Shown in pieces: positions 1 to 64,000 of a stretch of DNA of 64,000 bases. This stretch comes from a virus. The stretch is from positions 62,001 to 126,000 of the IMG/VR virus record IMGVR_UViG_3300003690_000002; one strand, 5' to 3'. The translations under genes and the position numbers were made by a program. The notes under the pieces were generated by a model. That model worked only from the letters and a program-made list of their open reading frames with translations, was not told where the DNA came from and did no database searches. Positions within the stretch are counted from its first letter, which is position 1, and every line of letters begins with the position of its first letter.

Positions 1-3000
1 CCAAATTTTGCTAGAATATTAGCGGCAGCGGCAAGATTATAGTTGTCATTATTATAATCTGAAGCTTGATTAATAAGGTCCATTAAATTTTCTTGTTCTA
101 CGTATTCCTCTTCATCGAATAATCCAGCCAATTTATCTCTAAGCCACTGGCAGGCTGCCAATAATTCTTCCAAAACCCATTTTATACCATCCAATATTAA
201 ATCAGTTAATAGATCTATCAAAAATTTTTCTAATTTTTTATAGAACCACTTGTTCAAATCTTCCATATTTATTGTTTCAGGTATTCGAGTTTTAATCTGA
301 GGAAGTTCTGAAGCTTTGTTACTCATAGCTTCGTCGGCATTTTTTGCGCCCTCTTGGGCATCTTTTGCCTTCTCTTCCTCTTTTTTCTCCGAGGTGGGCT
401 CGCCCTTAATTGCGCCCTCAGCAGCCTCTTCCACGTTTTTAAGCCCTTTTCTGTTTAAATATGGTGCTATTAATTTACCAACCTTTGGAAAAATTATAGA
501 CATCTTTTGACATAAGCCTTTTTTTGCCAGGTCGTCTAAAAATTTCAAAGCATCTAAAAACCGCTGATTTGCATACTCCAAGTTATCAGAACCCGGATTG
601 AGATTAGCATAAAGAGGAGTATTAAGATTATGATCTTTTAGATTTTGTTTTAGTTTCTTTTCTTTTGCTCGGTTTGATCTTTCTTCCGCTTCCAAACCTT
701 TTACTATTAATCTTTGATTCTCTAGATCTAATTCTAAATTTTTCAGCTCTTGCAATTGAGGGGCAACGGTGTAGCTCCATTGGTCCAATTCATATTCTGA
801 CATGGCATCAGGCGCAGTTGCCAAGAGTGGGAGTGATAGAGAGGCTTTCATTTCTTTTAATAATGTTTGAAGTTGTTCATACTCTAGATATGCCTCATTG
901 GCTGCTATATACGATTCTAATGTAGCCGCTTTTGCGTCTAGCCTTTGTAAGTTTATAGCTTGGCGTTTACTCTCATGATTTTTTTTGTTTGTGTGTACTT
1001 GATTAATAGCATCTGCTAACCCTTCGGAATTGTTCATCATTTGATGTAAAATCCCGTCTGGCTCTCTAAAGAGATAATCGGAATATCCAGCTTTTTTAAA
1101 CGCTTCAACAAACTCCTCAAATCCAATTTTATCCAGAACAAACTTACATGCTATCACTAACAGCTCTTCTAGTGTCATATCCAAAGATAAACATGAAGCT
1201 AGTTGAGAAGCTAACATTGTAATATCTGTCCTATTTAAAAGATTCTTATAAAGATGATCCAACTCTGGAACGCCTTGAACATCTCGTTCAAAATCTTTAG
1301 CTAAGTCATCAAAAACTAACTCGGCTACTGGTTTTTGAGAAAGTGTTATCCATTTTTTAACATTCTCATTTAATAGTTCTTCTTCGGTTTTTTTTTGTGT
1401 GGCTGTTTTGTAAGGCTTGTTGTTCATCATTCTCTCAAGCCTTTCGGTTTGAGCATTTCGTTCCTCTTTGGATATTTTTTCTGGTGCTCTAGGTGCTGAT
1501 GGGCGTGGGGTTGCCATCCAACGAATAGTTACCGGTGGAACTGTTCTTATATATCTTCTAACAAACTCCGTCCATGGAACTTCACTTAATGGTTTTCTGG
1601 TAAATAAACCATGAGTCATCCAATATGTATAAAATGCTAATGCATTTGTGGTAGGAGAATCGCCAAAGTTCAAATGTATACAAGACAATCCTATGCCACA
1701 GAATGTCCCTGACCATGCTGGTGACTCCGGACTGTCTGGATCTCCATATGTCATTTGTATTAACTGCGGTGCGCCAAGAACCATTGCTTTTTTTACTACT
1801 TTAGTTTCTGATTCGGGTGCAGGCCCCAAAGTGTTATCACCATCATCAACTGCTCTGATTGCAGTTTGTGTCTCGCTATCTTCTTCGTCACCCCAGACAG
1901 ATGGTAATTTATGACCTGTAGCAACTGCCTTCGGATCGTTATGAAAAAGTATGTATGATATATTAAATGGATGACCAGCTAGGGTTATTGGGTCTTCATA
2001 ACCGGTTTCGTCGTTGGGGTCGTCTGGGTCTGGTGTAAAAGTTGTGAGAGTAACGCCCTCTATATCATAAAAACCAATCTCAATTTTATCTTCAAAATCT
2101 TCTCTAAGGGCAAATCCATTTTGCTTTAAAAATACTTCAAGATTTGCTACCCACGAATTTAATCGCTCGGCTTCTTTTTTAAGATCTATGGCGGGAACAA
2201 TCTCGTGGTGAGGTCCAGCGACGGCTGCTTGGTTTATATCTTCACTATACTTTTCAAGTATTTCAACAACAATAGCTATCTCTTTTCTAAAAGTCTTAGA
2301 ATTAATAACAGTCGTTCTTGAAGCGTTTTTTTGCGCAACTTCCATAAGAAGGCTTGGGTCTTTCGGAGAAAGCGCATCGAAATATACTGCTGGCACTTTT
2401 ACCACAGCTCTTACTATGGTCCTGGTTTTTAGTTTCACATCCGCCTGAGCGCCAGCGTCGGGGGTGGTAGTGGTGATTGTGGGCACCGCGTTATAATCAG
2501 GGCGCTCATCATAAATGATATCATCTGCTGAGATTGGATCTACAATGCGATCTCCTGCATCAAGAAGCCACATAGCAGTTTGGGCATCTGATAAACTATC
2601 AATTGCTAAAGAAACAACGCCGTCCATTGTCTTGACGCCCTCAATGCCCCCAGCAGCCGTTGCTGCCGTCAAGATGGGCTCGGGTAATGCAACCCTGCCA
2701 GGTTGACCGGGAATACTGACGTCGGGGGGGAGTTTTTTAAAATGATACTGTAGAAGCTGGGTTAATCCAGATAATTGTATTTTTGCTAGTTCTCCTGAAC
2801 CAACTAATTCTTGTAATTTTAAAGTCGCGCTTCTCCACTTTTTAAAAGCTGTGGCGGATTCAAAATCTGGATATGTTTTTGTGACAGCATTATCTAACTG
2901 ACCTATCATGGCGCCCGCTATGCCCGCTCCAGGAAGACTCTCCAACTCTAACGTTAACGAGGGGGTGAGGTCAAAGCCGCCCGGTTCGTCGGTGGCGGGT

Positions 3001-5159
3001 GATACAAAACTTTCATCTGGAACTTGCCCCTGGCTCGCCAAGCTCTCCAGCCCTTTGTGCCCTGGTAGGGTCACTGGATACTCCTCCGAACTCTGGTGTG
3101 TACCATCTGGCCAATTTACTGTCATTGCTGCCGCATAAGATCCGCGACCCTTGGATATATCTAACTCTGCAAATACGCCTTTTGGCAGACCCTTCATCAT
3201 AAATCCAGATTCTTGAACCTCTTTTATTTTTACTTTCCAATCGATTGGCATATCGCCAGAGGTGATCATTCCATCATTATCTATTGCTTTTACTCTAGAC
3301 ATAGCAGCTTTGATTGCTTCATTATATGAAGCCTTAGCTTCGATTTCTGCTGCGATCTCTTCTGGGGTATTACTTAAATCTACTTCAACTGTGATACAAT
3401 ATCTATTAATTCTAGAATCATAAAAAGGTTGGCATGAATCTAAATTAATCCAATTTGGAGTTGTTGTTTTTTTCACAGTGGCAGTTGGCTTAGCAAGAGG
3501 AAGCCTGGGTTTGGATGATCGTCCTAATATAGCTTGTCCAAGCGGTTTTGTTTGGCTAACTTTAACATAAAGATTGGGCATCGCGATTGGATCATCGTCA
3601 TGAGATACTGTTACTCCAAATTTTTTTGTTGCAATAGATTTCATAAAAAGTTTATCATTATAAATTCTATGAAAATTAAGTTCTGGACCCACATAAAGAC
3701 TTCCAATAGATAAAGGCATCCCTGCTGGAATTGTTCCAATTTTATTGCCTTGCGTATCTACCGGGCTTGCATATATATCAACCCTCCCTGGTTCGAAAAA
3801 ATCGGGGATCGTTGTTTTAAAGTCTTTTTTAATTTTCTTCTTTTGTGTGTCAATGATACCCTTTTTGGTTTTGATTTTCGTTTTTAACGCTTTTATTTGG
3901 TTTGTCCATTGAACGTCTAAATTTGGACAATATGTACCCCCCCAACCTTTTAATTTGCTCTTTGCGCCTACTTGGACGTCGTCTGGACCCGCTCCAATGG
4001 AGCTTGCAAAAGTATCCTTTAATATCAACCCTGCTTCTTTAGCAGCTGCTGGGCTTTCAAAGCCCATTCCTGGCACCAGTGGGTGAGACAAGTGGATATT
4101 ATCTGGGAATCCTGCTGAAAGTATTTTTTGACTATCAACGTTTTGCCAAAAAGAATAAGCAAACATCTTTCCGTTTGGATACTTTTTTATAAAATTAATA
4201 TATTTTTTCTCGCCTTTTGTTAATAACTTCCACACCATAAGGGCTGTAACTGTTTTTCCGCCAGGGGTATCTGGTAGTGGCTGAAATCCGAGCGTTTTAT
4301 ATATAAGACTTATATATAAATTTATTCCATCCATCCGCACCTCGTTTTCAGTCGCGGCGTCCGCAGCGGTGGGCTCACCTTCTGAGCCTTCTTCGGGGTC
4401 GAGGGCATAGATTGCGGCGGACCCATCCCAAATTGTCTTGGGTGAGCGAATTAAATTAAGATGTGCAAAAACTTTGTCGTTATCGTACTCAATAATTTGA
4501 TAAACTTTCCCTTTTACCTTCGGATTGCCTTTCTGTGCTTTTGATATCCATTTACCTGTAGGTGAAAAGCTATCTAATTGATTTTTTAAAAGACTTACTG
4601 ATTCCAACTCGGCTATAAGTGTAAATAGCTCCTCGTAAGTATCATAAATTGTATCTAAATTGTTCGCTATTATTGCATTTACTACTGATGGAGCTGTCGC
4701 ATAATGTGTCGCCGTTTCTGGAAGTTCTATAATGCTTTTTATCTTCGTGCCAATATCTTCTTTATATAGGGTATAAACACCATGTACAACCGGGCTGTTA
4801 AAAGCGCCTTTTGCGCCATCAGCCCACATAAAATATTCTTTAAACGTTTCCAATGTTTTGTCACCAGCTGGTGTGGATCTTATATCCTCAAGCATGTGAT
4901 CGGCAGACGACGGCTGGTATTCCAAATCGATAGGCGTCTCAGGGGCGAGATCCGTCGCTATAGCCCAGTCGTTGGTGAGCGGCTGACCGGGCGTGGTGCC
5001 ATTTCTTGCTATCCAGCTGCTCTGTCCCTTGTTTTTCTTTCCTCCGGCGCCAATTGAATATACTATTTCATCTTTTACACCATTCAACCCCTTTGGACAA
5101 ACAACTACATATAGTATAGGCTTTTTATTCTCACGAATAAATTTATGTGACATTCCCAT
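1..5159 (-). CDS. Very large virion/baseplate-region protein (3' end outside window)
   Basis: An uninterrupted minus-strand frame runs from the ATG at 5159 (M-G-M-S-H-K-F-I-R) to the window edge, at least 1,719 codons with no stop, so the C-terminus is missing. I recognise no catalytic domain. The N-terminal half has beta-rich stretches and one SH3-like piece (T-I-P-A-G-M-P-L-S-I-G, near residue 475); the C-terminal part is helical and Lys/Glu/Ala-rich with probable coiled coil (about residues 1400-1650). It lies 15 bp downstream of two baseplate genes and shares their higher GC and many Pro/Gly/Ala codons, so a structural role in tail or baseplate is inferred from context. Whether it is a tail fibre base, wedge or hub component cannot be told. 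That it is one real gene is nearly certain; the function is open. Confidence 0.85.
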   Translation of the reverse strand, partial: MGMSHKFIRENKKPILYVVVCPKGLNGVKDEIVYSIGAGGKKNKGQSSWIARNGTTPGQPLTNDWAIATDLAPETPIDLEYQPSSADHMLEDIRSTPAGDKTLETFKEYFMWADGAKGAFNSPVVHGVYTLYKEDIGTKIKSIIELPETATHYATAPSVVNAIIANNLDTIYDTYEELFTLIAELESVSLLKNQLDSFSPTGKWISKAQKGNPKVKGKVYQIIEYDNDKVFAHLNLIRSPKTIWDGSAAIYALDPEEGSEGEPTAADAATENEVRMDGINLYISLIYKTLGFQPLPDTPGGKTVTALMVWKLLTKGEKKYINFIKKYPNGKMFAYSFWQNVDSQKILSAGFPDNIHLSHPLVPGMGFESPAAAKEAGLILKDTFASSIGAGPDDVQVGAKSKLKGWGGTYCPNLDVQWTNQIKALKTKIKTKKGIIDTQKKKIKKDFKTTIPDFFEPGRVDIYASPVDTQGNKIGTIPAGMPLSIGSLYVGPELNFHRIYNDKLFMKSIATKKFGVTVSHDDDPIAMPNLYVKVSQTKPLGQAILGRSSKPRLPLAKPTATVKKTTTPNWINLDSCQPFYDSRINRYCITVEVDLSNTPEEIAAEIEAKASYNEAIKAAMSRVKAIDNDGMITSGDMPIDWKVKIKEVQESGFMMKGLPKGVFAELDISKGRGSYAAAMTVNWPDGTHQSSEEYPVTLPGHKGLESLASQGQVPDESFVSPATDEPGGFDLTPSLTLELESLPGAGIAGAMIGQLDNAVTKTYPDFESATAFKKWRSATLKLQELVGSGELAKIQLSGLTQLLQYHFKKLPPDVSIPGQPGRVALPEPILTAATAAGGIEGVKTMDGVVSLAIDSLSDAQTAMWLLDAGDRIVDPISADDIIYDERPDYNAVPTITTTTPDAGAQADVKLKTRTIVRAVVKVPAVYFDALSPKDPSLLMEVAQKNASRTTVINSKTFRKEIAIVVEILEKYSEDINQAAVAGPHHEIVPAIDLKKEAERLNSWVANLEVFLKQNGFALREDFEDKIEIGFYDIEGVTLTTFTPDPDDPNDETGYEDPITLAGHPFNISYILFHNDPKAVATGHKLPSVWGDEEDSETQTAIRAVDDGDNTLGPAPESETKVVKKAMVLGAPQLIQMTYGDPDSPESPAWSGTFCGIGLSCIHLNFGDSPTTNALAFYTYWMTHGLFTRKPLSEVPWTEFVRRYIRTVPPVTIRWMATPRPSAPRAPEKISKEERNAQTERLERMMNNKPYKTATQKKTEEELLNENVKKWITLSQKPVAELVFDDLAKDFERDVQGVPELDHLYKNLLNRTDITMLASQLASCLSLDMTLEELLVIACKFVLDKIGFEEFVEAFKKAGYSDYLFREPDGILHQMMNNSEGLADAINQVHTNKKNHESKRQAINLQRLDAKAATLESYIAANEAYLEYEQLQTLLKEMKASLSLPLLATAPDAMSEYELDQWSYTVAPQLQELKNLELDLENQRLIVKGLEAEERSNRAKEKKLKQNLKDHNLNTPLYANLNPGSDNLEYANQRFLDALKFLDDLAKKGLCQKMSIIFPKVGKLIAPYLNRKGLKNVEEAAEGAIKGEPTSEKKEEEKAKDAQEGAKNADEAMSNKASELPQIKTRIPETINMEDLNKWFYKKLEKFLIDLLTDLILDGIKWVLEELLAACQWLRDKLAGLFDEEEYVEQENLMDLINQASDYNNDNYNLAAAANILAKF

Positions 5160-5173
5160 TTTTTATATTCCTA

Positions 5174-6712
5174 TCAATTCGTATTGTTAAATCGGCTACA
5201 AATAAAATCTGCTCCGACTTGCTTTGTAAAATTGATTTTCCAAGCTATTAAATTTTTTCTATTTGTCGCAAGTGCAGTTTTTGTGCCCGATGCGGCTTTT
5301 ATTAATGCCAATGAGCCACCCTTCGCACAGTCCGTCGATGGAGTGGTGGGCTGAGCAAACCAAGGAGAAAAGTGCCAATGTGTTGCTACGGAGCTATTAA
5401 ACTTCATTTGATATAATACATGAGAGTCTAGTATTCCATTCAGTCCTTCTATATATTCAACTAATTTCTCAAATGCTCTGACGAGAGCTTCTCCTTTTAC
5501 TAATGGTTCTAGATCAGTATCATCATTTCCAGCGATTAAATCAATTCCAGCAACGCTTAACTTTCTTCCGCCTTGTGAATTTTTTGCATCTGTGCCAGTA
5601 ACAAGTTTTATTCCTTCGCGTGCAACTAATCTAATCCCATCGGCTTTTAAGCCAATTGCTGAACGAGGTATCGGATTACCCACACTACCAGCAACCAGCC
5701 CAAAATGTTCATCAATTTTAGTTTTTTGACTCATATAAATCCTTGCAGAGTCAATTTTAAAGTTTGGATCCGCATATATTTTTTCACCGCCTAAATTAAC
5801 AGATCTAGGTCTAGCCCCCATCATTCCAACACAAAGATCTATACATCCAGCCTGGGTGTGTCCTAGTCCGCCATAGCCGCTCATTCTACTGGCTGGTCTA
5901 TCTCTCCCCAAAATTATCCAGGCGTTGTGATCGTTTTTAATAACATTTTCTGATGGGGTATCGATACGATATGGAACTGGCTCGTTAAGCTTATCTCCAG
6001 CAATACCTTTATCTACGCCTTTTAATTCTTGCGGCGTATTTTCTTCCATTGCTAAAACAGATGCAGGTAAGCCATCTTTTAAAACAGCTTTTTTTGAGTT
6101 AAACGTTCTTGGATCGTAATTTGGTGGCATATCTATTGTTGGTATGTCGAAAGCTACAGGGTCTTCCCCTTTCATTGTCTGGCTTGCGCTTTTTAATTGC
6201 TTTTTAATTTCTTTTATAGAGTCAATAGCATCATCGTGAAATTGCGCTTTGTCAGGAAAAACGTCTTCTACTGCACTTCCAGGTACTATAACGTTCGGAT
6301 TAACTGTGGATTTAACTTTTGATAGTTCTTCTTCGGTTTTAGGAGTAATTGCTATAACTGCCGCTGCGGATGGTGTTTTTAGGGCAGCCTCCTTTTCTTC
6401 TAGTATTAATTTTTGATTCTTTATATCTTGTTCTAAAGCTTCCATCTCTTTTTTTACTGCTTCGTCTGGAACCAGGGTTCCGCCACTTCCAGGTGTGCCC
6501 AATAAAGCACCTTGAATTTTATAATTTGGATACATACTTTTATAGTTGGGTAAGATGACGGTTTCTGCTATTTTCTGAACAGAGGCTTTTTCACCAGTAA
6601 GACCCCATGCTTGTACTATAAGAGAAGTTGCTACTTCAACTACTCGTATGTCGGCGCGAGATATAGAACCAATATCAAAATTGCTAATTATTATAAGATA
6701 GTCTGCTGCCAT
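5174..6712 (-). CDS. Putative baseplate/tail spike-like structural protein
   Basis: 512 residues. The N-terminal part (1-250) is helical and includes a Lys/Glu-rich coiled coil (about 85-115). The centre (about 260-400) has short repeating beta motifs such as I-G-L-K-A-D-G-I-R-L-V-A-R-E-G-I-K-L-V-T, the alternating I-x-L pattern seen in the C-terminal beta-helix of gp5/VgrG-type puncturing devices. A His/Trp-rich stretch (T-H-W-H-F-S-P) follows near residue 445. It lies between the lysozyme-bearing hub protein upstream and the giant protein downstream, with 26 and 14 bp gaps, so one late operon is likely. I infer a needle or spike-associated baseplate component. No enzyme motif is visible. 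Confidence 0.7.
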   Translation of the reverse strand: MAADYLIIISNFDIGSISRADIRVVEVATSLIVQAWGLTGEKASVQKIAETVILPNYKSMYPNYKIQGALLGTPGSGGTLVPDEAVKKEMEALEQDIKNQKLILEEKEAALKTPSAAAVIAITPKTEEELSKVKSTVNPNVIVPGSAVEDVFPDKAQFHDDAIDSIKEIKKQLKSASQTMKGEDPVAFDIPTIDMPPNYDPRTFNSKKAVLKDGLPASVLAMEENTPQELKGVDKGIAGDKLNEPVPYRIDTPSENVIKNDHNAWIILGRDRPASRMSGYGGLGHTQAGCIDLCVGMMGARPRSVNLGGEKIYADPNFKIDSARIYMSQKTKIDEHFGLVAGSVGNPIPRSAIGLKADGIRLVAREGIKLVTGTDAKNSQGGRKLSVAGIDLIAGNDDTDLEPLVKGEALVRAFEKLVEYIEGLNGILDSHVLYQMKFNSSVATHWHFSPWFAQPTTPSTDCAKGGSLALIKAASGTKTALATNRKNLIAWKINFTKQVGADFICSRFNNTN

Positions 6713-6738
6713 TTATATTCTTGTATCCTTTATGTTTT

Positions 6739-9705
6739 TTATAATTTTAATCCAGGTTGACGCCACCCGTCTGGTAGGGCTTTAATATACTCTTTAGTTA
6801 TTATTATTGGCTGCACTTCCATTGAGGCTAAATCTGGAAAGTGCTTTCCTTTATTAGTCCAACCCTGCACGTTTCCAGTATGATTACCATAAAGGTGACT
6901 GCGCAGTAGGAATCCACCCTTTACTTGACCTTTGCTTGAATATCGATCAACTTTGCGGGAAAAGTAATTCCATAGACCCATCCATTTATTGTAAAAAACC
7001 GCAGGTGTACAATATTTAGACATTTGACCATTTCTTTTCCCCTCTGCAGCTGTGATGCCGTTGATGCCCTGACAACCTGTTCCAGTCGCAGGCAGCTTTG
7101 ATCTTTTAGATCTACACCCGCCATGACATCTATATTTAACACCTTCTACCCCAGTCGATACTGCTGTCTGCCCGTAATTGGAATAAGCATTTCTCCAATC
7201 TGACCAACCCTTACTCCAACCAGGCGAGGCACTAGTACCAAGCGGATCGCCCCAGGGCTGACCTGCTTTAGCTCTCTTCATGAAGTTTGGACCTCCTGCT
7301 GGTCCTTGTTGGTGTAACATATACAGGTGTGCTCCATTTACCTCATACCCCATCGCCAATAATATTCTTTTACTACCCATCATCATCTTTACTGTCATCA
7401 TTGCCTGATTGTGTGGGTTTAGCCAATGCTCTAGATCTTTTACAGCGCGGACTTTATTCTGCGCCTTGGATCCTGGACCTCCTGATACCCACGATGGATA
7501 GCCATGTGCCCACAGTCCGGAATATCCATTTTTGCCCATACTGTTTATATAGCCTCCTGATTCAATCAAGCACTTCACTCGTAACATGCCTGCTACGTCG
7601 GGGGCGGACATGCCGAGGCCGGGGGCAGCCCAGACTGCCGCCTTTTCTATAGCGTCTTCAACGACTGGCACCAAAGCTCTAGAAGCTGCATTTGGATATG
7701 CCACGGCCGCTGCGCCTGCAATACCGCCGACACCGCCGCCAGTTGCGCTACCTGGTCCGCAGGCAAGCGAGCCCAATGCTGCAGCTAATATAGAGACAGG
7801 ATCTACTGGAGCAGGGGGGGCAGGGATTGGTGTTGTTTCGATTGTTGTTTCTGGTACCTTGGCTACACCTAGTGATTTTAACTGCTCCTCATATTGCTTT
7901 AACTGAGATTTCAACTTTAGAACTGTAGGCTCTCGCTCCTTAAGATAATGCTGAGCATCTTTGTATTGTTTGTCGGTGGGCGTAGCGGTGCCGCCCATCA
8001 ACTGGAGCGCTCCAGCGTGCACATCGCTGTCAGCTAAGGACTTGTCTGGGGTGGCTTGCGAGAGGAATTCCTTTCTTTTGAGCAGGTACATATTAGCTCT
8101 CCTAACAATGTCCCTTAATGGGTCATTCTCGGTTTTGTATCCGGCGATCTGCTCTTTGTGTTCTTTTACTTTAGCTTTTAGTGTTGCAGCTGTGGTATCG
8201 GCGGCGGGGCTAGCTATGCCTTCGGCGGGTTTCGTTACAATCTGATCTACTCCGGGTACTGCTTTCTCAGCAGAACCGGGCATAACTGTTTGACCAGCAC
8301 CCCTAGCTTGAAATATCGTTTCTAGTGTTCTTGTGTATGCCTCCGCAGCGGCTTTGCCACAATGTATCCCATCTCCAATTGGATGACCAGGTATCATACC
8401 AGGACCAACAAGAGAGTGCACTTGAGCTAAATTTAGAAGTACAACATATTTTTCATCTTTTAACTGTTCAAACATATTTTTTGTTACAATTTGCCGACTT
8501 TTAGCGTATGGAATATATTTCGGGTCGTCTCTATATTTATTTCCAGGCTTTATCCCGCTTCCGGCTGGGGGGGTGTATTTGCGGCAGCATGCCCACTTAT
8601 GGCTTAGAGAGGCGGGGCGGACGCCTGCCGGGACAACACCATTAAAAAGTATTGTTGCCTTTGGGGCTGCGGCTTTAACTGCTTGGCAAAGCTCTTTAAC
8701 TTTTTCTAACCCTTTGCCTTTTGAAAAAGACAGTGAGTCATTGCCTCCAAGATTTATCCATACCAATCTCGTAGTTGGATCTTTTAACTGAAGATGGATT
8801 TTACTCCACTGATGTCCGAGTTTGCTTTTAGTCCAATCACGATTTTTTGTGCTTGGGAGCCAGTGTCTGTGACCTGACCCGGCTTTGCCATGGCGGTAAG
8901 TTTTCCACCCTTTTGATTTAAACCATGCTTGTGTAGCCTTGCCGAGGTGTCCAGAGCACTGACTATCGCCAAATAATACAACTTTTTCATTTTTTGTTAC
9001 ATTTAAATTTGGCAATCCTGTGTGTCTTAAATTTTCTGGCACTTGTGACCATGTTGCTGTCGGTGTTGGTACTGTCTGCAATGAACCCTGCGTACATAAG
9101 CCAATCTGTGGGGAAGTCAGGGCTGCTCCAGCTGTTGCAACCTCGGCGATGGGTTTGATATATATTCCATCGCGAAATTCTGTTTTGTTTTTAAAATCGA
9201 CCCAAACCAAACTTCCAACTTTTGGTTCCTCTACTCTGTTACTTTGAGCAATAAAAGTTGGGTACATCTCAATTATTTGTTGATGATTTCCTTCGGCAGC
9301 CCTGATATCTCCATATTGCGAAGGATCCGGATACATAGCGTGTATTTCTGGTATTCGTACCCTTATTTTTACTAAATGTGTTTGTACGGCTTCTTCGGTT
9401 CGTTCTGGCATAAGACCTGCTAGGGCTCTAAAAAGTTTTGTTATTGGATCGAAACCTTGGCGTGTTGGCTTTCCTTTATTTGCTGTTCTTTCCCCTGCTC
9501 CAACATCAACTCTAAGTACTTGTCCAATATATGGACCAGTGCCTTCTAGCCCTTTTGGTCTAAAAGTTTCTCGCGCAGTTGCCGCAGTAATATCCCATAG
9601 GCTATGCCGTTTATTATCCATCAGTGGCTCTATTAGGGGTTTGTTTACATCATTAAGTACGCCAAAAGGAAAAATCTTTGCTGACTCATTTTTTGCTTTA
9701 CTCAC
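6739..9705 (-). CDS. Multidomain baseplate hub: OB-fold, SGNH hydrolase and SLT-type lysozyme
   Basis: 988 residues. Start is GTG at 9705 with an AGGAG site about 8 bp upstream. Residues about 100-200 look like the gp5/VgrG OB-fold (V-G-S-L-V-W-V-D-F). Residues about 240-480 form an SGNH/GDSL hydrolase: block I V-L-F-G-D-S-Q, block III G-G-N-D, block V D-G-I-H. Residues about 690-830 resemble a goose-type/SLT muramidase: catalytic Glu in L-I-E-S-G-G, then G-K-N-G-Y-S-G-L-W and later L-Y-M-L-H-Q-Q-G-P. A Pro/Ala/Gly linker and coiled coil join the two. The protein would cut peptidoglycan glycan strands and possibly remove O-acetyl groups from cell-wall or LPS sugars during tail penetration. 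The order OB-fold then lysozyme parallels T4 gp5; the SGNH insertion is not in T4. Confidence 0.82.
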   Translation of the reverse strand: MSKAKNESAKIFPFGVLNDVNKPLIEPLMDNKRHSLWDITAATARETFRPKGLEGTGPYIGQVLRVDVGAGERTANKGKPTRQGFDPITKLFRALAGLMPERTEEAVQTHLVKIRVRIPEIHAMYPDPSQYGDIRAAEGNHQQIIEMYPTFIAQSNRVEEPKVGSLVWVDFKNKTEFRDGIYIKPIAEVATAGAALTSPQIGLCTQGSLQTVPTPTATWSQVPENLRHTGLPNLNVTKNEKVVLFGDSQCSGHLGKATQAWFKSKGWKTYRHGKAGSGHRHWLPSTKNRDWTKSKLGHQWSKIHLQLKDPTTRLVWINLGGNDSLSFSKGKGLEKVKELCQAVKAAAPKATILFNGVVPAGVRPASLSHKWACCRKYTPPAGSGIKPGNKYRDDPKYIPYAKSRQIVTKNMFEQLKDEKYVVLLNLAQVHSLVGPGMIPGHPIGDGIHCGKAAAEAYTRTLETIFQARGAGQTVMPGSAEKAVPGVDQIVTKPAEGIASPAADTTAATLKAKVKEHKEQIAGYKTENDPLRDIVRRANMYLLKRKEFLSQATPDKSLADSDVHAGALQLMGGTATPTDKQYKDAQHYLKEREPTVLKLKSQLKQYEEQLKSLGVAKVPETTIETTPIPAPPAPVDPVSILAAALGSLACGPGSATGGGVGGIAGAAAVAYPNAASRALVPVVEDAIEKAAVWAAPGLGMSAPDVAGMLRVKCLIESGGYINSMGKNGYSGLWAHGYPSWVSGGPGSKAQNKVRAVKDLEHWLNPHNQAMMTVKMMMGSKRILLAMGYEVNGAHLYMLHQQGPAGGPNFMKRAKAGQPWGDPLGTSASPGWSKGWSDWRNAYSNYGQTAVSTGVEGVKYRCHGGCRSKRSKLPATGTGCQGINGITAAEGKRNGQMSKYCTPAVFYNKWMGLWNYFSRKVDRYSSKGQVKGGFLLRSHLYGNHTGNVQGWTNKGKHFPDLASMEVQPIIITKEYIKALPDGWRQPGLKL

Positions 9706-10017
9706 TTATCCAGACTCCTGAATTAAGTCGAATAGTTCGTTTTTGTCTTTTTCTGTGAGGTCTTCAGAAGAACTTGTTTTTTTATGCAATAATGAGGTTA
9801 TTTTAACTAATTGTTCATTGGATCTTTGTAGTGTTTCTACATATTTAGCGGCTATAGATCCGAGATCTTTGTGTGTTTCATGTGAAGTAGTGGAATTTTT
9901 AATTTGTACGATGACATCGGACAGGAGGTCTGCTGTCACAGTGCGATCATTTCTAATATTTAAAATTGCTTCTTCTAGATACGATTCAACATCTTCACTT
10001 CCTATACGTCGTCCCAT
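9706..10017 (-). CDS. Hypothetical helical protein next to the sigma factor
   Basis: 103 residues, acidic and predicted largely helical, no cysteines, no known motif. ATG at 10017 overlaps the 3' end of the gp55-like gene by 16 bp and the stop touches the start of the hub gene, so it is co-transcribed with both. It could be a small assembly or transcription accessory factor; nothing in the sequence decides. Confidence 0.7.
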   Translation of the reverse strand: MGRRIGSEDVESYLEEAILNIRNDRTVTADLLSDVIVQIKNSTTSHETHKDLGSIAAKYVETLQRSNEQLVKITSLLHKKTSSSEDLTEKDKNELFDLIQESG

Positions 10018-10685
10018 TTCTTTTTAAAGCTCCTATATTTAATTCTAATCTTGTTAAGATTATTAACCACTTGTTTTGTGTTTAAACCAGTGATCTCTCT
10101 TATGTATAGGTAAATAGCTTTTTTATTAAAAATTTCGATATTCTCAGAGTTCTCAAAAAGTATTTTTACAGCCTCTAAAACCTTTTTTTCATTCTCTTTA
10201 AGTTTTTCCTGTTCCCAAATTTTTACTTCTTCCCACAAGAAACTCCAAAACTCTTTTTCGTCTCTTAGTTCGTAATAATTATTATGGACAACCATGTGCT
10301 CAAGTTCTAGATTTTTTTTAAGATCGCTATATTGAATCTCTCTTCTGTGCCTCATTGCATTCTTCTTAATTTTATGAATAAACCAATTTTTTGTTACAAC
10401 GCTAAAATAAGAAAATGCTTTAGAGCCTTTATTTGGATCATATTTATTCAATATCGTCGTAAGCCATGTTTTACACTCTTCTTTAAGAAGATCTATATTG
10501 GGGAGATTAGTAAATTTATAAGTATAAACAATTTTATCAACCAGTTCGCTGAAAGCCGGTCTTATATATGTAATATATAACTCCGTCCTCGTTTTTAAAT
10601 CGTCGGTTGCCATATATTGAATTATGGCATTTTCATGTACTTTTGTAAAATAGTGGTTACTTGTTCTCCTTCGCCTAATCATCAA
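10002..10685 (-). CDS. gp55-like RNA polymerase sigma factor for late transcription
   Basis: 227 residues. The central block with K-Y-D-P-N-K-G-S-K-A-F-S-Y-F, followed by W-F-I-H-K-I-K-K, matches the region-2 segment of T4 gp55, where F-D-P-x-K-x-x-x-P-F-A-Y-F is diagnostic. The family redirects host RNA polymerase to late promoters together with a sliding clamp. The C-terminal part (about 150-227) is basic and contains an HTH-like stretch (Y-L-Y-I-R-E-I-T-G-L-N-T-K-Q-V) that T4 gp55 lacks in that form, so this may be a longer variant. The start is uncertain: Met1, Met2 and Met25 are all possible. It overlaps both neighbours, and virion genes lie downstream. Confidence 0.8.
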   Translation of the reverse strand: MMIRRRRTSNHYFTKVHENAIIQYMATDDLKTRTELYITYIRPAFSELVDKIVYTYKFTNLPNIDLLKEECKTWLTTILNKYDPNKGSKAFSYFSVVTKNWFIHKIKKNAMRHRREIQYSDLKKNLELEHMVVHNNYYELRDEKEFWSFLWEEVKIWEQEKLKENEKKVLEAVKILFENSENIEIFNKKAIYLYIREITGLNTKQVVNNLNKIRIKYRSFKKKWDDV

Positions 10686-10992
10686 TTATATCCTCTTCTT
10701 CCAGATCCATTTCTCTTTCAAGCTCTTCTTCTGAATCGACTATTGCATACATATTCCTGTGGGATTTAATTTCTTTGACAACGGCTCTTGAATGCTCTAG
10801 AAGTTTTTTTAATGTTTGATCACCATAAAATGTCTGCATGTTATAAATTTTATCTATATGTGATGAATATTCGTCCAACATTTCAAGTAATTCATCTATA
10901 TTGTCAGAAATATATAAAAGCCTTTTGAGTAGCTGTGCTATGCACCATATTAAAAATATATTAAATATTATCAAAATTGTTAAAATAATCAT
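10675..10992 (-). CDS. Small membrane-anchored coiled-coil protein
   Basis: 105 residues. A hydrophobic N-terminal segment (residues 1-25, mostly I/L/F/W) is one membrane span, followed by a helical body and a very acidic tail (E-E-E-L-E-R-E-M-D-L-E-E-E-D). The layout is an N-terminal anchor with a cytoplasmic coiled coil. It overlaps the sigma-factor start by 11 bp and the upstream zinc-ribbon gene by 4 bp. Function unknown. Confidence 0.7.
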   Translation of the reverse strand: MIILTILIIFNIFLIWCIAQLLKRLLYISDNIDELLEMLDEYSSHIDKIYNMQTFYGDQTLKKLLEHSRAVVKEIKSHRNMYAIVDSEEELEREMDLEEEDIIDD

Positions 10993-11237
10993 TCTTCAAT
11001 CTTCCGTTTTTTAAAATTTTCTTTTTCTTTCTTGATTTCTTTTTTTGCATCTTCAATAAACGAATTGACAATCTTACCCGCTTTTTTCTGATTGTTAATA
11101 ATTGTAAAATTACTTAATAATCTCATTAAACTATTGGAAGATTTACAATCTGGACAATCTTTTAATTTTTCTTTTATGGAGTGTTTTATTTTAATCGAAG
11201 CATTACATAACTTACACTCATAACTATAGATTGGCAT
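10989..11237 (-). CDS. FmdB-type zinc-ribbon protein
   Basis: 82 residues starting M-P-I-Y-S-Y-E-C-K-L-C. The start at 11237 is chosen because M-P-x-Y-x-Y-x-C is the family signature; an upstream in-frame Met would add 31 residues that also lie inside the previous gene. Two CxxC pairs (C-K-L-C and C-P-D-C) form a single zinc ribbon, followed by a basic helical tail. FmdB-like proteins are putative regulators; many T4-like phages carry one. It overlaps the upstream gene by 14 bp and the next by 4 bp. Confidence 0.8.
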   Translation of the reverse strand: MPIYSYECKLCNASIKIKHSIKEKLKDCPDCKSSNSLMRLLSNFTIINNQKKAGKIVNSFIEDAKKEIKKEKENFKKRKIEE

Positions 11238-11484
11238 TTTTTTCTGACTGTCCTCCAATGCTCGTGTCTGCTGTTGGATTATCTGTAGATGTTGATAATT
11301 TTTCTTCAAAATCTTTATCAAATTTAACAATAGGAGGATTCATTATTACCAAACCTTCTTCAGAGAGTTTAAACTTGAATCCTTTCAAAGTTAGAACAAT
11401 ATCGCTCTGCTCCATCAAACTTTTTTGAAGCGCTAACATCAACGCGCCGACTGCTTGATCTGTCATATACATATCTTTTGTCAT
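11224..11484 (-). CDS. Hypothetical small protein
   Basis: 86 residues beginning M-T-K-D-M-Y-M-T. The frame opens 15 bp earlier (ATG at 11499), but AAGGAG lies inside that extension 5-6 bp before the Met at 11484, so the shorter start is preferred. No known motif; Met-rich helical N-terminus and an acidic, Ser/Thr-rich C-terminus. It sits between the sugar cluster and the FmdB-like gene. Confidence 0.65.
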   Translation of the reverse strand: MTKDMYMTDQAVGALMLALQKSLMEQSDIVLTLKGFKFKLSEEGLVIMNPPIVKFDKDFEEKLSTSTDNPTADTSIGGQSEKNANL

Positions 11485-11495
11485 TTTAATCTCCT

Positions 11496-12353
11496 TCATT
11501 TATTTGTCGTACTTATCGCACGACCTTTAAGTTTTTCCCAATCTTTTTCTGGGCGGACTTCTAAATTTTTATACCATATAGCCCTAAGCACAATTGGGTC
11601 AATATTTAAGCTTTCTGCAGTTTTAATTAATGCATTTAAATCTTTTGGGAAACAAGAACCGCCGAAACCAGCTTTTCCATCTGGACCTGGTACTGAAAAG
11701 TGGGTTTTACCTAGTCTTTTATCGTATAAACTATATTCTATAACTTTATCATAATCTATGTTAACTTTTTCACATATTTGTTTGATTTCATTAGAAAAGC
11801 TTACTTTCAGAGCAAGAAAACAATTTGTAAAGTATTTTACCATTTCTGCAGTATCAGATCCGGTTTTAATTAAAACAGTTTCTGGAAAGATCTTTCGATA
11901 CAAATTTTTAACTTTTGTTGAAGCCGGTCGGGGTCCGCCGATTACAATTCTTGTTTGGTTTTTAAAATCATTAATAAAGTTTGCTTCTGTTAAAAACTCT
12001 GGGTTAAATACAATTTGAATATTTTTGCATTCTCTATTCAAATTTTGTGTTGTTCCTGGTGGCACAGTCGACTTAATAATCACAACATGATTTGCTCTTT
12101 GTGTTTCGGATACTTTATCTATTTCATATACAGCTTCTTTAACAATAGACAAATCACAAGAACCATCTTCTCTCATAGGAGTCGGCAAGCAAATAAAAAC
12201 TATATTAACTTTCTTGCAAAGCTCTTCTAATGAATTGCATGTAGAGTGTTTAAACTTATCATAAGTTTCTACTTCTAATTTTTCTTTAAATCCCTCTTTG
12301 ATAGCAGTTCCAACAAAGCCTTGCCCAACAATCCCAATATTTTTAAAATTCAT
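11496..12353 (-). CDS. UDP-glucose/GDP-mannose 6-dehydrogenase family protein (short form)
   Basis: 285 residues. NAD-binding G-x-G-x-x-G at residues 9-14 (V-G-Q-G-F-V-G-T), then I-C-L-P-T-P-M, S-T-V-P-P-G-T-T, N-P-E-F-L-T-E and the catalytic region G-G-S-C-F-P-K-D with the nucleophile Cys. Family members oxidise the C6 alcohol of a nucleotide sugar to the uronic acid. At 285 residues it has the NAD and central domains but not the usual C-terminal UDP-binding domain (typical length 400-450), so its substrate binding or activity may differ. It is the last gene of the glycan cluster and overlaps the upstream epimerase by 11 bp. Confidence 0.85.
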   Translation of the reverse strand: MNFKNIGIVGQGFVGTAIKEGFKEKLEVETYDKFKHSTCNSLEELCKKVNIVFICLPTPMREDGSCDLSIVKEAVYEIDKVSETQRANHVVIIKSTVPPGTTQNLNRECKNIQIVFNPEFLTEANFINDFKNQTRIVIGGPRPASTKVKNLYRKIFPETVLIKTGSDTAEMVKYFTNCFLALKVSFSNEIKQICEKVNIDYDKVIEYSLYDKRLGKTHFSVPGPDGKAGFGGSCFPKDLNALIKTAESLNIDPIVLRAIWYKNLEVRPEKDWEKLKGRAISTTNK

Positions 12354-13224
12354 TTTTTAATCTCTTAAAACACTCATTGATCCCTTCAATTATATTCACT
12401 TTAGGTTTCCATCCTAACTCTCTCAATGGCAGTGTATTGGCTTGTGTATATAATACGTCGCCTTTACGCTCTTCTATATATTGAAATTTTACTTCTGGAA
12501 AATGAGTTAAAACAATATTTTTAATTTCATTTAGAGAAATATTTGAACCTGTCCCTACATCAAAATGTTCGCCACAAAAATTTTCTTCGTGTTCCATGGC
12601 AAATATATTTGCAAAAACAACGTCCTTTATGTGAGCCATATCTCTTCTTTGTTCTCCAGTTCCAGTAATATAAAGACAATAATTATTTCTAATACATGCC
12701 ATAAAATTTGCTATAGCTGTTGGATATGCTCCCTCTGCTTGTTGATCAGGAGAGTAAACATTAAAATACCGCAAAGAAACCGTATCTAGTTGATATAATT
12801 CAGAATATAGTTTACATTCCATTTCAGATATTAATTTTTGTAGCCCATATGGACTATTTGGTCCTTTCCCATTCCCAACGACAGATGATGATCCTGAATA
12901 TATCACTCTTTTTGCCCCAACTTTTTTAGCAAAATTTAAAACATAACTTGTTGTTAAAACATTATTTTGCATTGTAGATACAGGGTTTTCAATACTATAT
13001 GGAACTCTTGGGATGCATGCTAGGTGAAAAACATATTCTGGTTTAAACTCCCAGTAATGTGGGTGAAATCTGCCACTACCGTCACTATATTCCTTGAGGT
13101 CTTTGAGAATATCATGATCCTCCTTGAGATCAATTCCCTGCACTTCGTGCCCTAATTCTTTTAATTTTTTATATAGATGTGAACCTATGTAACCTTTATG
13201 ACCGGTTACTAAACATTTTGTCAT
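12343..13224 (-). CDS. NAD-dependent sugar epimerase/dehydratase (extended SDR)
   Basis: 293 residues. N-terminal G-H-K-G-Y-I-G-S gives the Rossmann G-x-x-G-x-x-G; the S-G-S-S-S-V strand and the catalytic Y-x-x-x-K (Y-G-L-Q-K) follow at the usual spacing; R-Y-F-N-V-Y-S-P is typical of UDP-glucose 4-epimerase-like enzymes. It likely converts one nucleotide sugar into another. It feeds the uronic-acid and glycosyltransferase steps next to it; the exact substrate cannot be read. Confidence 0.85.
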   Translation of the reverse strand: MTKCLVTGHKGYIGSHLYKKLKELGHEVQGIDLKEDHDILKDLKEYSDGSGRFHPHYWEFKPEYVFHLACIPRVPYSIENPVSTMQNNVLTTSYVLNFAKKVGAKRVIYSGSSSVVGNGKGPNSPYGLQKLISEMECKLYSELYQLDTVSLRYFNVYSPDQQAEGAYPTAIANFMACIRNNYCLYITGTGEQRRDMAHIKDVVFANIFAMEHEENFCGEHFDVGTGSNISLNEIKNIVLTHFPEVKFQYIEERKGDVLYTQANTLPLRELGWKPKVNIIEGINECFKRLKNEF

Positions 13225-13231
13225 GTTTGCC

Positions 13232-13594
13232 TCACTTTAAAATTTCATTTATATCATAAATATAATCATTTTTATCAAAATTTGTTGAACATAGGACCAA
13301 AAGAACATCATCTCCAGTCATATACTCTTGTTCGCCCCAAACCATTTGATCCATGAATATGCAATCGCCTATTTTTAAAATCTTTTCTTCTTCAAGATCT
13401 TTTCCTGTTAATTTAACTCGCACTTGTCCCTTGACACAAATTAAATATTGTTGATCCTGCCTGTGTCCGTGATTTCCTCTGACTTCGCCTTGTGGTACAC
13501 CATAAATGAAATACATTCTCTTTGGTTGAAATTTTAAATCTTTAAACTCAACGTAACTTAAAGCTCCTCTATCTTCTATGTGATGTGATAACAT
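13232..13594 (-). CDS. FdtA/QdtA (WxcM-like) sugar 3,4-ketoisomerase
   Basis: 120 residues, one cupin domain. The motif V-R-G-N-H-G-H-R with later Q-Y-L-I-C-V-K-G matches dTDP-4-keto-6-deoxyglucose 3,4-ketoisomerases (R-G-x-H-A-H-x-x-x-x-Q), whose paired histidines move the keto group. Full length for the family. It overlaps the DegT-type aminotransferase gene by 26 bp; FdtA-FdtB order is the classic pair for making a 3-amino-3,6-dideoxyhexose, which supports the call. Confidence 0.85.
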   Translation of the reverse strand: MLSHHIEDRGALSYVEFKDLKFQPKRMYFIYGVPQGEVRGNHGHRQDQQYLICVKGQVRVKLTGKDLEEEKILKIGDCIFMDQMVWGEQEYMTGDDVLLVLCSTNFDKNDYIYDINEILK

Positions 13595-14507
13595 ATGGCT
13601 TTATCTCCTTGATTATATATTCAATTTCTTTGTTGGTAAGTTTTTCGTGATAGGGTATACTTACTGTTGTTTTATTCTCAAATTCAGATTTTTCAAGACT
13701 CGCATTTTCAACTTTATAACAGTCCATTAAATGTAATGCATTATAATGTATACCGCACTGCACTCCAATTCCTTTCATAAGTTTTAAAAAATTATTATTA
13801 TTTTCCACATTGATTCTATATAAATGCTCACTTGTATTATTTAACTCAAAAGCTAAATTATATCTCTCACGCATTTCTTTAAGTCGATCCATTTTGTTAG
13901 ATAGTTTTTTAAAGTTTTCATTCGCAATAAAAGCCTGGATTGAATTCATATATAATTTCCATCCTGGTAAAATTATTTTTCTTTCCCAACTATTTTCCTC
14001 TAAAGAAATTCCATTTCGAGATAATACTCTCAATTGATCAATTTTGTTTTTATCGTTTGATACTACCATGCCGCCGTCAGAGCTGCCTACTGGTTTTGTG
14101 GGATAAAAACTGAAAATCATTATGTCTTTATCATTGGCTTGTTGTGCAAACTGATCTTTGCATAGCTGTTGTGCAGAATCAATAATTTTATAATCTTCAA
14201 ATCTATGTAAAATATAAGAATTTCCTACCCAGCCTATATCATCTTTATAATTAATTTTATTTCCTGAACATAGAATCGCATTCGCCACCACAGGAGGTAA
14301 AATGCTCGGTATCGTAATGGTAATATCTTTTTGTTCGAATAAAGAAAGAAAAATTGCACTAGTTGCGCTATTCAATGAACATGCATATTTTGCCCCAACA
14401 AAATTAGCGATCTTGTTTTCAAATTCTGTAACCACCTCATCGTGTAAAAGCGGTTGGAATTGTGAAGTATCTACTACATAATCATTAATATGCATTAATT
14501 TAATCAT
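13569..14507 (-). CDS. DegT/DnrJ/EryC1/StrS-family sugar aminotransferase
   Basis: 312 residues. PLP lysine in S-F-Y-P-T-K-P-V-G-S-S-D-G-G; the C-S-L-N-S-A-T-S-A motif near residue 45 binds the cofactor phosphate; I-D-S-A-Q near 120. It is somewhat shorter than the usual 360-400 residues. With the adjacent ketoisomerase it would aminate a 3-keto-6-deoxy sugar (FdtB-like). An AAAGGTGA site precedes the ATG, which overlaps the HAD gene by 4 bp. Confidence 0.85.
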   Translation of the reverse strand: MIKLMHINDYVVDTSQFQPLLHDEVVTEFENKIANFVGAKYACSLNSATSAIFLSLFEQKDITITIPSILPPVVANAILCSGNKINYKDDIGWVGNSYILHRFEDYKIIDSAQQLCKDQFAQQANDKDIMIFSFYPTKPVGSSDGGMVVSNDKNKIDQLRVLSRNGISLEENSWERKIILPGWKLYMNSIQAFIANENFKKLSNKMDRLKEMRERYNLAFELNNTSEHLYRINVENNNNFLKLMKGIGVQCGIHYNALHLMDCYKVENASLEKSEFENKTTVSIPYHEKLTNKEIEYIIKEIKPYVITSHRR

Positions 14508-14815
14508 TTTTCACCTTTAGTATTGAAAAATATTTCAGAATTTATTGCTTTATCACAAATAAAATAATCGTAATGTGGTTTGCCTACCCGAACATCGTGA
14601 TATTTCACGCCCCAAGCACGAAGTTGAGCTTTAGTTAAAGAAAGCCAATTTATTCCTGTTACCGAGCCCCTTGCCGTCCAATATATAATGGTCTCACCCT
14701 CATCATATAGTTTGTTTATTTTCTTAATATTGTCTTTTAACGGCATAGCCTTTTTATAATCTCCATCTGTGTTCATACATATGGTACCATCAATGTCAAT
14801 ATAATAAATTTTCAC
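14504..14815 (-). CDS. Small HAD-superfamily phosphatase-like protein
   Basis: 103 residues. Motif I D-I-D-G-T-I at residues 7-12, motif II W-T-A-R-G, a Lys in V-G-K-P-H and a late D-x-x (I-C-D-K-A), all in HAD order. It has no cap domain, like the sugar-phosphate phosphatases KdsC/NeuA-C and capsule-locus HADs. Between a NeuB-like synthase and an aminotransferase it may dephosphorylate a keto-sugar acid phosphate. It overlaps both neighbours by 1-4 bp. Confidence 0.75.
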   Translation of the reverse strand: MKIYYIDIDGTICMNTDGDYKKAMPLKDNIKKINKLYDEGETIIYWTARGSVTGINWLSLTKAQLRAWGVKYHDVRVGKPHYDYFICDKAINSEIFFNTKGEK

Positions 14816-15666
14816 TAATATCCTCTAAGCTTCTTTCTAATTATTAATTCGCTTTTTGTTACTTTTTTTTCATCACTTCCAAGTATTATATCAATATCTT
14901 TAACTCTTTTATAGAGCATATCCATGGCTATAACTTCCAAACTAGCCCTTTGATCAGTTCCCCACATATTATGTGATAAAGTAATGTGTCTTTCAATTAC
15001 TTTCGCGCCTAACACAGCTGCTATAACTGTGGGTTCTAAATCCTGTTCGTGTCCTGAATATCCAATAACACATCCGTATCTTTTTTTAAGAAATGGAATA
15101 ATTCTTAAATTTAATTCCTTTTTTGGAGTTGGGTAGCTTGAATTTGTATGCATAATTACTGGATTCTTACCTGACTTCATAACTGTATTGACGGCAATAT
15201 CAACCTCTTCTAAAGTAGACATTCCAGTTGACATTATAATTGGCTTATTTGTTCTCGCTGTCTCTATTAATAATTCGGTATTTGTTATTAGTGCCGAGGG
15301 AATTTTTATAAATGGTACGTTGTAATTCATAATAAACTCAAGACTATCCAAATCCCACACAGAGGCTGTCCAGTCAATGGGTTTTTCTAAACAATATTGA
15401 TTTATAGTACTATATGCTTTGTAACCAAATTCAATTTTATGTTTATAATCTATGTAAGCCATGGTACCCCAAGGCGTTTCTCGTAATTTATTTTTTTGAT
15501 GGTTTGGTACGCATATGTCTGGATTACGCTTTTGAAATTTGGCACAATCCCAATTACATGCTGAAACTGCGTCAATAAGTTTTTTTGTCACTTGCATATC
15601 CCCATTGTGATTGATTCCAATTTCTCCAATAAAATATGGATATTTAAGATTTTCAAAATCTACCAT
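14815..15666 (-). CDS. NeuB/SpsE-like nonulosonic acid synthase
   Basis: 283 residues from the ATG at 15666, chosen because GGAGG lies 7-8 bp upstream. The motif G-E-I-G-I-N-H-N-G-D near residue 13, A-K-F-Q-K-R and later I-M-S-T-G-M-S-T, H-T-N-S-S-Y-P and G-Y-S-G-H-E are the hallmark blocks of NeuB TIM-barrel synthases, which condense phosphoenolpyruvate with an N-acyl sugar to make sialic, legionaminic or pseudaminic acids. The C-terminal antifreeze-like SAF domain (about 60 residues) is absent, so it is shorter than the usual 340-350. The next genes (cytidylyltransferase, GT42-like transferase) give the activating and transferring steps. Confidence 0.85.
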   Translation of the reverse strand: MVDFENLKYPYFIGEIGINHNGDMQVTKKLIDAVSACNWDCAKFQKRNPDICVPNHQKNKLRETPWGTMAYIDYKHKIEFGYKAYSTINQYCLEKPIDWTASVWDLDSLEFIMNYNVPFIKIPSALITNTELLIETARTNKPIIMSTGMSTLEEVDIAVNTVMKSGKNPVIMHTNSSYPTPKKELNLRIIPFLKKRYGCVIGYSGHEQDLEPTVIAAVLGAKVIERHITLSHNMWGTDQRASLEVIAMDMLYKRVKDIDIILGSDEKKVTKSELIIRKKLRGY

Positions 15667-16355
15667 ATCGTCCAACCTCCATCTATATTGAATACAGCTC
15701 CAGTCGCGTATGATGAACTATCAGAGCACAAGTATTCGATCATTCCGTTTAGTTCATTAATTTTCATCATACGCTTCAAAGGAGTTTTGCTCTTATAAAG
15801 ATCAATAAATTTTTTACTTTGTTCTGTTGATGGTTTAAAAGTTACCCCACCTGGCGCAATACAATTAACTCTAATATTGGGTGCCAAGTGTACAGCTAAA
15901 TATCTTGTTAATTGAACTACTCCAGACTTTGAAACGCAATATCCAATATGTTTTTCTTTTCCTTCCTCATATAAGGCGGGGTTTGGTGAAACAACTCCAT
16001 AAATTGAAGAAAAATTTATAATAGAACCGCTTTTGTTGTTTCTGGCAAATTCGCGACATACCGAAAATAAACTTAACAAATTTACCTGTAAATAAGAATT
16101 GAGTGAATCTAGTGTTATATCAAATAAATTTGTTGAGTCATCTGCAGCATCAATATGTGGATTTAAAGCATATAAGTTGATTAAATAATCGGCTCTGTTG
16201 TCTTTAAAAAATCTTTTTACAAACCCTTCATCAGTTAAATCATGTCCTAGTTGAAGATCGCAGTGAATTACTTCATATCCTTTAGAAATTAAATAAGAAG
16301 AAGTTTCAGTTCCTATTAGCCCTTCTGAACCAGTTATAATAACTTTCTTATTCAC
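15660..16355 (-). CDS. Short-chain dehydrogenase/reductase (sugar-locus SDR)
   Basis: 231 residues. Classical SDR: G-S-E-G-L-I-G-T at the N-terminus, N-F-S-S-I-Y-G with the catalytic Ser, Y-C-V-S-K with Tyr and Lys, then I-A-P-G-G-V, and the usual C-terminal N-I-D-G-G-W. Members in sialic- or legionaminic-type loci reduce keto groups of sugar or sugar-acid intermediates. Its 3' end carries the Shine-Dalgarno site of the NeuB-like gene, so the two are translationally coupled. Confidence 0.85.
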   Translation of the reverse strand: MNKKVIITGSEGLIGTETSSYLISKGYEVIHCDLQLGHDLTDEGFVKRFFKDNRADYLINLYALNPHIDAADDSTNLFDITLDSLNSYLQVNLLSLFSVCREFARNNKSGSIINFSSIYGVVSPNPALYEEGKEKHIGYCVSKSGVVQLTRYLAVHLAPNIRVNCIAPGGVTFKPSTEQSKKFIDLYKSKTPLKRMMKINELNGMIEYLCSDSSSYATGAVFNIDGGWTIW

Positions 16356-17358
16356 TTGAAGTTCCTAACATTGCGCCTGAAAGGCTTACCTGCGAGCAAT
16401 CTTTAGCCCATTCTCTAAGTTGTTTAACAAAATCAACACCAATATTGTCTGACCAAGTATTACATATTTTTTGAGTAATTGTACCCATAGGGTTTTCTTT
16501 AACGATATCATTAAAATACTCACCATTTAGTCTATTACATGGCAATAAATTAATAAAACTACTAGTAAACATTGCTTCATCACAATCCATGACGTCATAT
16601 GGTTCAAAATTTTTATATACCACTTCTAAATTAATCTGTGGTGCTAAAACTTCAAGCACATACATCATGCTCGAACCCCTGAGCATATTTCTTAATTCGG
16701 GAACTATTAATTTCTCATTCTTTACCATCAAAAAGTTCGCACCAGTGCTTTCTGTGATAAATCCATCTTCGTCGAGCAAAAGAGGCATAGCATCTTTTCC
16801 AAATGTCTTTGTTTGTAAATTTGCCATCTGGTAATGTAACCTACTCCTATTTTTTACCTTGTTTTCTAAAAGTCGCGATGGTATTTGTCTTTGTGATGGT
16901 ATAACAGCATTCGCTCCTGTGTCGTAAAAATGCCCTAAAGATCCAGCAGTTTTATTCAATGGCCATACATTTATAATCCAAGTTGGATCACTCCACGCTT
17001 CTCCTTTTTGTAATTCAAAAACTTCTTTATAAATGGGCAGAGGACCTCTAGAAACATTAATTAAAATACGGCATTCTTCCCCTAAAGAAAAGTGCTCGAT
17101 ATTGCGCTGGAGCGTCTCTTGGCATAAATTATAAACTTCTTTTTTTGATTTTGTAATTGGTATTTGCAAATATCTCATACTTCTAAAAAGTCTATCGATG
17201 TGTTCATCTAAGAGAAAAAATTTATTATTAAAAGTTCTTGCCATTTCAAAAACAGCATCTCCAAACATAAATTGTGAATCGTATATGTGAATCGAAGCTT
17301 TAGATTCGGGCACCCACTCTCCAGAGTGATATGTTACTCTTTCTTTTTTACTGGACAT
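16348..17358 (-). CDS. Class IV (branched-chain/D-amino acid type) aminotransferase
   Basis: 336 residues. The start at 17358 is preferred over 17364 because AGGAG abuts the upstream ATG but sits 6 bp before the downstream one. Fold IV landmarks: F-M-F-G-D-A-V-F-E near residue 35, an L-E-N-K-V-K-N-R segment with the PLP Lys, and E-S-T-G-A-N-F-L. Usual members transaminate branched-chain keto acids or D-Ala. In this setting an amino group on a sugar-derived keto acid or a lipid/amino-acid substituent is possible. Class IV enzymes are unusual in glycan loci. Overlaps the SDR by 8 bp. Confidence 0.8.
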   Translation of the reverse strand: MSSKKERVTYHSGEWVPESKASIHIYDSQFMFGDAVFEMARTFNNKFFLLDEHIDRLFRSMRYLQIPITKSKKEVYNLCQETLQRNIEHFSLGEECRILINVSRGPLPIYKEVFELQKGEAWSDPTWIINVWPLNKTAGSLGHFYDTGANAVIPSQRQIPSRLLENKVKNRSRLHYQMANLQTKTFGKDAMPLLLDEDGFITESTGANFLMVKNEKLIVPELRNMLRGSSMMYVLEVLAPQINLEVVYKNFEPYDVMDCDEAMFTSSFINLLPCNRLNGEYFNDIVKENPMGTITQKICNTWSDNIGVDFVKQLREWAKDCSQVSLSGAMLGTSSE

Positions 17359-17367
17359 ATGCATCTC

Positions 17368-18129
17368 CTAAATTAATCGCTTGTTGAGCTTATTTTGATT
17401 ATCTAAATAATCTTGATGTTTGTGCCTATTAATTAATGCAATCTCTGGTTGCTCATCTATAAGCCTAATCACATCCATTAAAGAGAAATTATAATTTCCC
17501 ATATTATAAAAATATTCAGAAATAGTAGTAAAGAATTTTAAATCCTCTTCGTAATCTAAAGTTGCTCTAATTTCTGGTCTGTTATATTCTTTTGGTACAT
17601 TTTTAAGTAATTTTGTTTTAAACATTTTCATACTTGAAAGAGTAAGCCATGCCGCTTCTGTATCATTAGTGTTTTTAAGCTCGCACACTTTTTTAATCGT
17701 ATCAGTCTTTACACCAAACGTAAATGCTCCACAAATCATATTTTTCTCATCTATTCTAACAAAATCATGTAATTCTCTTTCATATTGTTCAAAGGCTAAA
17801 TCTATTAATTCTGGTTCGCAAAATAAATCGTCGCCGTCAATGTTGACAAAATAATCAATATTATATTGTAAGGCGGCTTTTAGCCATCTATCAAGCTTGT
17901 CTTCTAAGCTTCCTTGAAAAAAATCAATATGATGAGCTTTAGCAATTTCACAAAGTACCCTATCTTCATCCATAGCGCTAGTACATAAAATTATTTTATT
18001 TGTTTTGTTAGATTTTTTAGCTCGCTCTATACAAAATTCAATTGTTTTCTTGCCACAAATTGTTCTAAGTGCTTTATTTGGAAGCCTGGTTGAACCTGTT
18101 CGAACTGTAATAAATATTCCTTTTGTCAT
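17368..18129 (-). CDS. SpsF/NeuA-like acylneuraminate cytidylyltransferase
   Basis: 253 residues starting M-T-K-G-I-F-I-T-V-R-T; GGAGG precedes this ATG, so the 14-residue longer frame is rejected. The N-terminal R-T-G-S-T-R-L-P-N-K replaces the usual R-x-G-S-x-x-x-x-x-K activation loop of CMP-NeuAc and CMP-Kdo synthetases; Y-F-V-N-I-D-G-D-D-L-F-C holds the metal-binding acidic residues. It would attach CMP to the sugar acid made by the NeuB-like enzyme. SpsE and SpsF are likewise paired in Bacillus spore-coat polysaccharide loci. Confidence 0.82.
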   Translation of the reverse strand: MTKGIFITVRTGSTRLPNKALRTICGKKTIEFCIERAKKSNKTNKIILCTSAMDEDRVLCEIAKAHHIDFFQGSLEDKLDRWLKAALQYNIDYFVNIDGDDLFCEPELIDLAFEQYERELHDFVRIDEKNMICGAFTFGVKTDTIKKVCELKNTNDTEAAWLTLSSMKMFKTKLLKNVPKEYNRPEIRATLDYEEDLKFFTTISEYFYNMGNYNFSLMDVIRLIDEQPEIALINRHKHQDYLDNQNKLNKRLI

Positions 18130-18139
18130 AAAGCCTCCA

Positions 18140-19843
18140 CTACATTTCAAGTACTTTTTCAATTTGATCACTGTCTACATATTCTCTAGCTTTTAAAAAT
18201 TGTTCTAATGGCATGGCGCCAAAACTAACAGGATTTCCATCTTTGTCATTTAAAACTTTTGTAGCATCATCAAGCTCTAAAACATAATTATGAAAAGAAT
18301 CATCACAAATAGGATCTCCGAAATTATCAAATGAAATTCCAAAATGTTTTTGCAGATTCGGTCGCACAACATTCCACATCGCTGTGCCAGGATAAGCAGT
18401 CGCTGTAAACATTTTCTGATTCACTGCCAGTGTTGCTAGTTCATATTCTGAGGTTCCTTGCGTTAACCCTTCGCGCCAAAAGTCGCGCTGCCATAAAATA
18501 AATGCAACGCTTGTCTTAAGATGTTGCAATTCTTCACCTGGATACCCCATAATCCAAGTACAGTTTGGATGTATATTAGTAGATTTACAGTTTTTAATTG
18601 CATTGACCATGGTAGTTGGAAATTGATAAGTATTTCCATTTATAACAGTGGGCGTTGAGCCATTTTTGAGAATAAAGCCGCCCTTGTTCATATTTTTCAG
18701 TGTATGTTCGCTAGCTGATTCTGCACCAAAACCAATATATACACATCCCGATGCTGACATATCAACCAATCTTTCATCAGCTTCATCCATGCGAGTGTGA
18801 GTACCCCATCTGATTTGATCAAGATCATAATTTTTAAAAACAGAAACCATACGTTTAATGCGTCTTTTATCAACTGCAAAGTTATCATCTGGAAAACCGA
18901 TAAAATCTAAATTATATTTATCAACATAATTTCTTATCTGTTTTGCTATGTGCTCACAAGAACGCATTCCATAATTTCTTTCTCCTTGCGCGCCACGATA
19001 GCAAAATGCACATGCATATGGGCATCCTCTGCTGCTTACTGTTGTTAAACTTCTTTTCATAGAAAAGGAAGTAGCAGAGCTATTATTTGCAGCCAAGCCC
19101 CAAACTGGTACTTTGATATAATCTTCTAAGACGTTATAACCATAAGGATCAGATTCTAATAAATCTAAAGCAGCATATGGTAAAGAATCTAGATTCATAG
19201 GTCTATTACCTTCATATATAAATCGATGTTTATCATTAAACTCGCCTCTATAAAATGGACTTAGTTTTGTAGATTTTATAGCCCGACTAATTCCCAATTC
19301 TTTAATAACTTTAGAATCATGCATTATTAATAAAATAATATCATCTCCCTCTGAACGCCCAACAGCATCAAGTTCAGGAATCCACTCGAAAAGACCGCCA
19401 CTAATTTCGGTTGCCAGTCCATTTCCGGATACTAAAAAAGTATCAGGTTGGTGTTTTCTTATTATTTTTGCGATTTTCTCTTGCCATCGGAGTGTTGTTA
19501 TTTTACCTGAAAATGCAATGACATCTTGATCCCCAACATTATTCAAGTGACGTATAATCATTTTCTCAGCTTCATCATAAGTTAAATGTCTACCATTAAT
19601 AAGATTTTGTTTCTTGGCTAAATCGTCATTAACACGATAAGCATTTAAATCAATTATGTAAGCTTCGGCTCCATATTGTCTAGCAATTGCAGCAAGAATA
19701 CCTGGTCCTTCTGGGGGCACGTTCGGCTTAGCTGATTCTCTCAATGGCATATTAATAAACGTTATTTTCAACCCCTTAAAAGCATCATAAGAAATATTCT
19801 TTATCAATTCATAAGGGTGTGGTGATTTAATTCTTATTTTCAT
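18140..19843 (-). CDS. Cobalamin-binding-type (B12) radical SAM protein
   Basis: 567 residues. The N-terminal ~200 residues look like a Rossmann B12-binding domain (P-P-E-G-P-G-I-L-A-A-I-A then a D-x-x-x-Y region) though a clear D-x-H-x-x-G is not seen. The radical SAM core follows: S-S-R-G-C-P-Y-A-C-A-F-C-Y-R-G gives CxxxCxxC for the 4Fe-4S cluster, and I-G-F-G-A-E-S-A is the SAM-binding strand. This architecture is shared with Mg-protoporphyrin cyclase (BchE) and many methyltransferases and ring-forming enzymes. Within a sugar locus it may methylate or rearrange an unactivated carbon. It lies directly before the cytidylyltransferase gene. Confidence 0.82.
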   Translation of the reverse strand: MKIRIKSPHPYELIKNISYDAFKGLKITFINMPLRESAKPNVPPEGPGILAAIARQYGAEAYIIDLNAYRVNDDLAKKQNLINGRHLTYDEAEKMIIRHLNNVGDQDVIAFSGKITTLRWQEKIAKIIRKHQPDTFLVSGNGLATEISGGLFEWIPELDAVGRSEGDDIILLIMHDSKVIKELGISRAIKSTKLSPFYRGEFNDKHRFIYEGNRPMNLDSLPYAALDLLESDPYGYNVLEDYIKVPVWGLAANNSSATSFSMKRSLTTVSSRGCPYACAFCYRGAQGERNYGMRSCEHIAKQIRNYVDKYNLDFIGFPDDNFAVDKRRIKRMVSVFKNYDLDQIRWGTHTRMDEADERLVDMSASGCVYIGFGAESASEHTLKNMNKGGFILKNGSTPTVINGNTYQFPTTMVNAIKNCKSTNIHPNCTWIMGYPGEELQHLKTSVAFILWQRDFWREGLTQGTSEYELATLAVNQKMFTATAYPGTAMWNVVRPNLQKHFGISFDNFGDPICDDSFHNYVLELDDATKVLNDKDGNPVSFGAMPLEQFLKAREYVDSDQIEKVLEM

Positions 19844-19869
19844 TGTAAAAACCTAATGTAATTATAACT

Positions 19870-20514
19870 TTAAAATCTACAGACTTTAAGATTTTTTAAT
19901 CCGGGATCAAAAGAAGAGTAAGTAAAATAATGAAATAAAATTTCCGGAAATAAAGATGTTATTGTCTTATGAGAATTTTTTATCTTATTTGAAACTATCT
20001 CATCTTGAGGATCCGCCTCATTATGTCCTAAAAAATATTCTGTTTCGTAAAAATCAATTCCAATTACATATATTTCATCTGCTTTTAATTCTAGGGCGGC
20101 ATGCAATAAAGCCATATCAGAGGAATTTTCAACAATATTCATATATTTCTCTAGAGAATCTGAATGATAATTATACGGTATCTTATACAGGCTTTCGAAA
20201 TTGCGTCCTTTGTATCCAGTTCTCCACCAATTTGTATTTCCATCTGGTCGCAATCTGGCTATGTAGACTTCTTGGACATTAAAATTATTTACAAAATCAT
20301 GATCCAAGCCTGACTCACAAATATTAACTTGTTGAATTATTTTTTTATTTTTTAAAAAATTATGTATTTTTTGATTTTCTTTAACAAATAAATTAAATTC
20401 ATTTATTAATATTACATGATCAAAATCAATATCTAAATTTGAATGATCTATGCGCTCTAGTGAGTTACCCCTGCCGCATATTAATATCTTTATTTTTTCA
20501 GCTGTTTTTTCCAT
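19870..20514 (-). CDS. GT42-like putative sialyltransferase
   Basis: 214 residues. The N-terminus K-I-L-I-C-G-R-G-N-S-L-E-R-I-D mirrors the nucleotide-binding start of Campylobacter Cst-II (K-V-I-I-A-G-N-G-P-S-L-K-E-I-D), recalled from memory, and the later block A-D-E-I-Y-V-I-G-I-D-F-Y matches Cst-II K-E-I-Y-L-S-G-I-D-F-Y. A His follows (Y-F-L-G-H-N), in the place of the general base in the I-G-H segment. Cst-type enzymes move a sialic acid from CMP to an acceptor sugar. The protein is shorter than Cst-II (about 260-290). The call fits well with NeuB-like and NeuA-like genes in the same operon, but the similarity is partial. Confidence 0.65.
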   Translation of the reverse strand: MEKTAEKIKILICGRGNSLERIDHSNLDIDFDHVILINEFNLFVKENQKIHNFLKNKKIIQQVNICESGLDHDFVNNFNVQEVYIARLRPDGNTNWWRTGYKGRNFESLYKIPYNYHSDSLEKYMNIVENSSDMALLHAALELKADEIYVIGIDFYETEYFLGHNEADPQDEIVSNKIKNSHKTITSLFPEILFHYFTYSSFDPGLKNLKVCRF

Positions 20515-21434
20515 AATTCAGTTGTTATATCCAAACCCCTATCTAATGAAATTGTAGGCTCCCAGTTTAAAACTCTCTTGGCTTTTTCCGAAGTTGAATT
20601 AAGATAATAGATTTCACCTGCGCGGGGTGGTTTCGTTCCCCAATTAACTTTCCCTTTCCAATTGAGTTTTTTTGCGACTAAATCTACTAAATCTTTTATT
20701 TGAATGGCATTATCCGGACCAGTACAGAAGAATTCTCCTTTTGCTAAATCAACATTTTTCAAAATTGTTGTATATAAATTAATCAAATCATCAATAAATA
20801 AAAAATTTCTATATGGTTGTCTGTATCCTAAATTAATTTCGTTTGGGTTTTTTAGCATTTGGACTATTATTTGCTCAACAACAAAAAAATCATTATCCCA
20901 TCTTCCATATGTATTCGTCTGTCTAAGTGCAGTAAATGGAAAATCATATGCTCTTTCAGCATAGCTTAAATAATATTCGCATCCAATTTTAGCTACTGCA
21001 TATGGGGCATTGGGGTATTGTTTTGTTTCTTCATTAAACGCTTTCCATTCTGATTTTGGCACTGCGCCATATGTCTCCATGGTCGACGAAAAAACAAATA
21101 ATTCTAAATTTGTTAAATCTTTTGATTTTTCTATTAAATTAACAGTTCCATCATAATTTACAGTTTGAAAATGAATTGGATCATAAAAACTTTTTTCTAC
21201 TTCCGTTCTTGCTGCTAGATGAATAATAAAATGTGGGTTTGCTTCTCTTAGGTGCGCACCAACTTGCTCAAAATCTGTTAAAGAGCCAACCCACGGTGTA
21301 TATTCGAATCCTAAATTTCTATCGGGATCTTTTTCTACCAAGCCGTGTATTTCATAGCTGCCATCTCGAATTAATTCTTTGGCTAAATATTTTCCTATAA
21401 ACCCGCTTATTCCTGTTATAAACACTTTTTTCAT
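20490..21434 (-). CDS. NAD-dependent epimerase/dehydratase (extended SDR)
   Basis: 314 residues. G-I-S-G-F-I-G-K at the N-terminus, F-S-S-T-M-E-T-Y and the catalytic Y-A-V-A-K, then R-Q-T-N-T-Y-G-R. Full length for GDP-mannose 4,6-dehydratase/UDP-glucose 4-epimerase relatives. Likely produces a nucleotide sugar for the surrounding transferases. Overlaps the GT42-like gene by 25 bp and the GT8 gene by 4 bp. Confidence 0.85.
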   Translation of the reverse strand: MKKVFITGISGFIGKYLAKELIRDGSYEIHGLVEKDPDRNLGFEYTPWVGSLTDFEQVGAHLREANPHFIIHLAARTEVEKSFYDPIHFQTVNYDGTVNLIEKSKDLTNLELFVFSSTMETYGAVPKSEWKAFNEETKQYPNAPYAVAKIGCEYYLSYAERAYDFPFTALRQTNTYGRWDNDFFVVEQIIVQMLKNPNEINLGYRQPYRNFLFIDDLINLYTTILKNVDLAKGEFFCTGPDNAIQIKDLVDLVAKKLNWKGKVNWGTKPPRAGEIYYLNSTSEKAKRVLNWEPTISLDRGLDITTELWKKQLKK

Positions 21435-22174
21435 TTATTTTCTCCTTTTAACTTGCAGTGCTGCAACTTTGATATGTTATAAAAATGATGCCAGACTTTG
21501 TATATTTCATTATCTCCCATGCGCCATCTGCAACTGTGATCTGGATCTGTTAACCAGGGTTTTTGACCATTATAATGATAAATTTTAACTCCGGGGGATA
21601 AAACAAATCTTTTTTGATGTACATTGTATTGTAATGGGATCTCATTAAATAAGTTATGTTTCTTCGTATACCAATTTAGAAAACTTTGATCACTATAGCT
21701 ATTATCATAATCTTTGTGATTTATATTATCTAACATATCATCAAATAACTCTTTATCTGGCTTAAGTACTAAAACCCCTCCACTTAATCCACCATAAGAA
21801 GGGTCTTTAATGGCAGAAATGGGTGGAAAATCAAAAAGCTCATCAATTGGCTCAATCGCGATACAGTCAGCGTCTAGATAAACTAATTTATCAAACTGAG
21901 TTTGATTCCAAATATTCAATTTTGTGAACATCATCCAACTATTATCTTTATATCTATCGATTATTCCATCTACTCTATTAGGAATAATCTTATCAACTAC
22001 GATTAGTTCTAATCCGCTATCTAACAATTGTTTTCGTCCATCTTCTGTCACTTCTTCTGTAACCATACAATATGTTGGAAATTTAACCTTAACATATTCT
22101 AAAGATTTTTTTAACGCAACTGCACCAGGTATAAAATTATCACTACATAAATATGTTATATACGCATAGTTCAT
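21431..22174 (-). CDS. GT8-family glycosyltransferase (glycogenin/LPS galactosyltransferase-like)
   Basis: 247 residues. Begins M-N-Y-A-Y-I-T-Y-L-C-S-D and carries the GT-A metal motif Y-L-D-A-D-C-I-A with P-I-D-E-L-F-D, typical of GT8. C-terminal H-Y-N-G-Q-K-P-W is the usual H-x-x-G-x-x-K-P-W motif that binds the UDP sugar. It is a retaining transferase for glucose, galactose or N-acetylglucosamine. Confidence 0.88.
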   Translation of the reverse strand: MNYAYITYLCSDNFIPGAVALKKSLEYVKVKFPTYCMVTEEVTEDGRKQLLDSGLELIVVDKIIPNRVDGIIDRYKDNSWMMFTKLNIWNQTQFDKLVYLDADCIAIEPIDELFDFPPISAIKDPSYGGLSGGVLVLKPDKELFDDMLDNINHKDYDNSYSDQSFLNWYTKKHNLFNEIPLQYNVHQKRFVLSPGVKIYHYNGQKPWLTDPDHSCRWRMGDNEIYKVWHHFYNISKLQHCKLKGENK

Positions 22175-22184
22175 TAATAAAACC

Positions 22185-23084
22185 TCATATCTGATTGTCT
22201 GATTCTTTTACTGAGGGAGCAAAAGGTGGAAGATTTGGTAATTTTGGCTCATATAACCCCTTGTTCCTTAAATCAAAATCATATAGTGGATTGTCAAAAT
22301 GTGTATAGGCAAATAAGCCAAGTGATTCTAAATCGCCCCAACGATGCTTATAAAGACCACCATATTCGTTTATTTTGCTCATCCACTCTGCCCAGCCATG
22401 CTCTAGGAATGTTTTTACATTATAAATATTAAAATTACCACAAGACCAGCGTAAACTGTGCATCTTCATTTCATCATTGTCCTGAATGGCGGCGTTTAGT
22501 TGCTCATCTTTCGGTTTATAGCTATTTTCTGCTAGGTATTCTTTAAAAAATGACCAAAGATTCTCCCTAGTTTCAAGATGATTTTGTCCAACGTGAGACC
22601 ATGTAAATCCAGTGGCAAGTGGGTATTCTTTCATAACGTCAAAAAAATCATAATTAATTTTTGTTTTAAACCAAGAATCATCATCAATTCTCATTATATA
22701 CTCATATTCTTCCAGTTCTTTACCCACACAACCTTTTTCTCCAAATTTATGAAAATTAGATGAAAAATGTTCCATATGTAAGTATCCCAATCGAGAGGAG
22801 GGAAATGAAGAACGGACATAATTTAGGTAACTTCTATTATAAAAAAGCTCACTCTCGGGAATATGAGAAGGAACACCATAATCTATTTGCCTAAAGTTTA
22901 TATCAACACTAACATTCTCTTTGACGTCATCAATATACTCTTGGCTATAAATATCATCAAAATAATAAATATAAACAGGATATTGAAACTCATTATTCCA
23001 ATTTTCATAAAATAACTCTAGTGCTGTTTTTAGCGAATCTGTTCTAGAAGATAATATATATACACAAGCGTTATGCTTTCCCAT
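22185..23084 (-). CDS. GT15-like (Kre2/Mnt1-type mannosyltransferase-like) glycosyltransferase
   Basis: 299 residues. The order of blocks recalls fungal alpha-1,2-mannosyltransferases: Y-I-M-R-I-D-D-D-S (GT15 R-x-E-P-D position), P-L-A-T-G-F-T-W, then W-S-C-G-N-F-N-I-Y and Y-K-H-R-W-G-D-L-E-S-L-G, which matches the F-Y-E-R-W-G-D-A-P-V-H-S signature. No signal anchor, unlike the Golgi enzymes. GT15 is mainly a fungal family, so a phage copy is unusual; a bacterial sister family is an alternative. Confidence 0.65.
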   Translation of the reverse strand: MGKHNACVYILSSRTDSLKTALELFYENWNNEFQYPVYIYYFDDIYSQEYIDDVKENVSVDINFRQIDYGVPSHIPESELFYNRSYLNYVRSSFPSSRLGYLHMEHFSSNFHKFGEKGCVGKELEEYEYIMRIDDDSWFKTKINYDFFDVMKEYPLATGFTWSHVGQNHLETRENLWSFFKEYLAENSYKPKDEQLNAAIQDNDEMKMHSLRWSCGNFNIYNVKTFLEHGWAEWMSKINEYGGLYKHRWGDLESLGLFAYTHFDNPLYDFDLRNKGLYEPKLPNLPPFAPSVKESDNQI

Positions 23085-24000
23085 GATAACCCTCCAAGGC
23101 TTTATTTAAAATGTTTGTAATTTTTTGTCCCCTGTGCGCCCAGGTATGATTGCCCAATACGTGTTCATGTGCGCGTTTAATAATTTTTTCTCTTTCTATA
23201 TCATGTGATAAATAATATGTAATTTTTTCTTCAAACTCTTCTAGCGAATCAAACATCACGCAATGAGTATCCTCTTCGAATAAATCATTATATTCTTCCT
23301 TCATCCTATTGCAAATTAATAACGTTGTTCCAGATGCCATTACTTCATAATAGCGAGGACCAATAATATTGGCGGGTCCAGAAGTACTTAGCCATATTTT
23401 CGTTGAATTAATCCTTTTTGCATATGAAGTTAAATTATCATGTTGGTGTGATGTAAAAAAAGTTCTTATGTTTTTCCAACTTTTTATACTTTCTCGTATT
23501 TTTTCTCGCCAATTACTAATTTGCTCCGGTCGCACAACACCAGAAAAACCAAAATCATATTCATTTTTTTGTCCATAGTCTTTAAAAATTGTCTCATTCA
23601 CTGCAAAGGGTATTTTATGAAAAGGAATAAAGGTATATTCTTCATATATTTCGCAATTGTGATGAACAGAAAATGCTGCAACAGGGTTTAAGTTTTTAAT
23701 CCAATCTAACTTTTTAACTAACCCTGTATATTCTTTATTTAAAATAATTGCTATAGGAATATTGCACTCTTTTATGCCTTTTATTTCTTTAGGGTAATTA
23801 TCGCCACAGTCTGTCCAGCCAAAACCAAAACAAATTAAATCTGGCTTTTCTGGGCAATTTGACAAAATATCGCTAATAGTGGAACTGTTAGCCCAGTTTG
23901 CAAATTGATATATTTTATTATATTTCATAAGGGCGCGCATCATCTCATTATAATATGAAAAAGAATTACCGTGGTGCTTTTCAATATATAAAATTTTCAC
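23071..24000 (-). CDS. CgeB-like GT-B glycosyltransferase
   Basis: 309 residues. The C-terminal half has G-P-R-Y-Y-E-V-M-A-S-G-T-T-L-L, then a C-terminal Y-L-S-H-D-I-E-R-E-K-I-I-K-R-A-H-E-H and H-T-W-A-H-R, the pattern of CgeB/spore-maturation type transferases (GT-B, nucleotide-sugar binding in the C-terminal Rossmann domain). The N-terminal domain is degenerate. Overlaps both neighbours (14 and 4 bp). Confidence 0.8.
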   Translation of the reverse strand: MKILYIEKHHGNSFSYYNEMMRALMKYNKIYQFANWANSSTISDILSNCPEKPDLICFGFGWTDCGDNYPKEIKGIKECNIPIAIILNKEYTGLVKKLDWIKNLNPVAAFSVHHNCEIYEEYTFIPFHKIPFAVNETIFKDYGQKNEYDFGFSGVVRPEQISNWREKIRESIKSWKNIRTFFTSHQHDNLTSYAKRINSTKIWLSTSGPANIIGPRYYEVMASGTTLLICNRMKEEYNDLFEEDTHCVMFDSLEEFEEKITYYLSHDIEREKIIKRAHEHVLGNHTWAHRGQKITNILNKALEGYHGKA

Positions 24001-24665
24001 GCAAACCTTCCCTGCATAATTAACTGATGGGTGGGATTATTACTTGCTGTTTTTCCGGGAGAATAGACCATGTATTGACTAGCGGCTTTTGTAATTTTAT
24101 TCAAATCATAAAAGCATCCAAATCTCTTATCGTAATCATCAAATACCCATATGGGTATTCTACTAGTTGTTTGTAGTTTTTTTAAATTTAAAACATCATT
24201 AATTACAGCGCCTTCTTCATGGGACCCATCTATATAAAAAAGGTCAACTTCTACTCCCAAATCTTCAAGGTGGTCCGCTAAAGCTTTGCTGTCTCCTTGT
24301 ATAAAGGTGGCTTCCTCTTGATATTCTTTTGCATATTTTTTATGATGCACATCTCTTAAATCACAACTCCAAACTTTAGCATCATTTTCTCTGCAATATT
24401 CAGCAAAACTATAAAATTGCCAGCCTTCTGCCGTACCCACCTCAACAATGTTTTTAGCTCCGAACTTCTTCGCAATCAAAGTTAAATAATATGCCCTTTT
24501 AGATATTTTATCAAAAATTGCATCTCTTTCTTGTAGGTTCAAATGGTGAAAAGTAGCTTTATTTATTTGAATAGGTAAATTTATATCATCCCATAATTTT
24601 TGATATCGAGATGGTAAAGTGATATCGTCAAATCTATCATATAATATTTCAATTAAATCAGGCAT
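23997..24665 (-). CDS. Class I SAM-dependent methyltransferase
   Basis: 222 residues. SAM-binding motif I I-V-E-V-G-T-A-E-G-W near residue 71, acidic loop S-C-D-L-R-D and motif V-D-L-F-Y-I-D-G-S-H, as in the macrocin-O-methyltransferase/cephalosporin-hydroxylase group. It may O-methylate a sugar of the glycan. Overlaps the downstream GT gene by 4 bp and the upstream GT2 gene by 8 bp. Confidence 0.8.
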   Translation of the reverse strand: MPDLIEILYDRFDDITLPSRYQKLWDDINLPIQINKATFHHLNLQERDAIFDKISKRAYYLTLIAKKFGAKNIVEVGTAEGWQFYSFAEYCRENDAKVWSCDLRDVHHKKYAKEYQEEATFIQGDSKALADHLEDLGVEVDLFYIDGSHEEGAVINDVLNLKKLQTTSRIPIWVFDDYDKRFGCFYDLNKITKAASQYMVYSPGKTASNNPTHQLIMQGRFA

Positions 24666-25371
24666 TATAACTCCAAGTGTGTTTCTTAATTACAACAGAC
24701 ATTTTTTTTGCTTGTCTGTCTTTATCTTCTCTAGTTAATCCATTATCTCCTTCAAATTCTTTATGGTGAAAAATCATAGCTCTGGGATTAAATTGATATC
24801 CGTATCCTAAATAAGACAATCTCGTAAAAAATTCTTGTCCGCAGCCGCCATACCCCTCAAATCTTTCAGAAAACATACCACAACCAATCCAATCTTTCCG
24901 TAACATGCAACAATTATTCTCGACCAATATTTCACCAATTTGTTTTGGAGAACAGTCGCCATACTTAGTCAACAAATGAGACATTTTAAAATGCATGGGA
25001 TCTTGTGAATCGTGAGAATTTCTGTATCCTCCAGTTAATATTCTATTTTTAACGGACTTTTTATGTTCTTCTACAAACTGAGGGGTTGGAAAACTATCAT
25101 CATCTAAAATAACAACAGCTTTTCCAGATGTTTCTAATATTCCCATGTTTCTTGCTTTCGCAAGACAATACTTATCTGTCTCTTTTGTGTCTATCCACTT
25201 AATGGAGAAATCAGACTTATAACTTTCCAACATTTTAATAGTATTATCTGTTGAGCCATCTATAGCAACAATTACTTCAAAATTTTTGGCTGCTTGCTCT
25301 TTAAATTTATCTAAATTCTGTCTAAGTACGTCGGAGCGATTATATGTAACAATAACTACAGATAATAACAT
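24658..25371 (-). CDS. GT2-family glycosyltransferase
   Basis: 237 residues starting M-L-L-S-V-V-I-V-T-Y-N-R-S; the ATG at 25371 has an AAAGGTGG site just upstream, so the 7-residue longer frame is not used. A-I-D-G-S-T-D-N-T and V-I-L-D-D-D-S-F-P give the GT-A nucleotide and metal sites; G-Y-G-G-C-G-Q-E-F-F is the acceptor-side ED-like motif. Inverting transferase of unknown sugar. Confidence 0.87.
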   Translation of the reverse strand: MLLSVVIVTYNRSDVLRQNLDKFKEQAAKNFEVIVAIDGSTDNTIKMLESYKSDFSIKWIDTKETDKYCLAKARNMGILETSGKAVVILDDDSFPTPQFVEEHKKSVKNRILTGGYRNSHDSQDPMHFKMSHLLTKYGDCSPKQIGEILVENNCCMLRKDWIGCGMFSERFEGYGGCGQEFFTRLSYLGYGYQFNPRAMIFHHKEFEGDNGLTREDKDRQAKKMSVVIKKHTWSYNA

Positions 25372-25372
25372 C

Positions 25373-26065
25373 TTACCACCTTTGTAATTCATAATTGTGT
25401 GGCAACCATTGAAACCAATAGTTGTTTCGTATATCTACATTCGGATATTTAAGAAGATACGATTTTGTAGACAACTTCCACTTGCAATAATAAAAACTCA
25501 ATTGGTCGCGGCGACTAAAGTTTCTAATTTCATCCCACCACATATTTGATAAATTTATTATATCATCAGAATTATGCTTTCTTAATAAAATTGAATTGGC
25601 ACAAAGTCCATTATTTTTTGGATACTCTTCCTTTTTATATTTCTCCATCTGTTTTCGGACTATTTCAGGATTGTCCTTATTATCTAACACAACCATCTTA
25701 GCTTCATCATATATGCACTGCCGACCCTGGTCATGTTCAAATAGAAGCATATTTGCGTTTTTTAAAAAATCTACTTTTTTAAGAAACGAATTAATATCCT
25801 TTTTAATTAAAAAATTTGCATCAATCCATAGACTAATGTCATATTCTTTCAAAAACTCATGAGGCTTTACTTTAAATATCTTAGCGCCCCTAACAGGATC
25901 TTTATGAGCCGATGCTCTATAAACAACTTGCCATATATCTGATTTTACCTCTTTATTATCTGTAAAGCATATATAATCAAAATCATTATTTATAAAAAGA
26001 GGATTTTTTAATGTATCTTTTTTCCCATATATCGCAGTATAAACAACTTTTTTATTCATATACAC
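25373..26065 (-). CDS. TOD1/MUCI70-like (DUF616) glycosyltransferase-like protein
   Basis: 230 residues. Begins K-V-V-Y-T-A-I-Y-G-K-K-D-T-L, then Y-I-C-F-T-D-N, S-L-W-I-D-A-N-F and H-D-Q-G-R-Q-C-I-Y-D-E-A, the run of motifs of DUF616/TOD1 proteins, which are plant and bacterial glycosyltransferase-like domains. Abuts the GT2 gene with 1 bp between the coding regions. Confidence 0.75.
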   Translation of the reverse strand: MYMNKKVVYTAIYGKKDTLKNPLFINNDFDYICFTDNKEVKSDIWQVVYRASAHKDPVRGAKIFKVKPHEFLKEYDISLWIDANFLIKKDINSFLKKVDFLKNANMLLFEHDQGRQCIYDEAKMVVLDNKDNPEIVRKQMEKYKKEEYPKNNGLCANSILLRKHNSDDIINLSNMWWDEIRNFSRRDQLSFYYCKWKLSTKSYLLKYPNVDIRNNYWFQWLPHNYELQRW

Positions 26066-26750
26066 CTCTTTTATTTATAAAAAAAGACGTATCTTTGGGT
26101 ATTTTAAAGCCCATCTCGCTTCTTTTCAGTTTGCCAATATTTATTTTTCTTCTTCTAGCTAGTTCAAATATTGTTTTTCTTTCTGTCCCGACATGAACAA
26201 CTCCTTTCATTTCCGACAGGGTATGATTTAAAATTATTGGTGCAATAATATCAACATAATCTCTGCTTGTATATTGATCAACAAATGCTTTTTCATATGG
26301 AAAAATATGCTCACAAAAACTGGTTCTAATGATTAATGAATTATTGTAAGTCTTTGTTGCCAACTCTCCCGCAGCCTTCGTCATAGAATATATATTAATT
26401 GGATTAATAGAATCTGTTGTTTTATATCTACCCTCTGTTCCATCAAATACATAATCAGTCGAAATATATACAAACCTAGTTGAGTGTTCCTGGCACAGAT
26501 CTATAAGATTTACTGTACCGAGAATATTTGTTTGTCTTGCCAAGTCTGGTCTATTATCGCATCTAGGGGGAGATGTGAAGGCAGCAGCATGTAAAACTAT
26601 ATCTGGCGTGTATTTTAAAAGATGCTTTTCACATATTTTCTTATTTGTAATATCCATTTCTTTATGAGACGGGGCTAAGATATTATCATATAAGTGTTGT
26701 ATCTCCTGCCCTAACAAACCACTACCCCCAGTTAATAATATTTTTTTCAT
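26052..26750 (-). CDS. dTDP-4-dehydrorhamnose reductase-like protein
   Basis: 232 residues. G-G-S-G-L-L-G-Q at the N-terminus, D-I-V-L-H-A-A-A-F-T, V-Y-I-S-T-D-Y-V-F-D-G and catalytic Y-S-M-T-K, all RmlD/RfbD hallmarks. Shorter than usual (about 290), so the C-terminal substrate domain is reduced. It fits with the RmlC homologue two genes upstream. RmlA and RmlB are not in the window, so host dTDP-4-keto-6-deoxyglucose would be used. Confidence 0.82.
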   Translation of the reverse strand: MKKILLTGGSGLLGQEIQHLYDNILAPSHKEMDITNKKICEKHLLKYTPDIVLHAAAFTSPPRCDNRPDLARQTNILGTVNLIDLCQEHSTRFVYISTDYVFDGTEGRYKTTDSINPINIYSMTKAAGELATKTYNNSLIIRTSFCEHIFPYEKAFVDQYTSRDYVDIIAPIILNHTLSEMKGVVHVGTERKTIFELARRRKINIGKLKRSEMGFKIPKDTSFFINKRGVYE

Positions 26751-27718
26751 TTCATTTCTAATTCTTTAAAGGTTTGAATATTGTAATATTTTTTGTCTAA
26801 AAAATTATAATCTTCTATTGGGTCAATATTGGCTAATATCTTCCGTACCGATTCGCGGGGGGAGGTCTTGGAGACAAAATCAAGTTCAATTTTTGCTTTT
26901 ACATTAGATGCTTTATAGTTTCTAATGTCTTGGCGATTTAATGTCTCTATTTGAATATCATATCCATGACTATTCAATTCTTCTTTTATTTCATCAGCTA
27001 AGCGACCAATTGTATAATTATCATAACATAAATTATATATACCACTATTTTCAAGATTTGCTTCAATTGCTCTTATATAACCCGTTGCAACATCATCAAT
27101 ATCGATTAGCGGTCTCCATAAATTTGGATTATGAACAACTATTTTCCCTTCAGTTAAAGCAGTTTTTGTCATAGCGTTAACAACCAAATCATATCTCATT
27201 CGCGGAGACCAGCCGCCTACAGTTCCCTTTCTTAAAATAATTGGTCTAAAATTCTTACTTGTCAAATTTAAAATAGCCTGTTCTCCAATTAATTTAGAAA
27301 TACCATATGGGTATTGCGGAGCAACTGGGGATTCTTCATCCATTAGTTCGTTTGCTGTATATCCGTAAATACTACACGAACTAGCATAAATAAAGCGAGA
27401 TATTCCCGCTCGTTTGGCTGCATATGCCAAATATGCTGGTACTGCACTATTTTCTACAAAATTCATTGATGGATTAAAATCTGCCATTGGGTCATTGGAA
27501 AGCCCTGCCATAAAAACAACTACATCATATTTTTCTGCATTCAACTCCTGGTGGGAGACATTCATAATATTTTTTTCTTTAATTTTTGCCGCTTTTGGTA
27601 AAAAATTACCAAACCACATAAGGTCAACTACAGTAACATCATATTTTCTTTTTACTAATTTATGAACTAGGTGGGTGCCGACATATCCGGCGCCACCGGC
27701 TACGAGAATCTTTTTCAT
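26747..27718 (-). CDS. NAD-dependent epimerase/dehydratase (extended SDR)
   Basis: 323 residues. G-G-A-G-Y-V-G-T N-terminal motif, Y-A-S-S-C-S-I-Y-G active-site Ser strand and catalytic Y-P-Y-G-I-S-K; R-K-G-T-V-G-G-W-S-P follows. Full-length extended SDR. It overlaps the RmlD-like gene by 4 bp. The substrate is unknown; a nucleotide-hexose 4-epimerase or 4,6-dehydratase is possible. Confidence 0.85.
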   Translation of the reverse strand: MKKILVAGGAGYVGTHLVHKLVKRKYDVTVVDLMWFGNFLPKAAKIKEKNIMNVSHQELNAEKYDVVVFMAGLSNDPMADFNPSMNFVENSAVPAYLAYAAKRAGISRFIYASSCSIYGYTANELMDEESPVAPQYPYGISKLIGEQAILNLTSKNFRPIILRKGTVGGWSPRMRYDLVVNAMTKTALTEGKIVVHNPNLWRPLIDIDDVATGYIRAIEANLENSGIYNLCYDNYTIGRLADEIKEELNSHGYDIQIETLNRQDIRNYKASNVKAKIELDFVSKTSPRESVRKILANIDPIEDYNFLDKKYYNIQTFKELEMK

Positions 27719-27738
27719 TTTATTGTTTTATCTTCCTT

Positions 27739-28302
27739 TTAATAGAACTTTGGGTCTCTATCATATTCTAAAAAATTTTGTGCTTCTTGATCCTTCAAGG
27801 ACAAAACAGCATCTTTTTTATCTATACCCCATTTGATATTTAAAAATTTATCAAATGGATTAATACCAGATTCTCCATTTTGATTATAAACACTAGAGCA
27901 TTTATATAAAACAACAGTATCTTCTTCGAGTGCTAGGATTCCATGAGCAAATCCGGGTGGTACCCATAATTGTTTGTGATTTTTATCTGTTAATGTCACT
28001 GACATGTATTCTCCATAAGTTACAGAATCTTTTCTTATGTCGACAATAATATCTTTCACAGATCCCCTTGTTGCCCTTACAAGTTTTCCCATTGGTTCGT
28101 CCCACTGGTAATGTAACCCTCTTATGACATTCTTTTTTGAGATTGATTGATTATCTTGTTGCATATTCTCTGTAAACCCTAGATCGAAAAGATTGGCTAC
28201 ATTATAAGATTCATAAAAATATCCACGATCATCATCAAAAATGCGCGGAATAATAATCAAAACTCCTCTGAATTTAGTTTTTTTAATTTCAAATTTATTC
28301 AT
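27739..28302 (-). CDS. rfbC: dTDP-4-dehydrorhamnose 3,5-epimerase
   Basis: 187 residues from the ATG at 28302, which has AAAAAGGG about 8 bp upstream. RmlC landmarks in order: R-G-Y-F-Y-E-S-Y-N, R-G-L-H-Y-Q-W-D-E-P with the catalytic His, G-S-V-K-D-I-I-V-D-I-R, and W-V-P-P-G-F-A-H-G-I. It epimerises C3 and C5 of dTDP-4-keto-6-deoxyglucose. Full length. Confidence 0.92.
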   Translation of the reverse strand: MNKFEIKKTKFRGVLIIIPRIFDDDRGYFYESYNVANLFDLGFTENMQQDNQSISKKNVIRGLHYQWDEPMGKLVRATRGSVKDIIVDIRKDSVTYGEYMSVTLTDKNHKQLWVPPGFAHGILALEEDTVVLYKCSSVYNQNGESGINPFDKFLNIKWGIDKKDAVLSLKDQEAQNFLEYDRDPKFY

Positions 28303-28316
28303 CTGCAGCCCTTTTT

Positions 28317-29348
28317 TCAAAAAATCAAGCTAGGTATTTTTTCTTTCCATAGCTTTGTGAATAATGCATTGTCGCTTCTGTATTGGTTGTCTATCTTTTT
28401 TTCAGTTTTATTTGAAAAATGGTTAAATGATTCATCATGGAAAAAATGAATATCTTTTCCAAAATACATTACTTTTCTATTCTGTTCCAATGCTCGCAAG
28501 CATAAATCCACATCTTGCAAAATTTTTGACAAAGATGGATTAAGCCCCCCAATGGATATAAACCACTCCAAATCAATTATTTGTAAAGCACCAGTAACAA
28601 AATCAGTTCCAATGTCGCAATTTATTCGTGGATCATTTTTATTCGTAAACCTTCGATAGTGTATTGGCACAAAAGAACCATTTGGTGATGAAATCCATCT
28701 TGAGCCGCCAAACTGAACTGTTCCTTTGGATTTCCCGTCTCTCATTGATGGGAAATGCGTTAAAATATTTATACTATCTTTATCATTATGCAGACTTTCA
28801 TGTGGATATAATAATTTTGACCCTGAGATGACTGCTCCGGCTTCTATGTGTTTTTTTAAGAAAGTATCGAAGTATTCAAGTTTATCTATCCACAAATCAC
28901 TATTCCAAAGTATAATTTTTTTCACGCCTGATTTATAAGCTAATAGTGCAGGAATATTATTCAACATCGAAAAATTAAATCCTTTATCATTATCAATACG
29001 TAAATAGTTTACATCGTATTTGTTGCAAACTTTTTCAATATCTTCGTCCGATCTATCATCAACGACTATTAAATTGATGGTATCAAAAAAATTATTTATT
29101 TTAAAATTTAAAAGTGTATAGTTTAGTAAATTTATATTATCTTTAATCGGCAATATTACAAGCGGTTTTGTGTTGTCAAATTGCTTTTTTTGTTTCCATA
29201 TGCATATATATAAAATATTTTTTTTAGAATATTTAGAATCAGCAACATGAACTAATTCATCTTGGTGGGTTTCAAATTCTTTTTCTATAATAAAATTTTC
29301 GTCTTCAAATAAATTACAACTAAAAAATTTAACATTTTTATTTTTCAT
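28317..29348 (-). CDS. GT2-like glycosyltransferase (rhamnosyltransferase-like)
   Basis: 343 residues. After an unusual ~60-residue N-terminal extension comes the GT-A fold: L-V-I-L-P-I-K-D-N, L-I-V-V-D-D-R-S-D-E-D, I-I-L-W-N-S-D-L-W-I-D metal motif, and D-V-D-L-C-L-R-A near residue 295, the ED-like catalytic motif (D-x-D-L-C-x-R) of rhamnosyl- and galactofuranosyl-transferases. Overlaps neighbours by 4 bp on each side. Confidence 0.82.
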   Translation of the reverse strand: MKNKNVKFFSCNLFEDENFIIEKEFETHQDELVHVADSKYSKKNILYICIWKQKKQFDNTKPLVILPIKDNINLLNYTLLNFKINNFFDTINLIVVDDRSDEDIEKVCNKYDVNYLRIDNDKGFNFSMLNNIPALLAYKSGVKKIILWNSDLWIDKLEYFDTFLKKHIEAGAVISGSKLLYPHESLHNDKDSINILTHFPSMRDGKSKGTVQFGGSRWISSPNGSFVPIHYRRFTNKNDPRINCDIGTDFVTGALQIIDLEWFISIGGLNPSLSKILQDVDLCLRALEQNRKVMYFGKDIHFFHDESFNHFSNKTEKKIDNQYRSDNALFTKLWKEKIPSLIF

Positions 29349-30574
29349 ATAATGACAATATCATCATTTTCATCGGATATAAATAATTGTGCAAATTTCT
29401 CATATTGTTTTTTTTCAGTAAAGTTTTCAAGAAGCCATTGTTGTAGTTCTTTTGCTTGTTTTACAAATCTTCCATAATCTTTTCGAACTTCGCGAAGTTT
29501 CATCTTATAACTACCTTGTTTCGCATAACACCATTGTGAATCTTGTTGCAAAACTCCTTCCCAAACAGCCTCTTTTGGTATGGGTGCCAAATCATAATCA
29601 ATTTTTGCAAAAAACGCTTTAGTTTTCATTCTACCATTTTTTTCAACTGCTTTATAAAGAAAGTCACAATAGCCACTCCAGTCAACAGCTAAAATCGGTA
29701 ATGCATTATATGCAGCTTCGAATAGTGGTAAACCAAAACCCTCACCATGAGTTATCGAAATCAAAGCTTTAATTTTTGGATGCAAATAAAGAGCCGTCAT
29801 TTCCTCATCTGTCATATCTCCATGTAATAAATAAACTTTACATTTTCTTTGCGGATATTCTTTTAATAAAGATTCAACTGTTTGTTCGGTATGATATTTA
29901 TCGATATTTGAGTTATTTTTAATATTAAGTTTAAGTACTAATCCTATTTGTTTATCGATAAATTCTTCAACAAACCATTTAACTGTATTTACAATATTTT
30001 TTCTTGGACCCCATTGTGCAACTGTTAAAAAATTAAAATTTGTTTTAAAATCTAAAGATATATCTGCTGATTTATGATTTCTAACTGGATAGTGTACAAC
30101 ATGAATCGGGGTCTTGCATTTTAAATGTACTTCTTGCTCTGTTTGTGGATGTTTAGCAGAATAAACTGTATTCTCATAAACAGATTTTGAATGATTTGAA
30201 ATTGTTATAATTTGATCCATAAGAGAGGCTTTTTCTATCCACACTGGGGCTACTTTTGTTGTCTCAATCCCTGCTGTCACACCAATATTTATGGAAGCTA
30301 ATTTTTCCCATTCATTTGGGATCGTAACTTGAAACGATATATCATATTGACCATTCTTCTGTTGGTGTTCGATAGTTTTGGCTAGTATACTATCCATCCA
30401 CCTTCTTTCTTCATTATCTTCATATAACCAGCCGGTTTGTCCCCATCCTGTGGTTATTAAATGTATGTCAAAGTGTTCTTCATACGCCCTTAAAGCTCTT
30501 AAAACAAACCTTGTATGTTCACCATACCCACTTCTACTTAAAGCGGGACCTCTTACTAAAGCTTTTTTTCTCAT
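29345..30574 (-). CDS. GT4-family glycosyltransferase
   Basis: 409 residues. The C-terminal Rossmann half has the GT4 E-x7-E motif: S-I-T-H-G-E-G-F-G-L-P-L-F-E-A-A-Y-N-A-L-P-I, with V-A-Q-W-G-P-R-K-N near residue 210. Retaining GT-B enzyme. Overlaps the paralogous neighbour by 4 bp. Confidence 0.87.
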   Translation of the reverse strand: MRKKALVRGPALSRSGYGEHTRFVLRALRAYEEHFDIHLITTGWGQTGWLYEDNEERRWMDSILAKTIEHQQKNGQYDISFQVTIPNEWEKLASINIGVTAGIETTKVAPVWIEKASLMDQIITISNHSKSVYENTVYSAKHPQTEQEVHLKCKTPIHVVHYPVRNHKSADISLDFKTNFNFLTVAQWGPRKNIVNTVKWFVEEFIDKQIGLVLKLNIKNNSNIDKYHTEQTVESLLKEYPQRKCKVYLLHGDMTDEEMTALYLHPKIKALISITHGEGFGLPLFEAAYNALPILAVDWSGYCDFLYKAVEKNGRMKTKAFFAKIDYDLAPIPKEAVWEGVLQQDSQWCYAKQGSYKMKLREVRKDYGRFVKQAKELQQWLLENFTEKKQYEKFAQLFISDENDDIVII

Positions 30575-31836
30575 ATTATCTCTTTAAAAGTCCATAATTT
30601 ATAATTTTCTCTTGTTGACCATGATCCATATTCATTATATACAAAAGTAAAAACTTCATCCCATTTTTTAATAAAATTTTCAAAATTATAATTTTTTGTA
30701 ACATGTTTACGACCCAGTGTGCCAATTTTATTTCTCTCTTCTTTTGACATGTTATAAATTTTAAGTAAAGCATCAACCACATCTTTACCATTTAATCTAT
30801 CTTCGTAAATCCATGGAATATCCTGGGAGCCAATTATTGCTTTTGAAGCTGGCTCAATGCCGACACCAAACCAATTTTCACCATCAGTTACTTGTTCTTG
30901 CAATCCTCCAGTCATATTAACAATAACTGGTGTTCCGCATGATAATGATTCTAAAGTTGATAGCCCAAAACCCTCTGCATCAGATACATTTATAGTACAA
31001 TCTGCCATATTATAAAGCATTGATAAGTGCTCAATTGATAATTTCTGTTTTGAAAATAAAACTTGACCTTGTTTTAATTGTAAGTACTCTAATATTTCTT
31101 CTAGATCTTGCCCATTTGGATCTTTAGGGTCAGTGTGCATTATTAAACAAGCATTGTCGTGTCCAACAATATCTAAAAACTCTTTAAACCAAAAAATTAA
31201 ACTGCCGCTTTGTTTTCTTCGTGCGTTTCTATTATTCCAAAAGAAAACTAATTTATCTGGATTTGAATCATCTGAAAAATGTTCTTTTTTAAATCCTAAA
31301 ATATCTTCTTCTGGTATTGTTCGAAAAATATTTGTATCAACCGCGTGTGGAAGATACATGCTTTTAACTTTTGGTGCGACATTCTTAACAATCTTGTCCG
31401 TAAGTTTAGATATACTAACGATTAAATCATTTGACTCATAAAACTTCTTATTAAAAACTGGATATGGGTAATTATCCCACACGTGGTAATACACCATTGG
31501 GATTAAAGGTCTAATCTCGTTTTCTATCATCCACAACCACCCCCAAAATCGTGGATCTGTCATAAGCCAAAGAATATCTGGTCTTTCATTACGTATTACA
31601 GAACGAACAACATCTTGTGTGCCATATCCATCGACTGGATGGATTATCCAATCATCTTTAAATTCTTCGACTCGAACAGGTTGGTGGTTTTCATGTTTAA
31701 TTGCTCCACCAAGGCTTATAAATTTATATTTTCCTGTGCGAAGCATTCCCTCGATCATATATTTAGATTGTGTTCCAATCCCGGAGGGGGAAAGTGGGTG
31801 GTCCCCCAATGTTAAAATTTTAATTTTTTTGGTCAT
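30571..31836 (-). CDS. GT4-family glycosyltransferase
   Basis: 421 residues. G-D-H-P-L-S-P-S-G-I-G-T at the N-terminus binds the acceptor side; C-terminal D-A-E-G-F-G-L-S-T-L-E-S-L-S-C-G-T-P-V-I is the GT4 donor motif. It is the first gene of the glycan cluster in transcription order and starts 14 bp after the RecB-like gene stop. Confidence 0.88.
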   Translation of the reverse strand: MTKKIKILTLGDHPLSPSGIGTQSKYMIEGMLRTGKYKFISLGGAIKHENHQPVRVEEFKDDWIIHPVDGYGTQDVVRSVIRNERPDILWLMTDPRFWGWLWMIENEIRPLIPMVYYHVWDNYPYPVFNKKFYESNDLIVSISKLTDKIVKNVAPKVKSMYLPHAVDTNIFRTIPEEDILGFKKEHFSDDSNPDKLVFFWNNRNARRKQSGSLIFWFKEFLDIVGHDNACLIMHTDPKDPNGQDLEEILEYLQLKQGQVLFSKQKLSIEHLSMLYNMADCTINVSDAEGFGLSTLESLSCGTPVIVNMTGGLQEQVTDGENWFGVGIEPASKAIIGSQDIPWIYEDRLNGKDVVDALLKIYNMSKEERNKIGTLGRKHVTKNYNFENFIKKWDEVFTFVYNEYGSWSTRENYKLWTFKEII

Positions 31837-31849
31837 CTATTCCTCTTAA

Positions 31850-32626
31850 TCAAGGGCAGTGTTTTGTTTTATAAAATTCACATGTGCCATATGGCTTATG
31901 GCATGATAGTTTATTTTTAAGGTATCTTTTTTTATTAATATTATACACGGCTTTAGAAAGAAATTTTAAGGCATTATCTGTTTTTTTCTTTCCACTTGTG
32001 ACTCTAAATATTTCAACATTATTTTTGGTGGCAGTTCTTTTTAACAAAGCAAAATGTGTTTCTATTAAATCTGGGTCGATATCATGCTTTAATGCGAAAA
32101 AATGCTTATATAAAGTAAGTTGATAGGTTGTCAACTTATCGCTTTTTCTACGAGCATCCCAACCCCAAGAACAAGTTTTCCAATCAATAATATGATACCC
32201 ACCATCCACAGTTTTGATGACTAGATCAATAAAGCCTTTAAAGTTATATTCTGTAACGTCCGCCATCGGCTCAAATAGTTTTTCTTCTATCGAAACTATC
32301 TCATATTCTCCAAAATAATCTTTTACTGCTGGTATTATAAATCCAATCAAGAAACACCCTTGTACCCGCATGTCGCTTACAAGTTTTTTATTTAGTTTAT
32401 AATCTTCTGGTAGCTGTTTTAATTCTTTTAAAAATTGTTGTTGAAAATAGGAGGGTGCATTTTGAATATTCTGCTCCACAAGCCCTTCACATGTAATATG
32501 AATGGCTTTGCCAAAAGCAGTATATTCATTGCCTTTAAACTTTTTTATATTATCTAAATAAACTAATTTATGTTTCCAAGGACAATCGTTCCATATTTTT
32601 AATTCCGAGAATGATATGTGGGGCAT
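31850..32626 (-). CDS. PD-(D/E)XK nuclease, RecB/Cas4-like
   Basis: 258 residues. F-S-E-L-K-I-W-N-D-C-P-W at the N-terminus, G-K-A-I-H near residue 40, F-I-D-L-V-I then I-I-D-W-K-T give the D...(D/E)-x-K metal site, followed by Q-L-T-L-Y (motif QxxxY). Cys15 and three C-terminal cysteines (C-x6-C-x7-C) could hold a Fe-S cluster as in Cas4/AddB, although the spacing is not standard. T4-like phages of marine hosts often carry this gene near replication genes; it probably trims DNA ends in recombination. Confidence 0.82.
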   Translation of the reverse strand: MPHISFSELKIWNDCPWKHKLVYLDNIKKFKGNEYTAFGKAIHITCEGLVEQNIQNAPSYFQQQFLKELKQLPEDYKLNKKLVSDMRVQGCFLIGFIIPAVKDYFGEYEIVSIEEKLFEPMADVTEYNFKGFIDLVIKTVDGGYHIIDWKTCSWGWDARRKSDKLTTYQLTLYKHFFALKHDIDPDLIETHFALLKRTATKNNVEIFRVTSGKKKTDNALKFLSKAVYNINKKRYLKNKLSCHKPYGTCEFYKTKHCP

Positions 32627-32637
32627 CTATTACCTTC

Positions 32638-32979
32638 TTATTTGGAAGTGTTCGAACTTTTTTTAGAGGAAGTCTTCATAACTGACTCTACTTTCGGAGG
32701 GGTGGGAGTTTTTTTGGATTGTTGACTGCTCGAAGAAATTACTTCAAATACCCACATGCATTCGTTGTTATTATAACGACCTCTGTTTGAGATCGTATTG
32801 TTTTCTAGACAAGCACCAAAAGTGATATTTTTGTTGTGTAGAAAAGATTTGATATCCGATGTGTAATATGTTCTATATTCGGATGGGTTGGTACCATTAT
32901 ATACTGGCAATTTTACACAAAGACATACCGTATTATCTTGTTTGTTGTGTGTTAGTGTACATTCACTGTCTTTTAACAT
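32638..32979 (-). CDS. Hypothetical protein with basic tail
   Basis: 113 residues. Cys-containing N-terminal half with beta character and a low-complexity Ser/Lys/Pro/Thr tail from about residue 85. No known motif. Lies 11 bp upstream of the nuclease gene. Confidence 0.6.
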   Translation of the reverse strand: MLKDSECTLTHNKQDNTVCLCVKLPVYNGTNPSEYRTYYTSDIKSFLHNKNITFGACLENNTISNRGRYNNNECMWVFEVISSSSQQSKKTPTPPKVESVMKTSSKKSSNTSK

Positions 32980-33003
32980 TTTTTATGCTCCTATTTGTTG
33001 TCC

Positions 33004-33678
33004 CTATTCGTAATTAGAGATCAAACTTATTTTATTAAAAAGTTGTGGGCTGACATTTTTCAAATATCTTCTGTCTCCTAAAAAATATTCTTCGAATCCT
33101 CTAGCAAAATATTCCCTAAGAGAAGTTACTGCATATGGTGAAATAAATAGTCCCATTACATACATTAATAATTCAGAGTATCCAATTTTTTTATAAAGAA
33201 AGTCATCTAGCTCTTTGGAGTAATTTGTTTTATTAAAATTATATTTTAAAGTATCATGACCATATTCCTTTAATATAAAATTTAATTTATTTCTTTTGCC
33301 AATAAATTCTTTCTCTAATATGCCATCGGAATAAATATCACTTGGCATCAATTCTTCAACGCTATGAGCTATTTCGTGCACAATGTCATCAATCATATCT
33401 TTATCGTCACTCTGTTCGTTTGTTAGGTAAATAGAACCATCCTCATATACAGCATTGACATGTTTTTCTTTAAAAACATCAAAATCTCCAATAAATATTG
33501 AATCAATTAAATAAACAAAGTGCCTTGGAATAATATTTTCAATTTTTAATAATACAAAATCTATATCAACATTTTTAGGTAACTTATCCTTAATATATAC
33601 ATTTATAGTACCATAAAAATGCCTTTCGTTCAACTCTTTTTTTGTTTTTTTTGATGATTTTTTTATATAATCTTTCAC
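33004..33678 (-). CDS. HExxH zinc metallopeptidase-like protein
   Basis: 224 residues. I-V-H-E-I-A-H-S-V-E near residue 95 is a zincin HExxH helix, followed by a second acidic/His region; no signal peptide. Basic Lys-rich N-terminus. Virion-associated zincins are known in phages, but the target is unknown. A third-ligand Glu cannot be placed with certainty. Confidence 0.7.
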   Translation of the reverse strand: MKDYIKKSSKKTKKELNERHFYGTINVYIKDKLPKNVDIDFVLLKIENIIPRHFVYLIDSIFIGDFDVFKEKHVNAVYEDGSIYLTNEQSDDKDMIDDIVHEIAHSVEELMPSDIYSDGILEKEFIGKRNKLNFILKEYGHDTLKYNFNKTNYSKELDDFLYKKIGYSELLMYVMGLFISPYAVTSLREYFARGFEEYFLGDRRYLKNVSPQLFNKISLISNYE

Positions 33679-33695
33679 TTATATTTTCCAAACAT

Positions 33696-33986
33696 TTAAT
33701 CAAGAATTTCCTCTTGGTGTTTTTCTTTATATAGCTTTTCTCCAACTTCGACATCGGTCAATGCCTGTTTATAGCCTCTAATAAAGTTCTCTTCAGCTAT
33801 TGGCAATAAGAAATCTGGGAACTCCTTCGCCATTACTTCAATTACCATCTCAATAGTCACTTCATCATTTTTTGGTTTAAGTTGTGAACCGACGTAATCT
33901 ACTATCCATGTTTTTAACTCGTTATCTTTCTCAACTGGTTTAAAAATATCGGGATTGTCATCATAATCAATTTCATCATTATTCAT
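33696..33986 (-). CDS. Hypothetical acidic protein
   Basis: 96 residues, acidic (many Asp/Glu), mostly helical, with a short hydrophobic core F-P-D-F-L-L-P-I. No recognised domain. Independent small gene between PhoH and the metallopeptidase. Confidence 0.65.
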   Translation of the reverse strand: MNNDEIDYDDNPDIFKPVEKDNELKTWIVDYVGSQLKPKNDEVTIEMVIEVMAKEFPDFLLPIAEENFIRGYKQALTDVEVGEKLYKEKHQEEILD

Positions 33987-34043
33987 ATTATTGCCCCTTC
34001 CTCATTAATACCAATTCTAATTCTACACAAATATATCAAATAT

Positions 34044-35360
34044 TTAAAGTATTTTTGCTGCTAATGACGCAACGTCGCTCCGCTCACCTTTTATTAAAGT
34101 CATATGTCCTGTAAGGTCATAATTTTTAAATTTTTCTATTGCATACGTTAATCCATTTGACGTTTCATCAACATAAACATTATCAATTTGTTCGATATCG
34201 CCAGTTAAAACAATTTTTGTATTTTCTCCAACTCTTGTGATAATTGTTTTAAGCTCATGGGCAGTTAAATTCTGCGCTTCGTCAATAACAATATATGCAT
34301 TTGCAATCGAACGACCTCTTATATATGTTAAAGCCTCAATCTCTATTAAACCTTGTGATATATACATCTCTAATGTTTCTCTATCATTTCCCATTAAAAA
34401 CTGAAGATTGTCTTGTATTGGCGCAAGCCATGGGGTCATTTTTTCTTCCAACGTTCCAGGTAAAAATCCAATATCTTTTCCCAAAGGTTGGATGGGTTTG
34501 GATACAACTAGGTGTTTATATCTACTTTCCACATTTTTTTCAACTACTTGCGCCAAACCTGCCGCTAATGCTAATAAAGTTTTCCCGCTTCCAGCTTTTC
34601 CAACAAGTGTAACAATTGGAATATTTTCATCTAATAATAAATCTAAAGCAAAATTTTGTTCTTTATTTCGCGGTTTAACACCCCACATTCCTTTTTTGTA
34701 TTCTCCATTAATTCTTTTAAGAGGGATTGAATAATTGTAAAACCTCGCAAGCGCTGTTTTCTTTTCGTTTGCATTTGACACAAGCATTAAAAATTCATTC
34801 GGTTTAGCTAAAATATTTTCTTTTTCTAGAAATATTTCTTCTCCGCTGTAAAATTGATCAATCATCTCTTCATCAACTAAATGTTTACTAAAGCCAGTAT
34901 ATAATCCAGTAGTGTCTGCAACAATCTGATTTAAAATATAATCTTCAGTTAACAAATCTAGCGCATCACACTTAACGCGCATATTAATATCCCGAGATAC
35001 AACAATCACTTTTTTTTTCGGATTATCTCTTTTTTCATTTAACGCTACATCGATAATTTCATTATCAGATATAGACATGTCTAATTCTTTTGATAAATGA
35101 TCGCAATTTTTTACGAAAGCCAAACCTTTACCTTTGTCCAAGCGCACACCTTTATGTAGACTACCTTTTTCTCTTAAAGAATCAAATTTGCGTATAATAT
35201 TACGAGCATTTGATCCAACACTATCTTGACGTTTTTTATGTTTGTCTATTTCTTCTAAAACTTTAAAAGGTATTATAATATCATTATTTAAATAAGAGGT
35301 TAACGCACTAGGATCTGTTAAATAAACGCTTGTGTCTAGAACATATATTTTTTTAGCCAT
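34044..35360 (-). CDS. phoH: PIN-PhoH fusion ATPase (PhoH2-type)
   Basis: 438 residues. An N-terminal PIN domain (Y-V-L-D-T-S-V-Y-L at residue 6, acidic S-D-N-E and V-V-S-R-D) is followed by the PhoH ATPase: Walker A V-G-K-A-G-S-G-K-T near residue 254, Walker B Y-I-V-I-D-E-A-Q-N, and V-L-T-G-D-I-E-Q-I. PhoH2 proteins are RNA helicase/RNases. PhoH genes are common markers of marine T4-like phages. Start divergent from the plus-strand protease, 75 bp away. Confidence 0.92.
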   Translation of the reverse strand: MAKKIYVLDTSVYLTDPSALTSYLNNDIIIPFKVLEEIDKHKKRQDSVGSNARNIIRKFDSLREKGSLHKGVRLDKGKGLAFVKNCDHLSKELDMSISDNEIIDVALNEKRDNPKKKVIVVSRDINMRVKCDALDLLTEDYILNQIVADTTGLYTGFSKHLVDEEMIDQFYSGEEIFLEKENILAKPNEFLMLVSNANEKKTALARFYNYSIPLKRINGEYKKGMWGVKPRNKEQNFALDLLLDENIPIVTLVGKAGSGKTLLALAAGLAQVVEKNVESRYKHLVVSKPIQPLGKDIGFLPGTLEEKMTPWLAPIQDNLQFLMGNDRETLEMYISQGLIEIEALTYIRGRSIANAYIVIDEAQNLTAHELKTIITRVGENTKIVLTGDIEQIDNVYVDETSNGLTYAIEKFKNYDLTGHMTLIKGERSDVASLAAKIL

Positions 35361-35435
35361 ATTATAATATAACTAGTTTATAACTTATATTTGTATATTG
35401 ATTTAAATTTTATTACTTCCCGCTCTAGTTATTTT

Positions 35436-36221
35436 ATGAGAAAGCTTAAATTAATATTTAATTTTATCTTAATTGCATTGTTTTTATTTATTTTTCTTTC
35501 TTGTGGGATAACTACTTCTACAAATAACCATGAAACAAGTATAAATGAAATTTTACCAAGAAAATCTTTTCTCTTTATTAATAAAAAAGTGTCAATACAG
35601 TTATGTCAAGATGATTTATGCCTACAAAAAACTAGAAAATTTTTAGGTTCTGGTGCGGTTGTTAGAAACAATACAAATGGATCATTTGTTCTTACTGCTG
35701 GGCATGTTTGTCATACCAAATATGCCGAAACTAAAAACCCAAATCTAAAAGTGGAAACAAGTTTTAAAATAACAGATATAGACGGAAATCAATATCCCGC
35801 CAAGGTGATAAAATATATTAATGATGAAAAGCTTGATATATGTATGCTATATGCTCCCGAGGCGGATTTGGAACCCGTATCTGTATCAAAACGCGCTCCG
35901 AAAGAGGGTGATAAAGTTTATAATCTAGCTACCCCATTGGGAATATTTACCAATAATACTATTCCAATTTTGGAGGGGCGCTTTATTGGATATAAAGATA
36001 CCAATGCTCTATATTCAGTTCCTGCTGCGCCTGGAAGTTCTGGTTCTCCAATTTTCAACTACAAAGGAGAATTAATTGGAGTTATTCATTCTGTGTATGT
36101 TTATTTTCCAAATATATCGATTGCTGTAACATATAAAGATGTAAAAAAGTTTATTAACCAAATTATGGATGATTACTACCTTATTGGTAATCCAGGCTGT
36201 CATAATCTCAATTTACCGTGA
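35436..36221 (+). CDS. Secreted trypsin-like serine protease lipoprotein
   Basis: 261 residues from Met M-R-K-L-K-L-I-F; an upstream in-frame Met adds 15 residues without a signal-like sequence. A hydrophobic signal segment ends at F-L-S-C-G, a lipobox-like site (Cys about residue 23). Catalytic triad in chymotrypsin order: L-T-A-G-H-V-C, L-D-I-C-M-L and P-G-S-S-G-S-P-I-F. It is the only convincing plus-strand gene in the window, and its downstream neighbour converges on it with 7 bp between, so it behaves like a separately expressed moron gene. It could act at the host membrane. Confidence 0.82.
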   Translation: MRKLKLIFNFILIALFLFIFLSCGITTSTNNHETSINEILPRKSFLFINKKVSIQLCQDDLCLQKTRKFLGSGAVVRNNTNGSFVLTAGHVCHTKYAETKNPNLKVETSFKITDIDGNQYPAKVIKYINDEKLDICMLYAPEADLEPVSVSKRAPKEGDKVYNLATPLGIFTNNTIPILEGRFIGYKDTNALYSVPAAPGSSGSPIFNYKGELIGVIHSVYVYFPNISIAVTYKDVKKFINQIMDDYYLIGNPGCHNLNLP

Positions 36222-36228
36222 AGTTAAA

Positions 36229-36573
36229 TTATTTTCTCCATACTAAAAGTCCAGATTTTGCTCTTGCTTCTTTTAATTTTTTTACTGCATATCTTGCCAC
36301 TGCAACTTTGTCAGATGCGACCCATTTATAAATTAAATCATCTTTTAATTTTGTTACTTCATTACAAAATATCGCGACATTATTGTTTATTTCTCCGGAT
36401 TCTAATGTATCAATCGAATATAATGAACTTATAGCTTCTTTATTATTAACATATAATATTATAGTAACTCTTCTGTTCGCAGTAGTGGCACTTTTTGCCA
36501 CAATATGAATCTCATTTGGATCACAAACATAGCGACGCTCTCTTATTCCAATACTTCTTTTTTTATATCTCAT
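36229..36573 (-). CDS. Hypothetical basic protein
   Basis: 114 residues from M-R-Y-K-K-R-S; the frame also opens 18 bp earlier, but that start overlaps the GAPDH-like gene further. Basic, beta-rich, with a helical Lys-rich end. No known family. Confidence 0.6.
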   Translation of the reverse strand: MRYKKRSIGIRERRYVCDPNEIHIVAKSATTANRRVTIILYVNNKEAISSLYSIDTLESGEINNNVAIFCNEVTKLKDDLIYKWVASDKVAVARYAVKKLKEARAKSGLLVWRK

Positions 36574-37642
36574 TGAATAAAAACTCATCAAATATTTTCA
36601 TATACTTTATATAATCTTCTCCACATATCCCGTATAGTGCTGCAGCTATGCTGCTTAAAAGTGAATTTCCATCTTGTGGAGTAAAACAAAATCCAGTTAT
36701 TCTTGTACCATTATATACGCTAAAAGCGTGTAAAGTGGGTATAGAAATAACGGTTTGATTAAAAATCCTTCCGTAATATCCATGGTCGCGACCAAAAGAA
36801 AATACTTTATTGGCTAAATTTTTATAAGTAAGCGCTGCAAATGGATTTTCTTTAAACTTATTTATTATTCTATTTACGTTCTCATTGCCCTTGACAACAA
36901 TGTTAAATCTGATTGCATGCATATATTGTGAATTCACTTTCATTGCACTTGAATAAATTGGTAAATGACAATATAGCGTGTTTAATACTCTAGAAGCATC
37001 AGCCGCATGGTGGGTTCCAAAATGTACGTTATTATGTACTCCAACTTCAGGAGAGGCAATAAAACTATTATTCTGACTAATATCATTTGCTCTGCGGATA
37101 CAAACAAAATCAGAATCAACGATACTATCAAAATTTGGCGATAAACTTTTCAAAATATTACATATATTGTGTGTATTACAACTAACAACTTGAATAAAGT
37201 GAGAATCTGATTCTAAAAGTGCTTTATCATTAATTCCATAAGCATATGGCAATCCAAATTCTTTTTCACTACCTTGCGCAATAAATATCTTCTCTGGGTA
37301 CTTTATATAATGTTTTTCTTTATGAATATTACCAGCAGGGGTGCAATCAATAACTACATCGGCTTTTTCTAGAGCCCGTTGAAAATCGTAAGAGATTTTG
37401 TGTCCCAATTTTTGAAATGCAATTGCTTTGTCCTCATTAACAGATAATTTTGCACCTCTTTTAATCAAACTATTAACTTTTGCTATTTCATCTATCATAG
37501 GTGTTCTTTTGTGAAAAATAACTTCATCAATATTTAATCTCTTTTTTAAATCTGCCAAAAGTCCAATCAAAGGCTCTCCAATTGTTCCAGTCCCAACAAC
37601 AAGTATACAACGTGGTGCATAGTATGCATTTTTTTTATTCAT
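36563..37642 (-). CDS. Archaeal-type (class II) GAPDH-like dehydrogenase
   Basis: 359 residues from the Met of M-N-K-K-N-A-Y-Y (an upstream Met adds 9 residues but deepens the overlap with the deformylase gene). N-terminal V-V-G-T-G-T-I-G binds NAD(P); V-V-I-D-C-T-P-A-G-N and V-V-S-C-N-T-H-N hold the catalytic Cys in the same setting as type II glyceraldehyde-3-phosphate dehydrogenase, and G-V-H-N-N-V-H-F-G-T follows. Known type II enzymes are archaeal glycolysis/gluconeogenesis enzymes; a phage copy may instead oxidise another aldehyde. Substrate residues cannot be confirmed. Confidence 0.7.
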   Translation of the reverse strand: MNKKNAYYAPRCILVVGTGTIGEPLIGLLADLKKRLNIDEVIFHKRTPMIDEIAKVNSLIKRGAKLSVNEDKAIAFQKLGHKISYDFQRALEKADVVIDCTPAGNIHKEKHYIKYPEKIFIAQGSEKEFGLPYAYGINDKALLESDSHFIQVVSCNTHNICNILKSLSPNFDSIVDSDFVCIRRANDISQNNSFIASPEVGVHNNVHFGTHHAADASRVLNTLYCHLPIYSSAMKVNSQYMHAIRFNIVVKGNENVNRIINKFKENPFAALTYKNLANKVFSFGRDHGYYGRIFNQTVISIPTLHAFSVYNGTRITGFCFTPQDGNSLLSSIAAALYGICGEDYIKYMKIFDEFLFNEI

Positions 37643-38090
37643 TGTTATCCACTTTATACTCATAATCAAACATTGTTTTACCTTTTAAGTGACTTATCTC
37701 ATGTTGAATGCAGATGCATTTTAATATATCAGGGGATCCGAATGTTAACTCTCTATTAAAATTATCTGCTTTTACAATAATATTTTTAAATCTTTTTGTA
37801 GTTATGGTTACATCTGGAAAGGATAAACAACTTTCTTGAAAAATAATACTTTCAAATCCGCCAATATATACTGGGTTCATAAGCCATAATGGATTATCAT
37901 ATGGTATATTTATTACACAAATCTCTTTATTTATGCCAATTTGATTGGCTGCTAATCCAATTCCATTTTTTGATTTTGATAAAACTTTAAATAGCTTTTT
38001 TGCAATAATCTCGCCCTCTTTAAAAGTTTTAACTTTTTTACAGGGGATGGCAAGTTTATTAATATCTTTTATGATACGAGAACGAGGCAT
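37635..38090 (-). CDS. def: Peptide deformylase
   Basis: 151 residues. Motif 1 G-I-G-L-A-A-N-Q-I-G, motif 2 E-S-C-L-S-F-P (normally E-G-C-L-S) with the metal Cys, and motif 3 C-I-Q-H-E-I-S-H-L with both His and the Glu (normally H-E-I-D-H). The catalytic residues are intact. Removes N-formyl groups from nascent proteins at the ribosome exit; phage copies are known in cyanophages and may speed maturation of phage proteins. Confidence 0.9.
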   Translation of the reverse strand: MPRSRIIKDINKLAIPCKKVKTFKEGEIIAKKLFKVLSKSKNGIGLAANQIGINKEICVINIPYDNPLWLMNPVYIGGFESIIFQESCLSFPDVTITTKRFKNIIVKADNFNRELTFGSPDILKCICIQHEISHLKGKTMFDYEYKVDNNE

Positions 38091-38299
38091 TATATAATTT
38101 TCTTTTTTAATACTACGTCTCTTGGTGAGATATATTGTAGAATTTTATTTTTGTTATTTATCGACTTTAACGTCAAATACTGCTCTCTATTCCATGAAAT
38201 AAATTCCATATTTTCAACATAAAAATATTTATTATTATATTGAACTAGGTTTCCAATATAGGTTTTTGTTCCATTTCTATCAATCGCGAACATTGGCAT
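38090..38299 (-). CDS. Small SH3/KOW-like protein
   Basis: 69 residues. Short beta-barrel-like pattern (G-N-L-V-Q-Y near residue 16 and R-D-V-V-L at the end) resembling the many small phage proteins with M-x-V-G-D-L-V. RBS GGGGAAG precedes the ATG. Shares the stop/start base with the deformylase gene. Confidence 0.6.
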   Translation of the reverse strand: MPMFAIDRNGTKTYIGNLVQYNNKYFYVENMEFISWNREQYLTLKSINNKNKILQYISPRDVVLKKKII

Positions 38300-38342
38300 A
38301 GTTATCTTCCCCTAGTTGCGTTGTACTTTTTTCTTTTTGAAT

Positions 38343-38504
38343 TTAGTTAACTTCTTGTTTATGATCATTATTAAATTTAGAACCACGCTTAATTTTAACT
38401 TCTGTACATTTTTCATGTAACTGTCTTTTAAAATTACTTGCCTCTTCATAGGTTGAAAAAGTTGCAGCTATTTTCCATGTTTTATTTTTTTGTACATCAA
38501 CCAT
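38343..38504 (-). CDS. Hypothetical 53-residue protein
   Basis: Short frame M-V-D-V-Q-K-N-K to ...K-Q-E-V-N, overlapping the upstream gene by 8 bp in the ATGA style of this phage. Basic, with a helical Y-E-E-A-S-N-F-K-R-Q-L segment that recalls the SPOR-like 'E-E-A-x-x-F-K-x-x-L' helix. No assigned function. Confidence 0.55.
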   Translation of the reverse strand: MVDVQKNKTWKIAATFSTYEEASNFKRQLHEKCTEVKIKRGSKFNNDHKQEVN

Positions 38505-38688
38505 TTTCTTTTTCACTCTTATCGTCAGAATTGAGTTCTAAAGTGTTTTTCTTTTCAGTTTCTGCACTTGGTATAAAACTAGCAACTGCTTGTGCCACAA
38601 CAGAGGCTTCTTGTAAAGAAAAAACTCCTTTATCTTGAGCTAAATTAACTGCTTGTACCAATATAATTACAGCCTGTTCCTGGTTCAT
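38497..38688 (-). CDS. Hypothetical 63-residue protein
   Basis: Helical N-terminus (A-V-I-I-L-V-Q-A-V-N-L-A-Q) and acidic Lys/Glu tail. Overlaps its neighbours by 8 bp and 1 bp. No known family. Confidence 0.6.
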   Translation of the reverse strand: MNQEQAVIILVQAVNLAQDKGVFSLQEASVVAQAVASFIPSAETEKKNTLELNSDDKSEKENG

Positions 38689-38771
38689 TATACTACTCCC
38701 TTTTTAGCCAATACCATCCCTACAACAAATCCCACCACCAGTGGAACTATAAATCCTATTAAACTATCCAT
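38688..38771 (-). CDS. 27-residue single-span membrane peptide
   Basis: M-D-S-L-I-G-F-I-V-P then V-V-G-F-V-V-G-M-V-L-A-K-K; one hydrophobic helix with a Lys end. Stop overlaps the next ATG (TAATG). Its tight coupling and composition support a real gene despite the size. Function unknown. Confidence 0.5.
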   Translation of the reverse strand: MDSLIGFIVPLVVGFVVGMVLAKKGVV

Positions 38772-38788
38772 AATATTTTCCTTTCTAG

Positions 38789-38959
38789 TTAATCGCAAAG
38801 TAATTTTTTATTATATTTTTTGTTTTTGCAAATATTTTGTTCTTCTAATTGCTCTTCATATTGAAGCTTTACAAGGTGCGGATATTTTTCAAATAACTCT
38901 GGAAGAGTCAAATTTTCTTTTCTTTGAATTTCTGTAATTGCTTCTGTAATTTTACCCAT
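38789..38959 (-). CDS. Hypothetical 56-residue protein
   Basis: Starts M-G-K-I-T-E-A-I-T at 38959 with GGAG about 8 bp upstream. A longer in-frame start would run into the tmRNA 3' end, so it is rejected. Helical, mixed charge, with Cys at both ends of the last 12 residues. No known domain. Confidence 0.65.
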   Translation of the reverse strand: MGKITEAITEIQRKENLTLPELFEKYPHLVKLQYEEQLEEQNICKNKKYNKKLLCD

Positions 38960-38984
38960 TATTTTCTCCGCATTATATTTTAAG

Positions 38985-39366
38985 TGGAGGCGCTGGGAGT
39001 CGAACCCAGGTCCAAAAGACTGCAAAAACACGATCATTCACAAAAATAGACGCATTCACCACCGAAGCGTCAACCACCTGATATTCCTATCAGGGAATCC
39101 ATTTACCAACTTAAAGGTGTTGACTACCGGAATATATAGTCATAAAAATGGCTAAATACCTACTACGCCCACCACCAATTTTTCTAAAAATTGGAAACGG
39201 CTAATATTTCTTTAGAAAGCTATTAACAACTTCCGATTATGCCGCCATGGCATAATCAAATTCAACGTTATCGTTGGCATTTATAAAAGTCAAGTATTTT
39301 TACTGTGTTACTTACACAGTTTTGCACGTTGTTTTATTCGTATTTTGTCGAAACCGTTTCGCCCCC
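38985..39366 (-). ncRNA. ssrA: tmRNA (one-piece, phage-encoded)
   Basis: The RNA starts GGGGGCGAAACGGTTTCGAC at 39366, the standard tmRNA 5' end with its D-loop-like part. The 3' end holds a T-arm with G-G-T-T-C-G-A-C and the sequence CGCCTCC-A, which pairs over 7 bp with the 5' GGGGGCG (one G-U); CCA is not encoded. The tag reading frame at 39278-39237 reads A-N-D-N-V-E-F-D-Y-A-M-A-A then TAA, matching the ANDxN...YAxAA pattern. Host tmRNA rescues stalled ribosomes and marks proteins for ClpXP. The order is standard, not permuted, so the host or donor is unlikely to be an alphaproteobacterium or cyanobacterium. Confidence 0.95.
39237..39278 (-). other. tmRNA tag-peptide reading frame
   Basis: Resume codon GCC at 39278-39276, then N-D-N-V-E-F-D-Y-A-M-A-A and a TAA at 39239-39237. 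The end A-M-A-A in place of the more common A-L-A-A still has the terminal Ala-Ala read by ClpX. Confidence 0.9.
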
Positions 39367-39416
39367 ATATTTTAAAAGAACAAGTCCCATGTATAATTAT
39401 TACATGTAACTATAAA

Positions 39417-39800
39417 CTATAATAGTATATTTGTCAAATTATTTTCATTATTTTTTTCGAAAAAATTTTCTGTATTATATTTTTTAAGCAAAGCTTTAAA
39501 TTCTCCATATGTTAATCCTAAAAATCTTGCTGCCTCTTTTTTTGATCTACAAATAGAAAGAGCTGTTTTAAGCACAGCATCCTGTACTATTTCTCTGGTG
39601 GAATACCATATCGGTATTCCATAACAATTACCTCCAAATGGCTTTGTTGCTAATTCTAATTTAAGTGCGATAACATCTTCTAAACTCAGAGCGCTCAACA
39701 TCACCTCGAACTCGTCATTACTCTTGTTATCGTTTCGTAATTTTCTAGACATACTATAATTTTTATTAGTACCGAAATATTTTCTTTTTTTCCATCTCAT
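39417..39800 (-). CDS. Fis-type helix-turn-helix DNA-binding protein
   Basis: 127 residues. The C-terminal K-K-E-A-A-R-F-L-G-L-T-Y-G-E-F-K-A-L-L-K-K-Y is a Fis-family (HTH_8) helix-turn-helix. Basic N-terminus (R/K-rich, residues 1-25); the centre contains a short I-P-I-W-Y-S-T-R-E-I. The start may be Met1 or Met17; no clear Shine-Dalgarno decides. A likely transcription regulator or nucleoid-binding protein. Confidence 0.7.
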   Translation of the reverse strand: MRWKKRKYFGTNKNYSMSRKLRNDNKSNDEFEVMLSALSLEDVIALKLELATKPFGGNCYGIPIWYSTREIVQDAVLKTALSICRSKKEAARFLGLTYGEFKALLKKYNTENFFEKNNENNLTNILL

Positions 39801-39868
39801 ATTGTAATTATATATTAATTTTTATAAAATTTTATGATATTCTTGGTCGGATGGTTGGCAATTAATGC

Positions 39869-40684
39869 TTAAATAGACATGTCTGCTTCTTCTTCTGCTT
39901 CTTCTTCTGGTATTTCTTCTGCGTCCATCTCTTCTGCTGCTTCTTCTTCTTTTTCTTTTTCATATTCTGGTGTAGTTGGTTCTTCAATTGAAGCTGCCAA
40001 TTCGTCTTCAAATTTATCAAAATAAAGTTTTAAATTTGTTAATAAATAATCATAAAATAATTCTTTATCTTCATCATTTTGAAGACTTCCATATGAATCT
40101 AATATCTGAGTTTCAACTTTATTATAACTTTGATATGCAAAATTTCTTCCTGTCATATCTTCACCAGGTATAGTAAATGCACCTTCTTCTTCAGGTTCTT
40201 CTTCGTCGGTATCTGTTTCTATATCCACACCTCTAACTGGAATGAATTTTTCAGGCTCGTCTTCAACGCTAATTTTAACATTTTGCTCATCTAAATCTTC
40301 TTCTTCCCCTGCCGCATCCAACACATCTTGAGGGGCTAATGAATTTTTTACAGCTTGTACGATATGCGCTCTAAAAGATTTTCTTTGTTCTTCATCTGTA
40401 GTTAGTGATTTATAATCGTCTTCTAAAACAGGTATAATTTTTTTCAAAAGTGTTTCTAGCACGTTTATTCCGGTTTTCTGATGAGGTACATCTGATTGTA
40501 CATCAGCTGCAGCTTCTTTAATCAAGGTTTGTATAATGCTGCGTAATTTTTGTTCTTCAAATATCAATTCTTCTTGTTGGTGTTGTTTTCTTTCAAAAAT
40601 TATCTTGATTGCTCTTTGTATATTGCTCCGTAGCTTTTGTTCTTCGTTTAATTCTTTAATTAATTCTTTTCTATCAATATACAT
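39869..40684 (-). CDS. Acidic helical protein, possible scaffold/core component
   Basis: 271 residues with a very acidic tail (about residues 230-271, long Glu/Asp runs) and helical Glu/Lys-rich N-terminus beginning M-Y-I-D-R-K-E-L-I-K-E-L. The first residues end in an (I)-K-E motif like the tags discussed elsewhere, and the composition resembles T4-type core or scaffolding proteins. The function is inference; nothing catalytic is seen. It is 4 bp from the giant protein downstream. Confidence 0.65.
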   Translation of the reverse strand: MYIDRKELIKELNEEQKLRSNIQRAIKIIFERKQHQQEELIFEEQKLRSIIQTLIKEAAADVQSDVPHQKTGINVLETLLKKIIPVLEDDYKSLTTDEEQRKSFRAHIVQAVKNSLAPQDVLDAAGEEEDLDEQNVKISVEDEPEKFIPVRGVDIETDTDEEEPEEEGAFTIPGEDMTGRNFAYQSYNKVETQILDSYGSLQNDEDKELFYDYLLTNLKLYFDKFEDELAASIEEPTTPEYEKEKEEEAAEEMDAEEIPEEEAEEEADMSI

Positions 40685-40688
40685 TATT

Positions 40689-43600
40689 TTATCCTTTTAT
40701 ATTTATACCTGATATTTGTAGTAAATAGTCTAAGACTTCTTTAACTGGCTCGTTTTTATTAGCTTCTTTTAACTTAAGTTTTGATTTCCTTCTTTCTCTT
40801 TCATTTTCTTTATCAAAATCGATGCCTGGCCATGGACTTTTAGTATAAGCGCCTTCTACATTCCCACCACCCATAGTAGAAATTTCTTCTATTTCTTCTT
40901 TCCCTGTTTCTTCTTCTGTTTCTTTTTCCATTCTTTTTGCTGCTTCTGCCGATGCTATATCTGTTGCCCGCTCAACTTCGCGGGCAGTTTGTTCAGATTC
41001 TTTTTCTGTTTTTTCTGTCTTTTTTGCTTGTAGATCAAATTCGGTGCTTAATTGTTTAAACGTTTCTATATATTCTTCTTGTTTTTTAAACAAACTTTCA
41101 ATTGATTTATATACGTCTTCTAGAAATTTTTGATCTTGCATTAGTTCTTTAGTTTTTTCTTTTGCAAAATTACTTTTTTCTTTAAAGTCCATTGTTTTTA
41201 CATTAGAATTGTCTTTTTTAGCATCTCTAAAAAAATTTGCATCTTGTTCTTTTAAGGAATTATAAAAATATTTGGACCAACTTTCAAATAATAGTTGATC
41301 TTTTTTGTTTTCATTCATCGTTGGTATGTGATGTTGTCTAGAAACATCTCGACCAGTTATTTTACCTATATATTTTTTTCTGAACGCGGCTGATGGGTTG
41401 GTCTCTACTCCTTTAATATTTTTTGAATAATCATTCGGCACAACATGTACAGAGCCATCTGGCATTGTTACTTTGAGATCATCTTTTATATTAATTTTTT
41501 TAGCCACTAATTCTACCCAAGAATCCCATAGTTTTCGCGAAATATCTTCGGCGCCAGTTTCTTTTGCAATTTGCCTTAGAAACTCTACGTATTTTTGAGC
41601 TAATTCAATACCACCAGAAGTAAGTTTGATTATATTACTGTCGAATTCTCCAGCCTGGATAACTTTTTTACCAGATGCAGTAACTGAAGGTGTCCTAAAT
41701 CCTTTATCGCCGGGAGTCAGTATATTAAATTCTTTTGAGATTCCTTTATATATGTTTAGATTAATCGAATCAATACAACCCAATCGACCAATGATTAATT
41801 GGGTTGCAAATGCCGCTTTCGGTAAACCAAGTCCAGGTAATTTAATTGCTTCCAAATAAATATTAAATAATGCTTCTTCTTTTCTTAATCCACTAGAATT
41901 ATTATATTCATTGAACAAACCACTAAAACTAGAATATATGCTTTCCCTGTTTTTCCATAGATAATCAATTGCATGTTTGCGAGGACCCATAACCAATTGA
42001 CCAAACCCTGAAAAATCATATTTAGGTTGTTTTTCGCCTGGGTTTAATAAATTTCTGTCAGTCATTAAACCATCGTTTTTATGAACAAAATTTAATAATA
42101 TCGGGAACTTTGGCACCACATCATACCATCTCATTTGCTGAGTGCCAATTACAAACATCAAAACATCAGCTAGTTGGTCTGGAGAATACTGTGCATATTC
42201 ATTTATAAGAGGGTTATATTTGCAAAAACCAGAATCAAATTCTTTTGATAAATCTAATATAGCATCTTCAGAAGCCTCGTCTTCTTCTTGTTCTTTTAAG
42301 GTTCTCACCTCATCGTTTTTAATATTTTTCTCCAGCTGCTCTTCTACTAGCCGCAGAAATATACCCACTGGAAGTGAGCCGCCCTCCTTTATCATGTCCT
42401 GATCTTTTAATTTAATGTTGAGTATTCCGAGCACACTATCCGGATTGGAACCCGCAGGCATAAAATCTTCAAAAAGTTGTAGCGCAATAGGGCTCTCTGT
42501 AGCTAATTCAGCCATATAGCGCATATCAGAACCATGAAATTCTAATATATCTAGACCTTCCTTGAAGCTGGGTAAATTATCTAATATTTCTGTATTTTCT
42601 CTTAATATTGTAATGTAATTATCACTGTGGGTGATAACATCTGCTTGAGCGGCATACGTAATAGGATCTAATATGTTTACATCTGGTGTATATTTTTGTA
42701 TATTTTTTCCAAACCTTTGGGCGGCATCACCTCCTTTTGTGCTAGCGCCTAATATAATATTGGATCCTGCCACTTCTGGCTTATTTCCATATTCAATTGC
42801 TGCCTGGACCGGGGAGTTATATTCAGATACTTCCACATCCGCACTTAACCCAGAATTATTTAAATACAAGTTCCATATTTTCTTAGATTGTGCTGCTGTT
42901 ATGGGGATTCCCTCTTTTGGAGTTTTCCTTTCTAGCGGAGAAATTAAAATAATAATTTTATCTGCCAAGTCTATATAATGTTTTGCCATGGCTAAATGAC
43001 CAACATGAGGTGGTTTAAATGCTCCCGGAATTATTGCTAGTGTTTGGTGTGTTTCTTCTTCTGTTATTTCTGTTATCTCTTCCTCATTTTTATTACTAGA
43101 TTTTATTGGTGGTATTTTTCCTCTTCCATATTTAAAAAGACCCAATAGTTGATTTATTGGCGCAAAATTGCCAGTAAATTTGTACATTTGTTCGCCATAT
43201 TGAAAAACAAACCCTTCAACTGTTGTATTAATGTTATCTAAATGTTTAATTTTTTGAAGCTGTTTTGCTAAAATTTCATGAGCTTTGCTCGCACCGGGTC
43301 CGGCATATGTTTGTATATTTTTGATAGCTGTAGAAATTTCTTTCTTTTGCCTTGCAAGCTCTGCTTCATTATTTAAAATATAAGCACTTTTTAAACCTTT
43401 TAAAAGTTCAACAGAAAAAGTATGAATCGCTTCTTCAATCGGCCATATAGCATCATTAATCAGTGAAATTTCTGCAAATTCTACAAATTGCTTAATTCTT
43501 TGTTTTATGTCAATAGGAAAACCTTTATATATTTGAGTAAGAGATTTTGCTCCATCTTTTTTTAATATTCTATTAAGCACATCTTGTTGGATATCAGGGC

Positions 43601-44333
43601 TTAAAAAATTTAACTTTCTTTCTACCTCTCCGCGCAAATAGTTTTCCATATATTCTTCAATCGTCATATTTTTAGAAAAACCAGCTTTTTGTATTTTTTG
43701 TAAAGCAATATTTAGATCATAATCATTATCAAGTTGATTGAGTTTTAAAAATGCGGTACGGCGTACTGAAAATGGTATATCACTAGTTGCTTCTTCAAAT
43801 CTGTCAATTAAATCATCTAATAAATTTGAACCTTTTGATGCATCGACCGTTTCTAATGTATTTTTCTCTTCGTTATAAAATTTATGACCAACGTGGTGAA
43901 TGTTAATAACGTCTTCATCATAATTAATTATATTCTTAGCTGATGGACCTTGTATTTCAGCATTATAGAAGACTTCTTTATTTTCTCCAAAAATAATGTC
44001 TAATTCGCCTTGCGATAAACTATCTAATGTTCTCTCATAGGCTTTAAAAGCGTTTAAATATACTTTTTTAATTTCATCGCCGCCCTTAAACTTTCTTGCC
44101 GCTAAATCAGCGAATGTGCGACCACCTATTTTCATATCGCCTTTGTTTCTTGCCCAAGCGGGAGCCCATACAGCTTTATTACCTTTAATTCCCAAATAGA
44201 TATTAAAGCCATCAGTTTTTTCTGTGCCTTGAAGTTCTCCTCTTGAGGCAGCTGAAAGGATTTTTTTAATTTTATTAAAAGTTAGGTCTCTATCATCATA
44301 GAGATGCATTAAATGCTTAGCGACACCGCCCAT
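40689..44333 (-). CDS. 1,214-residue multidomain protein: nucleotidyltransferase domains, HhH-like and fused tagged C-terminus
   Basis: N-terminal E-G-T-E-K-T-D-G-F-N-I-Y near residue 37 is the K-x-D-G motif of DNA/RNA ligase-type nucleotidyltransferases. Residue ~430 on carries A-I-I-P-G-A-F-K-P-P-H-V-G-H, the GxFxPxHxGH-like motif of cytidylyltransferase/NMN adenylyltransferase domains; A-S-T-K-G-G-D-A is nearby. Around 760-900 a helical domain includes K-L-P-G-L-G-L-P-K-A-A-F-A, a HhH-like DNA-binding turn. From residue 1006 (M-N-E-N-K-K-D) comes a C-terminal part starting L-L-F-E-S-W-S-K-Y-F and then L-K-E-Q, a copy of the N-terminal capsid-tag motif inside the protein. Ligase- and NadR-like pairs are common in T4-like phages for nucleotide or NAD metabolism. 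The C-terminal piece looks like a fused tagged gene. Confidence 0.8.
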   Translation of the reverse strand: MGGVAKHLMHLYDDRDLTFNKIKKILSAASRGELQGTEKTDGFNIYLGIKGNKAVWAPAWARNKGDMKIGGRTFADLAARKFKGGDEIKKVYLNAFKAYERTLDSLSQGELDIIFGENKEVFYNAEIQGPSAKNIINYDEDVINIHHVGHKFYNEEKNTLETVDASKGSNLLDDLIDRFEEATSDIPFSVRRTAFLKLNQLDNDYDLNIALQKIQKAGFSKNMTIEEYMENYLRGEVERKLNFLSPDIQQDVLNRILKKDGAKSLTQIYKGFPIDIKQRIKQFVEFAEISLINDAIWPIEEAIHTFSVELLKGLKSAYILNNEAELARQKKEISTAIKNIQTYAGPGASKAHEILAKQLQKIKHLDNINTTVEGFVFQYGEQMYKFTGNFAPINQLLGLFKYGRGKIPPIKSSNKNEEEITEITEEETHQTLAIIPGAFKPPHVGHLAMAKHYIDLADKIIILISPLERKTPKEGIPITAAQSKKIWNLYLNNSGLSADVEVSEYNSPVQAAIEYGNKPEVAGSNIILGASTKGGDAAQRFGKNIQKYTPDVNILDPITYAAQADVITHSDNYITILRENTEILDNLPSFKEGLDILEFHGSDMRYMAELATESPIALQLFEDFMPAGSNPDSVLGILNIKLKDQDMIKEGGSLPVGIFLRLVEEQLEKNIKNDEVRTLKEQEEDEASEDAILDLSKEFDSGFCKYNPLINEYAQYSPDQLADVLMFVIGTQQMRWYDVVPKFPILLNFVHKNDGLMTDRNLLNPGEKQPKYDFSGFGQLVMGPRKHAIDYLWKNRESIYSSFSGLFNEYNNSSGLRKEEALFNIYLEAIKLPGLGLPKAAFATQLIIGRLGCIDSINLNIYKGISKEFNILTPGDKGFRTPSVTASGKKVIQAGEFDSNIIKLTSGGIELAQKYVEFLRQIAKETGAEDISRKLWDSWVELVAKKINIKDDLKVTMPDGSVHVVPNDYSKNIKGVETNPSAAFRKKYIGKITGRDVSRQHHIPTMNENKKDQLLFESWSKYFYNSLKEQDANFFRDAKKDNSNVKTMDFKEKSNFAKEKTKELMQDQKFLEDVYKSIESLFKKQEEYIETFKQLSTEFDLQAKKTEKTEKESEQTAREVERATDIASAEAAKRMEKETEEETGKEEIEEISTMGGGNVEGAYTKSPWPGIDFDKENERERRKSKLKLKEANKNEPVKEVLDYLLQISGINIKG

Positions 44334-44334
44334 G

Positions 44335-44586
44335 TTACTTGCTCTCTTCTAATATCTTAAGCTCTTCTTCAAGCATTACCACGCGGCTTTCTAATTTTCT
44401 GGTTAGATTTTTAATTTCTCTGAGTTGTGCTTTTGCGATTTCCAATCTTCGAGACTCTGTTTGCGTTTTTGGGGCAAAATTATCTAGAATCTCTTTTAAA
44501 TTTTGAATATAACTACGAACAGTTGGCCTGGTTCTTTGCTCACCAAGTAAAAAGTTTCGTGTTAATTTGCGGAAATCTATTTTCAT
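44335..44586 (-). CDS. Small coiled-coil protein
   Basis: 83 residues starting M-K-I-D-F-R-K-L-T-R-N-F-L-L-G-E. After Gly-Glu the body is one heptad-rich helix (Leu/Glu/Lys). The start ends in an (L)-G-E site, a possible processing motif. It lies 1 bp from the giant protein gene. Confidence 0.65.
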   Translation of the reverse strand: MKIDFRKLTRNFLLGEQRTRPTVRSYIQNLKEILDNFAPKTQTESRRLEIAKAQLREIKNLTRKLESRVVMLEEELKILEESK

Positions 44587-44595
44587 TTTTGTTCC

Positions 44596-44760
44596 TTATT
44601 TTTTTGCTTTTTCTTTAGAAGAAAACCCAAGAGCTTTTTTCAATTTATTTGCAGTTTTCTTAACCACACTCTCTTTCTTTTCTTCTAAATTGCTCGATTG
44701 ATCAGGATTATCTAGAGCTTCGAGCAAACCCAATTTTCGCAATCTTCTTCTTAAGCCCAT
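44596..44760 (-). CDS. 54-residue basic protein
   Basis: Frame from ATG at 44760 (M-G-L-R-R-R-L-R-K-L-G) to a run of Lys at the C-terminus. A GGGGGAAA site precedes it. Highly basic (Arg at the N-terminus, Lys at the C-terminus), helical. Possibly a nucleic-acid-binding or internal protein; not recognised. Confidence 0.55.
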   Translation of the reverse strand: MGLRRRLRKLGLLEALDNPDQSSNLEEKKESVVKKTANKLKKALGFSSKEKAKK

Positions 44761-44774
44761 TATATATTTCCCCC

Positions 44775-45935
44775 TTATTTAGTCCATAATTTTTTAAGTT
44801 TTGTATAAATTTCTTTATTGTGCCATTCGCTGAGAGGTTCATGTTCTTCTTCAGGAAAACCATTAAGTTCCTCTTCTTCATCGCGATTATATGCAGGCTC
44901 TAGCCCTTTGCCTAAACCTGGGTGTTCTCCGTAGTCCTCAAGCTCTTTTCGACCAGGATATGGTGTATCTTTTTCGAATTCTGCCTCTTCTGGGTTTTCT
45001 ACTGGCTCATCTTCGACTTCTTGAAGATCTTTAACAAAATATTGGAGTAAGCTTTTTGCCTCTTCTGGAGAAAATCCTGCTTTTACTAATTTATCATATC
45101 CGTTCTTAACATCTCCTTTTTCTGGAGGTGCAATTTTATCCTGTTTCATTTCTTGCTCGCCTGGTTGCTCTTCTTTAATGTCTTCTAGAAATTCTAAAAC
45201 TGCTTCTTCAATAATTTCTTTGATATCCACTGATTCGCTAACTTCTTTTTCCCTGTTGCTAGGATTGTGAGCTAATTTTGAAGCTGGGCTCATTGGATGT
45301 TCTTCTTGTTCTTCTACTTCTTCTTCATCATCATCTTTTTCTTCTTCATCATATGTAATGAGTTCAGTTTTATAATCATCATGCCAAGAGGCTCCACCTC
45401 TTTCTTCGGCTAAGTTAAAGTTATTTAAATTAAACTTCTTTGCTAGAGCGGCACTTAGTTTTTTATTTCTTTCTGTCATTAGAGACATAATATCATTTCT
45501 CCCATTGTTGTAATTAGTTTCTTGCATTGCCATCTTCCTTGTGTCTTCCCAATCTCTAAAAATAATATTTCCTTGTAAATAGGCTTCTTTTTCCATATTT
45601 CTTAAATGAGTATTATTTTGTGCATATCCTTCTTCAGCGGCAATATCCCCAGCAAGCTTGCCTTCACAATTCTGAGAGTGGTGTACTAATTCATGTGAAA
45701 ATGATCTTAAAATATCTTTTGGATGTCGTTTATCAACATATATAACAATTGTATATGTCGATGGGTTGTAATACCCTGTCTTTCCAAGAGTTTTTTTTGC
45801 ATTTTCAATATCTGAATTGAATACAAGTTCGGGACGTTTATCAAAGCCTAATTGTTTTTTTGCATAAGGATAAAAATCTTTTACTAATGATTCAAGTTCA
45901 GAAATGTCTTTTTTTGCATTATTTTGAATATTCAT
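44775..45935 (-). CDS. HExxH metallopeptidase-like protein with acidic repeats
   Basis: 386 residues. F-S-H-E-L-V-H-H-S-Q-N near residue 83 is a zincin HExxH helix, with E-K-E-A-Y-L about 35 residues later as a plausible third-ligand helix. A Glu/Asp-rich middle (residues 195-300) follows, and the C-terminus has W-H-N-K-E-I-Y-T-K-L-K-K-L. The start overlaps the upstream gene by 17 bp. Likely a virion or capsid-maturation-related peptidase; the substrate is unknown. Confidence 0.7.
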   Translation of the reverse strand: MNIQNNAKKDISELESLVKDFYPYAKKQLGFDKRPELVFNSDIENAKKTLGKTGYYNPSTYTIVIYVDKRHPKDILRSFSHELVHHSQNCEGKLAGDIAAEEGYAQNNTHLRNMEKEAYLQGNIIFRDWEDTRKMAMQETNYNNGRNDIMSLMTERNKKLSAALAKKFNLNNFNLAEERGGASWHDDYKTELITYDEEEKDDDEEEVEEQEEHPMSPASKLAHNPSNREKEVSESVDIKEIIEEAVLEFLEDIKEEQPGEQEMKQDKIAPPEKGDVKNGYDKLVKAGFSPEEAKSLLQYFVKDLQEVEDEPVENPEEAEFEKDTPYPGRKELEDYGEHPGLGKGLEPAYNRDEEEELNGFPEEEHEPLSEWHNKEIYTKLKKLWTK

Positions 45936-47445
45936 GGTAAAAATATTCCATTAATTTATCTTTCTTCAAGACAAGAGCTTCCTTAACAACTCTTTTTAAC
46001 TGATCTTCTTTTAATCTTTTAGTTGATTTTCCAACATTATATTCCGAAGCTATCCATTTTGCCATCAATTTTGGTAAATTTTTAGCTTGATTTGGGCTCA
46101 ATAAACCAACACCTAGTGGTAACTCTTTCATTTGCGCACCTGTGGCTACAATTGGTTTACCAACTTTTCCACTTTCTGGTTTATATTCTTGCTCTCCCGT
46201 GCCATATTTAAAAATCATATTTTGTATACTTTTTCTAAAAGTTCCATCTGATAATTCTTTTTCTATTGCTTTTAAACCACGTACATCTTCTGTTGTATCT
46301 TGTGTTGGTTCTTCATCTGGTGCTTGTGTAGTTTCTTTCTCTGGCGGTTCTGTGGGTTTGAGCGGGGTGGGACCTCGTTCTCCAATTCTTTTTACTTCTT
46401 CTCCGGCACCATGTTTGTCTGATAAATATTTTGCAACCATTTCTGCTAAATTTCTAGCCATTGATCTAGTGATTTTTCCGACCCCATACGGTTGTTTTCC
46501 ATCTCGCTGTTGAACGTGAACGAAAGGACCGCTTTCCGAGGGTCCTCTTTTGGGCATATTTACTTGATCTTCTGTACCATACTTTCTAAAAACCTGATAT
46601 AATTTGTCTCTAAAAGATCCTGTCTCTAAATCGTTGGAGATTTTTTCTGGTGCTTCTTCTTCGCCCTCGCCTTCTTCTTCCCCGGTTTCTTTCCCGATAT
46701 CTCCCGTTGTTAGTATGTTTTGCAAATTTCCAACCGTTAAATCCCCACCTTGGCTTAGTTGATTAATGTTTTGTGAAACTTGTTGAACTGTTATGTTCGG
46801 ATCTCCACCTCGGGCGGCGGCAACAAGTGCTATAATTTGATCAAAAGATGGAGTCCCAGCGCCACCGCCGTTGCCGTTGTCACCCTGATCAGGGCTAGGA
46901 GCGCCCCCCCCACCTGTTCCTTTTGGCACTTGACCAATATATTTTATAAATTGCATTGGTCTTTTATTCTTGACAACATGATCCATATAGAAATTTATTC
47001 TATCTTCTTTTGACTGTCCTAGTTTATTAGCCCAAGTATTCCACTTTTCTAGAGAATCTCCACGAGGGAGCCTATATTCAAAATTTGGATAGCGAGTCTT
47101 TTCAGCTTGATCCATTCCGTATTTTGGGTCATCTGGGTTTAAATCTCCAGATTGCATCCTTTGTTCTATTTCACTTTTAATATCATCGACTGTGATATTT
47201 TTTGACTCGTCACCAATGGGATCTCCTTTTTTAAATTTTTTAAAAATCTTTGCATATCCCTGTGCTTCAACATCCTCACCACCGTCACCAGCGCCGCCGA
47301 GGGCTAATTCCGGTGCGCCATATTTTTTTGCCGCAAGACCTCCTTTGGCATAACCAAGACGCTGACCAGCTATAGCTTCTTTTAAAGGTAGAGAGTATTC
47401 TAAAATTGCTTTTTTTATTTTTTCTCTAAGTGATTGCTTAAGCAT
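45919..47445 (-). CDS. Virion-like protein with internal duplication
   Basis: 508 residues. Two copies of a ~75-residue unit: one about residues 270-350 (F-R-D-K-L-Y-Q-V-F-R-K-Y-G-T) and one about 395-475 (F-R-K-S-I-Q-N-M-I-F-K-Y-G-T), each ending with a Y-G-V-G-K-I or L-G-V-G-L-L and an A-x-x-L-P/A-x-x-M-A-K motif. The N-terminus (M-L-K-Q-S-L-R-E-K-I-K-K-A-I-L-E-Y) is a tag-like helix ending in L-K-E. Gly/Asp-rich low-complexity linkers. Function unknown; location and composition suggest a packaged or structural protein. Confidence 0.7.
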   Translation of the reverse strand: MLKQSLREKIKKAILEYSLPLKEAIAGQRLGYAKGGLAAKKYGAPELALGGAGDGGEDVEAQGYAKIFKKFKKGDPIGDESKNITVDDIKSEIEQRMQSGDLNPDDPKYGMDQAEKTRYPNFEYRLPRGDSLEKWNTWANKLGQSKEDRINFYMDHVVKNKRPMQFIKYIGQVPKGTGGGGAPSPDQGDNGNGGGAGTPSFDQIIALVAAARGGDPNITVQQVSQNINQLSQGGDLTVGNLQNILTTGDIGKETGEEEGEGEEEAPEKISNDLETGSFRDKLYQVFRKYGTEDQVNMPKRGPSESGPFVHVQQRDGKQPYGVGKITRSMARNLAEMVAKYLSDKHGAGEEVKRIGERGPTPLKPTEPPEKETTQAPDEEPTQDTTEDVRGLKAIEKELSDGTFRKSIQNMIFKYGTGEQEYKPESGKVGKPIVATGAQMKELPLGVGLLSPNQAKNLPKLMAKWIASEYNVGKSTKRLKEDQLKRVVKEALVLKKDKLMEYFYHEYSK

Positions 47446-47478
47446 GCCAATATATCCTATATTTATGTAGAATTATAT

Positions 47479-47488
47479 TATAAATAGT
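47479..47488 (-). promoter_or_regulatory. ACTATTTATA motif upstream of the 508-residue gene
   Basis: On the minus strand ACTATTTATA lies 34-43 bp before the ATG at 47445. The same string lies at 51629-51638 and 58404-58413, and a one-base variant (ACTATTTATT) at 61326-61335, each 11-37 bp before a gene start. It looks like a shared promoter element, perhaps for the gp55-like sigma factor; it is the reverse complement of the T4 late box TATAAATA, which is a caution. Confidence 0.4.
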
Positions 47489-47530
47489 ATATTATACCTT
47501 TAACGCTAGAAAATTTAATCATTGTTTTTT

Positions 47531-47725
47531 CTAATCTGAAAGATTTGTAATATAATTTTCTAACTCTTCTTCTAAAACTTTAATTACATTTTCTAATCGT
47601 ATTAAAAGATCTCCTGGTACATCAACACCTCTTATTACAAGCTCTCTAGCTTCTCCAAGTGCCCTCTCCGCCGCTATTAAGTCTTTTTTAATTCTTACTT
47701 CCCTTAAATAAATGATATTTCCCAT
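47531..47725 (-). CDS. Hypothetical 64-residue helical protein
   Basis: Starts M-G-N-I-I-Y-L-R-E-V-R-I at 47725, overlapping the stop of the upstream gene (TAATG). A longer frame to 47788 runs through the upstream gene and lacks an RBS. Heptad-like Leu/Glu/Ile pattern. No known domain. Confidence 0.6.
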   Translation of the reverse strand: MGNIIYLREVRIKKDLIAAERALGEARELVIRGVDVPGDLLIRLENVIKVLEEELENYITNLSD

Positions 47726-47949
47726 TATATAGTTGAAACTGGCACTAATGTGAACTCCAAGCACCAGAACTCCTCTCCATCCATCCAATTGACTTTTACA
47801 TCTAACACTTTTTCATGAGGTTTAAACTCTTTAGCTATTTTAATATCAGTTATTATTCCTAAAACTTTATCAGAGTCAAATTGAACTAAATCTCCAATTT
47901 TAAATTTATTTTTTGATTTTGTTATATCTGTGTCGGTATTTATCTTCAT
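47725..47949 (-). CDS. Small SH3/KOW-like protein
   Basis: 74 residues from M-K-I-N-T-D-T-D; F-K-I-G-D-L-V-Q-F and later V-L-G-I-I-T-D-I are the beta-barrel signature of this phage's small GDLV-type proteins. A longer upstream Met inside the VWA gene is less likely. Function unknown. Confidence 0.6.
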   Translation of the reverse strand: MKINTDTDITKSKNKFKIGDLVQFDSDKVLGIITDIKIAKEFKPHEKVLDVKVNWMDGEEFWCLEFTLVPVSTI

Positions 47950-47983
47950 AGAGGTGGAGTTTCTTCTCGCATTGTAATATTCT

Positions 47984-49825
47984 CTACGGACCCTCCTCAC
48001 CACAAGCAGTTTCATTTAAAATCTCTGAGAGATATGCATATATTTCTGTTGCTGAGTTTGTTAGTTCATACCATTTTCCTAGCGCACTGGTTAAAGAAAG
48101 AGGTTCCCAACCACCTGCTTTACCAAGAAAATTATATGTTTTATAATATAATGAAGTAAATGTATAGATTGATAGTTTAGGATCTTGTTTAATCAAGTCT
48201 AATAAAATAGGTTGAGTAATATAACCATTGCCATATGCTGTCTTCCCGTTGATCGGGGCTATCGTGGGAGAATTCATATAGCTTTGTCCCTCTTCATCTG
48301 TAAAAACAATTATAACGTGATTCGCATTGGGTCGCCAACTTACCGAGAAATTTTGGAGATCAGGAACCGAGTCAACCCAAGGAATCCATTGAAGATCGGA
48401 TATTTGATAAGGCATTGAAGTTTGCGGTACAATTCCTTTCATAAGAAGATATATCATATCATAAAGCATTTCATAACCACCCTGTGTTTGAAAACCAGTA
48501 CTGGCAATTGTATTATAAAAAATATCAAAAGGCTCTAGATCAGAAACAAGAAGCGCTTTTTCACCCCACCCCAGATTATATGTGGGAGCGTATATAAAAC
48601 CCCATTTAACAGCAGATTGATCAGCGAATTCTTGTGAAAAAATGCTTAGTGCCGCTAAAACACCACTAATTTCATCTTCCATTGAACCAGAGCCGTCGAC
48701 AACAAAAATTATATCAGTATCTTGCATTTCTTTGCCATCGTCAATTAATCCATCACAATTATCATCTTGACCATTGCAAGCGTCTTTATCGTCTGGCGTT
48801 TTTTCATCGAGGCATAAATTTGGAATGAAATCATTATTACCGTCGTAGTTACCCCAATACCCGGCATCACAGATCATTTCACCAGGTAGACATATTCCAA
48901 TATTGAGAGTATCTATCGGACCGGTATAACACTCCTGAGCTAAACCCTCATCGATTAATTGGTTGCAGTTTTCATCATGATTGTTGCAAACTTCATTTTG
49001 TATGATCTGTCCAACTAGCGGATCGCACGGATTTGGTCCCGCTGTGGGGATATATGTACATAAAGCTTGGCAAGGTGACATTTGGAGCGCTTTACATTCC
49101 TCAGTAACACATTCGCACGTTTTAAAGCCTTGTCCGCACAAAAGAGGAGGTTCCTCACAAGGATATAAAACGCCAATTTGATCCCAAGTACATAAACATA
49201 GTAATTCTTCGTCAACTAACCCATCGCAATCATCGTCTTGACCATTACATACCTCCTCCTCGGGCTGTTGCGCAGTACAAAACCAACTACCATCTACACA
49301 TACGTTTAAATTTTCTTCACACGCCGTATTGCATTTTTCTATTAATCCTTCGTCTATTTTGCCATTACAATCATTGTCAAATCCGTCGCAAACTTCATCT
49401 GGGATGGGTCCGCATACATTACATGCATTTAATTGTCCCTCATCAACTAAGTCATCGCAATCATTATCAACATAATCGCAAACTTCCTCTGCTGGCTGTG
49501 GTGCATCACATGCCACAACCTTTCCTTCAACACAAAGACCATTCCCATCTCCGCATTCTGTACTACAAGGGTACTCGCCTTCATCTGTGGCACCATCACA
49601 GTCATTATCGATACCATCGCAGATTTCTTCTACGCAAGGATCACATATGCCGTATTCAAAATAACCTTTAAGGCAATAAACCTTTACAAAGCCATTAATT
49701 CCGTCTTCTGTGACACATTCTTCTTCTCTAATGACTTCATTGGTGGGAATACACTCTAAAATTTCTTCACATTCACTCATTTCGATAACTTTGTCATCAT
49801 CACAAATATCTACAATTACTTTCAT
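47984..49825 (-). CDS. Von Willebrand A protein with six MopE-type Ca-binding repeats
   Basis: 613 residues, no signal peptide. Six copies of C-x-G-x-D-N-D-C-D-G-x-x-D-E-G-type repeat (for example I-C-D-G-I-D-N-D-C-D-G and V-C-D-G-F-D-N-D-C-N-G) occupy residues about 65-365; the spaced aspartates form EF-hand-like loops. A VWA domain follows from about 372, with MIDAS D-G-S-G-S-M and later D-E-E-G. MopE repeats are characteristic of surface proteins of myxobacteria and relatives, so acquisition from such a host lineage is possible. It could be an adhesin on the virion surface or an injected Ca-binding protein. A 57-residue lipoprotein gene lies 10 bp upstream. Confidence 0.82.
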   Translation of the reverse strand: MKVIVDICDDDKVIEMSECEEILECIPTNEVIREEECVTEDGINGFVKVYCLKGYFEYGICDPCVEEICDGIDNDCDGATDEGEYPCSTECGDGNGLCVEGKVVACDAPQPAEEVCDYVDNDCDDLVDEGQLNACNVCGPIPDEVCDGFDNDCNGKIDEGLIEKCNTACEENLNVCVDGSWFCTAQQPEEEVCNGQDDDCDGLVDEELLCLCTWDQIGVLYPCEEPPLLCGQGFKTCECVTEECKALQMSPCQALCTYIPTAGPNPCDPLVGQIIQNEVCNNHDENCNQLIDEGLAQECYTGPIDTLNIGICLPGEMICDAGYWGNYDGNNDFIPNLCLDEKTPDDKDACNGQDDNCDGLIDDGKEMQDTDIIFVVDGSGSMEDEISGVLAALSIFSQEFADQSAVKWGFIYAPTYNLGWGEKALLVSDLEPFDIFYNTIASTGFQTQGGYEMLYDMIYLLMKGIVPQTSMPYQISDLQWIPWVDSVPDLQNFSVSWRPNANHVIIVFTDEEGQSYMNSPTIAPINGKTAYGNGYITQPILLDLIKQDPKLSIYTFTSLYYKTYNFLGKAGGWEPLSLTSALGKWYELTNSATEIYAYLSEILNETACGEEGP

Positions 49826-49835
49826 GCGCCAAACT

Positions 49836-50009
49836 TCATTTAAAGGGGGACAATAATAATACTATTATAGCGTCGGAAGGGGTATATAAGACTACATCAG
49901 GGAGATTATATACAATTGGCTGCGAATTTCCGACACCTCCGCCATGATTTTTACTACATGACACTAGAAATGTTAAAAATAGTAGTAAAAAGTACTTTTT
50001 ATAGGTCAT
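49836..50009 (-). CDS. 57-residue lipoprotein
   Basis: Frame M-T-Y-K-K-Y-F-L-L-L-F-L-T-F to L-V-S-C-S: a short signal segment ending in an L-V-S-C lipobox near residue 17, then Gly-rich and hydrophobic residues. The stop is 10 bp before the VWA start. Likely an inner/outer membrane lipoprotein. Short ORF, but the lipobox and position support it. Confidence 0.6.
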   Translation of the reverse strand: MTYKKYFLLLFLTFLVSCSKNHGGGVGNSQPIVYNLPDVVLYTPSDAIIVLLLSPFK

Positions 50010-50087
50010 ATTATAATTATATCAAACAATTATTTAAAATTAAAAACAAATGTTTTTTCCAGATATCCGGGCGAGAAAATAAAAAAA

Positions 50088-50429
50088 TTATGTTCTTTTT
50101 GGTATTGTAGTGAATTTTACGCCTAAAATTCTATCTCCCTCTTCATCTTTAATCTTTAATATTTTTGATCTTAAATAATCTCTATATGTGGCTATTGGTA
50201 TGTTTTTTGGCATGAATCTAACAGTTAAAACTGTTATTTTTTGAGTTGGACCGGTCTTTCTCGTCGCTGCCTCTGATTTGACAATTGTAACCCCATCAAT
50301 TGCCCTTATTTTGTTAAAAACGCTTGCATATAATGCCAAATCTTTAGAATATTTTATTAATATCTCTATTTCAAAGTGTTTTTCTTCCTCAAAGAGGTAT
50401 TTCTGCCAATTTTCAAATAATTTTTCCAA
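50088..50429 (-). CDS. Tagged protein with ferredoxin-like body
   Basis: 113 residues. TTG start at 50429, giving M-E-K-L-F-E-N-W-Q-K-Y-L-F-E-E; the L-F-E after residue 12 fits the proposed (L/I)-x-E tag cleavage. The body has two beta-alpha-beta-like units (I-E-I-L-I-K-Y and I-T-V-L-T-V-R-F), an ACT/ferredoxin-like pattern. Function unknown. Confidence 0.7.
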   Translation of the reverse strand: MEKLFENWQKYLFEEEKHFEIEILIKYSKDLALYASVFNKIRAIDGVTIVKSEAATRKTGPTQKITVLTVRFMPKNIPIATYRDYLRSKILKIKDEEGDRILGVKFTTIPKRT

Positions 50430-50440
50430 AATAATTGTTC

Positions 50441-50653
50441 TTAAAGGTCAATTATGACCACTCCATCTGTTTTTTCATCTTTTTTTTCTTGTGTGGGTGG
50501 GATTTGTAAGTTTTCTAACATTGGAAGTCGTAAAAAATCTTGTTCTTGATCAATATTCTGCTTTTCTTGTTCTTCTTGCTCTTTTTTGATCAAAATATTG
50601 ATTAAATTTAGATCATTTATATCAATATCCCATATTTTTGGATTAAATGGCAT
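50441..50653 (-). CDS. Hypothetical 70-residue protein
   Basis: Starts M-P-F-N-P-K-I-W-D with AGGAG upstream. Glu/Gln-rich middle and a short hydrophobic end V-V-I-I-D-L. Not recognised. It lies between two tagged genes but is untagged. Confidence 0.6.
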   Translation of the reverse strand: MPFNPKIWDIDINDLNLINILIKKEQEEQEKQNIDQEQDFLRLPMLENLQIPPTQEKKDEKTDGVVIIDL

Positions 50654-50715
50654 TTCTATTACTCCTATATTAGTAATTAGTACCAGTTACTTGTCATATG
50701 TTCTTTTTATTGAAT

Positions 50716-51411
50716 TTATGTTCCTTGAAATCCCGGAGGGGCTGTTTTTGAGCGCTCGTAAGAAGGTTTTTTAATATATGGAGGATTTTTTGACCTATTT
50801 CCACCCATGCCAATATTTTTTTTCTTTGATTTTTCGTGCCCTTTCTTAACTGAAGCTTGATAATCTTCATCTAATTCTTGCAAAGCTAAATGTATTGCTT
50901 TTTTTTGATCGGGGAGAAGACCTCTAAATCCGTCTATCTCATGAATATCTACCCATTCATATTCTAAATTCTCTTCTAAATCAAGATCTATTGCCCCGGA
51001 ATACCTGTCTGTTTTGAAATAAGCTACATTTTTATGTTTTTTAACAAGCTCTAATTGACTAATTTCCAAATTTGTTTCTTCTTTAACCTCTCTTTTGCCA
51101 CCTGTTGCTACATTTTCACCTTTTTTAACATGACCTCCGGGGAGATCCCAATCATGATTCTTGTCAGCACGCTTTAAAAGTAAAAATTGCTTCTTCTCAT
51201 TAAAAATAATAACTTTTGAGACCTCATTTGTATCACCACCCTCCTCTGGAAATCTAGTTTCAGAATCAGGCACAGAAGAAGCATCAGCATATTGCCAAGA
51301 CTCTTCTCCCGAGCCTCCATATTTTAATGGATCCCTATATTTCCAGTTTCCTGTGGACTCTGGCTGTTCTTTTATGTATTTTCGCCAACTCTCAATCAAT
51401 AATTTCATCAT
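50716..51411 (-). CDS. Tagged Nudix hydrolase
   Basis: 231 residues. Tag M-M-K-L-L-I-E-S-W-R-K-Y-I-K-E then Gln, with I-K-E as the site. The Nudix box G-H-V-K-K-G-E-N-V-A-T-G-G-K-R-E-V-K-E-E-T has the complete G-x5-E-x7-R-E-V-x-E-E-x-G-like pattern, with metal-binding Glu residues; a Tyr/Gly-rich end follows. Nudix enzymes hydrolyse nucleoside diphosphate derivatives, including NAD, caps and (p)ppGpp. With a tag it may act on host metabolites right after infection. Confidence 0.82.
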   Translation of the reverse strand: MMKLLIESWRKYIKEQPESTGNWKYRDPLKYGGSGEESWQYADASSVPDSETRFPEEGGDTNEVSKVIIFNEKKQFLLLKRADKNHDWDLPGGHVKKGENVATGGKREVKEETNLEISQLELVKKHKNVAYFKTDRYSGAIDLDLEENLEYEWVDIHEIDGFRGLLPDQKKAIHLALQELDEDYQASVKKGHEKSKKKNIGMGGNRSKNPPYIKKPSYERSKTAPPGFQGT

Positions 51412-51435
51412 ATTTTTTCCTCACTAAAACCAATA

Positions 51436-51609
51436 TTAGGGTTTAAAAAACCCCCAGTCACCATTAGCTCTATACATCTCATCCCAGAGCATATCTTCAA
51501 CCTCTTTTATATGATCTTCATTGAGGAAATCTTTCATCTCGGCTAAATTGTCAAATGCTTCAGTAATATTTAATTTACCTTTTTCATATTCAATACAAAT
51601 CAAACACAT
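51436..51609 (-). CDS. Hypothetical 57-residue acidic protein
   Basis: Frame M-C-L-I-C-I-E-Y-E-K-G-K to W-G-F-F-K-P. GGAGAG lies before the ATG. A conserved-looking ACTATTTATA motif lies 20-29 bp upstream. Acidic helical; Cys-x-x-Cys near the N-terminus. Function unknown. Confidence 0.6.
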   Translation of the reverse strand: MCLICIEYEKGKLNITEAFDNLAEMKDFLNEDHIKEVEDMLWDEMYRANGDWGFFKP

Positions 51610-51628
51610 TATAACTCTCCTCTTTGTT

Positions 51629-51638
51629 TATAAATAGT
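51629..51638 (-). promoter_or_regulatory. ACTATTTATA motif upstream of 51609 gene
   Basis: See the copy at 47479. Here it is 20-29 bp upstream of the ATG, with GGAGAG between. Confidence 0.4.
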
Positions 51639-51838
51639 TATTTGTTTTTCATATCTCTTATCAATCTATTAAAGCGTTTATCTTGGCTTTTCAATGCGCG
51701 GACTTGACCATTGAGAAAAGAAATTTCCAGTTCAAGACTGTTTAATCTAGATTCCATTGTATAATAAAGACCCGCCATCACACAAGTTGTTGTAATAATT
51801 AAAATAAGTGTTTTAAAATCGATTTTTAGTTTATCCAT
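51638..51838 (-). CDS. Small membrane/coiled-coil protein
   Basis: 66 residues. One membrane span (about residues 10-27, I-L-I-I-T-T-T-C-V-M-A-G-L) then a coiled coil rich in Leu/Glu/Arg. The layout resembles spanin or membrane-anchored regulators; nothing specific. Confidence 0.6.
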   Translation of the reverse strand: MDKLKIDFKTLILIITTTCVMAGLYYTMESRLNSLELEISFLNGQVRALKSQDKRFNRLIRDMKNK

Positions 51839-51843
51839 TAACC

Positions 51844-52431
51844 TTATATCCCCTCATATAAATCAACGTATTCTTCCCAATCTTCTTCCGGGTCAAACGG
51901 TTTAACATCCGGCTCTGTTATTTCAGGCTTTTCAGGTGTTTTTTCAATAATTTTATTAGAAAATTGTTGCAAAGTTGACATATTTTGCTTAAAAAACACG
52001 AAAAAGAAGGGATTTTCATCACCTTCGTACTTAAATTCCTCTTTTTTTTCTTTAAATACCCCAAATTTATTATTTTTTGGTATAAATTTTTTCCAAACTC
52101 GAACTGCATCTGGGCTAGTTTCGTAGCTATCTGGTGAAAGACCTTTTTCTCCTGCCAATTCTAGAGCCATTAAGTACATGATTGTACCCACCCTTTCGCT
52201 ATTCTTGGGAGAAGATGACCACGATACTTCCCAATTAGGTACATCTATGCGTTTTTCAATAGAAATATAGGCATTTGTACCACTTTTTTTACTTGCTACT
52301 GGTTCTTTTGTGCTTATATCAAGTATATTTATGGTTATATCTTTTGAAGATTTTGTGATGTGATAAAAAAAATCATATGGGCTCTTATTCATATTTCTAT
52401 ATTCTCGCCAATTTTCAAGTAGGAGTTTCAT
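51844..52431 (-). CDS. Tagged protein with acetyltransferase-like domain
   Basis: 195 residues. Tag M-K-L-L-L-E-N-W-R-E-Y followed by R-N-M-N-K, so the (L/I)-x-E site is not obvious here. The centre (V-G-T-I-M-Y-L-M-A-L-E-L-A and S-P-D-A-V-R-V-W) resembles the GNAT-like domain found in many marine phage proteins (P-L-x-Y-x-x-A-x-E-x-A). Acidic Pro/Glu-rich tail. The catalytic features of an acetyltransferase are not certain. Confidence 0.65.
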   Translation of the reverse strand: MKLLLENWREYRNMNKSPYDFFYHITKSSKDITINILDISTKEPVASKKSGTNAYISIEKRIDVPNWEVSWSSSPKNSERVGTIMYLMALELAGEKGLSPDSYETSPDAVRVWKKFIPKNNKFGVFKEKKEEFKYEGDENPFFFVFFKQNMSTLQQFSNKIIEKTPEKPEITEPDVKPFDPEEDWEEYVDLYEGI

Positions 52432-52637
52432 TTATTTTCTCTCTTAATAGTATGTTTATTCCACTTTTGTAATTTTTTAATTAAATTCTCAAGGTTCCAT
52501 TTTCTTGGAACACAACACATTGGGAAAATAGCATGCAATAAAAAAACAATACCTCTAAATATTAAAACTAAACCAACTTTGCTAGCAAAAATTAAATGGC
52601 TCAAATAAGTTTCATTATTTTTCTTAAAATGATTCAT
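52428..52637 (-). CDS. DUF6356-like small membrane protein
   Basis: 69 residues. E-T-Y-L-S-H-L then a hydrophobic V-G-L-V-L-I-F-R-G-I-V-F-L-L and H-A-I-F-P-M fits the DUF6356 pattern (Y-L-x-H, then L-x-H-A-x-F-P). A basic Lys/Arg end follows. Overlaps its neighbours by 4 bp on each side. Function unknown. Confidence 0.65.
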   Translation of the reverse strand: MNHFKKNNETYLSHLIFASKVGLVLIFRGIVFLLHAIFPMCCVPRKWNLENLIKKLQKWNKHTIKRENK

Positions 52638-53266
52638 ACTTTAACTAGTTCTTTTTTTTCAAGGTCTAGTTTGTATCCAATTATTTCAGGATCAACTTCA
52701 CCTACGTTAAAAAAATCAAAACCAGGCAATATTGCTATTTTTTGTTCTGGAAAGGATCCTCTTTTTATAAAATAGCTAGCTTGACCTATAACTTCTGTAA
52801 ACAATGCTCCTGCGGCTTTAGGAGGGACCGTTTTCATATGTCCATTATATGCTGCTATTTCTCCTTGTAATGTAAAATCTGCACCTCTTTGACAGTGTGT
52901 CATGTAATCGTGTACTGCTCGTGTTTTTAAATTAAACTCGGGCTCAAATATAGGATGCTCCGTCCCGCCAGTCCAAATTTTTAAAACGCCATTTTGTGCG
53001 GCATCAGCGCACATTTCTTTCTCAGATGGGTAAGGATCTTCTTCTACAAACTGAACATCTACTCTAGATTGGATTCTTTGAAACATTTTATTGACAAATG
53101 GCTCTAGAGCTTCAAAAGAAGAAACTGCAGTGGGGTCAAACTCCGGAGCATTTTCATACGCTTGTGTAACTAATTCTCCATAAAGATCCCAACCATTTGG
53201 ACCAGGCTTAAGCATTAATTTTTCTGTTAATATAAATTCTCGCCAATTTTCAAGTAAAAGTTTCAT
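52634..53266 (-). CDS. Tagged protein with VHDYMTH-type phage domain
   Basis: 210 residues; start at 53266 on the shared tag repeat rather than the 10 residues longer frame. Tag M-K-L-L-L-E-N-W-R-E-F-I-L-T-E then Lys. The domain has R-A-V-H-D-Y-M-T-H-C, G-E-I-A-A-Y, and G-A-L-F-T-E-V-I-G-Q, a pattern I know from other marine phages without a function. The paired His may bind a metal. Confidence 0.7.
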   Translation of the reverse strand: MKLLLENWREFILTEKLMLKPGPNGWDLYGELVTQAYENAPEFDPTAVSSFEALEPFVNKMFQRIQSRVDVQFVEEDPYPSEKEMCADAAQNGVLKIWTGGTEHPIFEPEFNLKTRAVHDYMTHCQRGADFTLQGEIAAYNGHMKTVPPKAAGALFTEVIGQASYFIKRGSFPEQKIAILPGFDFFNVGEVDPEIIGYKLDLEKKELVKV

Positions 53267-53802
53267 GCCTGTACCCCCATAGGTGCACCGCCCCACAAAT
53301 ATCGAAATTTAAGAGAGGGTTTGTACGGATCGCCGTCGTCAATATAAACGCTGATATTCGTCACCGGGATCTCCTCGCCCTTTTTAAAAGCCACCTCCGA
53401 TTCATCATAAAACATTTTAGGTTCTTCACCAGCTGCCTGCGGATCGTAACCAAAATCTTCTGCAACCATTGCTGAGAGAATGACATGGAGTGTTTTCCCG
53501 CGATTTTTAGCGCCCCACGGGCTTGCAAAACTCACGGCAACCCTTCGGTCAAGAGTCCAAGAAATTCCAATGCCTCGATCAACCGCCTGGGCAAGTAGAA
53601 TCCGTGCGGCTTCTGGTGCGCTTAAGCCTGCGGGTTTGTCCCGAGCAATCTTTCTAATTTGAGATGCCAAAGTTGCAGAAGGCATATCCAATGCCATGCC
53701 TCTATATATTTTTCGCATTTTCTTGGGGCGGGATGGCTCTGATTGTTCTAGCAAGTACTCTCGCCAATTTTCAAGTAGGAGTTTGATTGCTAATCCTCCC
53801 AT
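53263..53802 (-). CDS. Tagged ADP-ribosyltransferase-like protein
   Basis: The tag is x-K-L-L-L-E-N-W-R-E-Y-L-L-E then Gln. The aligned start codon is ATC at 53787, preceded by GGAGG at about 7 bp; ATG at 53802 is 15 bp upstream in frame, so initiation is uncertain. The body resembles an ADP-ribosyltransferase: K-I-Y-R-G-M (Arg of the R-S-E motif), I-S-W-T and V-S-F-A (second motif), and Y-D-E-S-E-V-A-F (E-x-E motif). It is more GC-rich than the AT-rich genes around it. T4 Alt, an injected capsid ADP-ribosyltransferase with an N-terminal capsid tag, is the clear parallel. The final catalytic Glu and arginine are assigned from motif order only. Confidence 0.7.
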   Translation of the reverse strand: MGGLAIKLLLENWREYLLEQSEPSRPKKMRKIYRGMALDMPSATLASQIRKIARDKPAGLSAPEAARILLAQAVDRGIGISWTLDRRVAVSFASPWGAKNRGKTLHVILSAMVAEDFGYDPQAAGEEPKMFYDESEVAFKKGEEIPVTNISVYIDDGDPYKPSLKFRYLWGGAPMGVQA

Positions 53803-54200
53803 TGTGCTGGTTCTCTATGGCGCGTTAAATCAGTTACTACATTCTTGATGCGATTATGATAATCCTTTAAAGATTGTTCACCATATCGATATGGATCGAT
53901 ATAATCTTGTAATGCCACCTCTTTTGTTTTATATTTAAAATCATCAGAATTGCCGCTGTAAATATACATTGTTTTTAAAATACTATTAATTTCATTTTTA
54001 TCTTCTGTGGTTTTAAGTTTATCAAAAAAATCTAATAGTGTATTTGTCTGGTGAATGTTTTTGGATGGGTTCTTAATGATATCTAACTTTGTGATTTGTG
54101 AAAAAGTTTTTCCAATATCCCATGGTTCATCTTTAGGAGGAGGAAAAGAATCAATTCGTTCGTTTAAATATCGCCGCCAATTTTCAAGTAGGAGTTTCAT
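53790..54200 (-). CDS. Tagged protein of unknown function
   Basis: 136 residues. Tag M-K-L-L-L-E-N-W-R-R-Y-L-N-E then Arg, with L-N-E as the likely site. Helical, mixed charge; two conserved-looking Y-x-x-Y-x-E pieces (D-Y-I-D-P-Y-R-Y-G-E). No known domain. Confidence 0.7.
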   Translation of the reverse strand: MKLLLENWRRYLNERIDSFPPPKDEPWDIGKTFSQITKLDIIKNPSKNIHQTNTLLDFFDKLKTTEDKNEINSILKTMYIYSGNSDDFKYKTKEVALQDYIDPYRYGEQSLKDYHNRIKNVVTDLTRHREPAQWED

Positions 54201-54238
54201 ATTATTAATTAGTTCAAATATATTGAATTCTTCTTATA

Positions 54239-54559
54239 TTAGACCGCGAAGGAAGAACCACAGCCGCAGGTGCGGGTCGCGTTGGGGTTCTCGAAATGGA
54301 AGCCGGAGAACTTAAAGGACTCGATGTAGTCGATGGTCGTGCCATCCAGATATTGGTGGCTCATGGGATCGACGTACACCTTCAAGCCATCACGCTCAAT
54401 GACTGAATCGCCCGCATTCTCTTGGTTTTCCAGATCCATATCGTAGGTGAACCCGGAGCATCCACCGCCGACGACCATCAGCCGAAGACCATAGCCTTCC
54501 AACCCTTGCTGATTGGCTAATTCTTGTACTTTTTTAATTGCTTTTACTGTAATGTTCAT
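54239..54559 (-). CDS. HesB/IscA/ErpA-type iron-sulfur cluster protein
   Basis: 106 residues. A-I-K-K-V-Q-E-L, G-L-R-L-M-V-V-G-G-G-C-S-G-F-T-Y, and the C-terminal T-C-G-C-G-S-S-F give three conserved Cys in the C-x(~64)-C-G-C pattern, the A-type carrier signature. GC content here is strikingly higher than in the genes on either side. It carries or assembles Fe-S clusters; no tag. Recent acquisition from a bacterial host is likely. Confidence 0.93.
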   Translation of the reverse strand: MNITVKAIKKVQELANQQGLEGYGLRLMVVGGGCSGFTYDMDLENQENAGDSVIERDGLKVYVDPMSHQYLDGTTIDYIESFKFSGFHFENPNATRTCGCGSSFAV

Positions 54560-54592
54560 TTAAATATCTCTACTAGTTTTTAAGTATATGTT

Positions 54593-55039
54593 TTACTGTG
54601 GGACTTCTTCTACTATGCCCTTTATATTAATCCCGCTCAAAGGTTCAAAACTTTCTTCTGGTATTTTATTGGAATGGAAAGGTTTTCCACCTCCTTCGCG
54701 ATTTACAGCAACCGTGACGTGAGGAAAAGATATCTTTTTACTAATCTCACCAGGAGCTTGGACCTTTACTGCCATAGCACGTTCATCTCGCCCCACGGCA
54801 ATAACTGATAATGTGATTTCAGATCCCAAAGGGTAATCTTTTGAAAAATCATGTTTGCCTTTGGGGTGAACTAGCGAAGCAAAAGGAGCAATTGTCATAT
54901 GATGTACAACCGGCTCCCAGCCTTCAGGGATATCTAATTCTAGAAGCTTATTACGCGATTCTTCATCTAATACTACACCGGAATAAGCAATTGCTTCGGT
55001 TAATGTATACTGTCGCCAATTTTCAAATAAAAGTTTCAC
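54593..55039 (-). CDS. Tagged 2H phosphoesterase-like protein
   Basis: 148 residues. GTG start at 55039 on the tag repeat; M-K-L-L-F-E-N-W-R-Q-Y-T-L-T-E then Ala, with L-T-E at residues 13-15. H-M-T-I at residues 47-50 and H-V-T-V at 107-110 are the two H-x-T-x motifs, 60 residues apart, of the 2H superfamily. G-V-V-L and P-E-G-W-E-P precede as in the RNA-repair-like group. Known 2H enzymes cut 2',3'-cyclic or 2',5'/cyclic oligonucleotide bonds; T4 Acb1 is a 2H enzyme that degrades CBASS signals. Function here is by analogy. Confidence 0.72.
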   Translation of the reverse strand: MKLLFENWRQYTLTEAIAYSGVVLDEESRNKLLELDIPEGWEPVVHHMTIAPFASLVHPKGKHDFSKDYPLGSEITLSVIAVGRDERAMAVKVQAPGEISKKISFPHVTVAVNREGGGKPFHSNKIPEESFEPLSGINIKGIVEEVPQ

Positions 55040-55965
55040 TATTGTCTCCTCGTTTTTTTATAAACATCGTATACTTCTTTACTCGATTCTGTGCCTTTTT
55101 TAGCTAGGGATTTACCATAATCCAAGGTTTGCTGCAAATTACCTTCCCACTTAATAGTTACTTCACGGTACCAAGCTTCTGTACGAGCGCCAATATCAAT
55201 CCACCGGTCAAGTAATTCTACTCTGTCTCTTTCCGGAAGATCTTTCGCAAAATCTTCACCTCGGACCACATCTTTAAGCCCATCATATAAGACATTTAAA
55301 CCTTTATCGATCCCTTCCTTAGAGTTCATAAAATCATGTTTACCTTTTGCTTGGTGTAAATCGTCAATGCTGGCTAATAGTTTATATAAATGAGTGGGAG
55401 TTTTACCCTTCTCTTGACGTATATCAATAATGTCGACCAATTGTCCTTTCATTCCATCGACAATATTATCAGATACAGGCTTACCGCCGTAAGTAAGCTT
55501 CGCTTGGGCTTCGTTCTCAAATAGTACAGCAAAAGCAATATAAAAAGCAACTACAGTTAGCGTCATAGTCGCGACTTTACATACTGTGGGGTGGCTGCCG
55601 CAAAATCCTTGTACCTTCCTAATTAACCATCCTATTGATTTTAATGCTGCCATACCTGCCCTTCTAGCCAAGTCGACAAGCTGTACGGATTTTTCTAAAA
55701 TCCAATCATTTATCTTTTCCCACCCTTTCTGCAACAAGCCTGAACGTTCAGATGGAGGCTTATAATCAGGATCTGCTGTTAATTCGGCTTCTTTTTCCCA
55801 ATCTATTCCTATTTCTTCATTTAGAGAATTAAGTTCGAATAGTACAATATCTTGCCATCTTTCAATTAATTGATTATCAGAAATCAATCGTTTATCATGT
55901 TGTTCGCATATTAATTGAAATGGATTATCATTATATTTTCGCCAGTTTTCAAGTATGAGTTTCAT
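55039..55965 (-). CDS. Tagged protein with a central membrane span
   Basis: 308 residues. Tag M-K-L-I-L-E-N-W-R-K-Y then N-D-N-P, without the usual (L/I)-x-E at that place. One membrane span (A-T-M-T-L-T-V-V-A-F-Y-I-A-F-A-V-L, about residue 140) sits between Trp/Lys-rich helices (N-side) and charged helices (C-side). A packaged protein with a membrane helix would fit an ejection-channel or membrane-acting role; this is inference. Confidence 0.65.
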   Translation of the reverse strand: MKLILENWRKYNDNPFQLICEQHDKRLISDNQLIERWQDIVLFELNSLNEEIGIDWEKEAELTADPDYKPPSERSGLLQKGWEKINDWILEKSVQLVDLARRAGMAALKSIGWLIRKVQGFCGSHPTVCKVATMTLTVVAFYIAFAVLFENEAQAKLTYGGKPVSDNIVDGMKGQLVDIIDIRQEKGKTPTHLYKLLASIDDLHQAKGKHDFMNSKEGIDKGLNVLYDGLKDVVRGEDFAKDLPERDRVELLDRWIDIGARTEAWYREVTIKWEGNLQQTLDYGKSLAKKGTESSKEVYDVYKKTRRQ

Positions 55966-55980
55966 TTAATCCTCCTTAAG

Positions 55981-56748
55981 TCAAAGTGCTTCATTTATAT
56001 ATTCTTGTGGTTCAAGTTCAATCTTCGCGTGGGGATATCTGCTCATTAAATAATATCTCCATAATTCTCTAATTCTTCTTACTAGTGGGGTCAATTCTTC
56101 TTCTGCATATCCATAATTTAATCCAGTGTAATAAATTTCATTAATTATGTTATCAAGAAGCTCTCCAATTGGTTGTTTTTCTGTTTTTGCTCTTTTATAA
56201 ACTCCTGCGACGTGTCCTTTTACTTCAGATTCGCTTGTATAATAATCTTTAGCGGTTTGTAAAGTTTTCCATATTTCTTTGTCAGGAATCTTTTCGTAAA
56301 CTTTTTTAAGCATTTCAGTTGGCTGTCCGCTATGTTCTAACTCGTGGCGTAACGTTTCTTTGAGTTTTGGAATTAATTCTGAAAAATCTTTATTGGTATA
56401 AAGTTGTGGGAACTCAATATTAACATATACATCTGATAATTGTCGATCCTCTTCTGGTGCGTCTAAAATCCAATCATAGCTTCCATGTACAATAATACTG
56501 TGATCGTCTTCTAAATCAGATATTTTAACATTAACAATTATATCTCTAACCCATTTCAAATCTTCTAGCAGATCTGCTACTAGTGTAAATGTGGCTTCTC
56601 CGTTACTTTCAATATATGATCTTAGATCTTCATCTTTGAGCGCTTTAATAATTTCTCTTGAAAAATCAGTTGCATAACGATCTAAGCGTCGACCAGTAGT
56701 CCCAGCTTCATTTATAAATGTACGCCAATTTTCAAGTAGGAGTTTCAT
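55981..56748 (-). CDS. Tagged HExxH metallopeptidase-like protein
   Basis: 255 residues. Tag M-K-L-L-L-E-N-W-R-T-F-I-N-E then Ala, with I-N-E the proposed site. L-R-H-E-L-E-H-S-G-Q near residue 137 is an HExxH helix; S-E-S-E-V-K-G-H-V-A follows about 33 residues later, a plausible third-ligand helix. Mixed-charge helical body. A packaged or injected protease is possible. Confidence 0.72.
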   Translation of the reverse strand: MKLLLENWRTFINEAGTTGRRLDRYATDFSREIIKALKDEDLRSYIESNGEATFTLVADLLEDLKWVRDIIVNVKISDLEDDHSIIVHGSYDWILDAPEEDRQLSDVYVNIEFPQLYTNKDFSELIPKLKETLRHELEHSGQPTEMLKKVYEKIPDKEIWKTLQTAKDYYTSESEVKGHVAGVYKRAKTEKQPIGELLDNIINEIYYTGLNYGYAEEELTPLVRRIRELWRYYLMSRYPHAKIELEPQEYINEAL

Positions 56749-56972
56749 TTCTTTAGTAACTCCTCAATATCATTCATTATTTGTTCAAGTTTTTCAATCT
56801 TTTCTACGGGGATTGACGCCATATTATAGTGTATGTCTGCTAATTTTTGTCCTAGCGCATCTTCAAGTTGAATAACATATTGTAAATTATCTTCACTGAT
56901 TTTTGGGCGATGAGGAAATTGTATAACTTCACCTTCAAGAAGTTTTCGCCAATGTTCCAGTAAAAGTTTCAT
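56745..56972 (-). CDS. Tagged small protein
   Basis: 75 residues. Tag M-K-L-L-L-E-H-W-R-K-L-L-E then G-E; helical acidic remainder with I-P-V-E-K-I-E-K-L-E. Overlaps the metallopeptidase gene by 4 bp. No domain. Confidence 0.65.
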   Translation of the reverse strand: MKLLLEHWRKLLEGEVIQFPHRPKISEDNLQYVIQLEDALGQKLADIHYNMASIPVEKIEKLEQIMNDIEELLKK

Positions 56973-56982
56973 TTAGTATTCC

Positions 56983-57765
56983 TTATACTATGTTATTTCC
57001 ATTAATTGACATCATTTTATCATAAGATAATATTCTTAAGCTCGATAATTTTTGAAGATAATCGTTTCTTCTTAGGACTTTGAATGCTAAGTTTTCAACT
57101 GAGAATGCTCCTCTCGTCTCTAACCCACACTGTCTAAATTTCCTTATTTTTTCCCTAAGCTGTTCTGAAGCGTTTAATGCTAACTTGTACTCTTTGTTAG
57201 AAAACATCTCATAGACTTCATCTATATCTTCCATTAATCTTGCAGCTTTTTTCTTAACATTTATATAATCAATCTTTGGGTTTTCTTTTGAGGGCTCTGT
57301 TACCCATCCATTATCAATTATTGAATATACTCCTGTTGAGTGATGTGGTTCACCTGAGTTTTGTACGTATAGTTCTACTTCAAATCCTTTTATTTTTATA
57401 TTGTGATTTTTATTCCATATACTTGAGCTTTTTCTTAAAAAATCTCCAACTAATTCAAAATTTTCATCAACTTCTTTATAATCAATTATAATATGTAAAT
57501 CTATATCTGAATATTTAGACCAAGTATAGTTTGCTAAAGACCCCGTAATTGTAATATCTAAAATTTTAACCCAATGCAGCCCAAGGCTTTCAAAAAAATC
57601 ATTTGCTACTTTATAAAGTTTATTTTTTATTTTTGATTTTAATTTGCCTCTTTCCCACACATCTGAATTAAGCTCATCTTGTATCTCAAAGCTTGAAACG
57701 TCAACGGATTCTGGATTGACTAATTCTTCAAGGTAAATCTCCCAATTTTCAAAGAGTTTTCGCAT
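56983..57765 (-). CDS. Tagged nucleotidyltransferase-fold protein
   Basis: 260 residues. Variant tag M-R-K-L-F-E-N-W-E-I-Y-L-E-E. The body has I-T-G-S-L-A-N-Y-T-W-S-K-Y-S-D-I-D-L-H-I, the Gly-Ser ... D-x-D of the polymerase-beta nucleotidyltransferase fold (G-S-x-x-N-x-x-x-x-S-D-I-D-L). About 100 residues of helical C-terminus. This fold adds nucleotides to proteins, tRNAs or antibiotics; the target is unknown. Confidence 0.75.
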   Translation of the reverse strand: MRKLFENWEIYLEELVNPESVDVSSFEIQDELNSDVWERGKLKSKIKNKLYKVANDFFESLGLHWVKILDITITGSLANYTWSKYSDIDLHIIIDYKEVDENFELVGDFLRKSSSIWNKNHNIKIKGFEVELYVQNSGEPHHSTGVYSIIDNGWVTEPSKENPKIDYINVKKKAARLMEDIDEVYEMFSNKEYKLALNASEQLREKIRKFRQCGLETRGAFSVENLAFKVLRRNDYLQKLSSLRILSYDKMMSINGNNIV

Positions 57766-58393
57766 ATTTTAATTCCTCTAGCTCTTCAATTGTTTTATTA
57801 ACAGATGTATGTAATATTGCAATTCCGCCGACCTTTTCCCATGGAACTGTGTTTATTGTGAAGTCATCAATTAGCACATTAGGTTTTTCATCTGCAATTG
57901 CCCATTTATATTTTTCGTGCGACATAAATATTTTTTTTGGTTCTGGGTGAAGATTGTTTTTAATCCAAATTTCTTTTCCTCTTTTTGATCCTTCACCTTT
58001 CATCGGTGCTGTTAAAATATAAGGATCGAATTTGCTTATATAAGACCATAATTCTTTTCCGCCTTCAGCCCAGGGGAGATTTGCCCAAAAATCTTCATTA
58101 TCTTCAAGTCGTTTATACATATATTTTCTTGCAGCCTGTAATCTATTCTCTTTATCCATTTTATCTAAATCTTGCGGAGTAACTGAATCGCGTCCAAGTT
58201 TAGAAAGTACGTGCCTTAATTTCTCCATTTTTTTGTCAGTAATGTTTTTATCTTTTAAATCTAAATTTATTTGTTCAAGTGCGCCAGTTTCAAAATCTAC
58301 CAACACTCCATCCATGTCGCAATAAATTTGATATGGAAAACTTTCATTTCCTTCTTGTAAATAATTTTGCCAATTTTTTAAATATTTTTCCAT
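57749..58393 (-). CDS. Tagged HAD-family 5'(3')-nucleotidase-like protein
   Basis: 214 residues. Variant tag M-E-K-Y-L-K-N-W-Q-N-Y-L-Q-E then Gly. HAD motif I Y-C-D-M-D-G-V-L-V-D-F, motif II P-Y-I-L-T-A-P (Thr), a Lys in S-H-E-K-Y-K-W and motif IV V-L-I-D-D-F. This is the 5'(3')-deoxyribonucleotidase type. Overlaps the nucleotidyltransferase gene by 17 bp. May dephosphorylate nucleotides; may be packaged. Confidence 0.75.
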   Translation of the reverse strand: MEKYLKNWQNYLQEGNESFPYQIYCDMDGVLVDFETGALEQINLDLKDKNITDKKMEKLRHVLSKLGRDSVTPQDLDKMDKENRLQAARKYMYKRLEDNEDFWANLPWAEGGKELWSYISKFDPYILTAPMKGEGSKRGKEIWIKNNLHPEPKKIFMSHEKYKWAIADEKPNVLIDDFTINTVPWEKVGGIAILHTSVNKTIEELEELKYAKTL

Positions 58394-58403
58394 AATTACA
58401 ATA

Positions 58404-58413
58404 TATAAATAGT
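58404..58413 (-). promoter_or_regulatory. ACTATTTATA motif upstream of the tagged nucleotidase gene
   Basis: Third copy, in the short gap before the first-transcribed variant-tagged gene (ATG at 58393), 11-20 bp upstream. Confidence 0.4.
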
Positions 58414-58423
58414 TTTTAATTGA

Positions 58424-58636
58424 TTAAGCTTCTGACAGCACTTCAATTAATTCAAGTTTTATTATCTCCATATATGGTCTTTTTTTTAAACTCTGTTCAC
58501 CTTTTGGGAACCATATAACATCTGCCCTTGGGGGATGTTTATCAATTATTCTAATAATAAAACCATAACGCCATATACTAATACCTCTATCTAAATAAAT
58601 TTTTTGTCTAATGTATGTTCCAGTTGGTAAACACAT
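58424..58636 (-). CDS. Small SH3/KOW-like protein
   Basis: 70 residues, Ile/Arg/Lys-rich beta-type pattern (R-Q-K-I-Y-L, G-F-I-I-R-I-I). Resembles the small GDLV-type proteins of this phage, although the G-D-L-V motif is replaced. No defined function. Confidence 0.5.
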   Translation of the reverse strand: MCLPTGTYIRQKIYLDRGISIWRYGFIIRIIDKHPPRADVIWFPKGEQSLKKRPYMEIIKLELIEVLSEA

Positions 58637-58678
58637 CTCATAAGTTAATTAGTTAATAAATTGCATGTATGGTTTATT

Positions 58679-58891
58679 TTATAGATTATAGAAAGATTCA
58701 TTCATATGTCCACATGACGAGCAGTGGAATAGTTGAACAGGTACCATCATTTCTTGACCAGTGGGGGAGATTAGCGCAGACAATTTTTTAATAGCATATA
58801 CTTGTTTAAAAAATAAGCAGCCACACTCTTCACATGTGGCATCTTCAGCATCGTTTAAATTAATATTTAAATTTTGATTATCTTGATTCAT
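58679..58891 (-). CDS. Zinc-ribbon protein
   Basis: 70 residues from M-N-Q-D-N-Q-N-L-N at 58891. C-E-E-C-G-C and C-S-S-C-G-H give two CxxC pairs for a zinc ribbon, separated by about 35 residues. Overlaps the tagged gene downstream of its start by 14 bp. Could be a small regulator. Confidence 0.65.
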   Translation of the reverse strand: MNQDNQNLNINLNDAEDATCEECGCLFFKQVYAIKKLSALISPTGQEMMVPVQLFHCSSCGHMNESFYNL

Positions 58892-59201
58892 CTTCACTAA
58901 CTCTACTTGGGTCACTATCATTAAGTTTTCTAATAGCATGTCTAAGCAGTTCTTTTGCCAACTTGCTTGGATCTACTTCAGGCGAAGTGTGATCTATGCT
59001 ATCTTGTGCTAATCGTAGTGCTAACTCTCTTAATTCCTCTGCCGCTCCCTCATGGGCTTTGGATAATTCTTTTTGATACAACGCAGAGGCGAAATCTGTT
59101 TGTGGGGGGTTTTTAAAATAACTAAACTTATCATCATTATAGTCTAATTCGACAAGGCTTTCTTGAATTAGATTTTTTAATTGATTTCGTGTAAGTTTCA
59201 T
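58878..59201 (-). CDS. Protein with second-type tag (MKLT family)
   Basis: 107 residues. N-terminus M-K-L-T-R-N-Q-L-K-N-L-I-Q-E then Ser; the I-Q-E is an (I/L)-x-E site. The body is a helical, mixed-charge protein with no known domain. The tag is shared with two genes near 61 kb. Confidence 0.7.
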   Translation of the reverse strand: MKLTRNQLKNLIQESLVELDYNDDKFSYFKNPPQTDFASALYQKELSKAHEGAAEELRELALRLAQDSIDHTSPEVDPSKLAKELLRHAIRKLNDSDPSRVSEDESR

Positions 59202-59241
59202 TGCATTATAACTAGCAGTTGAGTATGTAAAGTGGTAAATT

Positions 59242-59260
59242 GTCCCCGTAAAACGGGGAC
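59242..59260. other. GC-rich hairpin between genes
   Basis: An 8-bp perfect stem (G-T-C-C-C-C-G-T and its complement around a 3-base loop) in an AT-rich setting, just downstream of the His-rich gene and upstream of the MKLT-tagged gene. In neither orientation is it followed by a convincing U-run, so a standard terminator is doubtful; a transcript-stabilising or pausing hairpin is possible. Confidence 0.5.
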
Positions 59261-59273
59261 TTAAAAAAATTTT

Positions 59274-59852
59274 TCAATGTCTGCGACGTTTTTGCCTATT
59301 ATTGTTAGGATGTCGCTTTTGTTGTCGATTGTTTTGACTATTATGGCGATTATACCTAGATCTTCTATTCGATCTATTTGATCTCTTTTTATAGTGCTTA
59401 TTGTTTGATCTCTTCTTGTAATGCTTGTTGTTCTTTTTATGATGCTTGTTGTTCTTCTTATAATGCTTACCCTGTTGATTATGGTTGGGCTTCCAAAATC
59501 CCCATGAATTATTGTGTCGTTTATGATTATGGCGATTGTGATGTCGTACATAAGTATTTCGATGACGGTGATATCTAACAGATTGATAATGATTATAATA
59601 TTGATATGGGTTTACATTCACATATACCTGATTACCGTTGAAATAATTATCCCAATAGTAATATGCATCTAGATGTTCGTCTGACCATCTGTCTATATTG
59701 AGAGAAAATCTTTTTACATTATCGCGATATTCATACGGTAAGTGTGAAACATATACAACCTCGTGTGAACTAATTGCGTCAGTTACATGATAACAAGATG
59801 GTGTAGCAAACATGATATTGCTACTTAAGATGATGAAAATTATACAATTCAT
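59274..59852 (-). CDS. Secreted, His/Lys/Asn-rich repetitive protein
   Basis: 192 residues. Signal-like N-terminus M-N-C-I-I-F-I-I-L-S-S-N ending near F-A-T-P; the rest is very rich in His, Lys, Arg, Asn and Tyr with short repeats such as K-H-Y-K-K-R-S-N-N and K-H-H-K-K-N-N-K-H-Y. AGGAG precedes the start. Highly basic; may bind nucleic acid, metal or the envelope. The reading frame overlaps a low-quality alternative frame (59261-59551), which I consider a shadow. Confidence 0.7.
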   Translation of the reverse strand: MNCIIFIILSSNIMFATPSCYHVTDAISSHEVVYVSHLPYEYRDNVKRFSLNIDRWSDEHLDAYYYWDNYFNGNQVYVNVNPYQYYNHYQSVRYHRHRNTYVRHHNRHNHKRHNNSWGFWKPNHNQQGKHYKKNNKHHKKNNKHYKKRSNNKHYKKRSNRSNRRSRYNRHNSQNNRQQKRHPNNNRQKRRRH

Positions 59853-59869
59853 AGAATAAACTCCTAATG

Positions 59870-60301
59870 TTAATTATCTATATACTTTATTGTTGCACGT
59901 TTCGGGCCAAATATCTTCTCAGTTTCTTTTTCGAAGTATAATATAAGTGCTAGGTCTCTTTTTACGTTATCGAGTTCAAATTTGGTTTTATATAAAAGCG
60001 TGGCAGCTCTCTTGTTTTTTTCGAGAGAAAGAAAAATTTTAAGATTTTCATAAACTTTATCGAATTGGCTTCTAGCTTCATTATATTCTAGAACCGCTTC
60101 TCGCATCTCTCCACTATTTGCTTTCTTAATTGCCTCTTTCTTAGATTGCAATGCTTCATTGTAATACTTATCTAGATTATCTAAATTAAATGTTTTGGTA
60201 TTAATCTCAACAGTTTTATCGGTTGTTTTAACGCTAGTAACGGGTGCGCATCCATTGAGTATATTTATAGCCATGGCTGTAATGATTAATAAATAATGCA
60301 T
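59870..60301 (-). CDS. Lipoprotein with helical body
   Basis: 143 residues. Signal M-H-Y-L-L-I-I-T-A-M-A ending in the lipobox I-L-N-G-C-A (Cys ~18), then a Lys/Glu-rich helical domain. It resembles spanin-like or peptidoglycan-associated phage lipoproteins, but no specific family is seen. Confidence 0.7.
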   Translation of the reverse strand: MHYLLIITAMAINILNGCAPVTSVKTTDKTVEINTKTFNLDNLDKYYNEALQSKKEAIKKANSGEMREAVLEYNEARSQFDKVYENLKIFLSLEKNKRAATLLYKTKFELDNVKRDLALILYFEKETEKIFGPKRATIKYIDN

Positions 60302-60350
60302 AATTCAGGTTCCTTTTTCCATACTATTATATACTATTATCGATAAAATA

Positions 60351-60683
60351 TCAACAAAAAAGAAACAAAAAAAATGCCCACATTATAGCTGAATATGAAA
60401 CAAAACATATATATATACCAATCTTACTAATCGAAGTATGGCGATACTTCCACAGCAAATAGACTCCTACCCCAACAATAAAAGTTTTGAATATGACAAA
60501 GGGGATATCCCCAATGCTCATCATATACTTTGTTATAGGGTTTAGCTCGTCTAATACAGCTGCGTGCTGTATAAACCAGATTGATAACACGGCATCGATA
60601 GCGTTCATTACCAATATCATACCGAGCATTATTTTCATTAAGTATTCTACATTGGTATATTGCTGTTCTCTGCTTAATTTCAT
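60351..60683 (-). CDS. DUF5658-like multi-span membrane protein
   Basis: 110 residues. Pattern N-A-I-D-A-V-L-S-I-W-F-I near residue 26, L-N-P-I-T-K-Y-M, then V-I-F-K-T-F-I-V-G-V-G-V-Y-L-L-W and a third span at the C-terminus; three to four membrane helices. Matches DUF5658. Function unknown. Confidence 0.72.
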   Translation of the reverse strand: MKLSREQQYTNVEYLMKIMLGMILVMNAIDAVLSIWFIQHAAVLDELNPITKYMMSIGDIPFVIFKTFIVGVGVYLLWKYRHTSISKIGIYICFVSYSAIMWAFFLFLFC

Positions 60684-60724
60684 TCATATATAACTATAAA
60701 TGAACAGCTGTTTTTTTTAAAATT

Positions 60725-61029
60725 TTATTTTTGTGATTTTTTTAGATAGTCTGTTTCTCTTGTTTTTGCTTCCTCTACGTCGTACGCCGTAGATCTACGT
60801 CGTATTCTTCAAATTTAGCGATCCAACGTAATGCGGATTCCAACTTTTCCGAAGGCTTATTACCTGGTAAACTAGACGTTGCAAGAAAATCCCACAATTC
60901 GTAATAAGCCTCGCTATGTTGCGTTTGCTCCTCATCTGAAAAAGGCTCTGCTGCAAGATCTTCCTCGTTAACATATTTTTGTACTTCTTCTTTAATAATA
61001 TGTCTTAAATTTAATTTAGTTAACTTCAT
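60725..61029 (-). CDS. MKLT-tagged protein with likely 20-bp frame-shifting insertion
   Basis: The ORF from ATG 61029 (M-K-L-T-K-L-N-L-R-H-I-I-K-E) reads to a TAG at 60775-60777, ending E-Y-D-V-D-L-R-R-T-T (84 residues). A 20-bp unit (two copies of T-A-C-G-A-C-G-T-A-G-A, about 60777-60811) looks inserted here; skipping it would continue the frame E-Y-D-V-E-E-A-K-T-R-E-T-D-Y-L-K-K-S-Q-K to a TAA at 60725-60727, a natural helical C-terminus. So the gene may be truncated by a small duplication. Helical, acidic body; function unknown. The intact ORF is 60775-61029. Confidence 0.65.
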
Positions 61030-61298
61030 TAGATTTCCTCTACAGAAGTTCCGGAAAGATCTTCCTCTTCCGGATATCCGGCTTGTTCTTTTTTCCACTC
61101 CTTAACATACATTTCGAAATTTTCTGTTAAAAATCGTTTACCTACGGGTGGCATTACCTTATACAGTTTATCCGCGCTCGTCATCACTTGTCTCATCTCA
61201 GTAATCCACCATTGCTCACCCCTTGGCTTATCGGGATCAATGGCTTCTTCCAAAGTTTCTTTAATGAGTTGTTTAAGTCTAGATTTGGTTAGTTTCAT
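61029..61298 (-). CDS. MKLT-tagged small protein
   Basis: 89 residues. Tag M-K-L-T-K-S-R-L-K-Q-L-I-K-E then Thr. Its stop and the next start overlap (TAATG). Helical body with E-M-R-Q-V-M-T-S-A-D-K-L and K-E-W-K-K-E-Q. Function unknown. Confidence 0.7.
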   Translation of the reverse strand: MKLTKSRLKQLIKETLEEAIDPDKPRGEQWWITEMRQVMTSADKLYKVMPPVGKRFLTENFEMYVKEWKKEQAGYPEEEDLSGTSVEEI

Positions 61299-61325
61299 AT
61301 AGGAATCCTAGCTTTGTTTAGTATT

Positions 61326-61335
61326 AATAAATAGT
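61326..61335 (-). promoter_or_regulatory. ACTATTTATT variant upstream of the MKLT-tagged gene
   Basis: Fourth copy with one difference, 28-37 bp before the ATG at 61298. Confidence 0.35.
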
Positions 61336-61391
61336 TACAATCATTGAGAATGCCTTAAAATCTCATATTTTTTCAGCGGTATCACGAACGT

Positions 61392-61417
61392 ACTTAGTCA
61401 GCTCTCCTAAGTACCTG
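61392..61417. repeat. Inverted repeat around AAGTAC (site A)
   Basis: GTACTTAG, nine bases, then CTAAGTAC: an outward-facing 8-bp inverted repeat in the intergenic stretch before the MKLT-tagged genes. Related GTACTT/AAGTAC elements occur at 62144-62151 (AAGTACTT) and 62482-62499 (AAGTAC-CTAT-GTACTT), all in the same early-type region. Possible operator. Confidence 0.5.
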
Positions 61418-61445
61418 TATTCATTGGGACATAGATTCCGGTAGA

Positions 61446-61466
61446 GGGGGGGAGGGGCCCGGGGGG
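61446..61466. repeat. G-rich tract (possible quadruplex) in AT-rich DNA
   Basis: Seven G, A, four G, three C, six G on the plus strand, followed by TACCCC that can pair back. It lies between the stop of the zinc-ribbon gene and the MKLT-tagged genes. It contains overlapping GGGCCC and CCCGGG palindromes and stands out in AT-rich DNA. Four G-runs are possible, so quadruplex formation is plausible; a sequencing or assembly artefact is an alternative. Confidence 0.6.
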
Positions 61467-61500
61467 TACCCCACAAAGCGTAGCTTGTTAGCGCTTGTTC

Positions 61501-61692
61501 TTATCTATACTTAAGGAAACCTTTTAACTCTTCTAGTGTACATACTGAATCACCTTTGACTGTACTAACCTTGCAGCTATTACAGTGTCTCCATGAGCGC
61601 GTTACTACTCCCATACGTAATGTATTCGTAGTGTACTGTACCTTACCTTTACTACACTTAGCACATGTACCTATCTCTTTTGTTAACAACAT
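61501..61692 (-). CDS. Zinc-ribbon protein (paralogue A)
   Basis: 63 residues. C-A-K-C-S-K-G-K and C-N-S-C-K-V flank a beta-rich middle, like the protein at 62592-62789 with which it shares C-A-x-C-x-K-G and W-x-H/D-C-x-S-C. A likely paralogue. Function unknown. Confidence 0.65.
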   Translation of the reverse strand: MLLTKEIGTCAKCSKGKVQYTTNTLRMGVVTRSWRHCNSCKVSTVKGDSVCTLEELKGFLKYR

Positions 61693-61739
61693 TTATTTTT
61701 TATATCCTCGCCCCTTTTTCTTACGGGGCTGGTCATATG

Positions 61740-61907
61740 CTATTGGGATCGTTTGGATGGGAAGGGGCGGTCGATGCTGCCGGTGGTGGCATTCTCTTTA
61801 GTACACTTGCCGGTGTTCCACCAGTTCTTGCGCGTTTGCTCTTGAAGGGCATCTAGCGCGTCTTTGTAATCTTCTGGTTGCGTTGTATCTTTTGTTGCTG
61901 TTGCCAT
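61740..61907 (-). CDS. Hypothetical 55-residue protein
   Basis: Starts M-A-T-A-T-K-D-T-T at 61907 with GGAGG 9-10 bp upstream; the longer frame to 61949 is less likely. Polar, with W-W-N-T-G. No known domain. Confidence 0.55.
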   Translation of the reverse strand: MATATKDTTQPEDYKDALDALQEQTRKNWWNTGKCTKENATTGSIDRPFPSKRSQ

Positions 61908-61908
61908 A

Positions 61909-62082
61909 TTAATTAGCCTCCGTACATGCATTGATAAAGAGTTGTGCATTAAAACGCGGGTTAGTTTTTGCTAGTTCATTAGCAAAGCTAACCACTATGT
62001 CTTGGACGACGCAACGATTCATTGGCGAAGTGCCATGAGCCTTGAGTACGTCTGCGATAAGTTGGAAGTCTTTCTTGGTCAT
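61909..62082 (-). CDS. Small helical protein
   Basis: 57 residues from M-T-K-K-D-F-Q-L-I at 62082 (AAGG-type site upstream). A-D-V-L-K-A-H-G, V-V-S-F-A-N-E-L-A-K-T-N-P-R-F is a short-protein pattern seen in other phages, function unknown. It is the first gene after the sigma70-like promoter at 62117-62145. Confidence 0.65.
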   Translation of the reverse strand: MTKKDFQLIADVLKAHGTSPMNRCVVQDIVVSFANELAKTNPRFNAQLFINACTEAN

Positions 62083-62116
62083 AGCTTTATACCTTTTTTC
62101 TCCACTGTACATGTAT

Positions 62117-62145
62117 ATTATCTCACATGTTCAATGGTTTGTCAA
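62117..62145 (-). promoter_or_regulatory. Sigma70-type early promoter
   Basis: On the minus strand TTGACA (62145-62140), a 17-bp spacer, and GATAAT (62122-62117). This is close to the host consensus and lies about 35 bp upstream of the ATG at 62082. It overlaps an AAGTACTT element just upstream of the -35 box, a candidate operator. Confidence 0.78.
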
Positions 62146-62151
62146 GTACTT
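62144..62151. promoter_or_regulatory. AAGTACTT palindrome abutting early promoter (site C)
   Basis: Perfect 8-bp palindrome overlapping the edge of the -35 box of the promoter at 62117-62145. Same core as sites A (61392-61417) and B (62482-62499). Confidence 0.45.
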
Positions 62152-62182
62152 TATTTTTTGTTTTTACTCTCGCCAGTATATC

Positions 62183-62437
62183 TTATTGCTTGTAGACTCT
62201 CTTGGGTTCTAGGCGCAACATTTCATTCAGATAGACTATCAGCGCTCCTAGCTTGTAGCTAGCTGCATACTCTATCGCGCTAGCTTCAGACCAACACAGC
62301 CCGGTATACGGGCTAAAAGGTCCAATCTCTTTCACTTTCTCAAATTCAGATTGCAATGCATCTTCAAGCTGTTGCTCGTAGTCTTGCTGACGTTTCAATG
62401 CTTCGTCGTATTTACTAATTTTGCTGTCCTCACTCAT
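62183..62437 (-). CDS. Hypothetical 84-residue acidic protein
   Basis: M-S-E-D-S-K-I-S-K-Y then a coiled-coil-like Q/E/L-rich stretch; GGAG upstream. Then P-Y-T-G-L-C-W-S-E-A and E-M-L-R-L-E-P. No known family. Confidence 0.6.
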   Translation of the reverse strand: MSEDSKISKYDEALKRQQDYEQQLEDALQSEFEKVKEIGPFSPYTGLCWSEASAIEYAASYKLGALIVYLNEMLRLEPKRVYKQ

Positions 62438-62481
62438 AATAATTATCTCCTCAAATAGAAAATGCTTGACAATTAGCGGAA

Positions 62482-62499
62482 GTACCTATGTACTTAGTA
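62482..62499. promoter_or_regulatory. AAGTAC-CTAT-GTACTT inverted repeat (site B)
   Basis: Six-base arms around a four-base spacer, upstream of the 84-residue gene. Shares the AAGTAC core with sites A and C. Candidate binding site for a phage regulator. Confidence 0.4.
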
Positions 62500-62590
62500 T
62501 TCCCCATATCATCCCACTTTGCCCCACCCTATTCAACTTACTTTCATTTATAAAAGCTTTATGTAAGCTTTCTGTACCACCACTACCCAT
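62486..62590 (-). CDS. Possible 34-residue peptide
   Basis: Short frame from ATG at 62590 (M-G-S-G-G-T-E-S-L-H-K-A) with GGAAG upstream, immediately after the zinc-ribbon stop. Too short to judge from composition alone; the coupling is the only support. Confidence 0.35.
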   Translation of the reverse strand: MGSGGTESLHKAFINESKLNRVGQSGMIWGILST

Positions 62591-62591
62591 T

Positions 62592-62789
62592 TTACTTCCA
62601 CAGCGCTGATTCACGGGTTGTGAACACTGCCATGCCTTTGGATGAGTGAAGGTCGCAAGAATCGCACCATCGCACCGCAGACATGTCAAAGGATTTATAG
62701 TAAATATTTCCCTTTTTGCATTGAGCACATTTGCCTAATTTCTTTTTCTTTGGCTTCGAAGTACTTTTCTTTCCAAGATTAAAAATCAT
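62592..62789 (-). CDS. Zinc-ribbon protein (paralogue B)
   Basis: 65 residues from M-I-F-N-L-G-K-K-S at 62789, overlapping the previous stop (TAATG). C-A-Q-C-K-K-G and W-C-D-S-C-D-L match paralogue A at 61501-61692. Basic N-terminus. Confidence 0.65.
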   Translation of the reverse strand: MIFNLGKKSTSKPKKKKLGKCAQCKKGNIYYKSFDMSAVRWCDSCDLHSSKGMAVFTTRESALWK

Positions 62790-62926
62790 TAGAAAATTGC
62801 CATAGCAAAAGTAAAAATACCTACATGTGCTGCAACAATCAGATACACCCAACCTTTGTTGGTTAGTTCTCCTGATGCGTCTCGAAGGGTTGTTGTGTCG
62901 AATTGATTTAGTACTTTCTTAAACAT
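62789..62926 (-). CDS. 45-residue single-span membrane protein
   Basis: M-F-K-K-V-L-N-Q-F-D ... W-V-Y-L-I-V-A-A-H-V-G-I-F-T-F-A-M-A-I-F. One hydrophobic helix at the C-terminus, soluble N-terminus. Stop overlaps the next start. Confidence 0.55.
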   Translation of the reverse strand: MFKKVLNQFDTTTLRDASGELTNKGWVYLIVAAHVGIFTFAMAIF

Positions 62927-63167
62927 TGTTTTTCTTCCTTTCTTTTTTCTTATAAATTTCTAAAAACTGTAACATGGTCGCATTAAGCGTGGTGATATGA
63001 TCCTGACCAATGATATGAACCAAGTGGTTTGTGACTTCATGTCCGTTGCGGGAATAAATGATTTTATCTTTACCTAGATATAAACCAATCTTACCACTGA
63101 GATCATAACAATGTGTGACTTCTCCAAACTGTACCAGATCACCGATTTGTACTTGTTTTAAGTCCAT
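62919..63167 (-). CDS. Small GDLV-type (SH3/KOW-like) protein
   Basis: 82 residues; M-D-L-K-Q-V-Q-I-G-D-L-V-Q-F start and K-I-G-L-Y-L-G. One of a tandem series of paralogues at 62919-64000. Basic Lys-rich end. Beta-barrel-like; function unknown. Confidence 0.62.
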   Translation of the reverse strand: MDLKQVQIGDLVQFGEVTHCYDLSGKIGLYLGKDKIIYSRNGHEVTNHLVHIIGQDHITTLNATMLQFLEIYKKKERKKNNV

Positions 63168-63177
63168 GCGAATTTGA

Positions 63178-63327
63178 CTATTTCTTCTTTTTCTTTATTA
63201 CCTTCTTTTTAGACTTTCGCCATGCGCTGAATACTGTTTCTGGACCTCTTGCATCTGGTGGTAATTGTATTACACCATTGTCTTTGATATACATTTTAAG
63301 TTGTTTTAATTCTTCTTCTCTCGTCAT
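63178..63327 (-). CDS. 49-residue basic protein
   Basis: M-T-R-E-E-E-L-K-Q-L-K then a long poly-Lys C-terminus (V-I-K-K-K-K-K). Nucleic-acid-binding composition. Function unknown. Confidence 0.5.
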   Translation of the reverse strand: MTREEELKQLKMYIKDNGVIQLPPDARGPETVFSAWRKSKKKVIKKKKK

Positions 63328-63343
63328 TATTTTTTACTCTCTC

Positions 63344-63601
63344 TTATTTGGTACATCGTGCTTTTGTCAAACTAAACACGCTGTACTGATTATGAATGTT
63401 TATTGGCGAATATCCGTACTGACGATTATAATCGTATGGTGCGGGTCCCGACCACTCTACAAACACTCGTCCACTACCAATTCCATATGGATTGGTTTCA
63501 ATTTTATAAATGAGTCCTATATGTGCTTTGTCTCTAGTGGCAAATTTCGCTGTTATCAAGTCTCCAACTTGTGGCCATCTATTATTGTCGCTCACTGACA
63601 A
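63344..63601 (-). CDS. Small GDLV-type protein
   Basis: 85 residues; Q-V-G-D-L-I-T-A-K-F, G-L-I-Y-K-I-E and F-V-E-W-S-G pattern. Member of the tandem beta-barrel series. Confidence 0.6.
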   Translation of the reverse strand: MSVSDNNRWPQVGDLITAKFATRDKAHIGLIYKIETNPYGIGSGRVFVEWSGPAPYDYNRQYGYSPINIHNQYSVFSLTKARCTK

Positions 63602-63779
63602 CCTCCACGTCTCGTGGGCTTTCCCAAGTCATCGTTTTTCCAATGTGCGCTGGCTTTGCAGGCCAACTGATTTTATAACGATAAACACCAGTGGAAACCT
63701 GTTCTTTTGTATGTATTAAGCCTGTACCTTCATAAGTGCTGGCATGAGGTTTGTAAATAACTAAATCACCGACTTGCAT
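63582..63779 (-). CDS. Small GDLV-type protein
   Basis: 65 residues, M-Q-V-G-D-L-V-I-Y-K start and G-L-I-H-T, V-Y-R-Y-K-I-S-W. Overlaps the neighbour by 20 bp. Member of the tandem series. Confidence 0.62.
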   Translation of the reverse strand: MQVGDLVIYKPHASTYEGTGLIHTKEQVSTGVYRYKISWPAKPAHIGKTMTWESPRDVEVVSERQ

Positions 63780-63951
63780 TTAGTACCTCAAGCAGTTCTC
63801 CACGACAATACAGTGTGGAGTCGCGACCATCCTTTGTCCACAAAACTTTGTAATCACCGTTGTTCGTTTGTTCTGGTGTTTGGAGCACTAAACCATGCGC
63901 GGCATATGGCTGGTGATGCACTTTATACTTTACTAAATCACCGACTTGCAT
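63766..63951 (-). CDS. Small GDLV-type protein
   Basis: 61 residues, M-Q-V-G-D-L-V-K-Y-K start, G-L-V-L-Q, Y-K-V-L-W-T-K-D-G. Its stop end E-V-L-N-A-S-R is shared with the partial copy at the window edge. Overlaps the neighbour by 14 bp. Confidence 0.65.
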   Translation of the reverse strand: MQVGDLVKYKVHHQPYAAHGLVLQTPEQTNNGDYKVLWTKDGRDSTLYCRGELLEVLNASR

Positions 63952-64000
63952 TGATAACCTCTATTTCACTGCTCCAGTGAGAACCTTGTGATCCGTCATT
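63938..64000 (-). CDS. 3' end of another GDLV-type paralogue (partial)
   Basis: The frame at the window edge ends ...S-S-E-I-E-V-I-N-A-S-R then TGA (63940-63938), like E-V-L-N-A-S-R of the next copy. Its start lies outside the window, so the tandem array continues. Confidence 0.6.
   Translation of the reverse strand, partial: NDGSQGSHWSSEIEVINASR

Follow-up and report, generated by a model that had tools for sequence, protein, structure and literature searches.

Phages with large LPS gene clusters are already known. In P-SSM2, a glycan gene cluster lies partly near phoH (PMC3037559); the host recognition cluster of pelagimyophages is located between VrlC and gp14 and combines genes for tail fibres with those for sugars (PMC7029224); and the capsid protein of chloroviruses is glycosylated in the cytoplasm by viral enzymes (PMC7019647). 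The cyanophage genome papers did not settle whether the clusters of marine phages are functional or what they modify. The new part of the present analysis is a comparative result, i.e., a fixed slot whose cargo is exchanged.

The DNA analyzed here (the window) comprises 64,000 nucleotides, positions 62,001 to 126,000 of IMG/VR record IMGVR_UViG_3300003690_000002, a T4-superfamily phage record of 186,398 bases with a 51-base direct terminal repeat. According to the ORF calls, window positions 11496 to 31836 are filled by 24 intact ORFs, nearly all of them nucleotide-sugar or glycosyltransferase genes, and phage genes (terminase, phrog_2; sheath, phrog_23; S77 protease) flank this block on both sides. 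All 24 are open on the minus strand, in line with a preliminary description that placed them on one strand; its claim that all are coupled by overlaps was slightly overstated, because 5 of the 23 junctions have gaps (3 to 26 bases), the other 18 overlapping by 1 to 32 bases. That description also considered the cluster much larger than usual for T4-like phages. It is indeed far larger than the glucosyltransferase set of T4 itself, but P-SSM2, S-SSM7, S-SM2, and the pelagimyophages provide precedents. The two findings named as fatal to the description were both looked for and neither was seen: no cluster gene has a decayed reading frame, and a chimeric contig is ruled out by the terminal repeat and by flanks conserved in 39 other contigs. 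The individual features are as follows.

34044..35360, minus strand: PhoH, anchoring the conserved flank on the left (best 80 of 286 IMG/VR relatives, 61-82% identity)
31850..32626, minus strand: PD-(D/E)XK nuclease, flank gene adjoining gtA (PDDEXK_1, E 3e-14; 69 of 80 loci)
30571..31836, minus strand: gtA, core glycosyltransferase of GT4 type (Glycos_transf_1; in 40/40 compared genomes)
29345..30574, minus strand: gtB, core glycosyltransferase (Glycos_transf_1 at cut-off; in 40/40 compared genomes)
11496..29348, minus strand: variable island (cargo) of 22 genes between gtB and p91, consisting of the next 22 entries
28317..29348, minus strand: probable glycosyltransferase, GT-A like by eye (no Pfam match at 0.05; assigned from sequence and position)
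27739..28320, minus strand: RmlC, dTDP-sugar 3,5-epimerase (PF00908, E 1.6e-58)
26747..27718, minus strand: NAD-dependent sugar epimerase/dehydratase (PF01370, E 6e-34)
26052..26750, minus strand: RmlD-like reductase, C-terminally short (PF04321, E 1e-37, profile 2-150 of 287)
25373..26065, minus strand: TOD1/MUCI70-type glycosyltransferase (PF04765, E 2.7e-20)
24658..25392, minus strand: glycosyltransferase family 2 (PF00535, E 2.8e-23)
23997..24665, minus strand: methyltransferase (PF13578, E 1.4e-14)
23071..24000, minus strand: glycosyltransferase, Glyco_trans_1_2 (PF13524, E 4.8e-23)
22185..23084, minus strand: glycosyltransferase family 15-like (PF01793, E 7e-18)
21431..22174, minus strand: glycosyltransferase family 8 (PF01501, E 3e-10)
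20490..21434, minus strand: sugar 4,6-dehydratase/epimerase (PF16363, E 1.4e-44), the sole cargo gene that has no collinear counterpart in genome G037
19870..20514, minus strand: possible nonulosonyl transferase, GT42-like
18140..19843, minus strand: B12-type radical SAM enzyme (PF04055, E 3e-17; 13 viral relatives, 49-75%)
17368..18171, minus strand: cytidylyltransferase, NeuA/KdsB/SpsF type (PF02348, E 5e-20)
16348..17364, minus strand: class IV aminotransferase (PF01063, E 1e-39)
15660..16355, minus strand: short-chain dehydrogenase (SDR; PF13561, E 2.4e-32)
14815..15675, minus strand: NeuB-type synthase, too short to include a SAF domain (PF03102, E 2.6e-66)
14504..14815, minus strand: small HAD-type phosphatase (EcbF-BcbF, E 9e-9, below cut-off; phrog_1238, E 6e-27)
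13569..14507, minus strand: DegT/DnrJ/EryC1 sugar aminotransferase (PF01041, E 7e-33)
13232..13594, minus strand: FdtA-type 3,4-ketoisomerase (PF05523, E 1e-29)
12343..13224, minus strand: NAD-dependent sugar epimerase (PF01370, E 8.5e-45)
11496..12353, minus strand: nucleotide-sugar 6-dehydrogenase (UDP-glucose/GDP-mannose type), short, with the catalytic-cysteine motif GFGGSCFPKD (TIGR03026 above cut-off; PF00984, E 4e-28)
11224..11499, minus strand: p91, conserved small protein, right island edge (in 35/35 genomes)
10989..11330, minus strand: FmdB-like zinc-ribbon protein, right flank (phrog_1076, E 1e-5)
10675..10992, minus strand: p105, right flank (in 34/35 genomes)
10002..10685, minus strand: T4-type late sigma factor, right anchor (phrog_234, E 7e-5; in 35 of 36 records searched, including the window's own)

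Pfam matches agree with the enzymes listed in the preliminary description as NDP-sugar oxidation, epimerases (three NAD-epimerase-type proteins), ketoisomerase plus aminotransferase, NeuB, RmlC, and methyltransferase; the RmlD-like protein named along with RmlC is present but short. About nine glycosyltransferases had been counted, seven of which are recognized by Pfam; two more (28317-29348 and 19870-20514) are candidates by inference. Four genes were absent from the list, namely those for the radical SAM enzyme, the class IV aminotransferase, the SDR, and the small HAD phosphatase. For a CMP-nonulosonate pathway, the synthase and cytidylyltransferase steps are represented by family matches. 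The match of the synthase to PF03102 is strong, yet its score does not reach the equivalog cut-offs of NeuB or PseI. For the cytidylyltransferase, the proposed CMP-transferase, KdsB models come closest among the named ones, but far below their cut-offs, and no equivalog was reached. The supposed sialyltransferase-like enzyme at 19870-20514 weakly resembles the GT42 enzymes CST-I (E 0.0035, below cut-off) and CST-II (0.005), and a five-sequence profile search for a possible nonulosonyl transferase gave no match. Fresh capture from a host was rejected: bacterial relatives of the radical SAM enzyme (CPR, Roseibium, Planctomycetota, and marine alphaproteobacteria) are approximately 45-57% identical in well-matched loci, compared with 68-75% between most phages, and some lie near NeuB and SDR genes, none inside the same cassette.

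The window's record (G000) was compared with 39 further IMG/VR contigs, giving a set of 40 genomes. In all 39, the same flanks bracket the island in the same order, with nuclease, gtA, and gtB on one side and p91, the FmdB-like protein, p105, and the late sigma factor on the other. Island length ranges from 0.2 to 24.6 kb; the site is empty in two contigs (G008 and G014), and the remaining islands measure 4.7 to 24.6 kb, with cassettes of 7 to 30 sugar-building genes across the lineage. Because the flanks including gtA and gtB are kept throughout, even at the empty sites, these two genes are core, and the cargo is limited to the remaining 22. What had been described as one unit is thus a real and intact glycan-synthesis cluster, but one composed of two core genes and the 22 cargo genes of a hypervariable site. 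The carriers appear to form a large, so far undescribed group of T4-related aquatic phages with one fixed slot; PhoH of the window is less than 40% identical to all named records, among which gtB was found only in the phages immuto and Mel-JY01.

Cargo is uncoupled from phage descent, and cassettes are exchanged wholesale. G000 and G037 have a core identity of 57% and share 88% of their cargo, with 21 of 22 cargo genes collinear; G001 and G043 have a core identity of 87% and share 6%. Across the compared genomes, the share of common cargo hardly depends on core identity. Codon positions 1, 2, and 3 of G000 and G037 differ at 29, 18, and 56%, respectively; this roughly threefold excess of differences at third over second positions shows that the cargo is under purifying selection. 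Together with the fixed and the empty sites, these properties mean that the clusters are retained and transmitted as functional units. Slower evolution of the enzymes could account for part of the higher island identity of G000 and G037.

Genes for membrane-bound steps were searched for in the whole 186 kb record and 30 relatives. Neither Wzx (PF01943) nor a priming transferase (PF02397) was detected in any of the 31 records, with the controls giving signal, so that the reported lack of both extends beyond the window. Among 660 island proteins, none has two or more TM-like segments, leaving by this measure no candidate for a Wzy-type multi-TM polymerase or for the GtrA and Gtr(type) membrane proteins of phage gtrABC. 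These results support the earlier view that the cluster lacks what would be needed to make and export a complete polysaccharide. Scans for promoters and terminators did not exceed chance level, and the T4 late-promoter motif TATAAATA was not enriched (11 found, 12 expected).

The constant pair has relatives in distant phages: a homologous nuclease-gtA-gtB block is present in phages of Flavobacterium and Microcystis. No gtA was found in the Kyanoviridae record AG-345-L05, although a NeuB cluster is present there. The best solved relative of gtA is chlorovirus B736L (E 3.5e-15), which is also the only one of gtB at 1e-5. GT4 enzymes are very widespread, and for this reason the B736L match is weak evidence as to the acceptor.

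At a probability of roughly 45%, we read the locus as an exchangeable, serotype-like glycan locus of an undescribed T4-superfamily lineage, most likely acting on a phage-borne acceptor. Here, gtA and gtB would be a constant soluble pair with a core phage function, and the slot between gtB and p91 would hold one of many alternative cassettes, in this case of 22 genes, presumably moved as units via recombination between the conserved flanks. The cassette is predicted to provide modified NDP-sugars (uronic, deoxy, and 3-amino), while NeuB, the cytidylyltransferase, the SDR, the class IV aminotransferase, the radical SAM enzyme, and the HAD protein probably make a CMP-activated nonulosonate-like sugar. 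The cassette's own glycosyltransferases would assemble these sugars into an oligosaccharide, most likely built in the cytoplasm, and particles would carry differing glycan coats. Glycosyltransferases predicted to be soluble and cytoplasmic are present, as in virion glycosylation encoded by chloroviruses or mycobacteriophages.

As to the acceptor, which we infer along with the sugars made and the advantage conferred, we slightly prefer a phage-borne one (probably a virion protein) to the host surface; the preliminary description had named both host and virion as targets. A phage-borne acceptor is preferred because gtA and gtB are constant even at empty sites, because their block with the nuclease recurs in Flavobacterium and Microcystis phages, because B736L comes from viruses with cytoplasmic glycosylation of their own capsid protein, and because G037 shares the island while three large tail-region proteins are without a match. 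Somewhat more tentatively, we suggest that the particles wear exchangeable phage-made coats ("phage serotypes") formed by the universal gtA/gtB and a cassette that distant phages trade in one piece, in the way bacteria trade capsule loci. A virion acceptor would give phages a serotype system of their own. The constant pair offers one experimental target, and the cultured relative immuto has a homologous pair.

The main competitor, doubtful but serious, is that host LPS or O-antigen precursors receive additional sugars from the cassette's enzymes at the cytoplasmic face, a host flippase and ligase exporting the product, and that the changed surface excludes competing phages during infection. 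Lipid-linked precursors of the host, which it exports afterwards, can serve as substrates of soluble glycosyltransferases, and the island's enzymes could use host undecaprenyl-linked acceptors in this way; they are similar to enzymes of O-antigen and capsule pathways. Remodelling of the host is also the published reading of P-SSM2-type (PMC7824862) and pelagimyophage (PMC7029224) clusters. However, the islands have no priming transferase, flippase, or membrane glycosyltransferase, in contrast to gtrABC serotype conversion by phages; the gtA-gtB homologues of Flavobacterium and Microcystis phages would face very different host glycans; and the same cargo accompanies different tail-region genes in G037.

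It is improbable that gtA and gtB glycosylate modified phage bases, with the island elaborating the sugar for protection from host nucleases. T4-like phages do glycosylate DNA, the pair adjoins a nuclease gene, and immuto has 7-deazaguanine DNA-modification genes, but a thymidylate-synthase-type hydroxymethylase was found in 0 of 31 genomes, with the controls giving signal, and we know of no nucleotide-sugar pathways of such size in DNA modification. A Tet/JBP search gave no match, but its control failed as well. Passenger or "stuffer" DNA that fills the head for packaging without a selected function, a possibility raised for cyanophage LPS clusters (PMC3037559) and compatible with a site dispensable in G008 and G014, is very improbable and largely refuted, being already contradicted by open frames, a coding density of about 0.9-1.0, a single antisense ORF among 574 island ORFs, the codon-position pattern with conserved gene order, and a cargo restricted in function.

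An exchangeable glycan locus of this kind resembles several described systems in part. The T4-like cyanophages P-SSM2, S-SSM7, and S-SM2 are likewise marine T4-superfamily members with large nucleotide-sugar and glycosyltransferase blocks (PMC3037559), whereas the present lineage is probably a different one and has a single slot with conserved edges, universal gtA-gtB, empty sites, and descent-independent cargo. The pelagimyophage cluster is also hypervariable and rich in glycosyltransferases (PMC7029224); the cargo sampled here (100 island proteins) consists mostly of sugar and glycan genes, such as those for sugar epimerases, aminotransferases, NeuB, glycosyltransferases, and methyltransferases. 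In immuto, nuclease-gtA-gtB are followed by glycosyltransferases, WecE, an epimerase, and a methyltransferase, but the core glycosyltransferases are only 31-34% identical, the cargo differs, and the right flank is unmatched; titles and abstracts of papers contained no functional treatment of its island. Bacterial O-antigen and capsule loci of the Wzx/Wzy type share the plan of constant flanks around a central, exchangeable set of genes for sugars and glycosyltransferases, whereas the present locus is phage-borne and has no Wzx, priming, or other membrane gene, and its islands differ from phage gtrABC serotype conversion in having no multi-TM protein. Chlorovirus capsid glycosylation, which also employs virus-encoded soluble glycosyltransferases and supplies the best solved relative of gtA/gtB, belongs to a eukaryotic virus with its own capsid as the target, while for the enzymes described here a virion protein is the slightly favoured candidate acceptor.

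The minus strand of the window from 31836 to 11496 carries 24 open frames, nearly all of which were assigned by Pfam to nucleotide-sugar enzymes or glycosyltransferases. These assignments agree with the gene families listed in the preliminary description and add a B12-type radical SAM enzyme, a class IV aminotransferase, an SDR, and a small HAD phosphatase; the sialyltransferase-like similarity proposed there for the gene at 19870 to 20514 is weakly supported. Coupling by overlap, claimed for all 24 genes, applies to 18 of the 23 junctions, whereas the other five have gaps of 3 to 26 bases. The cluster is composed of the following parts:

30571-31836, minus strand: gtA, core glycosyltransferase
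29345-30574, minus strand: gtB, core glycosyltransferase
11496-29348, minus strand: island of 22 cargo genes between gtB and p91, a small conserved protein near the late sigma gene

The window is bases 62001 to 126000 of G000, a virus record of 186,398 bases whose first 51 bases recur as its last 51, the pattern of a complete, circularly assembled genome. Its terminase, tail sheath, and single-strand-binding protein each match the PHROG family of that name, and it also encodes a T4-type S77 prohead protease (G000 17614-18081) and a late-sigma-like protein. PhoH, the left anchor of the locus, is less than 40% identical to every one of 50,697 phage records; in IMG/VR it has at least 286 relatives, the best 80 of which were kept for comparison. 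The lineage is common, and we found no description of it; Flavobacterium phage immuto and Microcystis phage Mel-JY01 are its closest cultured relatives as judged by the core glycosyltransferases.

Several other genes of this genome deserve mention. A one-piece tmRNA, unusual on a phage genome, lies at 38982-39366 (minus strand; RF00023, 96 bits; tag ANDNVEFDYAMAA). A trypsin-like peptidase (PF13365) with a lipoprotein-like N terminus by eye is encoded at 35391-36221 on the plus strand, against the direction of almost every other gene; in 58 of the 80 loci a relative adjoins PhoH, mostly antisense to it. On the minus strand, 36563-38090 holds the gene for a dehydrogenase weakly similar to GAPDH/semialdehyde dehydrogenases and, overlapping it, a gene that by eye is peptide-deformylase-like, and a 988-residue tail-region protein (6739-9705) has a weak GDSL/SGNH esterase match and a C-terminal part that appears lysozyme-like by eye. 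Putative GroEL-like, DnaK-like, and tubulin/FtsZ-like proteins were noted by eye outside the window (G000 151254-152822, 173907-175784, and 179122-179976).

The cluster occupies a fixed genomic site. After PhoH, the fetched loci carry small genes and then a PD-(D/E)XK nuclease, gtA, and gtB; in G012, PhoH has a different orientation relative to this block. The late sigma gene was present in 34 of 35 other contigs searched; the whole locus was compared in these 34, and five further contigs with related cargo were compared from gtA onward. These 39 contigs are metagenomic, and two of the 39 (G028 and G029) are identical over this locus. All display gtA, gtB, the island, and then p91 or its neighbors and late sigma. 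In G008 and G014 the site is empty (0.2 kb), with p91 directly after gtB; the longest island (G006) reaches 24.6 kb, and across the 40 genomes the island has a median length of 14.7 kb. Constant beside an island of such variable length, gtA and gtB are thus core genes of the phage, and the remaining 22 genes of the cluster are cargo.

Core identity and gene sharing indicate that cassettes are exchanged between phages. Over 703 genome pairs, which are non-independent, the shared cargo fraction was almost uncorrelated with core identity (Spearman 0.08). The clearest support for replacement comes from pairs such as G001 and G043, which have 87.3% core identity, yet only 6% of cargo in common. Conversely, G037 (203 kb) shares 56.6% core protein identity with G000 but has 21 of the 22 cargo genes, with their order unchanged, although this is not a random draw, because the five last-added contigs were picked for related cargo. 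Differences between these two genomes at codon positions 1, 2, and 3 amount to 29, 18, and 56%, a pattern of purifying selection. Their median identity is 62% in the island stretch versus 46% for other matched proteins genome-wide, where three large tail-region proteins were unmatched; slower evolution of enzymes may account for part of this contrast.

The cargo is intact and functionally specialized. The island of the window and those of the 34 contigs together contain 574 open reading frames of at least 80 residues, only one of them antisense; coding density at occupied sites is approximately 0.9 to 1.0. The 574 frames form 224 clusters, 139 with a single member; among 100 sampled proteins, the commonest families were sugar epimerases/dehydratases, DegT aminotransferases, NeuB (itself rare among phages, at 3 of the 50,697 phage records), glycosyltransferases, and methyltransferases. 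The 660 proteins encoded in 38 occupied islands each have at most one transmembrane-like segment, while the same scan detected proteins with eight and five segments elsewhere in G000. The lack of a flippase and a priming transferase, noted in the preliminary description, extends beyond the window: Wzx and priming-transferase families occurred in 0 of 31 records, with positive controls detected. A submodule of radical SAM enzyme, cytidylyltransferase, aminotransferase, SDR, NeuB, and HAD recurs in several other islands. The radical SAM enzyme also has scattered relatives in CPR bacteria, Roseibium, Planctomycetota, Acidobacteriota, Nitrospirae, and one nanoarchaeote (genome contigs L169-L196); many of these lie no more than 10 kb from a NeuB gene and may belong to an uncharacterized sugar-acid pathway.

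Judged by enzyme families, the island could oxidize an NDP-hexose, isomerize and aminate a keto-sugar (FdtA and DegT), and synthesize deoxy-sugars (RmlC, RmlD-like protein, and dehydratase), while NeuB and the cytidylyltransferase probably yield a CMP-sugar acid. None of the 24 cluster genes was identified as an NDP-hexose pyrophosphorylase, so the starting nucleotide sugars would be supplied by the host.

Virion, host surface, and DNA are possible acceptors. We rank the virion first, at a probability a little under one half; it would be glycosylated by phage-encoded soluble enzymes. Consistently, the island enzymes are all soluble, the constant glycosyltransferase pair has homologues in phages of dissimilar hosts, and gtA and gtB have the same closest relative of solved structure, chlorovirus B736L. 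Chloroviruses carry out the glycosylation of their capsid protein themselves, in the cytoplasm (PMC7019647). The host surface comes second, at about one third, suggested by the resemblance of the island to O-antigen pathways and by the interpretation published for comparable clusters (PMC7029224, PMC7824862). Phage DNA is possible given the precedent of T4, but a thymidylate-synthase-type hydroxymethylase was found in 0 of 31 genomes.

Approximately 14 otherwise different G000 proteins, all on the gene strand, share the N-terminal peptide MKLLLENWRxYLxE (about 11 frames at 50088-58393, minus strand; outside the window at G000 139547 and 147280-148121), and five proteins of G037 start similarly. 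Given the S77 prohead protease, these starts look like capsid-targeting sequences of internal head proteins, which are possibly injected. A second peptide, MKLTKxKLKxIIKEEL, begins seven proteins (61029, minus-strand start; outside the window at G000 17532 and 142289-144047), the gene for one of which adjoins that of the protease.

Large LPS clusters are already known from P-SSM2, where the cluster lies near phoH, S-SSM7, and S-SM2; their function was left unsettled, with "stuffer DNA" among the options (PMC3037559). Pelagimyophages carry glycosyltransferases in a hypervariable region (PMC7029224). The locus described here differs in that its cargo, which is uncoupled from phage descent, occupies a single dedicated slot whose edges are conserved, lies beside a universal pair of glycosyltransferases, and is missing altogether from some sites.

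What the first reader, a model, noticed from the sequence alone, without database searches (positions are those of the whole stretch)
53263..53802. Tagged ADP-ribosyltransferase-like protein parallels T4 Alt
Seen: the tag with L-L-E, then Y-R-G, W-T/S-F-A and E-S-E-V-A-F in ART order. Known: T4 Alt is an ADP-ribosyltransferase with a capsid tag that is injected and modifies host RNA polymerase. Inference: an injected host-modifying enzyme, which also supports the tag hypothesis.
Basis: partly seen in the sequence, partly recalled or inferred. Interest (0 to 1): 0.78.

Follow-up and report, generated by a model that had tools for sequence, protein, structure and literature searches.

The report
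Phage capsid-tagged ADP-ribosyltransferase in T4-like virus
A T4-like virus of uncultured bacteria carries a small enzyme that looks like a host-modifying ADP-ribosyltransferase behind a short N-terminal tag with the layout of T4's capsid-packaging signal, and the same tag sits on about a dozen neighbouring proteins and on many unrelated enzymes in other phages, which suggests a shared 'load into the head and inject' address.

Summary
The ORF at 53263-53802(-) encodes 179 aa with the tag IKLLLENWREYLLE and R-S-ExE motifs in the right order. Pfam finds nothing. A profile of its family matches T4 ModA/ModB ADP-ribosyltransferases well above 200 column-shuffled nulls, with S-W-T and E-S-E on the known active-site residues; T4 Alt does not match. 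So the enzyme is probably a minimal Mod-type ART, Alt-like only in its presumed delivery. The predicted fold is ART-like but not significant against the PDB.

The tag is the stronger story. The same record encodes a gp21-type S77 prohead protease, a gp23-type capsid protein and a gp20-type portal. In 113 tagged ORFs of three tag types, [LI]xE ends at residues 13-15 in 100 (controls 6 of 158). The layout matches the T4 IPIII targeting sequence shifted by four residues. Five cargo families, the ART included, carry one tag dialect in some phages and another in others; the two dialects never mix in 17 contigs. One dialect is conserved at DNA level in at least 117 viral stretches, on dozens of unrelated cargos.

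Packaging, cleavage, injection and catalysis are inferred, not shown.

The parts
53263..53802 (-). Tagged ART-like gene, 179 aa; overlaps the end of the upstream gene (53790-54200) by 13 nt and the start of the downstream one (53266) by 4 nt
53746..53787 (-). NWR-type tag, residues 6-19 (IKLLLENWREYLLE), ending in the putative gp21-type cleavage site L-L-E after residue 19; the DNA matches the 26-nt tag consensus with one change, ATG to ATC
53332..53721 (-). ART-like domain, about residues 28-157
53698..53706 (-). Y-R-G, residues 33-35; R34 = putative NAD-binding arginine of R-S-ExE
   Evidence: R and G invariant in A5 including the mycobacteriophage relative; position order as in T4 ModB R73-G74 (PMC10468400)
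53524..53562 (-). S-W-T-L-D-R-R-V-A-V-S-F-A, residues 81-93 = S motif
   Evidence: aligned by hhalign with S-F-S-T-D-F-N-T-A-R-S-F-A of a Mod-family protein
53395..53403 (-). E-S-E, residues 134-136 = putative ExE catalytic pair
   Evidence: aligned with D-E-R-E-W of a Mod-family protein; T4 ModA DEQEV
50088..50429 (-). Neighbouring gene with NWR tag (MEKLFENWQKYLFE)
50716..51411 (-). NUDIX hydrolase with NWR tag (MMKLLIESWRKYIKE)
51844..52431 (-). NWR-tagged protein of unknown function; [LI]xE missing at residue 14
52634..53266 (-). NWR-tagged phrog_3170 protein; homologous stretch in an actinophage protein annotated structural (Rhodococcus phage E3 gp205)
53790..54200 (-). NWR-tagged protein, unknown function
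54593..55039 (-). NWR-tagged 2H-phosphoesterase-like protein (HMTI...HVTV)
   Evidence: phrog_36523
55039..55965 (-). NWR-tagged 308-aa protein
55981..56748 (-). NWR-tagged 255-aa protein
56983..57765 (-). NWR-tagged nucleotidyltransferase-fold protein
57749..58393 (-). NWR-tagged 5'-3' deoxyribonucleotidase/HAD-like protein
58878..59201 (-). Protein with the second tag type, LTK (MKLTRNQLKNLIQE)
60775..61098 (-). Protein with an LTK tag after a 5' extension (MKLTKLNLRHIIKEE)
   Evidence: by eye
61029..61298 (-). Protein with LTK tag (MKLTKSRLKQLIKE)

Best explanation
The gene encodes a minimal ADP-ribosyltransferase of the R-S-ExE type, most like the T4 ModA/ModB family, carried behind a capsid-targeting propeptide. 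Proposed mechanism: (1) late in infection the amphipathic tag binds the prohead core, as the T4 internal-protein targeting sequence does; (2) the phage's S77 prohead protease cuts after the E of [LI]xE (here after LLE, residue 19), freeing the enzyme inside the head; (3) the enzyme is ejected with the DNA; (4) in the new host it transfers ADP-ribose from NAD to a host macromolecule before phage genes are expressed, either to redirect host machinery or to disarm a defence. Shown here by computation: tag, motif set, remote Mod-family similarity, T4-type head genes, tag dialects. Inferred: steps 1-4 and the target.
For: ART: R34, W82-T83, A..F and E134/E136 invariant in ten sequences including a mycobacteriophage one; family profile vs 11-member Mod-family profile scores 38.9 (46.1 with the mycobacteriophage row) against a maximum of 23.9 in 200 column-permuted nulls, with the S motif and ExE aligned; a single-sequence test gives the Mod-family protein 41.4 vs best decoy 23.6; AF2 model pLDDT 76.8, pTM 0.74 with ART-like order of elements; ART-fold entries (IcmQ, PltC, PltA, cholera A1, TreX) recur among the weak PDB hits. 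Tag: S77 protease E=1.5e-32, Gp23 capsid 1.7e-71, Portal_T4 4e-77 in the same record; [LI]xE ends at 13-15 in 100/113 tagged ORFs vs 6/158 controls; in 108 instances found only by the first 26 nt of the tag, E is residue 14 in 91 of the 103 that reach it, and DNA conservation falls to background after codon 14; T4 ipII/ipIII start MKTYQEFIAE, where residues 4 and 7 target and 8 and 10 govern processing (PMC9026906), matching W8, Y11, L12, E14 here with a +4 shift; five cargo families incl. the ART swap tag dialect between phages while dialects never mix in 17 contigs; capsid proteins of both dialects carry LRE where a gp23 propeptide would end.
Against: No Pfam or relevant PHROG match for the protein; no PDB fold match at E <= 0.001 and the significant BFVD matches are proteins of no stated ART function; hhalign did not place YRG on YRG of the Mod protein, so the first motif is matched only by order. 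In this copy the tag begins at ATC with a five-residue extension. The tag of 51844-52431 lacks [LI]xE. No proteomic data exist for this uncultured phage.
Confidence: 0.7

Rival explanations
1. The ART reading is right but the protein is made early in the infected cell and acts there, like T4 ModA/ModB; the tag has another job, such as docking cargo to a replication or transcription complex or to the membrane.
For: The catalytic domain is closer to ModA/ModB (which act after being made in the infected cell) than to Alt. The genes lie far from the head cluster (G000 115 kb vs 11-23 kb).
Against: [LI]xE at the tag end fits the cleavage logo of T4-type proteases and is shared by three different tag types; conservation stops at the would-be scissile bond; an LTK-tagged gene sits next to the protease gene (16921-17532 beside 17536-18144).
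Confidence: 0.14
2. The passenger is not an active ART: the R-S-ExE set is degenerate or convergent and the domain is an NAD/ADP-ribose binder (as I recall for IcmQ) or another fold, possibly a stoichiometric inhibitor of a host defence as T4 IPI-III are.
For: Top PDB hit is IcmQ with E 0.14, an ART-like domain I recall as non-catalytic; S of the S motif is H in the mycobacteriophage relative; no database family hit.
Against: R34, W82-T83, F92, E134 and E136 are invariant across ten sequences down to 31% identity, which is unusual for a dead enzyme; profile similarity to a biochemically proven enzyme family.
Confidence: 0.12
3. The shared 5' ends are mainly a DNA-level feature: a recombination anchor or translation leader copied between genes, and the peptide has no address function.
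For: The tag is conserved at synonymous sites beyond protein need: CTC at Leu3 in 25 of 29 although only 5% of Leu codons; the exact 26 nt occurs in at least 117 stretches.
Against: The other tag types (LRE, LTK) keep the same residue-14 geometry with unrelated DNA, and conservation of residues 11-14 goes by amino-acid class. DNA spread and peptide function are compatible.
Confidence: 0.05
4. Chance motif string in an unrelated small phage protein.
For: Motifs are short and no curated family recognises the protein.
Against: 0 of 200,000 shuffles, 1 of 214 ORFs, conservation and profile match.
Confidence: 0.03

Closest known systems
T4 ModA / ModB ADP-ribosyltransferases (R-S-ExE clade)
   Same: Order of YRG, S-x-[ST]..A..FA and D-E-x-E; profile similarity well above nulls; small size (200-207 aa vs 179).
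   Different: Mod proteins start with no such tag; here the Mod N-terminal region is absent and the tag stands instead; longer spacing between YRG and the S motif; about 26-30% identity in the aligned region.
T4 Alt, the virion-packaged ART
   Same: Presumed logic: ART with an N-terminal propeptide removed by a gp21-type protease, packaged and injected (PMC5694885, PMC9503650).
   Different: No detectable sequence kinship; 179 aa vs 682 aa; tag unlike Alt's MELITELFDE.
T4 internal proteins IPI-III and their capsid-targeting sequence (CTS)
   Same: A short N-terminal tag ending in [LI]xE on otherwise unrelated proteins; hydrophobic residues at the same distance from the cleavage site (Y4/F7/I8/E10 vs W8/Y11/L12/E14); same protease family.
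   Different: Tag 14 rather than 10 residues; three tag types, two of them mutually exclusive between phages; cargo include enzymes of many families; more cargo genes per phage than the three IPs plus Alt of T4.
Polyvalent-protein and MuF-linked phage ARTs (Iyer et al. 2017, PMC5512222; PMC9503650)
   Same: Phage ARTs predicted to be head-packaged and injected.
   Different: Single domain with a presumed cleavable tag instead of a fusion to MuF or a giant multidomain protein.

Membership tests
ADP-ribosyltransferase superfamily, R-S-ExE clade (Mod-like) | Arg of [YF]RG after the first strand | tested here: met
   R34 invariant in 10 homologs, order as in T4 ModB R73; not aligned by hhalign
ADP-ribosyltransferase superfamily, R-S-ExE clade (Mod-like) | S-x-[ST] motif before A..FA | tested here: met
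   S81-W-T..A..FA aligned with S-F-S..A..FA of Mod; S is H in one distant relative
ADP-ribosyltransferase superfamily, R-S-ExE clade (Mod-like) | E-x-E catalytic pair | tested here: met
   E134-S-E136, both E invariant; aligned with Mod DEREW/DEQEV
ADP-ribosyltransferase superfamily, R-S-ExE clade (Mod-like) | Profile-level homology to a known ART family | tested here: met
   38.9 / 46.1 vs null maximum 23.9; none in Pfam
ADP-ribosyltransferase superfamily, R-S-ExE clade (Mod-like) | ART fold with NAD cleft | tested here: inconclusive
   Model pLDDT 76.8; PDB best E 0.14 (IcmQ), other ART folds at E 1-3
ADP-ribosyltransferase superfamily, R-S-ExE clade (Mod-like) | NAD-dependent ADP-ribosylation | not testable with these tools
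   Needs a biochemical assay
T4 Alt family | Sequence homology to Alt and its large N-terminal region | tested here: not met
   hhalign score 16.1, within decoys; 179 vs 682 aa
T4-type capsid-targeted internal protein | Short N-terminal propeptide ending in [LI]xE | tested here: met
   LLE at residue 19 here (5-residue extension in front), residue 14 in 90 of 113 tagged ORFs
T4-type capsid-targeted internal protein | Phage encodes a gp21/S77 prohead protease, gp23 capsid, gp20 portal | tested here: met
   S77 and gp23 co-occur in phages of both dialects
T4-type capsid-targeted internal protein | Same tag on several unrelated proteins of one phage | tested here: met
   15 NWR- and at least 9 LTK-tagged ORFs in this record
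T4-type capsid-targeted internal protein | Protein present, cleaved, in the virion and injected | not testable with these tools
   Needs virion proteomics
ART-PolyVal polyvalent protein | ART-PolyVal domain inside a large multidomain protein | tested here: not met
   No PF18760 match for the window protein; single domain

The most novel reading that the evidence does not exclude
A large group of uncultured T4-like phages uses short, phage-specific N-terminal address tags ('dialects') to load dozens of unrelated enzymes (ARTs of several clades, NUDIX, 2H phosphoesterases, kinase-like, HAD, ParB-like, nucleotidyltransferase, GNAT-like) into the head for injection. Cargo genes move between phages and exchange their tag for the resident dialect, helped by DNA-level conservation of the tag as a recombination anchor, and some cargo are polyproteins with internal tags that the prohead protease would split.
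Probability: 0.55. Interest if true: 0.8.

Novelty: new variant of a known kind. Interest (0 to 1): 0.62.

Why it matters
Head-packaged, injected effectors are known in detail for a handful of phages (T4 Alt and IPs, P1 Dar, SPN3US). A sequence-recognisable packaging tag on many genes would turn 'which phage proteins are injected?' into a database query, name dozens of candidate early host-takeover or anti-defence enzymes, and make the recognition code of prohead cores testable through its dialects. The ART is one such candidate with a clear enzymatic assay.

Tried and rejected
Pfam, PHROGs and PADLOC on the protein: nothing relevant. PDB sequence search with the profile: only spurious light-harvesting proteins. 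First AF2 model with the tag included was poor (pLDDT 65), so the domain was refolded with ten sequences. T4 Alt as homolog: rejected. tblastn in named phages: only E > 0.1 hits, but these led to the mycobacteriophage relatives and, through a homolog, to the Mod family. Viral scans with a Mod-family protein and with the mycobacteriophage domain gave only close copies. Mycobacteriophage relatives carry no Pfam domain either. HY-type ART candidates among other tagged cargo are by eye only, apart from one sub-threshold PF18760 match. Rhodococcus phage E3 gp205 'structural protein' as packaging evidence: weak, because it is a large protein of another architecture and the basis of its annotation was not found. 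No phage paper mentioning the tag peptides was found; the text matches were unrelated.

Full report
WHAT IS THERE. The ORF at 53263-53802(-) is as described: 179 aa, tag IKLLLENWREYLLE followed by YRG, SWTLDRRVAVSFA and DESEV. It lies in a run of co-oriented, often overlapping genes, most of which start with the same tag. The window is bases 62001-126000 of a 186,398-base IMG/VR virus record. That record has a T4-type head module: Gp23 capsid protein, S77 prohead protease, T4-type portal, large terminase, tail sheath.

THE ENZYME. No family library recognises it. Homologs with about 50-58% domain identity were found in other viral contigs and in two MAG contigs. R34, W82, T83, A89, F92, E134 and E136 are invariant even when a 31%-identical mycobacteriophage protein is added. 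Profile-profile comparison with 11 Mod-family proteins gives 38.9 (probability 79%) or 46.1 (91%) against a maximum of 23.9 in 200 column-permuted nulls; the S motif and the ExE pair fall on their counterparts. PMC10468400 states that ModA and ModB have the R-S-ExE active site and that R73A/G74A inactivates ModB. T4 Alt is not detected. Fold comparison is suggestive only: ART folds recur among PDB hits but none is significant; nine BFVD hits at E < 0.001 are phage proteins with no stated ART function.

THE TAG. Three tag types occur: NWR (MKLLLENWREYLxE), LRE (MNLLREYIRELLxE) and LTK (MKLTKxKLKQIIKE). The detection patterns use residues before 12 only. In 113 tagged ORFs [LI]xE ends at residue 14 in 41/56 NWR, 32/40 LRE and 17/17 LTK; at 13-15 in 100/113 against 6/158 untagged ORFs (the Fisher p of 3e-51 ignores relatedness). 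PMC9026906 reports that the first 10 residues of T4 IPIII suffice for packaging, that residues 4 and 7 govern targeting and 8 and 10 processing. T4 ipII/ipIII start MKTYQEFIAE; aligned at the cleavage site, Y4/F7/I8/E10 correspond to W8/Y11/L12/E14. Capsid proteins from phages of both dialects carry LRE where a gp23 propeptide would end, by position only.

TAG SWAPPING. The ART relatives keep the domain but change the tag: NWR in the window and L002, LRE in L023/L025/L026; in L024, L029, L043 and L044 a tag sits between an extra N-terminal module and the ART, which would make a protease-split polyprotein. Five cargo families in all occur with both dialects. Within 17 contigs the NWR and LRE tags never co-occur: NWR DNA in 12, LRE DNA in the other 5. 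This is what is expected if each phage has its own receptor for the address. S77 protease and gp23 genes are found in contigs of both dialects (many of the rest are fragments).

DNA LEVEL. The NWR tag is conserved at synonymous sites (CTC CTA CTT, with CTC only 5% of Leu codons). The exact 26 nt occurs in at least 117 stretches of viral contigs. In 108 distinct instances conservation is low before the ATG and falls to background after codon 14; E is residue 14 in 91 of 103 although the search pattern ended in codon 9; 99 passengers form 48 sequence clusters. The tag therefore also behaves like a mobile 5' cassette (inference).

MECHANISM AND STATUS. Best reading: tag-directed loading into the prohead core, cleavage after [LI]xE, ejection with DNA, then ADP-ribosylation of a host molecule. 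None of these steps is shown for this phage. Injected, tag-sharing proteins of T-even phages are anti-restriction factors (PMC12373910; PMC9391042), and many myovirus ARTs are probably head-delivered (PMC9503650). This makes the reading plausible and also makes the finding a variant of a known kind. The target cannot be named from sequence; RNA polymerase is only one option.

CAVEATS. The start codon of this copy is unclear: a Shine-Dalgarno-like GGGAGG lies just upstream of ATC at the usual tag start, and the in-frame ATG is five codons earlier. Structural support is weak. Cargo functions other than NUDIX, HAD/nucleotidase and nucleotidyltransferase rest on motifs read by eye. Sequence instances are related to each other, so counts are not independent events.

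Noticed in passing
53787 (ATC) and 53802 (ATG), window minus strand: Where the other NWR tags have ATG or GTG this gene has ATC, with GGGAGG just upstream inside the end of the preceding gene; the usable ATG is five codons upstream. Weak start, sequencing error or start-codon decay.
   Followed up: partly
54593-55039 (-): NWR-tagged protein with two HxTx motifs (HMTI, HVTV), i.e. 2H-phosphoesterase-like, a fold I recall in the T4 anti-CBASS enzyme Acb1; tagged relatives in L114, L117, L145.
   Followed up: partly
L083, L085, L087, L111, L126: Tag-only mini-ORFs MKLLLENWRG[ILM]* of 11 codons that stop right at the ATG of the next gene: five cases, unexplained (untagging by a stop codon, or a leader peptide).
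   Followed up: no
L024, L029, L043, L044; window 40689-44333: Tags inside longer ORFs (between two modules; in the window's 1214-aa protein near DQLLFESWSKYFYNSLKEQ), as if the prohead protease would cut polyproteins.
   Followed up: partly
L005, L008, L012, L032 (14592-15095), L087, L120: Other tagged proteins look like ARTs of the H-Y-type clade (YHAT, YHGT, YHAS, YHFS motifs); one has a sub-threshold PF18760 ART-PolyVal match.
   Followed up: partly
38984-39366 (-): tmRNA gene in a phage genome, predicted tag peptide ANDNVEFDYAMAA.
   Followed up: no
54239-54559 (-): Untagged HesB/IscA-like iron-sulphur carrier gene (by eye) in the middle of the tagged cargo array.
   Followed up: no
11496-31836 (-): Long island of sugar-nucleotide, NeuB-like, aminotransferase, glycosyltransferase and radical-SAM-like genes (by eye), probably surface-glycan or virion-glycan synthesis.
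   Followed up: no
47984-49825 (-): 613-aa protein with repeated EVCDGxDNDCDG motifs and a VWA-like segment, a style I associate with Myxococcota and related bacteria; possible host hint.
   Followed up: no
G000 141454-144047: Cluster of small proteins with the LTK tag MKLTKxKLKQIIKEEL, outside the window; a similar N-terminus sits beside the protease gene (16921-17532).
   Followed up: partly

Follow-up and report, generated by a model that had tools for sequence, protein, structure and literature searches.

Enzymes with the 2H fold and an HxT/HxT tetrad include CNPase, fungal Trl1 and the lancelet PNK-CPDase, and they share both features with the small protein from a bacterial virus that we analyse here. 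The likeness to CNPase extends to a Tyr with which strand 1 begins, at about the place of Tyr168, and to a proline loop, leading into a helix, behind the second motif. However, the viral enzyme is smaller, has neither a kinase nor a ligase domain, shares about 15–18% identity with these proteins and carries an N-terminal leader of the capsid type. In E. coli, the CCA-adding enzyme has 2′,3′-cyclic phosphodiesterase activity in its HD domain; the phages considered below resemble it in coupling CCA addition with 2′,3′-cyclic phosphate opening, but rely on a 2H domain, fused or neighbouring, that is unrelated to the HD one. Where defence and competition systems use metal-independent RNases, these leave 2′,3′-cyclic phosphates, and some CdiA toxins do so in the tRNA acceptor stem (PMC9071432). 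Phage RNA repair has, as one accepted route, the opening of such ends to 2′-phosphates by 2H enzymes (PMC7824862, PMC9503650).

Phage T4 packages internal proteins by means of a comparable leader and injects them (PMC3012670; PMC12373910). The T4 internal proteins and Alt, like the genes described below, combine a short N-terminal leader and an L/I-x-E site with unrelated protein bodies, and both phage genomes encode a gp21-type protease and a gp23-type capsid protein. Nevertheless, the leader sequences differ, and the known T4 cargo comprises restriction inhibitors and an ADP-ribosyltransferase, with no RNA-end enzymes. T4 also encodes Acb1 (57B), a 2H-superfamily protein with HxT/HxT motifs and of a size similar to that of the enzyme studied here; the latter, however, falls into a different fold branch, has no Acb1 profile match and does not have the S-R found invariantly behind motif 1 of Acb1, whereas 57B has no such leader. 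In Acb1, Y12, W74, F107 and W147 stack on bases and E141 contacts adenine (PMC9117128). The 57B gene directly adjoins ipI, which encodes a packaged internal protein (L025 1192–2011).

Packaged 2H domains have already been predicted, from MuF/portal fusion, in polyvalent proteins (PMC5512222), and RNA-repair 2H domains have separately been predicted in phages, including jumbo phages (PMC7824862); some phage 2H domains are predicted to be packaged and injected, and others to serve in RNA repair. By contrast, the enzyme considered here carries a short leader, and its relatives are accompanied by a CCA-adding enzyme, Thg1 and RNA ligase, whereas no ligase association was seen for the earlier 2H domains.

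The 2H enzyme and its structural relatives

The window, a stretch of 64,000 nucleotides, covers positions 62001–126000 of a 186,398-base virus record (G000) from a large T4-type phage. Its minus strand encodes, at 54593..55039, a capsid-tagged 2H phosphoesterase of 148 aa, which starts with GTG behind a good ribosome-binding site, GAGGAG (55046..55051, minus strand); the start overlaps the stop of an upstream tagged gene by one base. The leader MKLLFENWRQYTLTE (54995..55039, minus), a putative capsid-targeting sequence common to 12 neighbouring genes, precedes the predicted mature enzyme (residues 16–148; 54593..54994, minus), which is supported by its pLDDT and its CNPase-like fold.

The initial annotation had reported two H-x-T-x motifs 60 residues apart behind an L-T-E leader. 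Both are there, H47-M-T49-I50 at 54890..54901 and H107-V-T109-V110 at 54710..54721 (minus), spaced by exactly 60 residues, and the leader stands ahead of them. Since two HxS/T motifs 40–110 residues apart arise in 6% of same-composition shuffles, the pair by itself is weak evidence for 2H membership. Across 29 homologues, H47, M48, T49, H107 and T109 are invariant, as are Y19, S123 and N124; the last two belong to a conserved loop and helix start, K119-P-F-H-S123-N124 (54668..54685, minus), in which K119 and P120 are almost invariant. The gene is under strong purifying selection (pN 0.18 versus pS 0.90, saturated, compared with L001). Residue invariance, the predicted 2H fold and this selection together confirm that the motifs are real. 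One profile scan of bacterial and archaeal genomes returned no cellular relatives of the enzyme, and no cellular donor is known. Elsewhere, the phage genome carries a tmRNA (ssrA) gene with the tag peptide ANDNVEFDYAMAA (window 38984–39366, minus) and, away from it, three tRNA genes.

An AlphaFold2 model built from 29 sequences reached a pLDDT of 91.9, with residues 21–148 at 92–98 per ten-residue block and the leader at low confidence. Among the VIA-align matches listed, which include CNPase, RNA kinase-CPD, Acb1, LigT and CPDase-type enzymes, the top solved structure is CNPase (4wdb; Z 12.5 over 130 residues, 2.5 Å), followed by the RNA kinase-CPD of a fungal tRNA ligase (6u05; Z 10.5) and goldfish RICH (Z 9.8); a Burkholderia phage phosphodiesterase (Z 7.3), Acb1 (Z 7.2) and CPDase and LigT-type enzymes (Z 6.4–6.9) rank lower. 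In Foldseek, the viral proteins that match best are long ones of CroV and marseillevirus, and one of these bears the name RNA ligase. The tRNA_lig_CPD family (PF08302) is matched by 28 of the 29 homologues (best 6.8e-9); the window protein alone scores 14.5 bits, below the Pfam cut-off of 23, and the L036 homologue exceeds it at 26.9 bits. PDB sequence searches, with the single sequence and with a profile, gave chance matches only. Membership in the 2H phosphoesterase superfamily, as proposed in the initial annotation, is supported by the predicted 2H fold (pLDDT 92) and the invariant tetrad, and the model favours placement in the CNPase/fungal tRNA-ligase CPD branch, apart from Acb1. In CNPase, Tyr168 binds the substrate ribose and a product loop lies between β5 and α7 (PMC4643303); as read from the aligned ranges, with no computed superposition, Y19 would lie near Tyr168, and S123-N124, following K119-P120, near the β5–α7 loop.

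These comparisons bear on the idea, put forward in the initial annotation, of an injected Acb1-like anti-CBASS enzyme that would cleave cyclic di- or trinucleotides early enough to keep the effector from firing. Packaged 2H domains have indeed been proposed to destroy defence nucleotides (PMC5512222, PMC9503650), Acb1 is among the structural matches, ranking eighth in the Foldseek search of BFVD, and the superfamily and the tetrad are common to both proteins, although this tetrad is superfamily-wide. However, none of the 29 homologues matches the Acb1 profile PF23474 at E ≤ 1, for which T4 57B, the positive control, is recovered at 2.7e-60; hhalign assigns the two families a profile–profile probability of 7%; and Acb1 lies clearly further from the model than CNPase, by about 5 Z units, and than the RNA kinase-CPD. 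The company of the gene in relatives consists of tRNA and RNA repair enzymes, and no Acb1 homologue was found in the phage's own genome by a search that did detect the T4 control. On the basis of profile and relative structural rank we reject Acb1 membership, and an anti-CBASS action of this kind appears quite improbable. Thus, the 2H identity and the leader of the earlier interpretation hold, whereas its Acb1/cyclic-oligonucleotide part is not supported; RNA repair, which it had named as the alternative, is favoured by the fold, the PF08302 matches and the gene company. Such repair may still act in counter-defence, against tRNA-cutting RNases and not by erasing CBASS signals.

A little less likely still is an injected RNase or 2′-5′ oligonucleotide phosphodiesterase of the Usb1 or AKAP7 kind, attacking host RNA or a 2′-5′ signal. 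This function was proposed for the 2H domains of polyvalent proteins, in which ligase association went unseen (PMC5512222), but here CNPase leads the solved structures, the rotavirus VP3- and torovirus-type 2H folds fall far below the tRNA-ligase-like matches in Foldseek, and members of the family are found close to RNA ligases or in fusion with a CCA-adding enzyme.

Leaders and the case for packaging

The consensus MKLL[LF]ENWR..Y...L-T-E is common to the 2H gene and 11 others at 50.0–58.4 kb, whose starts read M..LLLENWR.Y or a close variant and whose bodies are mostly unrelated to each other; two further such genes lie at G000:147.3–148.1 kb. A [LIVM]-x-E site occurs within residues 10–24 in 12 of 13 pattern-matched tagged genes and, in the window and related loci, within residues 10–17 in 70 of 89 tagged versus 35 of 185 untagged genes. 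In the 2H protein, the prohead-protease cut is predicted after L13-T-E15. A prohead protease of family S77 (1.6e-33) is encoded in the virus record, as is a gp23-like capsid protein; G009 and G010, longer relatives with the LENW-type leader, also have the protease.

The 11 other tagged genes at 50.0–58.4 kb are all on the minus strand. They include a Pol-beta-type nucleotidyltransferase (56983..57765), which is 43% identical to an L044 gene that neighbours both an RNA ligase and a 2H gene and whose fold assignment is middling (nucleotidyltransferases at Z 5–7 among coiled-coil matches), a HAD phosphatase (57749..58393) of a family that recurs near tagged 2H genes, and a NUDIX hydrolase (50716..51411; PF00293, 8.8e-18). 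The gene directly upstream of the 2H gene (55039..55965) and the following one (55981..56748) have tagged homologues in L065, and a phrog_3170-like gene (52634..53266) has them in L067 and L069. The leader is also found on a 75-aa gene (56745..56972) and on those at 53790..54200, 50088..50429 and 51844..52431, the last being the sole one without an L/I-x-E site. On inspection by eye, a further tagged protein (53263..53802) resembles ADP-ribosyltransferases (YRG, STS-like, ExE); a profile search gave no match, and a role like that of T4 Alt is possible. An untagged ErpA/IscA-type iron-sulphur carrier (54239–54559, minus) lies within the cluster and adjoins the 2H gene. Outside it, a 1214-aa protein (40689–44333, minus) with a weak cytidylyltransferase-like match contains a leader-like LLFESWSKYF inside its frame and is possibly fused or cleaved cargo.

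The LENW leader is very likely a capsid-targeting sequence. Because of the shared leader, the L/I-x-E sites, the S77 protease, the gp23-like capsid and the T4 precedent, packaging of the 2H enzyme is well supported, though as a deduction and not a measurement, and in this respect the earlier description of a pre-loaded enzyme appears sound. Alternatively, the leader might serve, for instance, in recruitment or expression, the same enzyme then acting only after being expressed in the infected cell. In its favour, other phages use a different recurrent leader, MSWxDILK; yet the gp23/S77-type head, the L/I-x-E sites at a fixed place, the occurrence of the leader on unrelated bodies and the existence of homologues without the LENW leader all speak against it, and we regard it as unlikely.

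Other leaders are joined to the same enzyme. In L005, L006 and L028–L036, the leader is recurrent and differs from the LENW type; in L028 and L031–L036, from another phage group, the 2H domain opens with MWFDLLK, MSWKTILK and similar sequences. Per locus, the MSW-type leader stands on as many as 13 genes of the plus strand and on none of the minus strand. The form M[STA]W.DILK was seen in L032 (150–7205), L033, L031, L034–L036 and L028, as well as on a HAD-like protein (L033 5106–5609), and this uncharacterised leader is possibly a packaging or sorting signal. The L045 2H protein starts with MKSFKKYIFEN. On the maximum-likelihood tree, the distribution of the LENW leader requires four changes, of which well-supported branches force only one. 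Judging from the sequences, unrelated leaders have been joined to the 2H enzyme at least twice, which, we argue, suggests that the place to which the enzyme is delivered matters. A third leader, M[KR]ITK..LK..IKEE, stands on many unrelated small genes (G000:16921–17532, L062, L063, L067, L071); in G000, these genes adjoin that of the prohead protease.

Gene company in relatives and a proposed function

In two relatives (L040 and L041), one protein combines a CCA-adding enzyme, recognized by PolyA_pol (1.3e-21 in L041) and PolyA_pol_RNAbd (both), with the 2H domain at its C-terminal end. The L041 fusion is a 1913-aa polyvalent-type protein (643–6381), in which kinase-like repeats and an ART-like part were recognized by eye only. 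Separate genes show the same association: in L065 the tagged 2H gene adjoins a tagged gene for a CCA-adding enzyme (NCBIfam CCA tRNA nucleotidyltransferase, 2.2e-50), and in L067 another tagged gene of this kind lies about 0.4 kb from the 2H gene. An RNA ligase (3.6e-34), Thg1 and the nucleotidyltransferase homologue are found within 6 kb of the 2H gene in L044, and a DRB0094-type RNA ligase and Thg1 within 4 kb in L038. In the set of 12 records, counting the window, whose 2H gene bears a LENW-type leader, the nucleotidyltransferase family is found again in 7 and the HAD and NUDIX families in 6 each; these genes are partly tagged, some having no recognizable leader. None of PF09414, PF09511 and PF01139 detected an RNA ligase in the phage's own genome, and no tagged relative has a convincing one; as most of these records may be fragments, this absence is weak evidence. 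In L028, L034 and records like them, proteins of 820–841 aa match 'RNA_ligase'; they resemble ATP-dependent DNA ligases instead of tRNA ligases, and we discarded them.

Computation shows the class of fold, the invariance of the catalytic residues, the common leader, the protease gene and the gene company in relatives; packaging, cleavage, injection, substrate and biological role are what we infer. We consider it reasonably probable that the protein is a capsid-delivered 2H enzyme of the CNPase/Trl1-CPD type that opens RNA 2′,3′-cyclic phosphate ends. Guided by the leader, it would reach the prohead core; trimming after L13-T-E15 by the S77 (gp21-like) protease would follow, and the mature enzyme of about 133 aa would enter the next cell along with the DNA. 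There, if it is CNPase-like, H47/T49 and H107/T109 would open the 2′,3′-cyclic phosphate to a 2′-phosphate, so that 3′ ends of RNA, most likely tRNA, severed by host RNases would be healed ahead of any new phage gene expression. As fold similarity is no proof of substrate, the activity on 2′,3′-cyclic phosphates is a prediction from the model. End-processing partners may be co-packaged, namely the nucleotidyltransferase, the HAD phosphatase, which is a candidate for removal of the 2′-phosphate, and, in relatives, the CCA-adding enzyme. An anticodon-loop cut ending in a 2′-phosphate would be a poor substrate for a host RtcB, which counts against the proposal. Since no RNA ligase was found in this phage and CCA-adding enzymes were found in tagged relatives, rebuilding of the 3′ end fits better than sealing of a nick.

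More tentatively, and with somewhat less than an even chance in our estimate, the CNPase-type 2H enzyme, the HAD phosphatase and the nucleotidyltransferase, along with the CCA-adding enzyme in relatives, may constitute a capsid-loaded kit for tRNA 3′-end repair that reverses a tRNA-cutting defence from the first minute, with unrelated leaders serving different phage groups.

What is new here is that a 2H enzyme of the CNPase/Trl1 type follows a short capsid-type leader, belongs to a tagged cassette and is associated with tRNA 3′-end enzymes in relatives. The cassette is a concrete one, open to expression and assay. So far, injected phage proteins of defined role have mostly been DNA protectors, restriction inhibitors and ADP-ribosyltransferases; if our reading is true and an enzyme that heals RNA ends travels inside the capsid, then some phages would be prepared for tRNA cleavage as a danger that awaits them on entering the cell.
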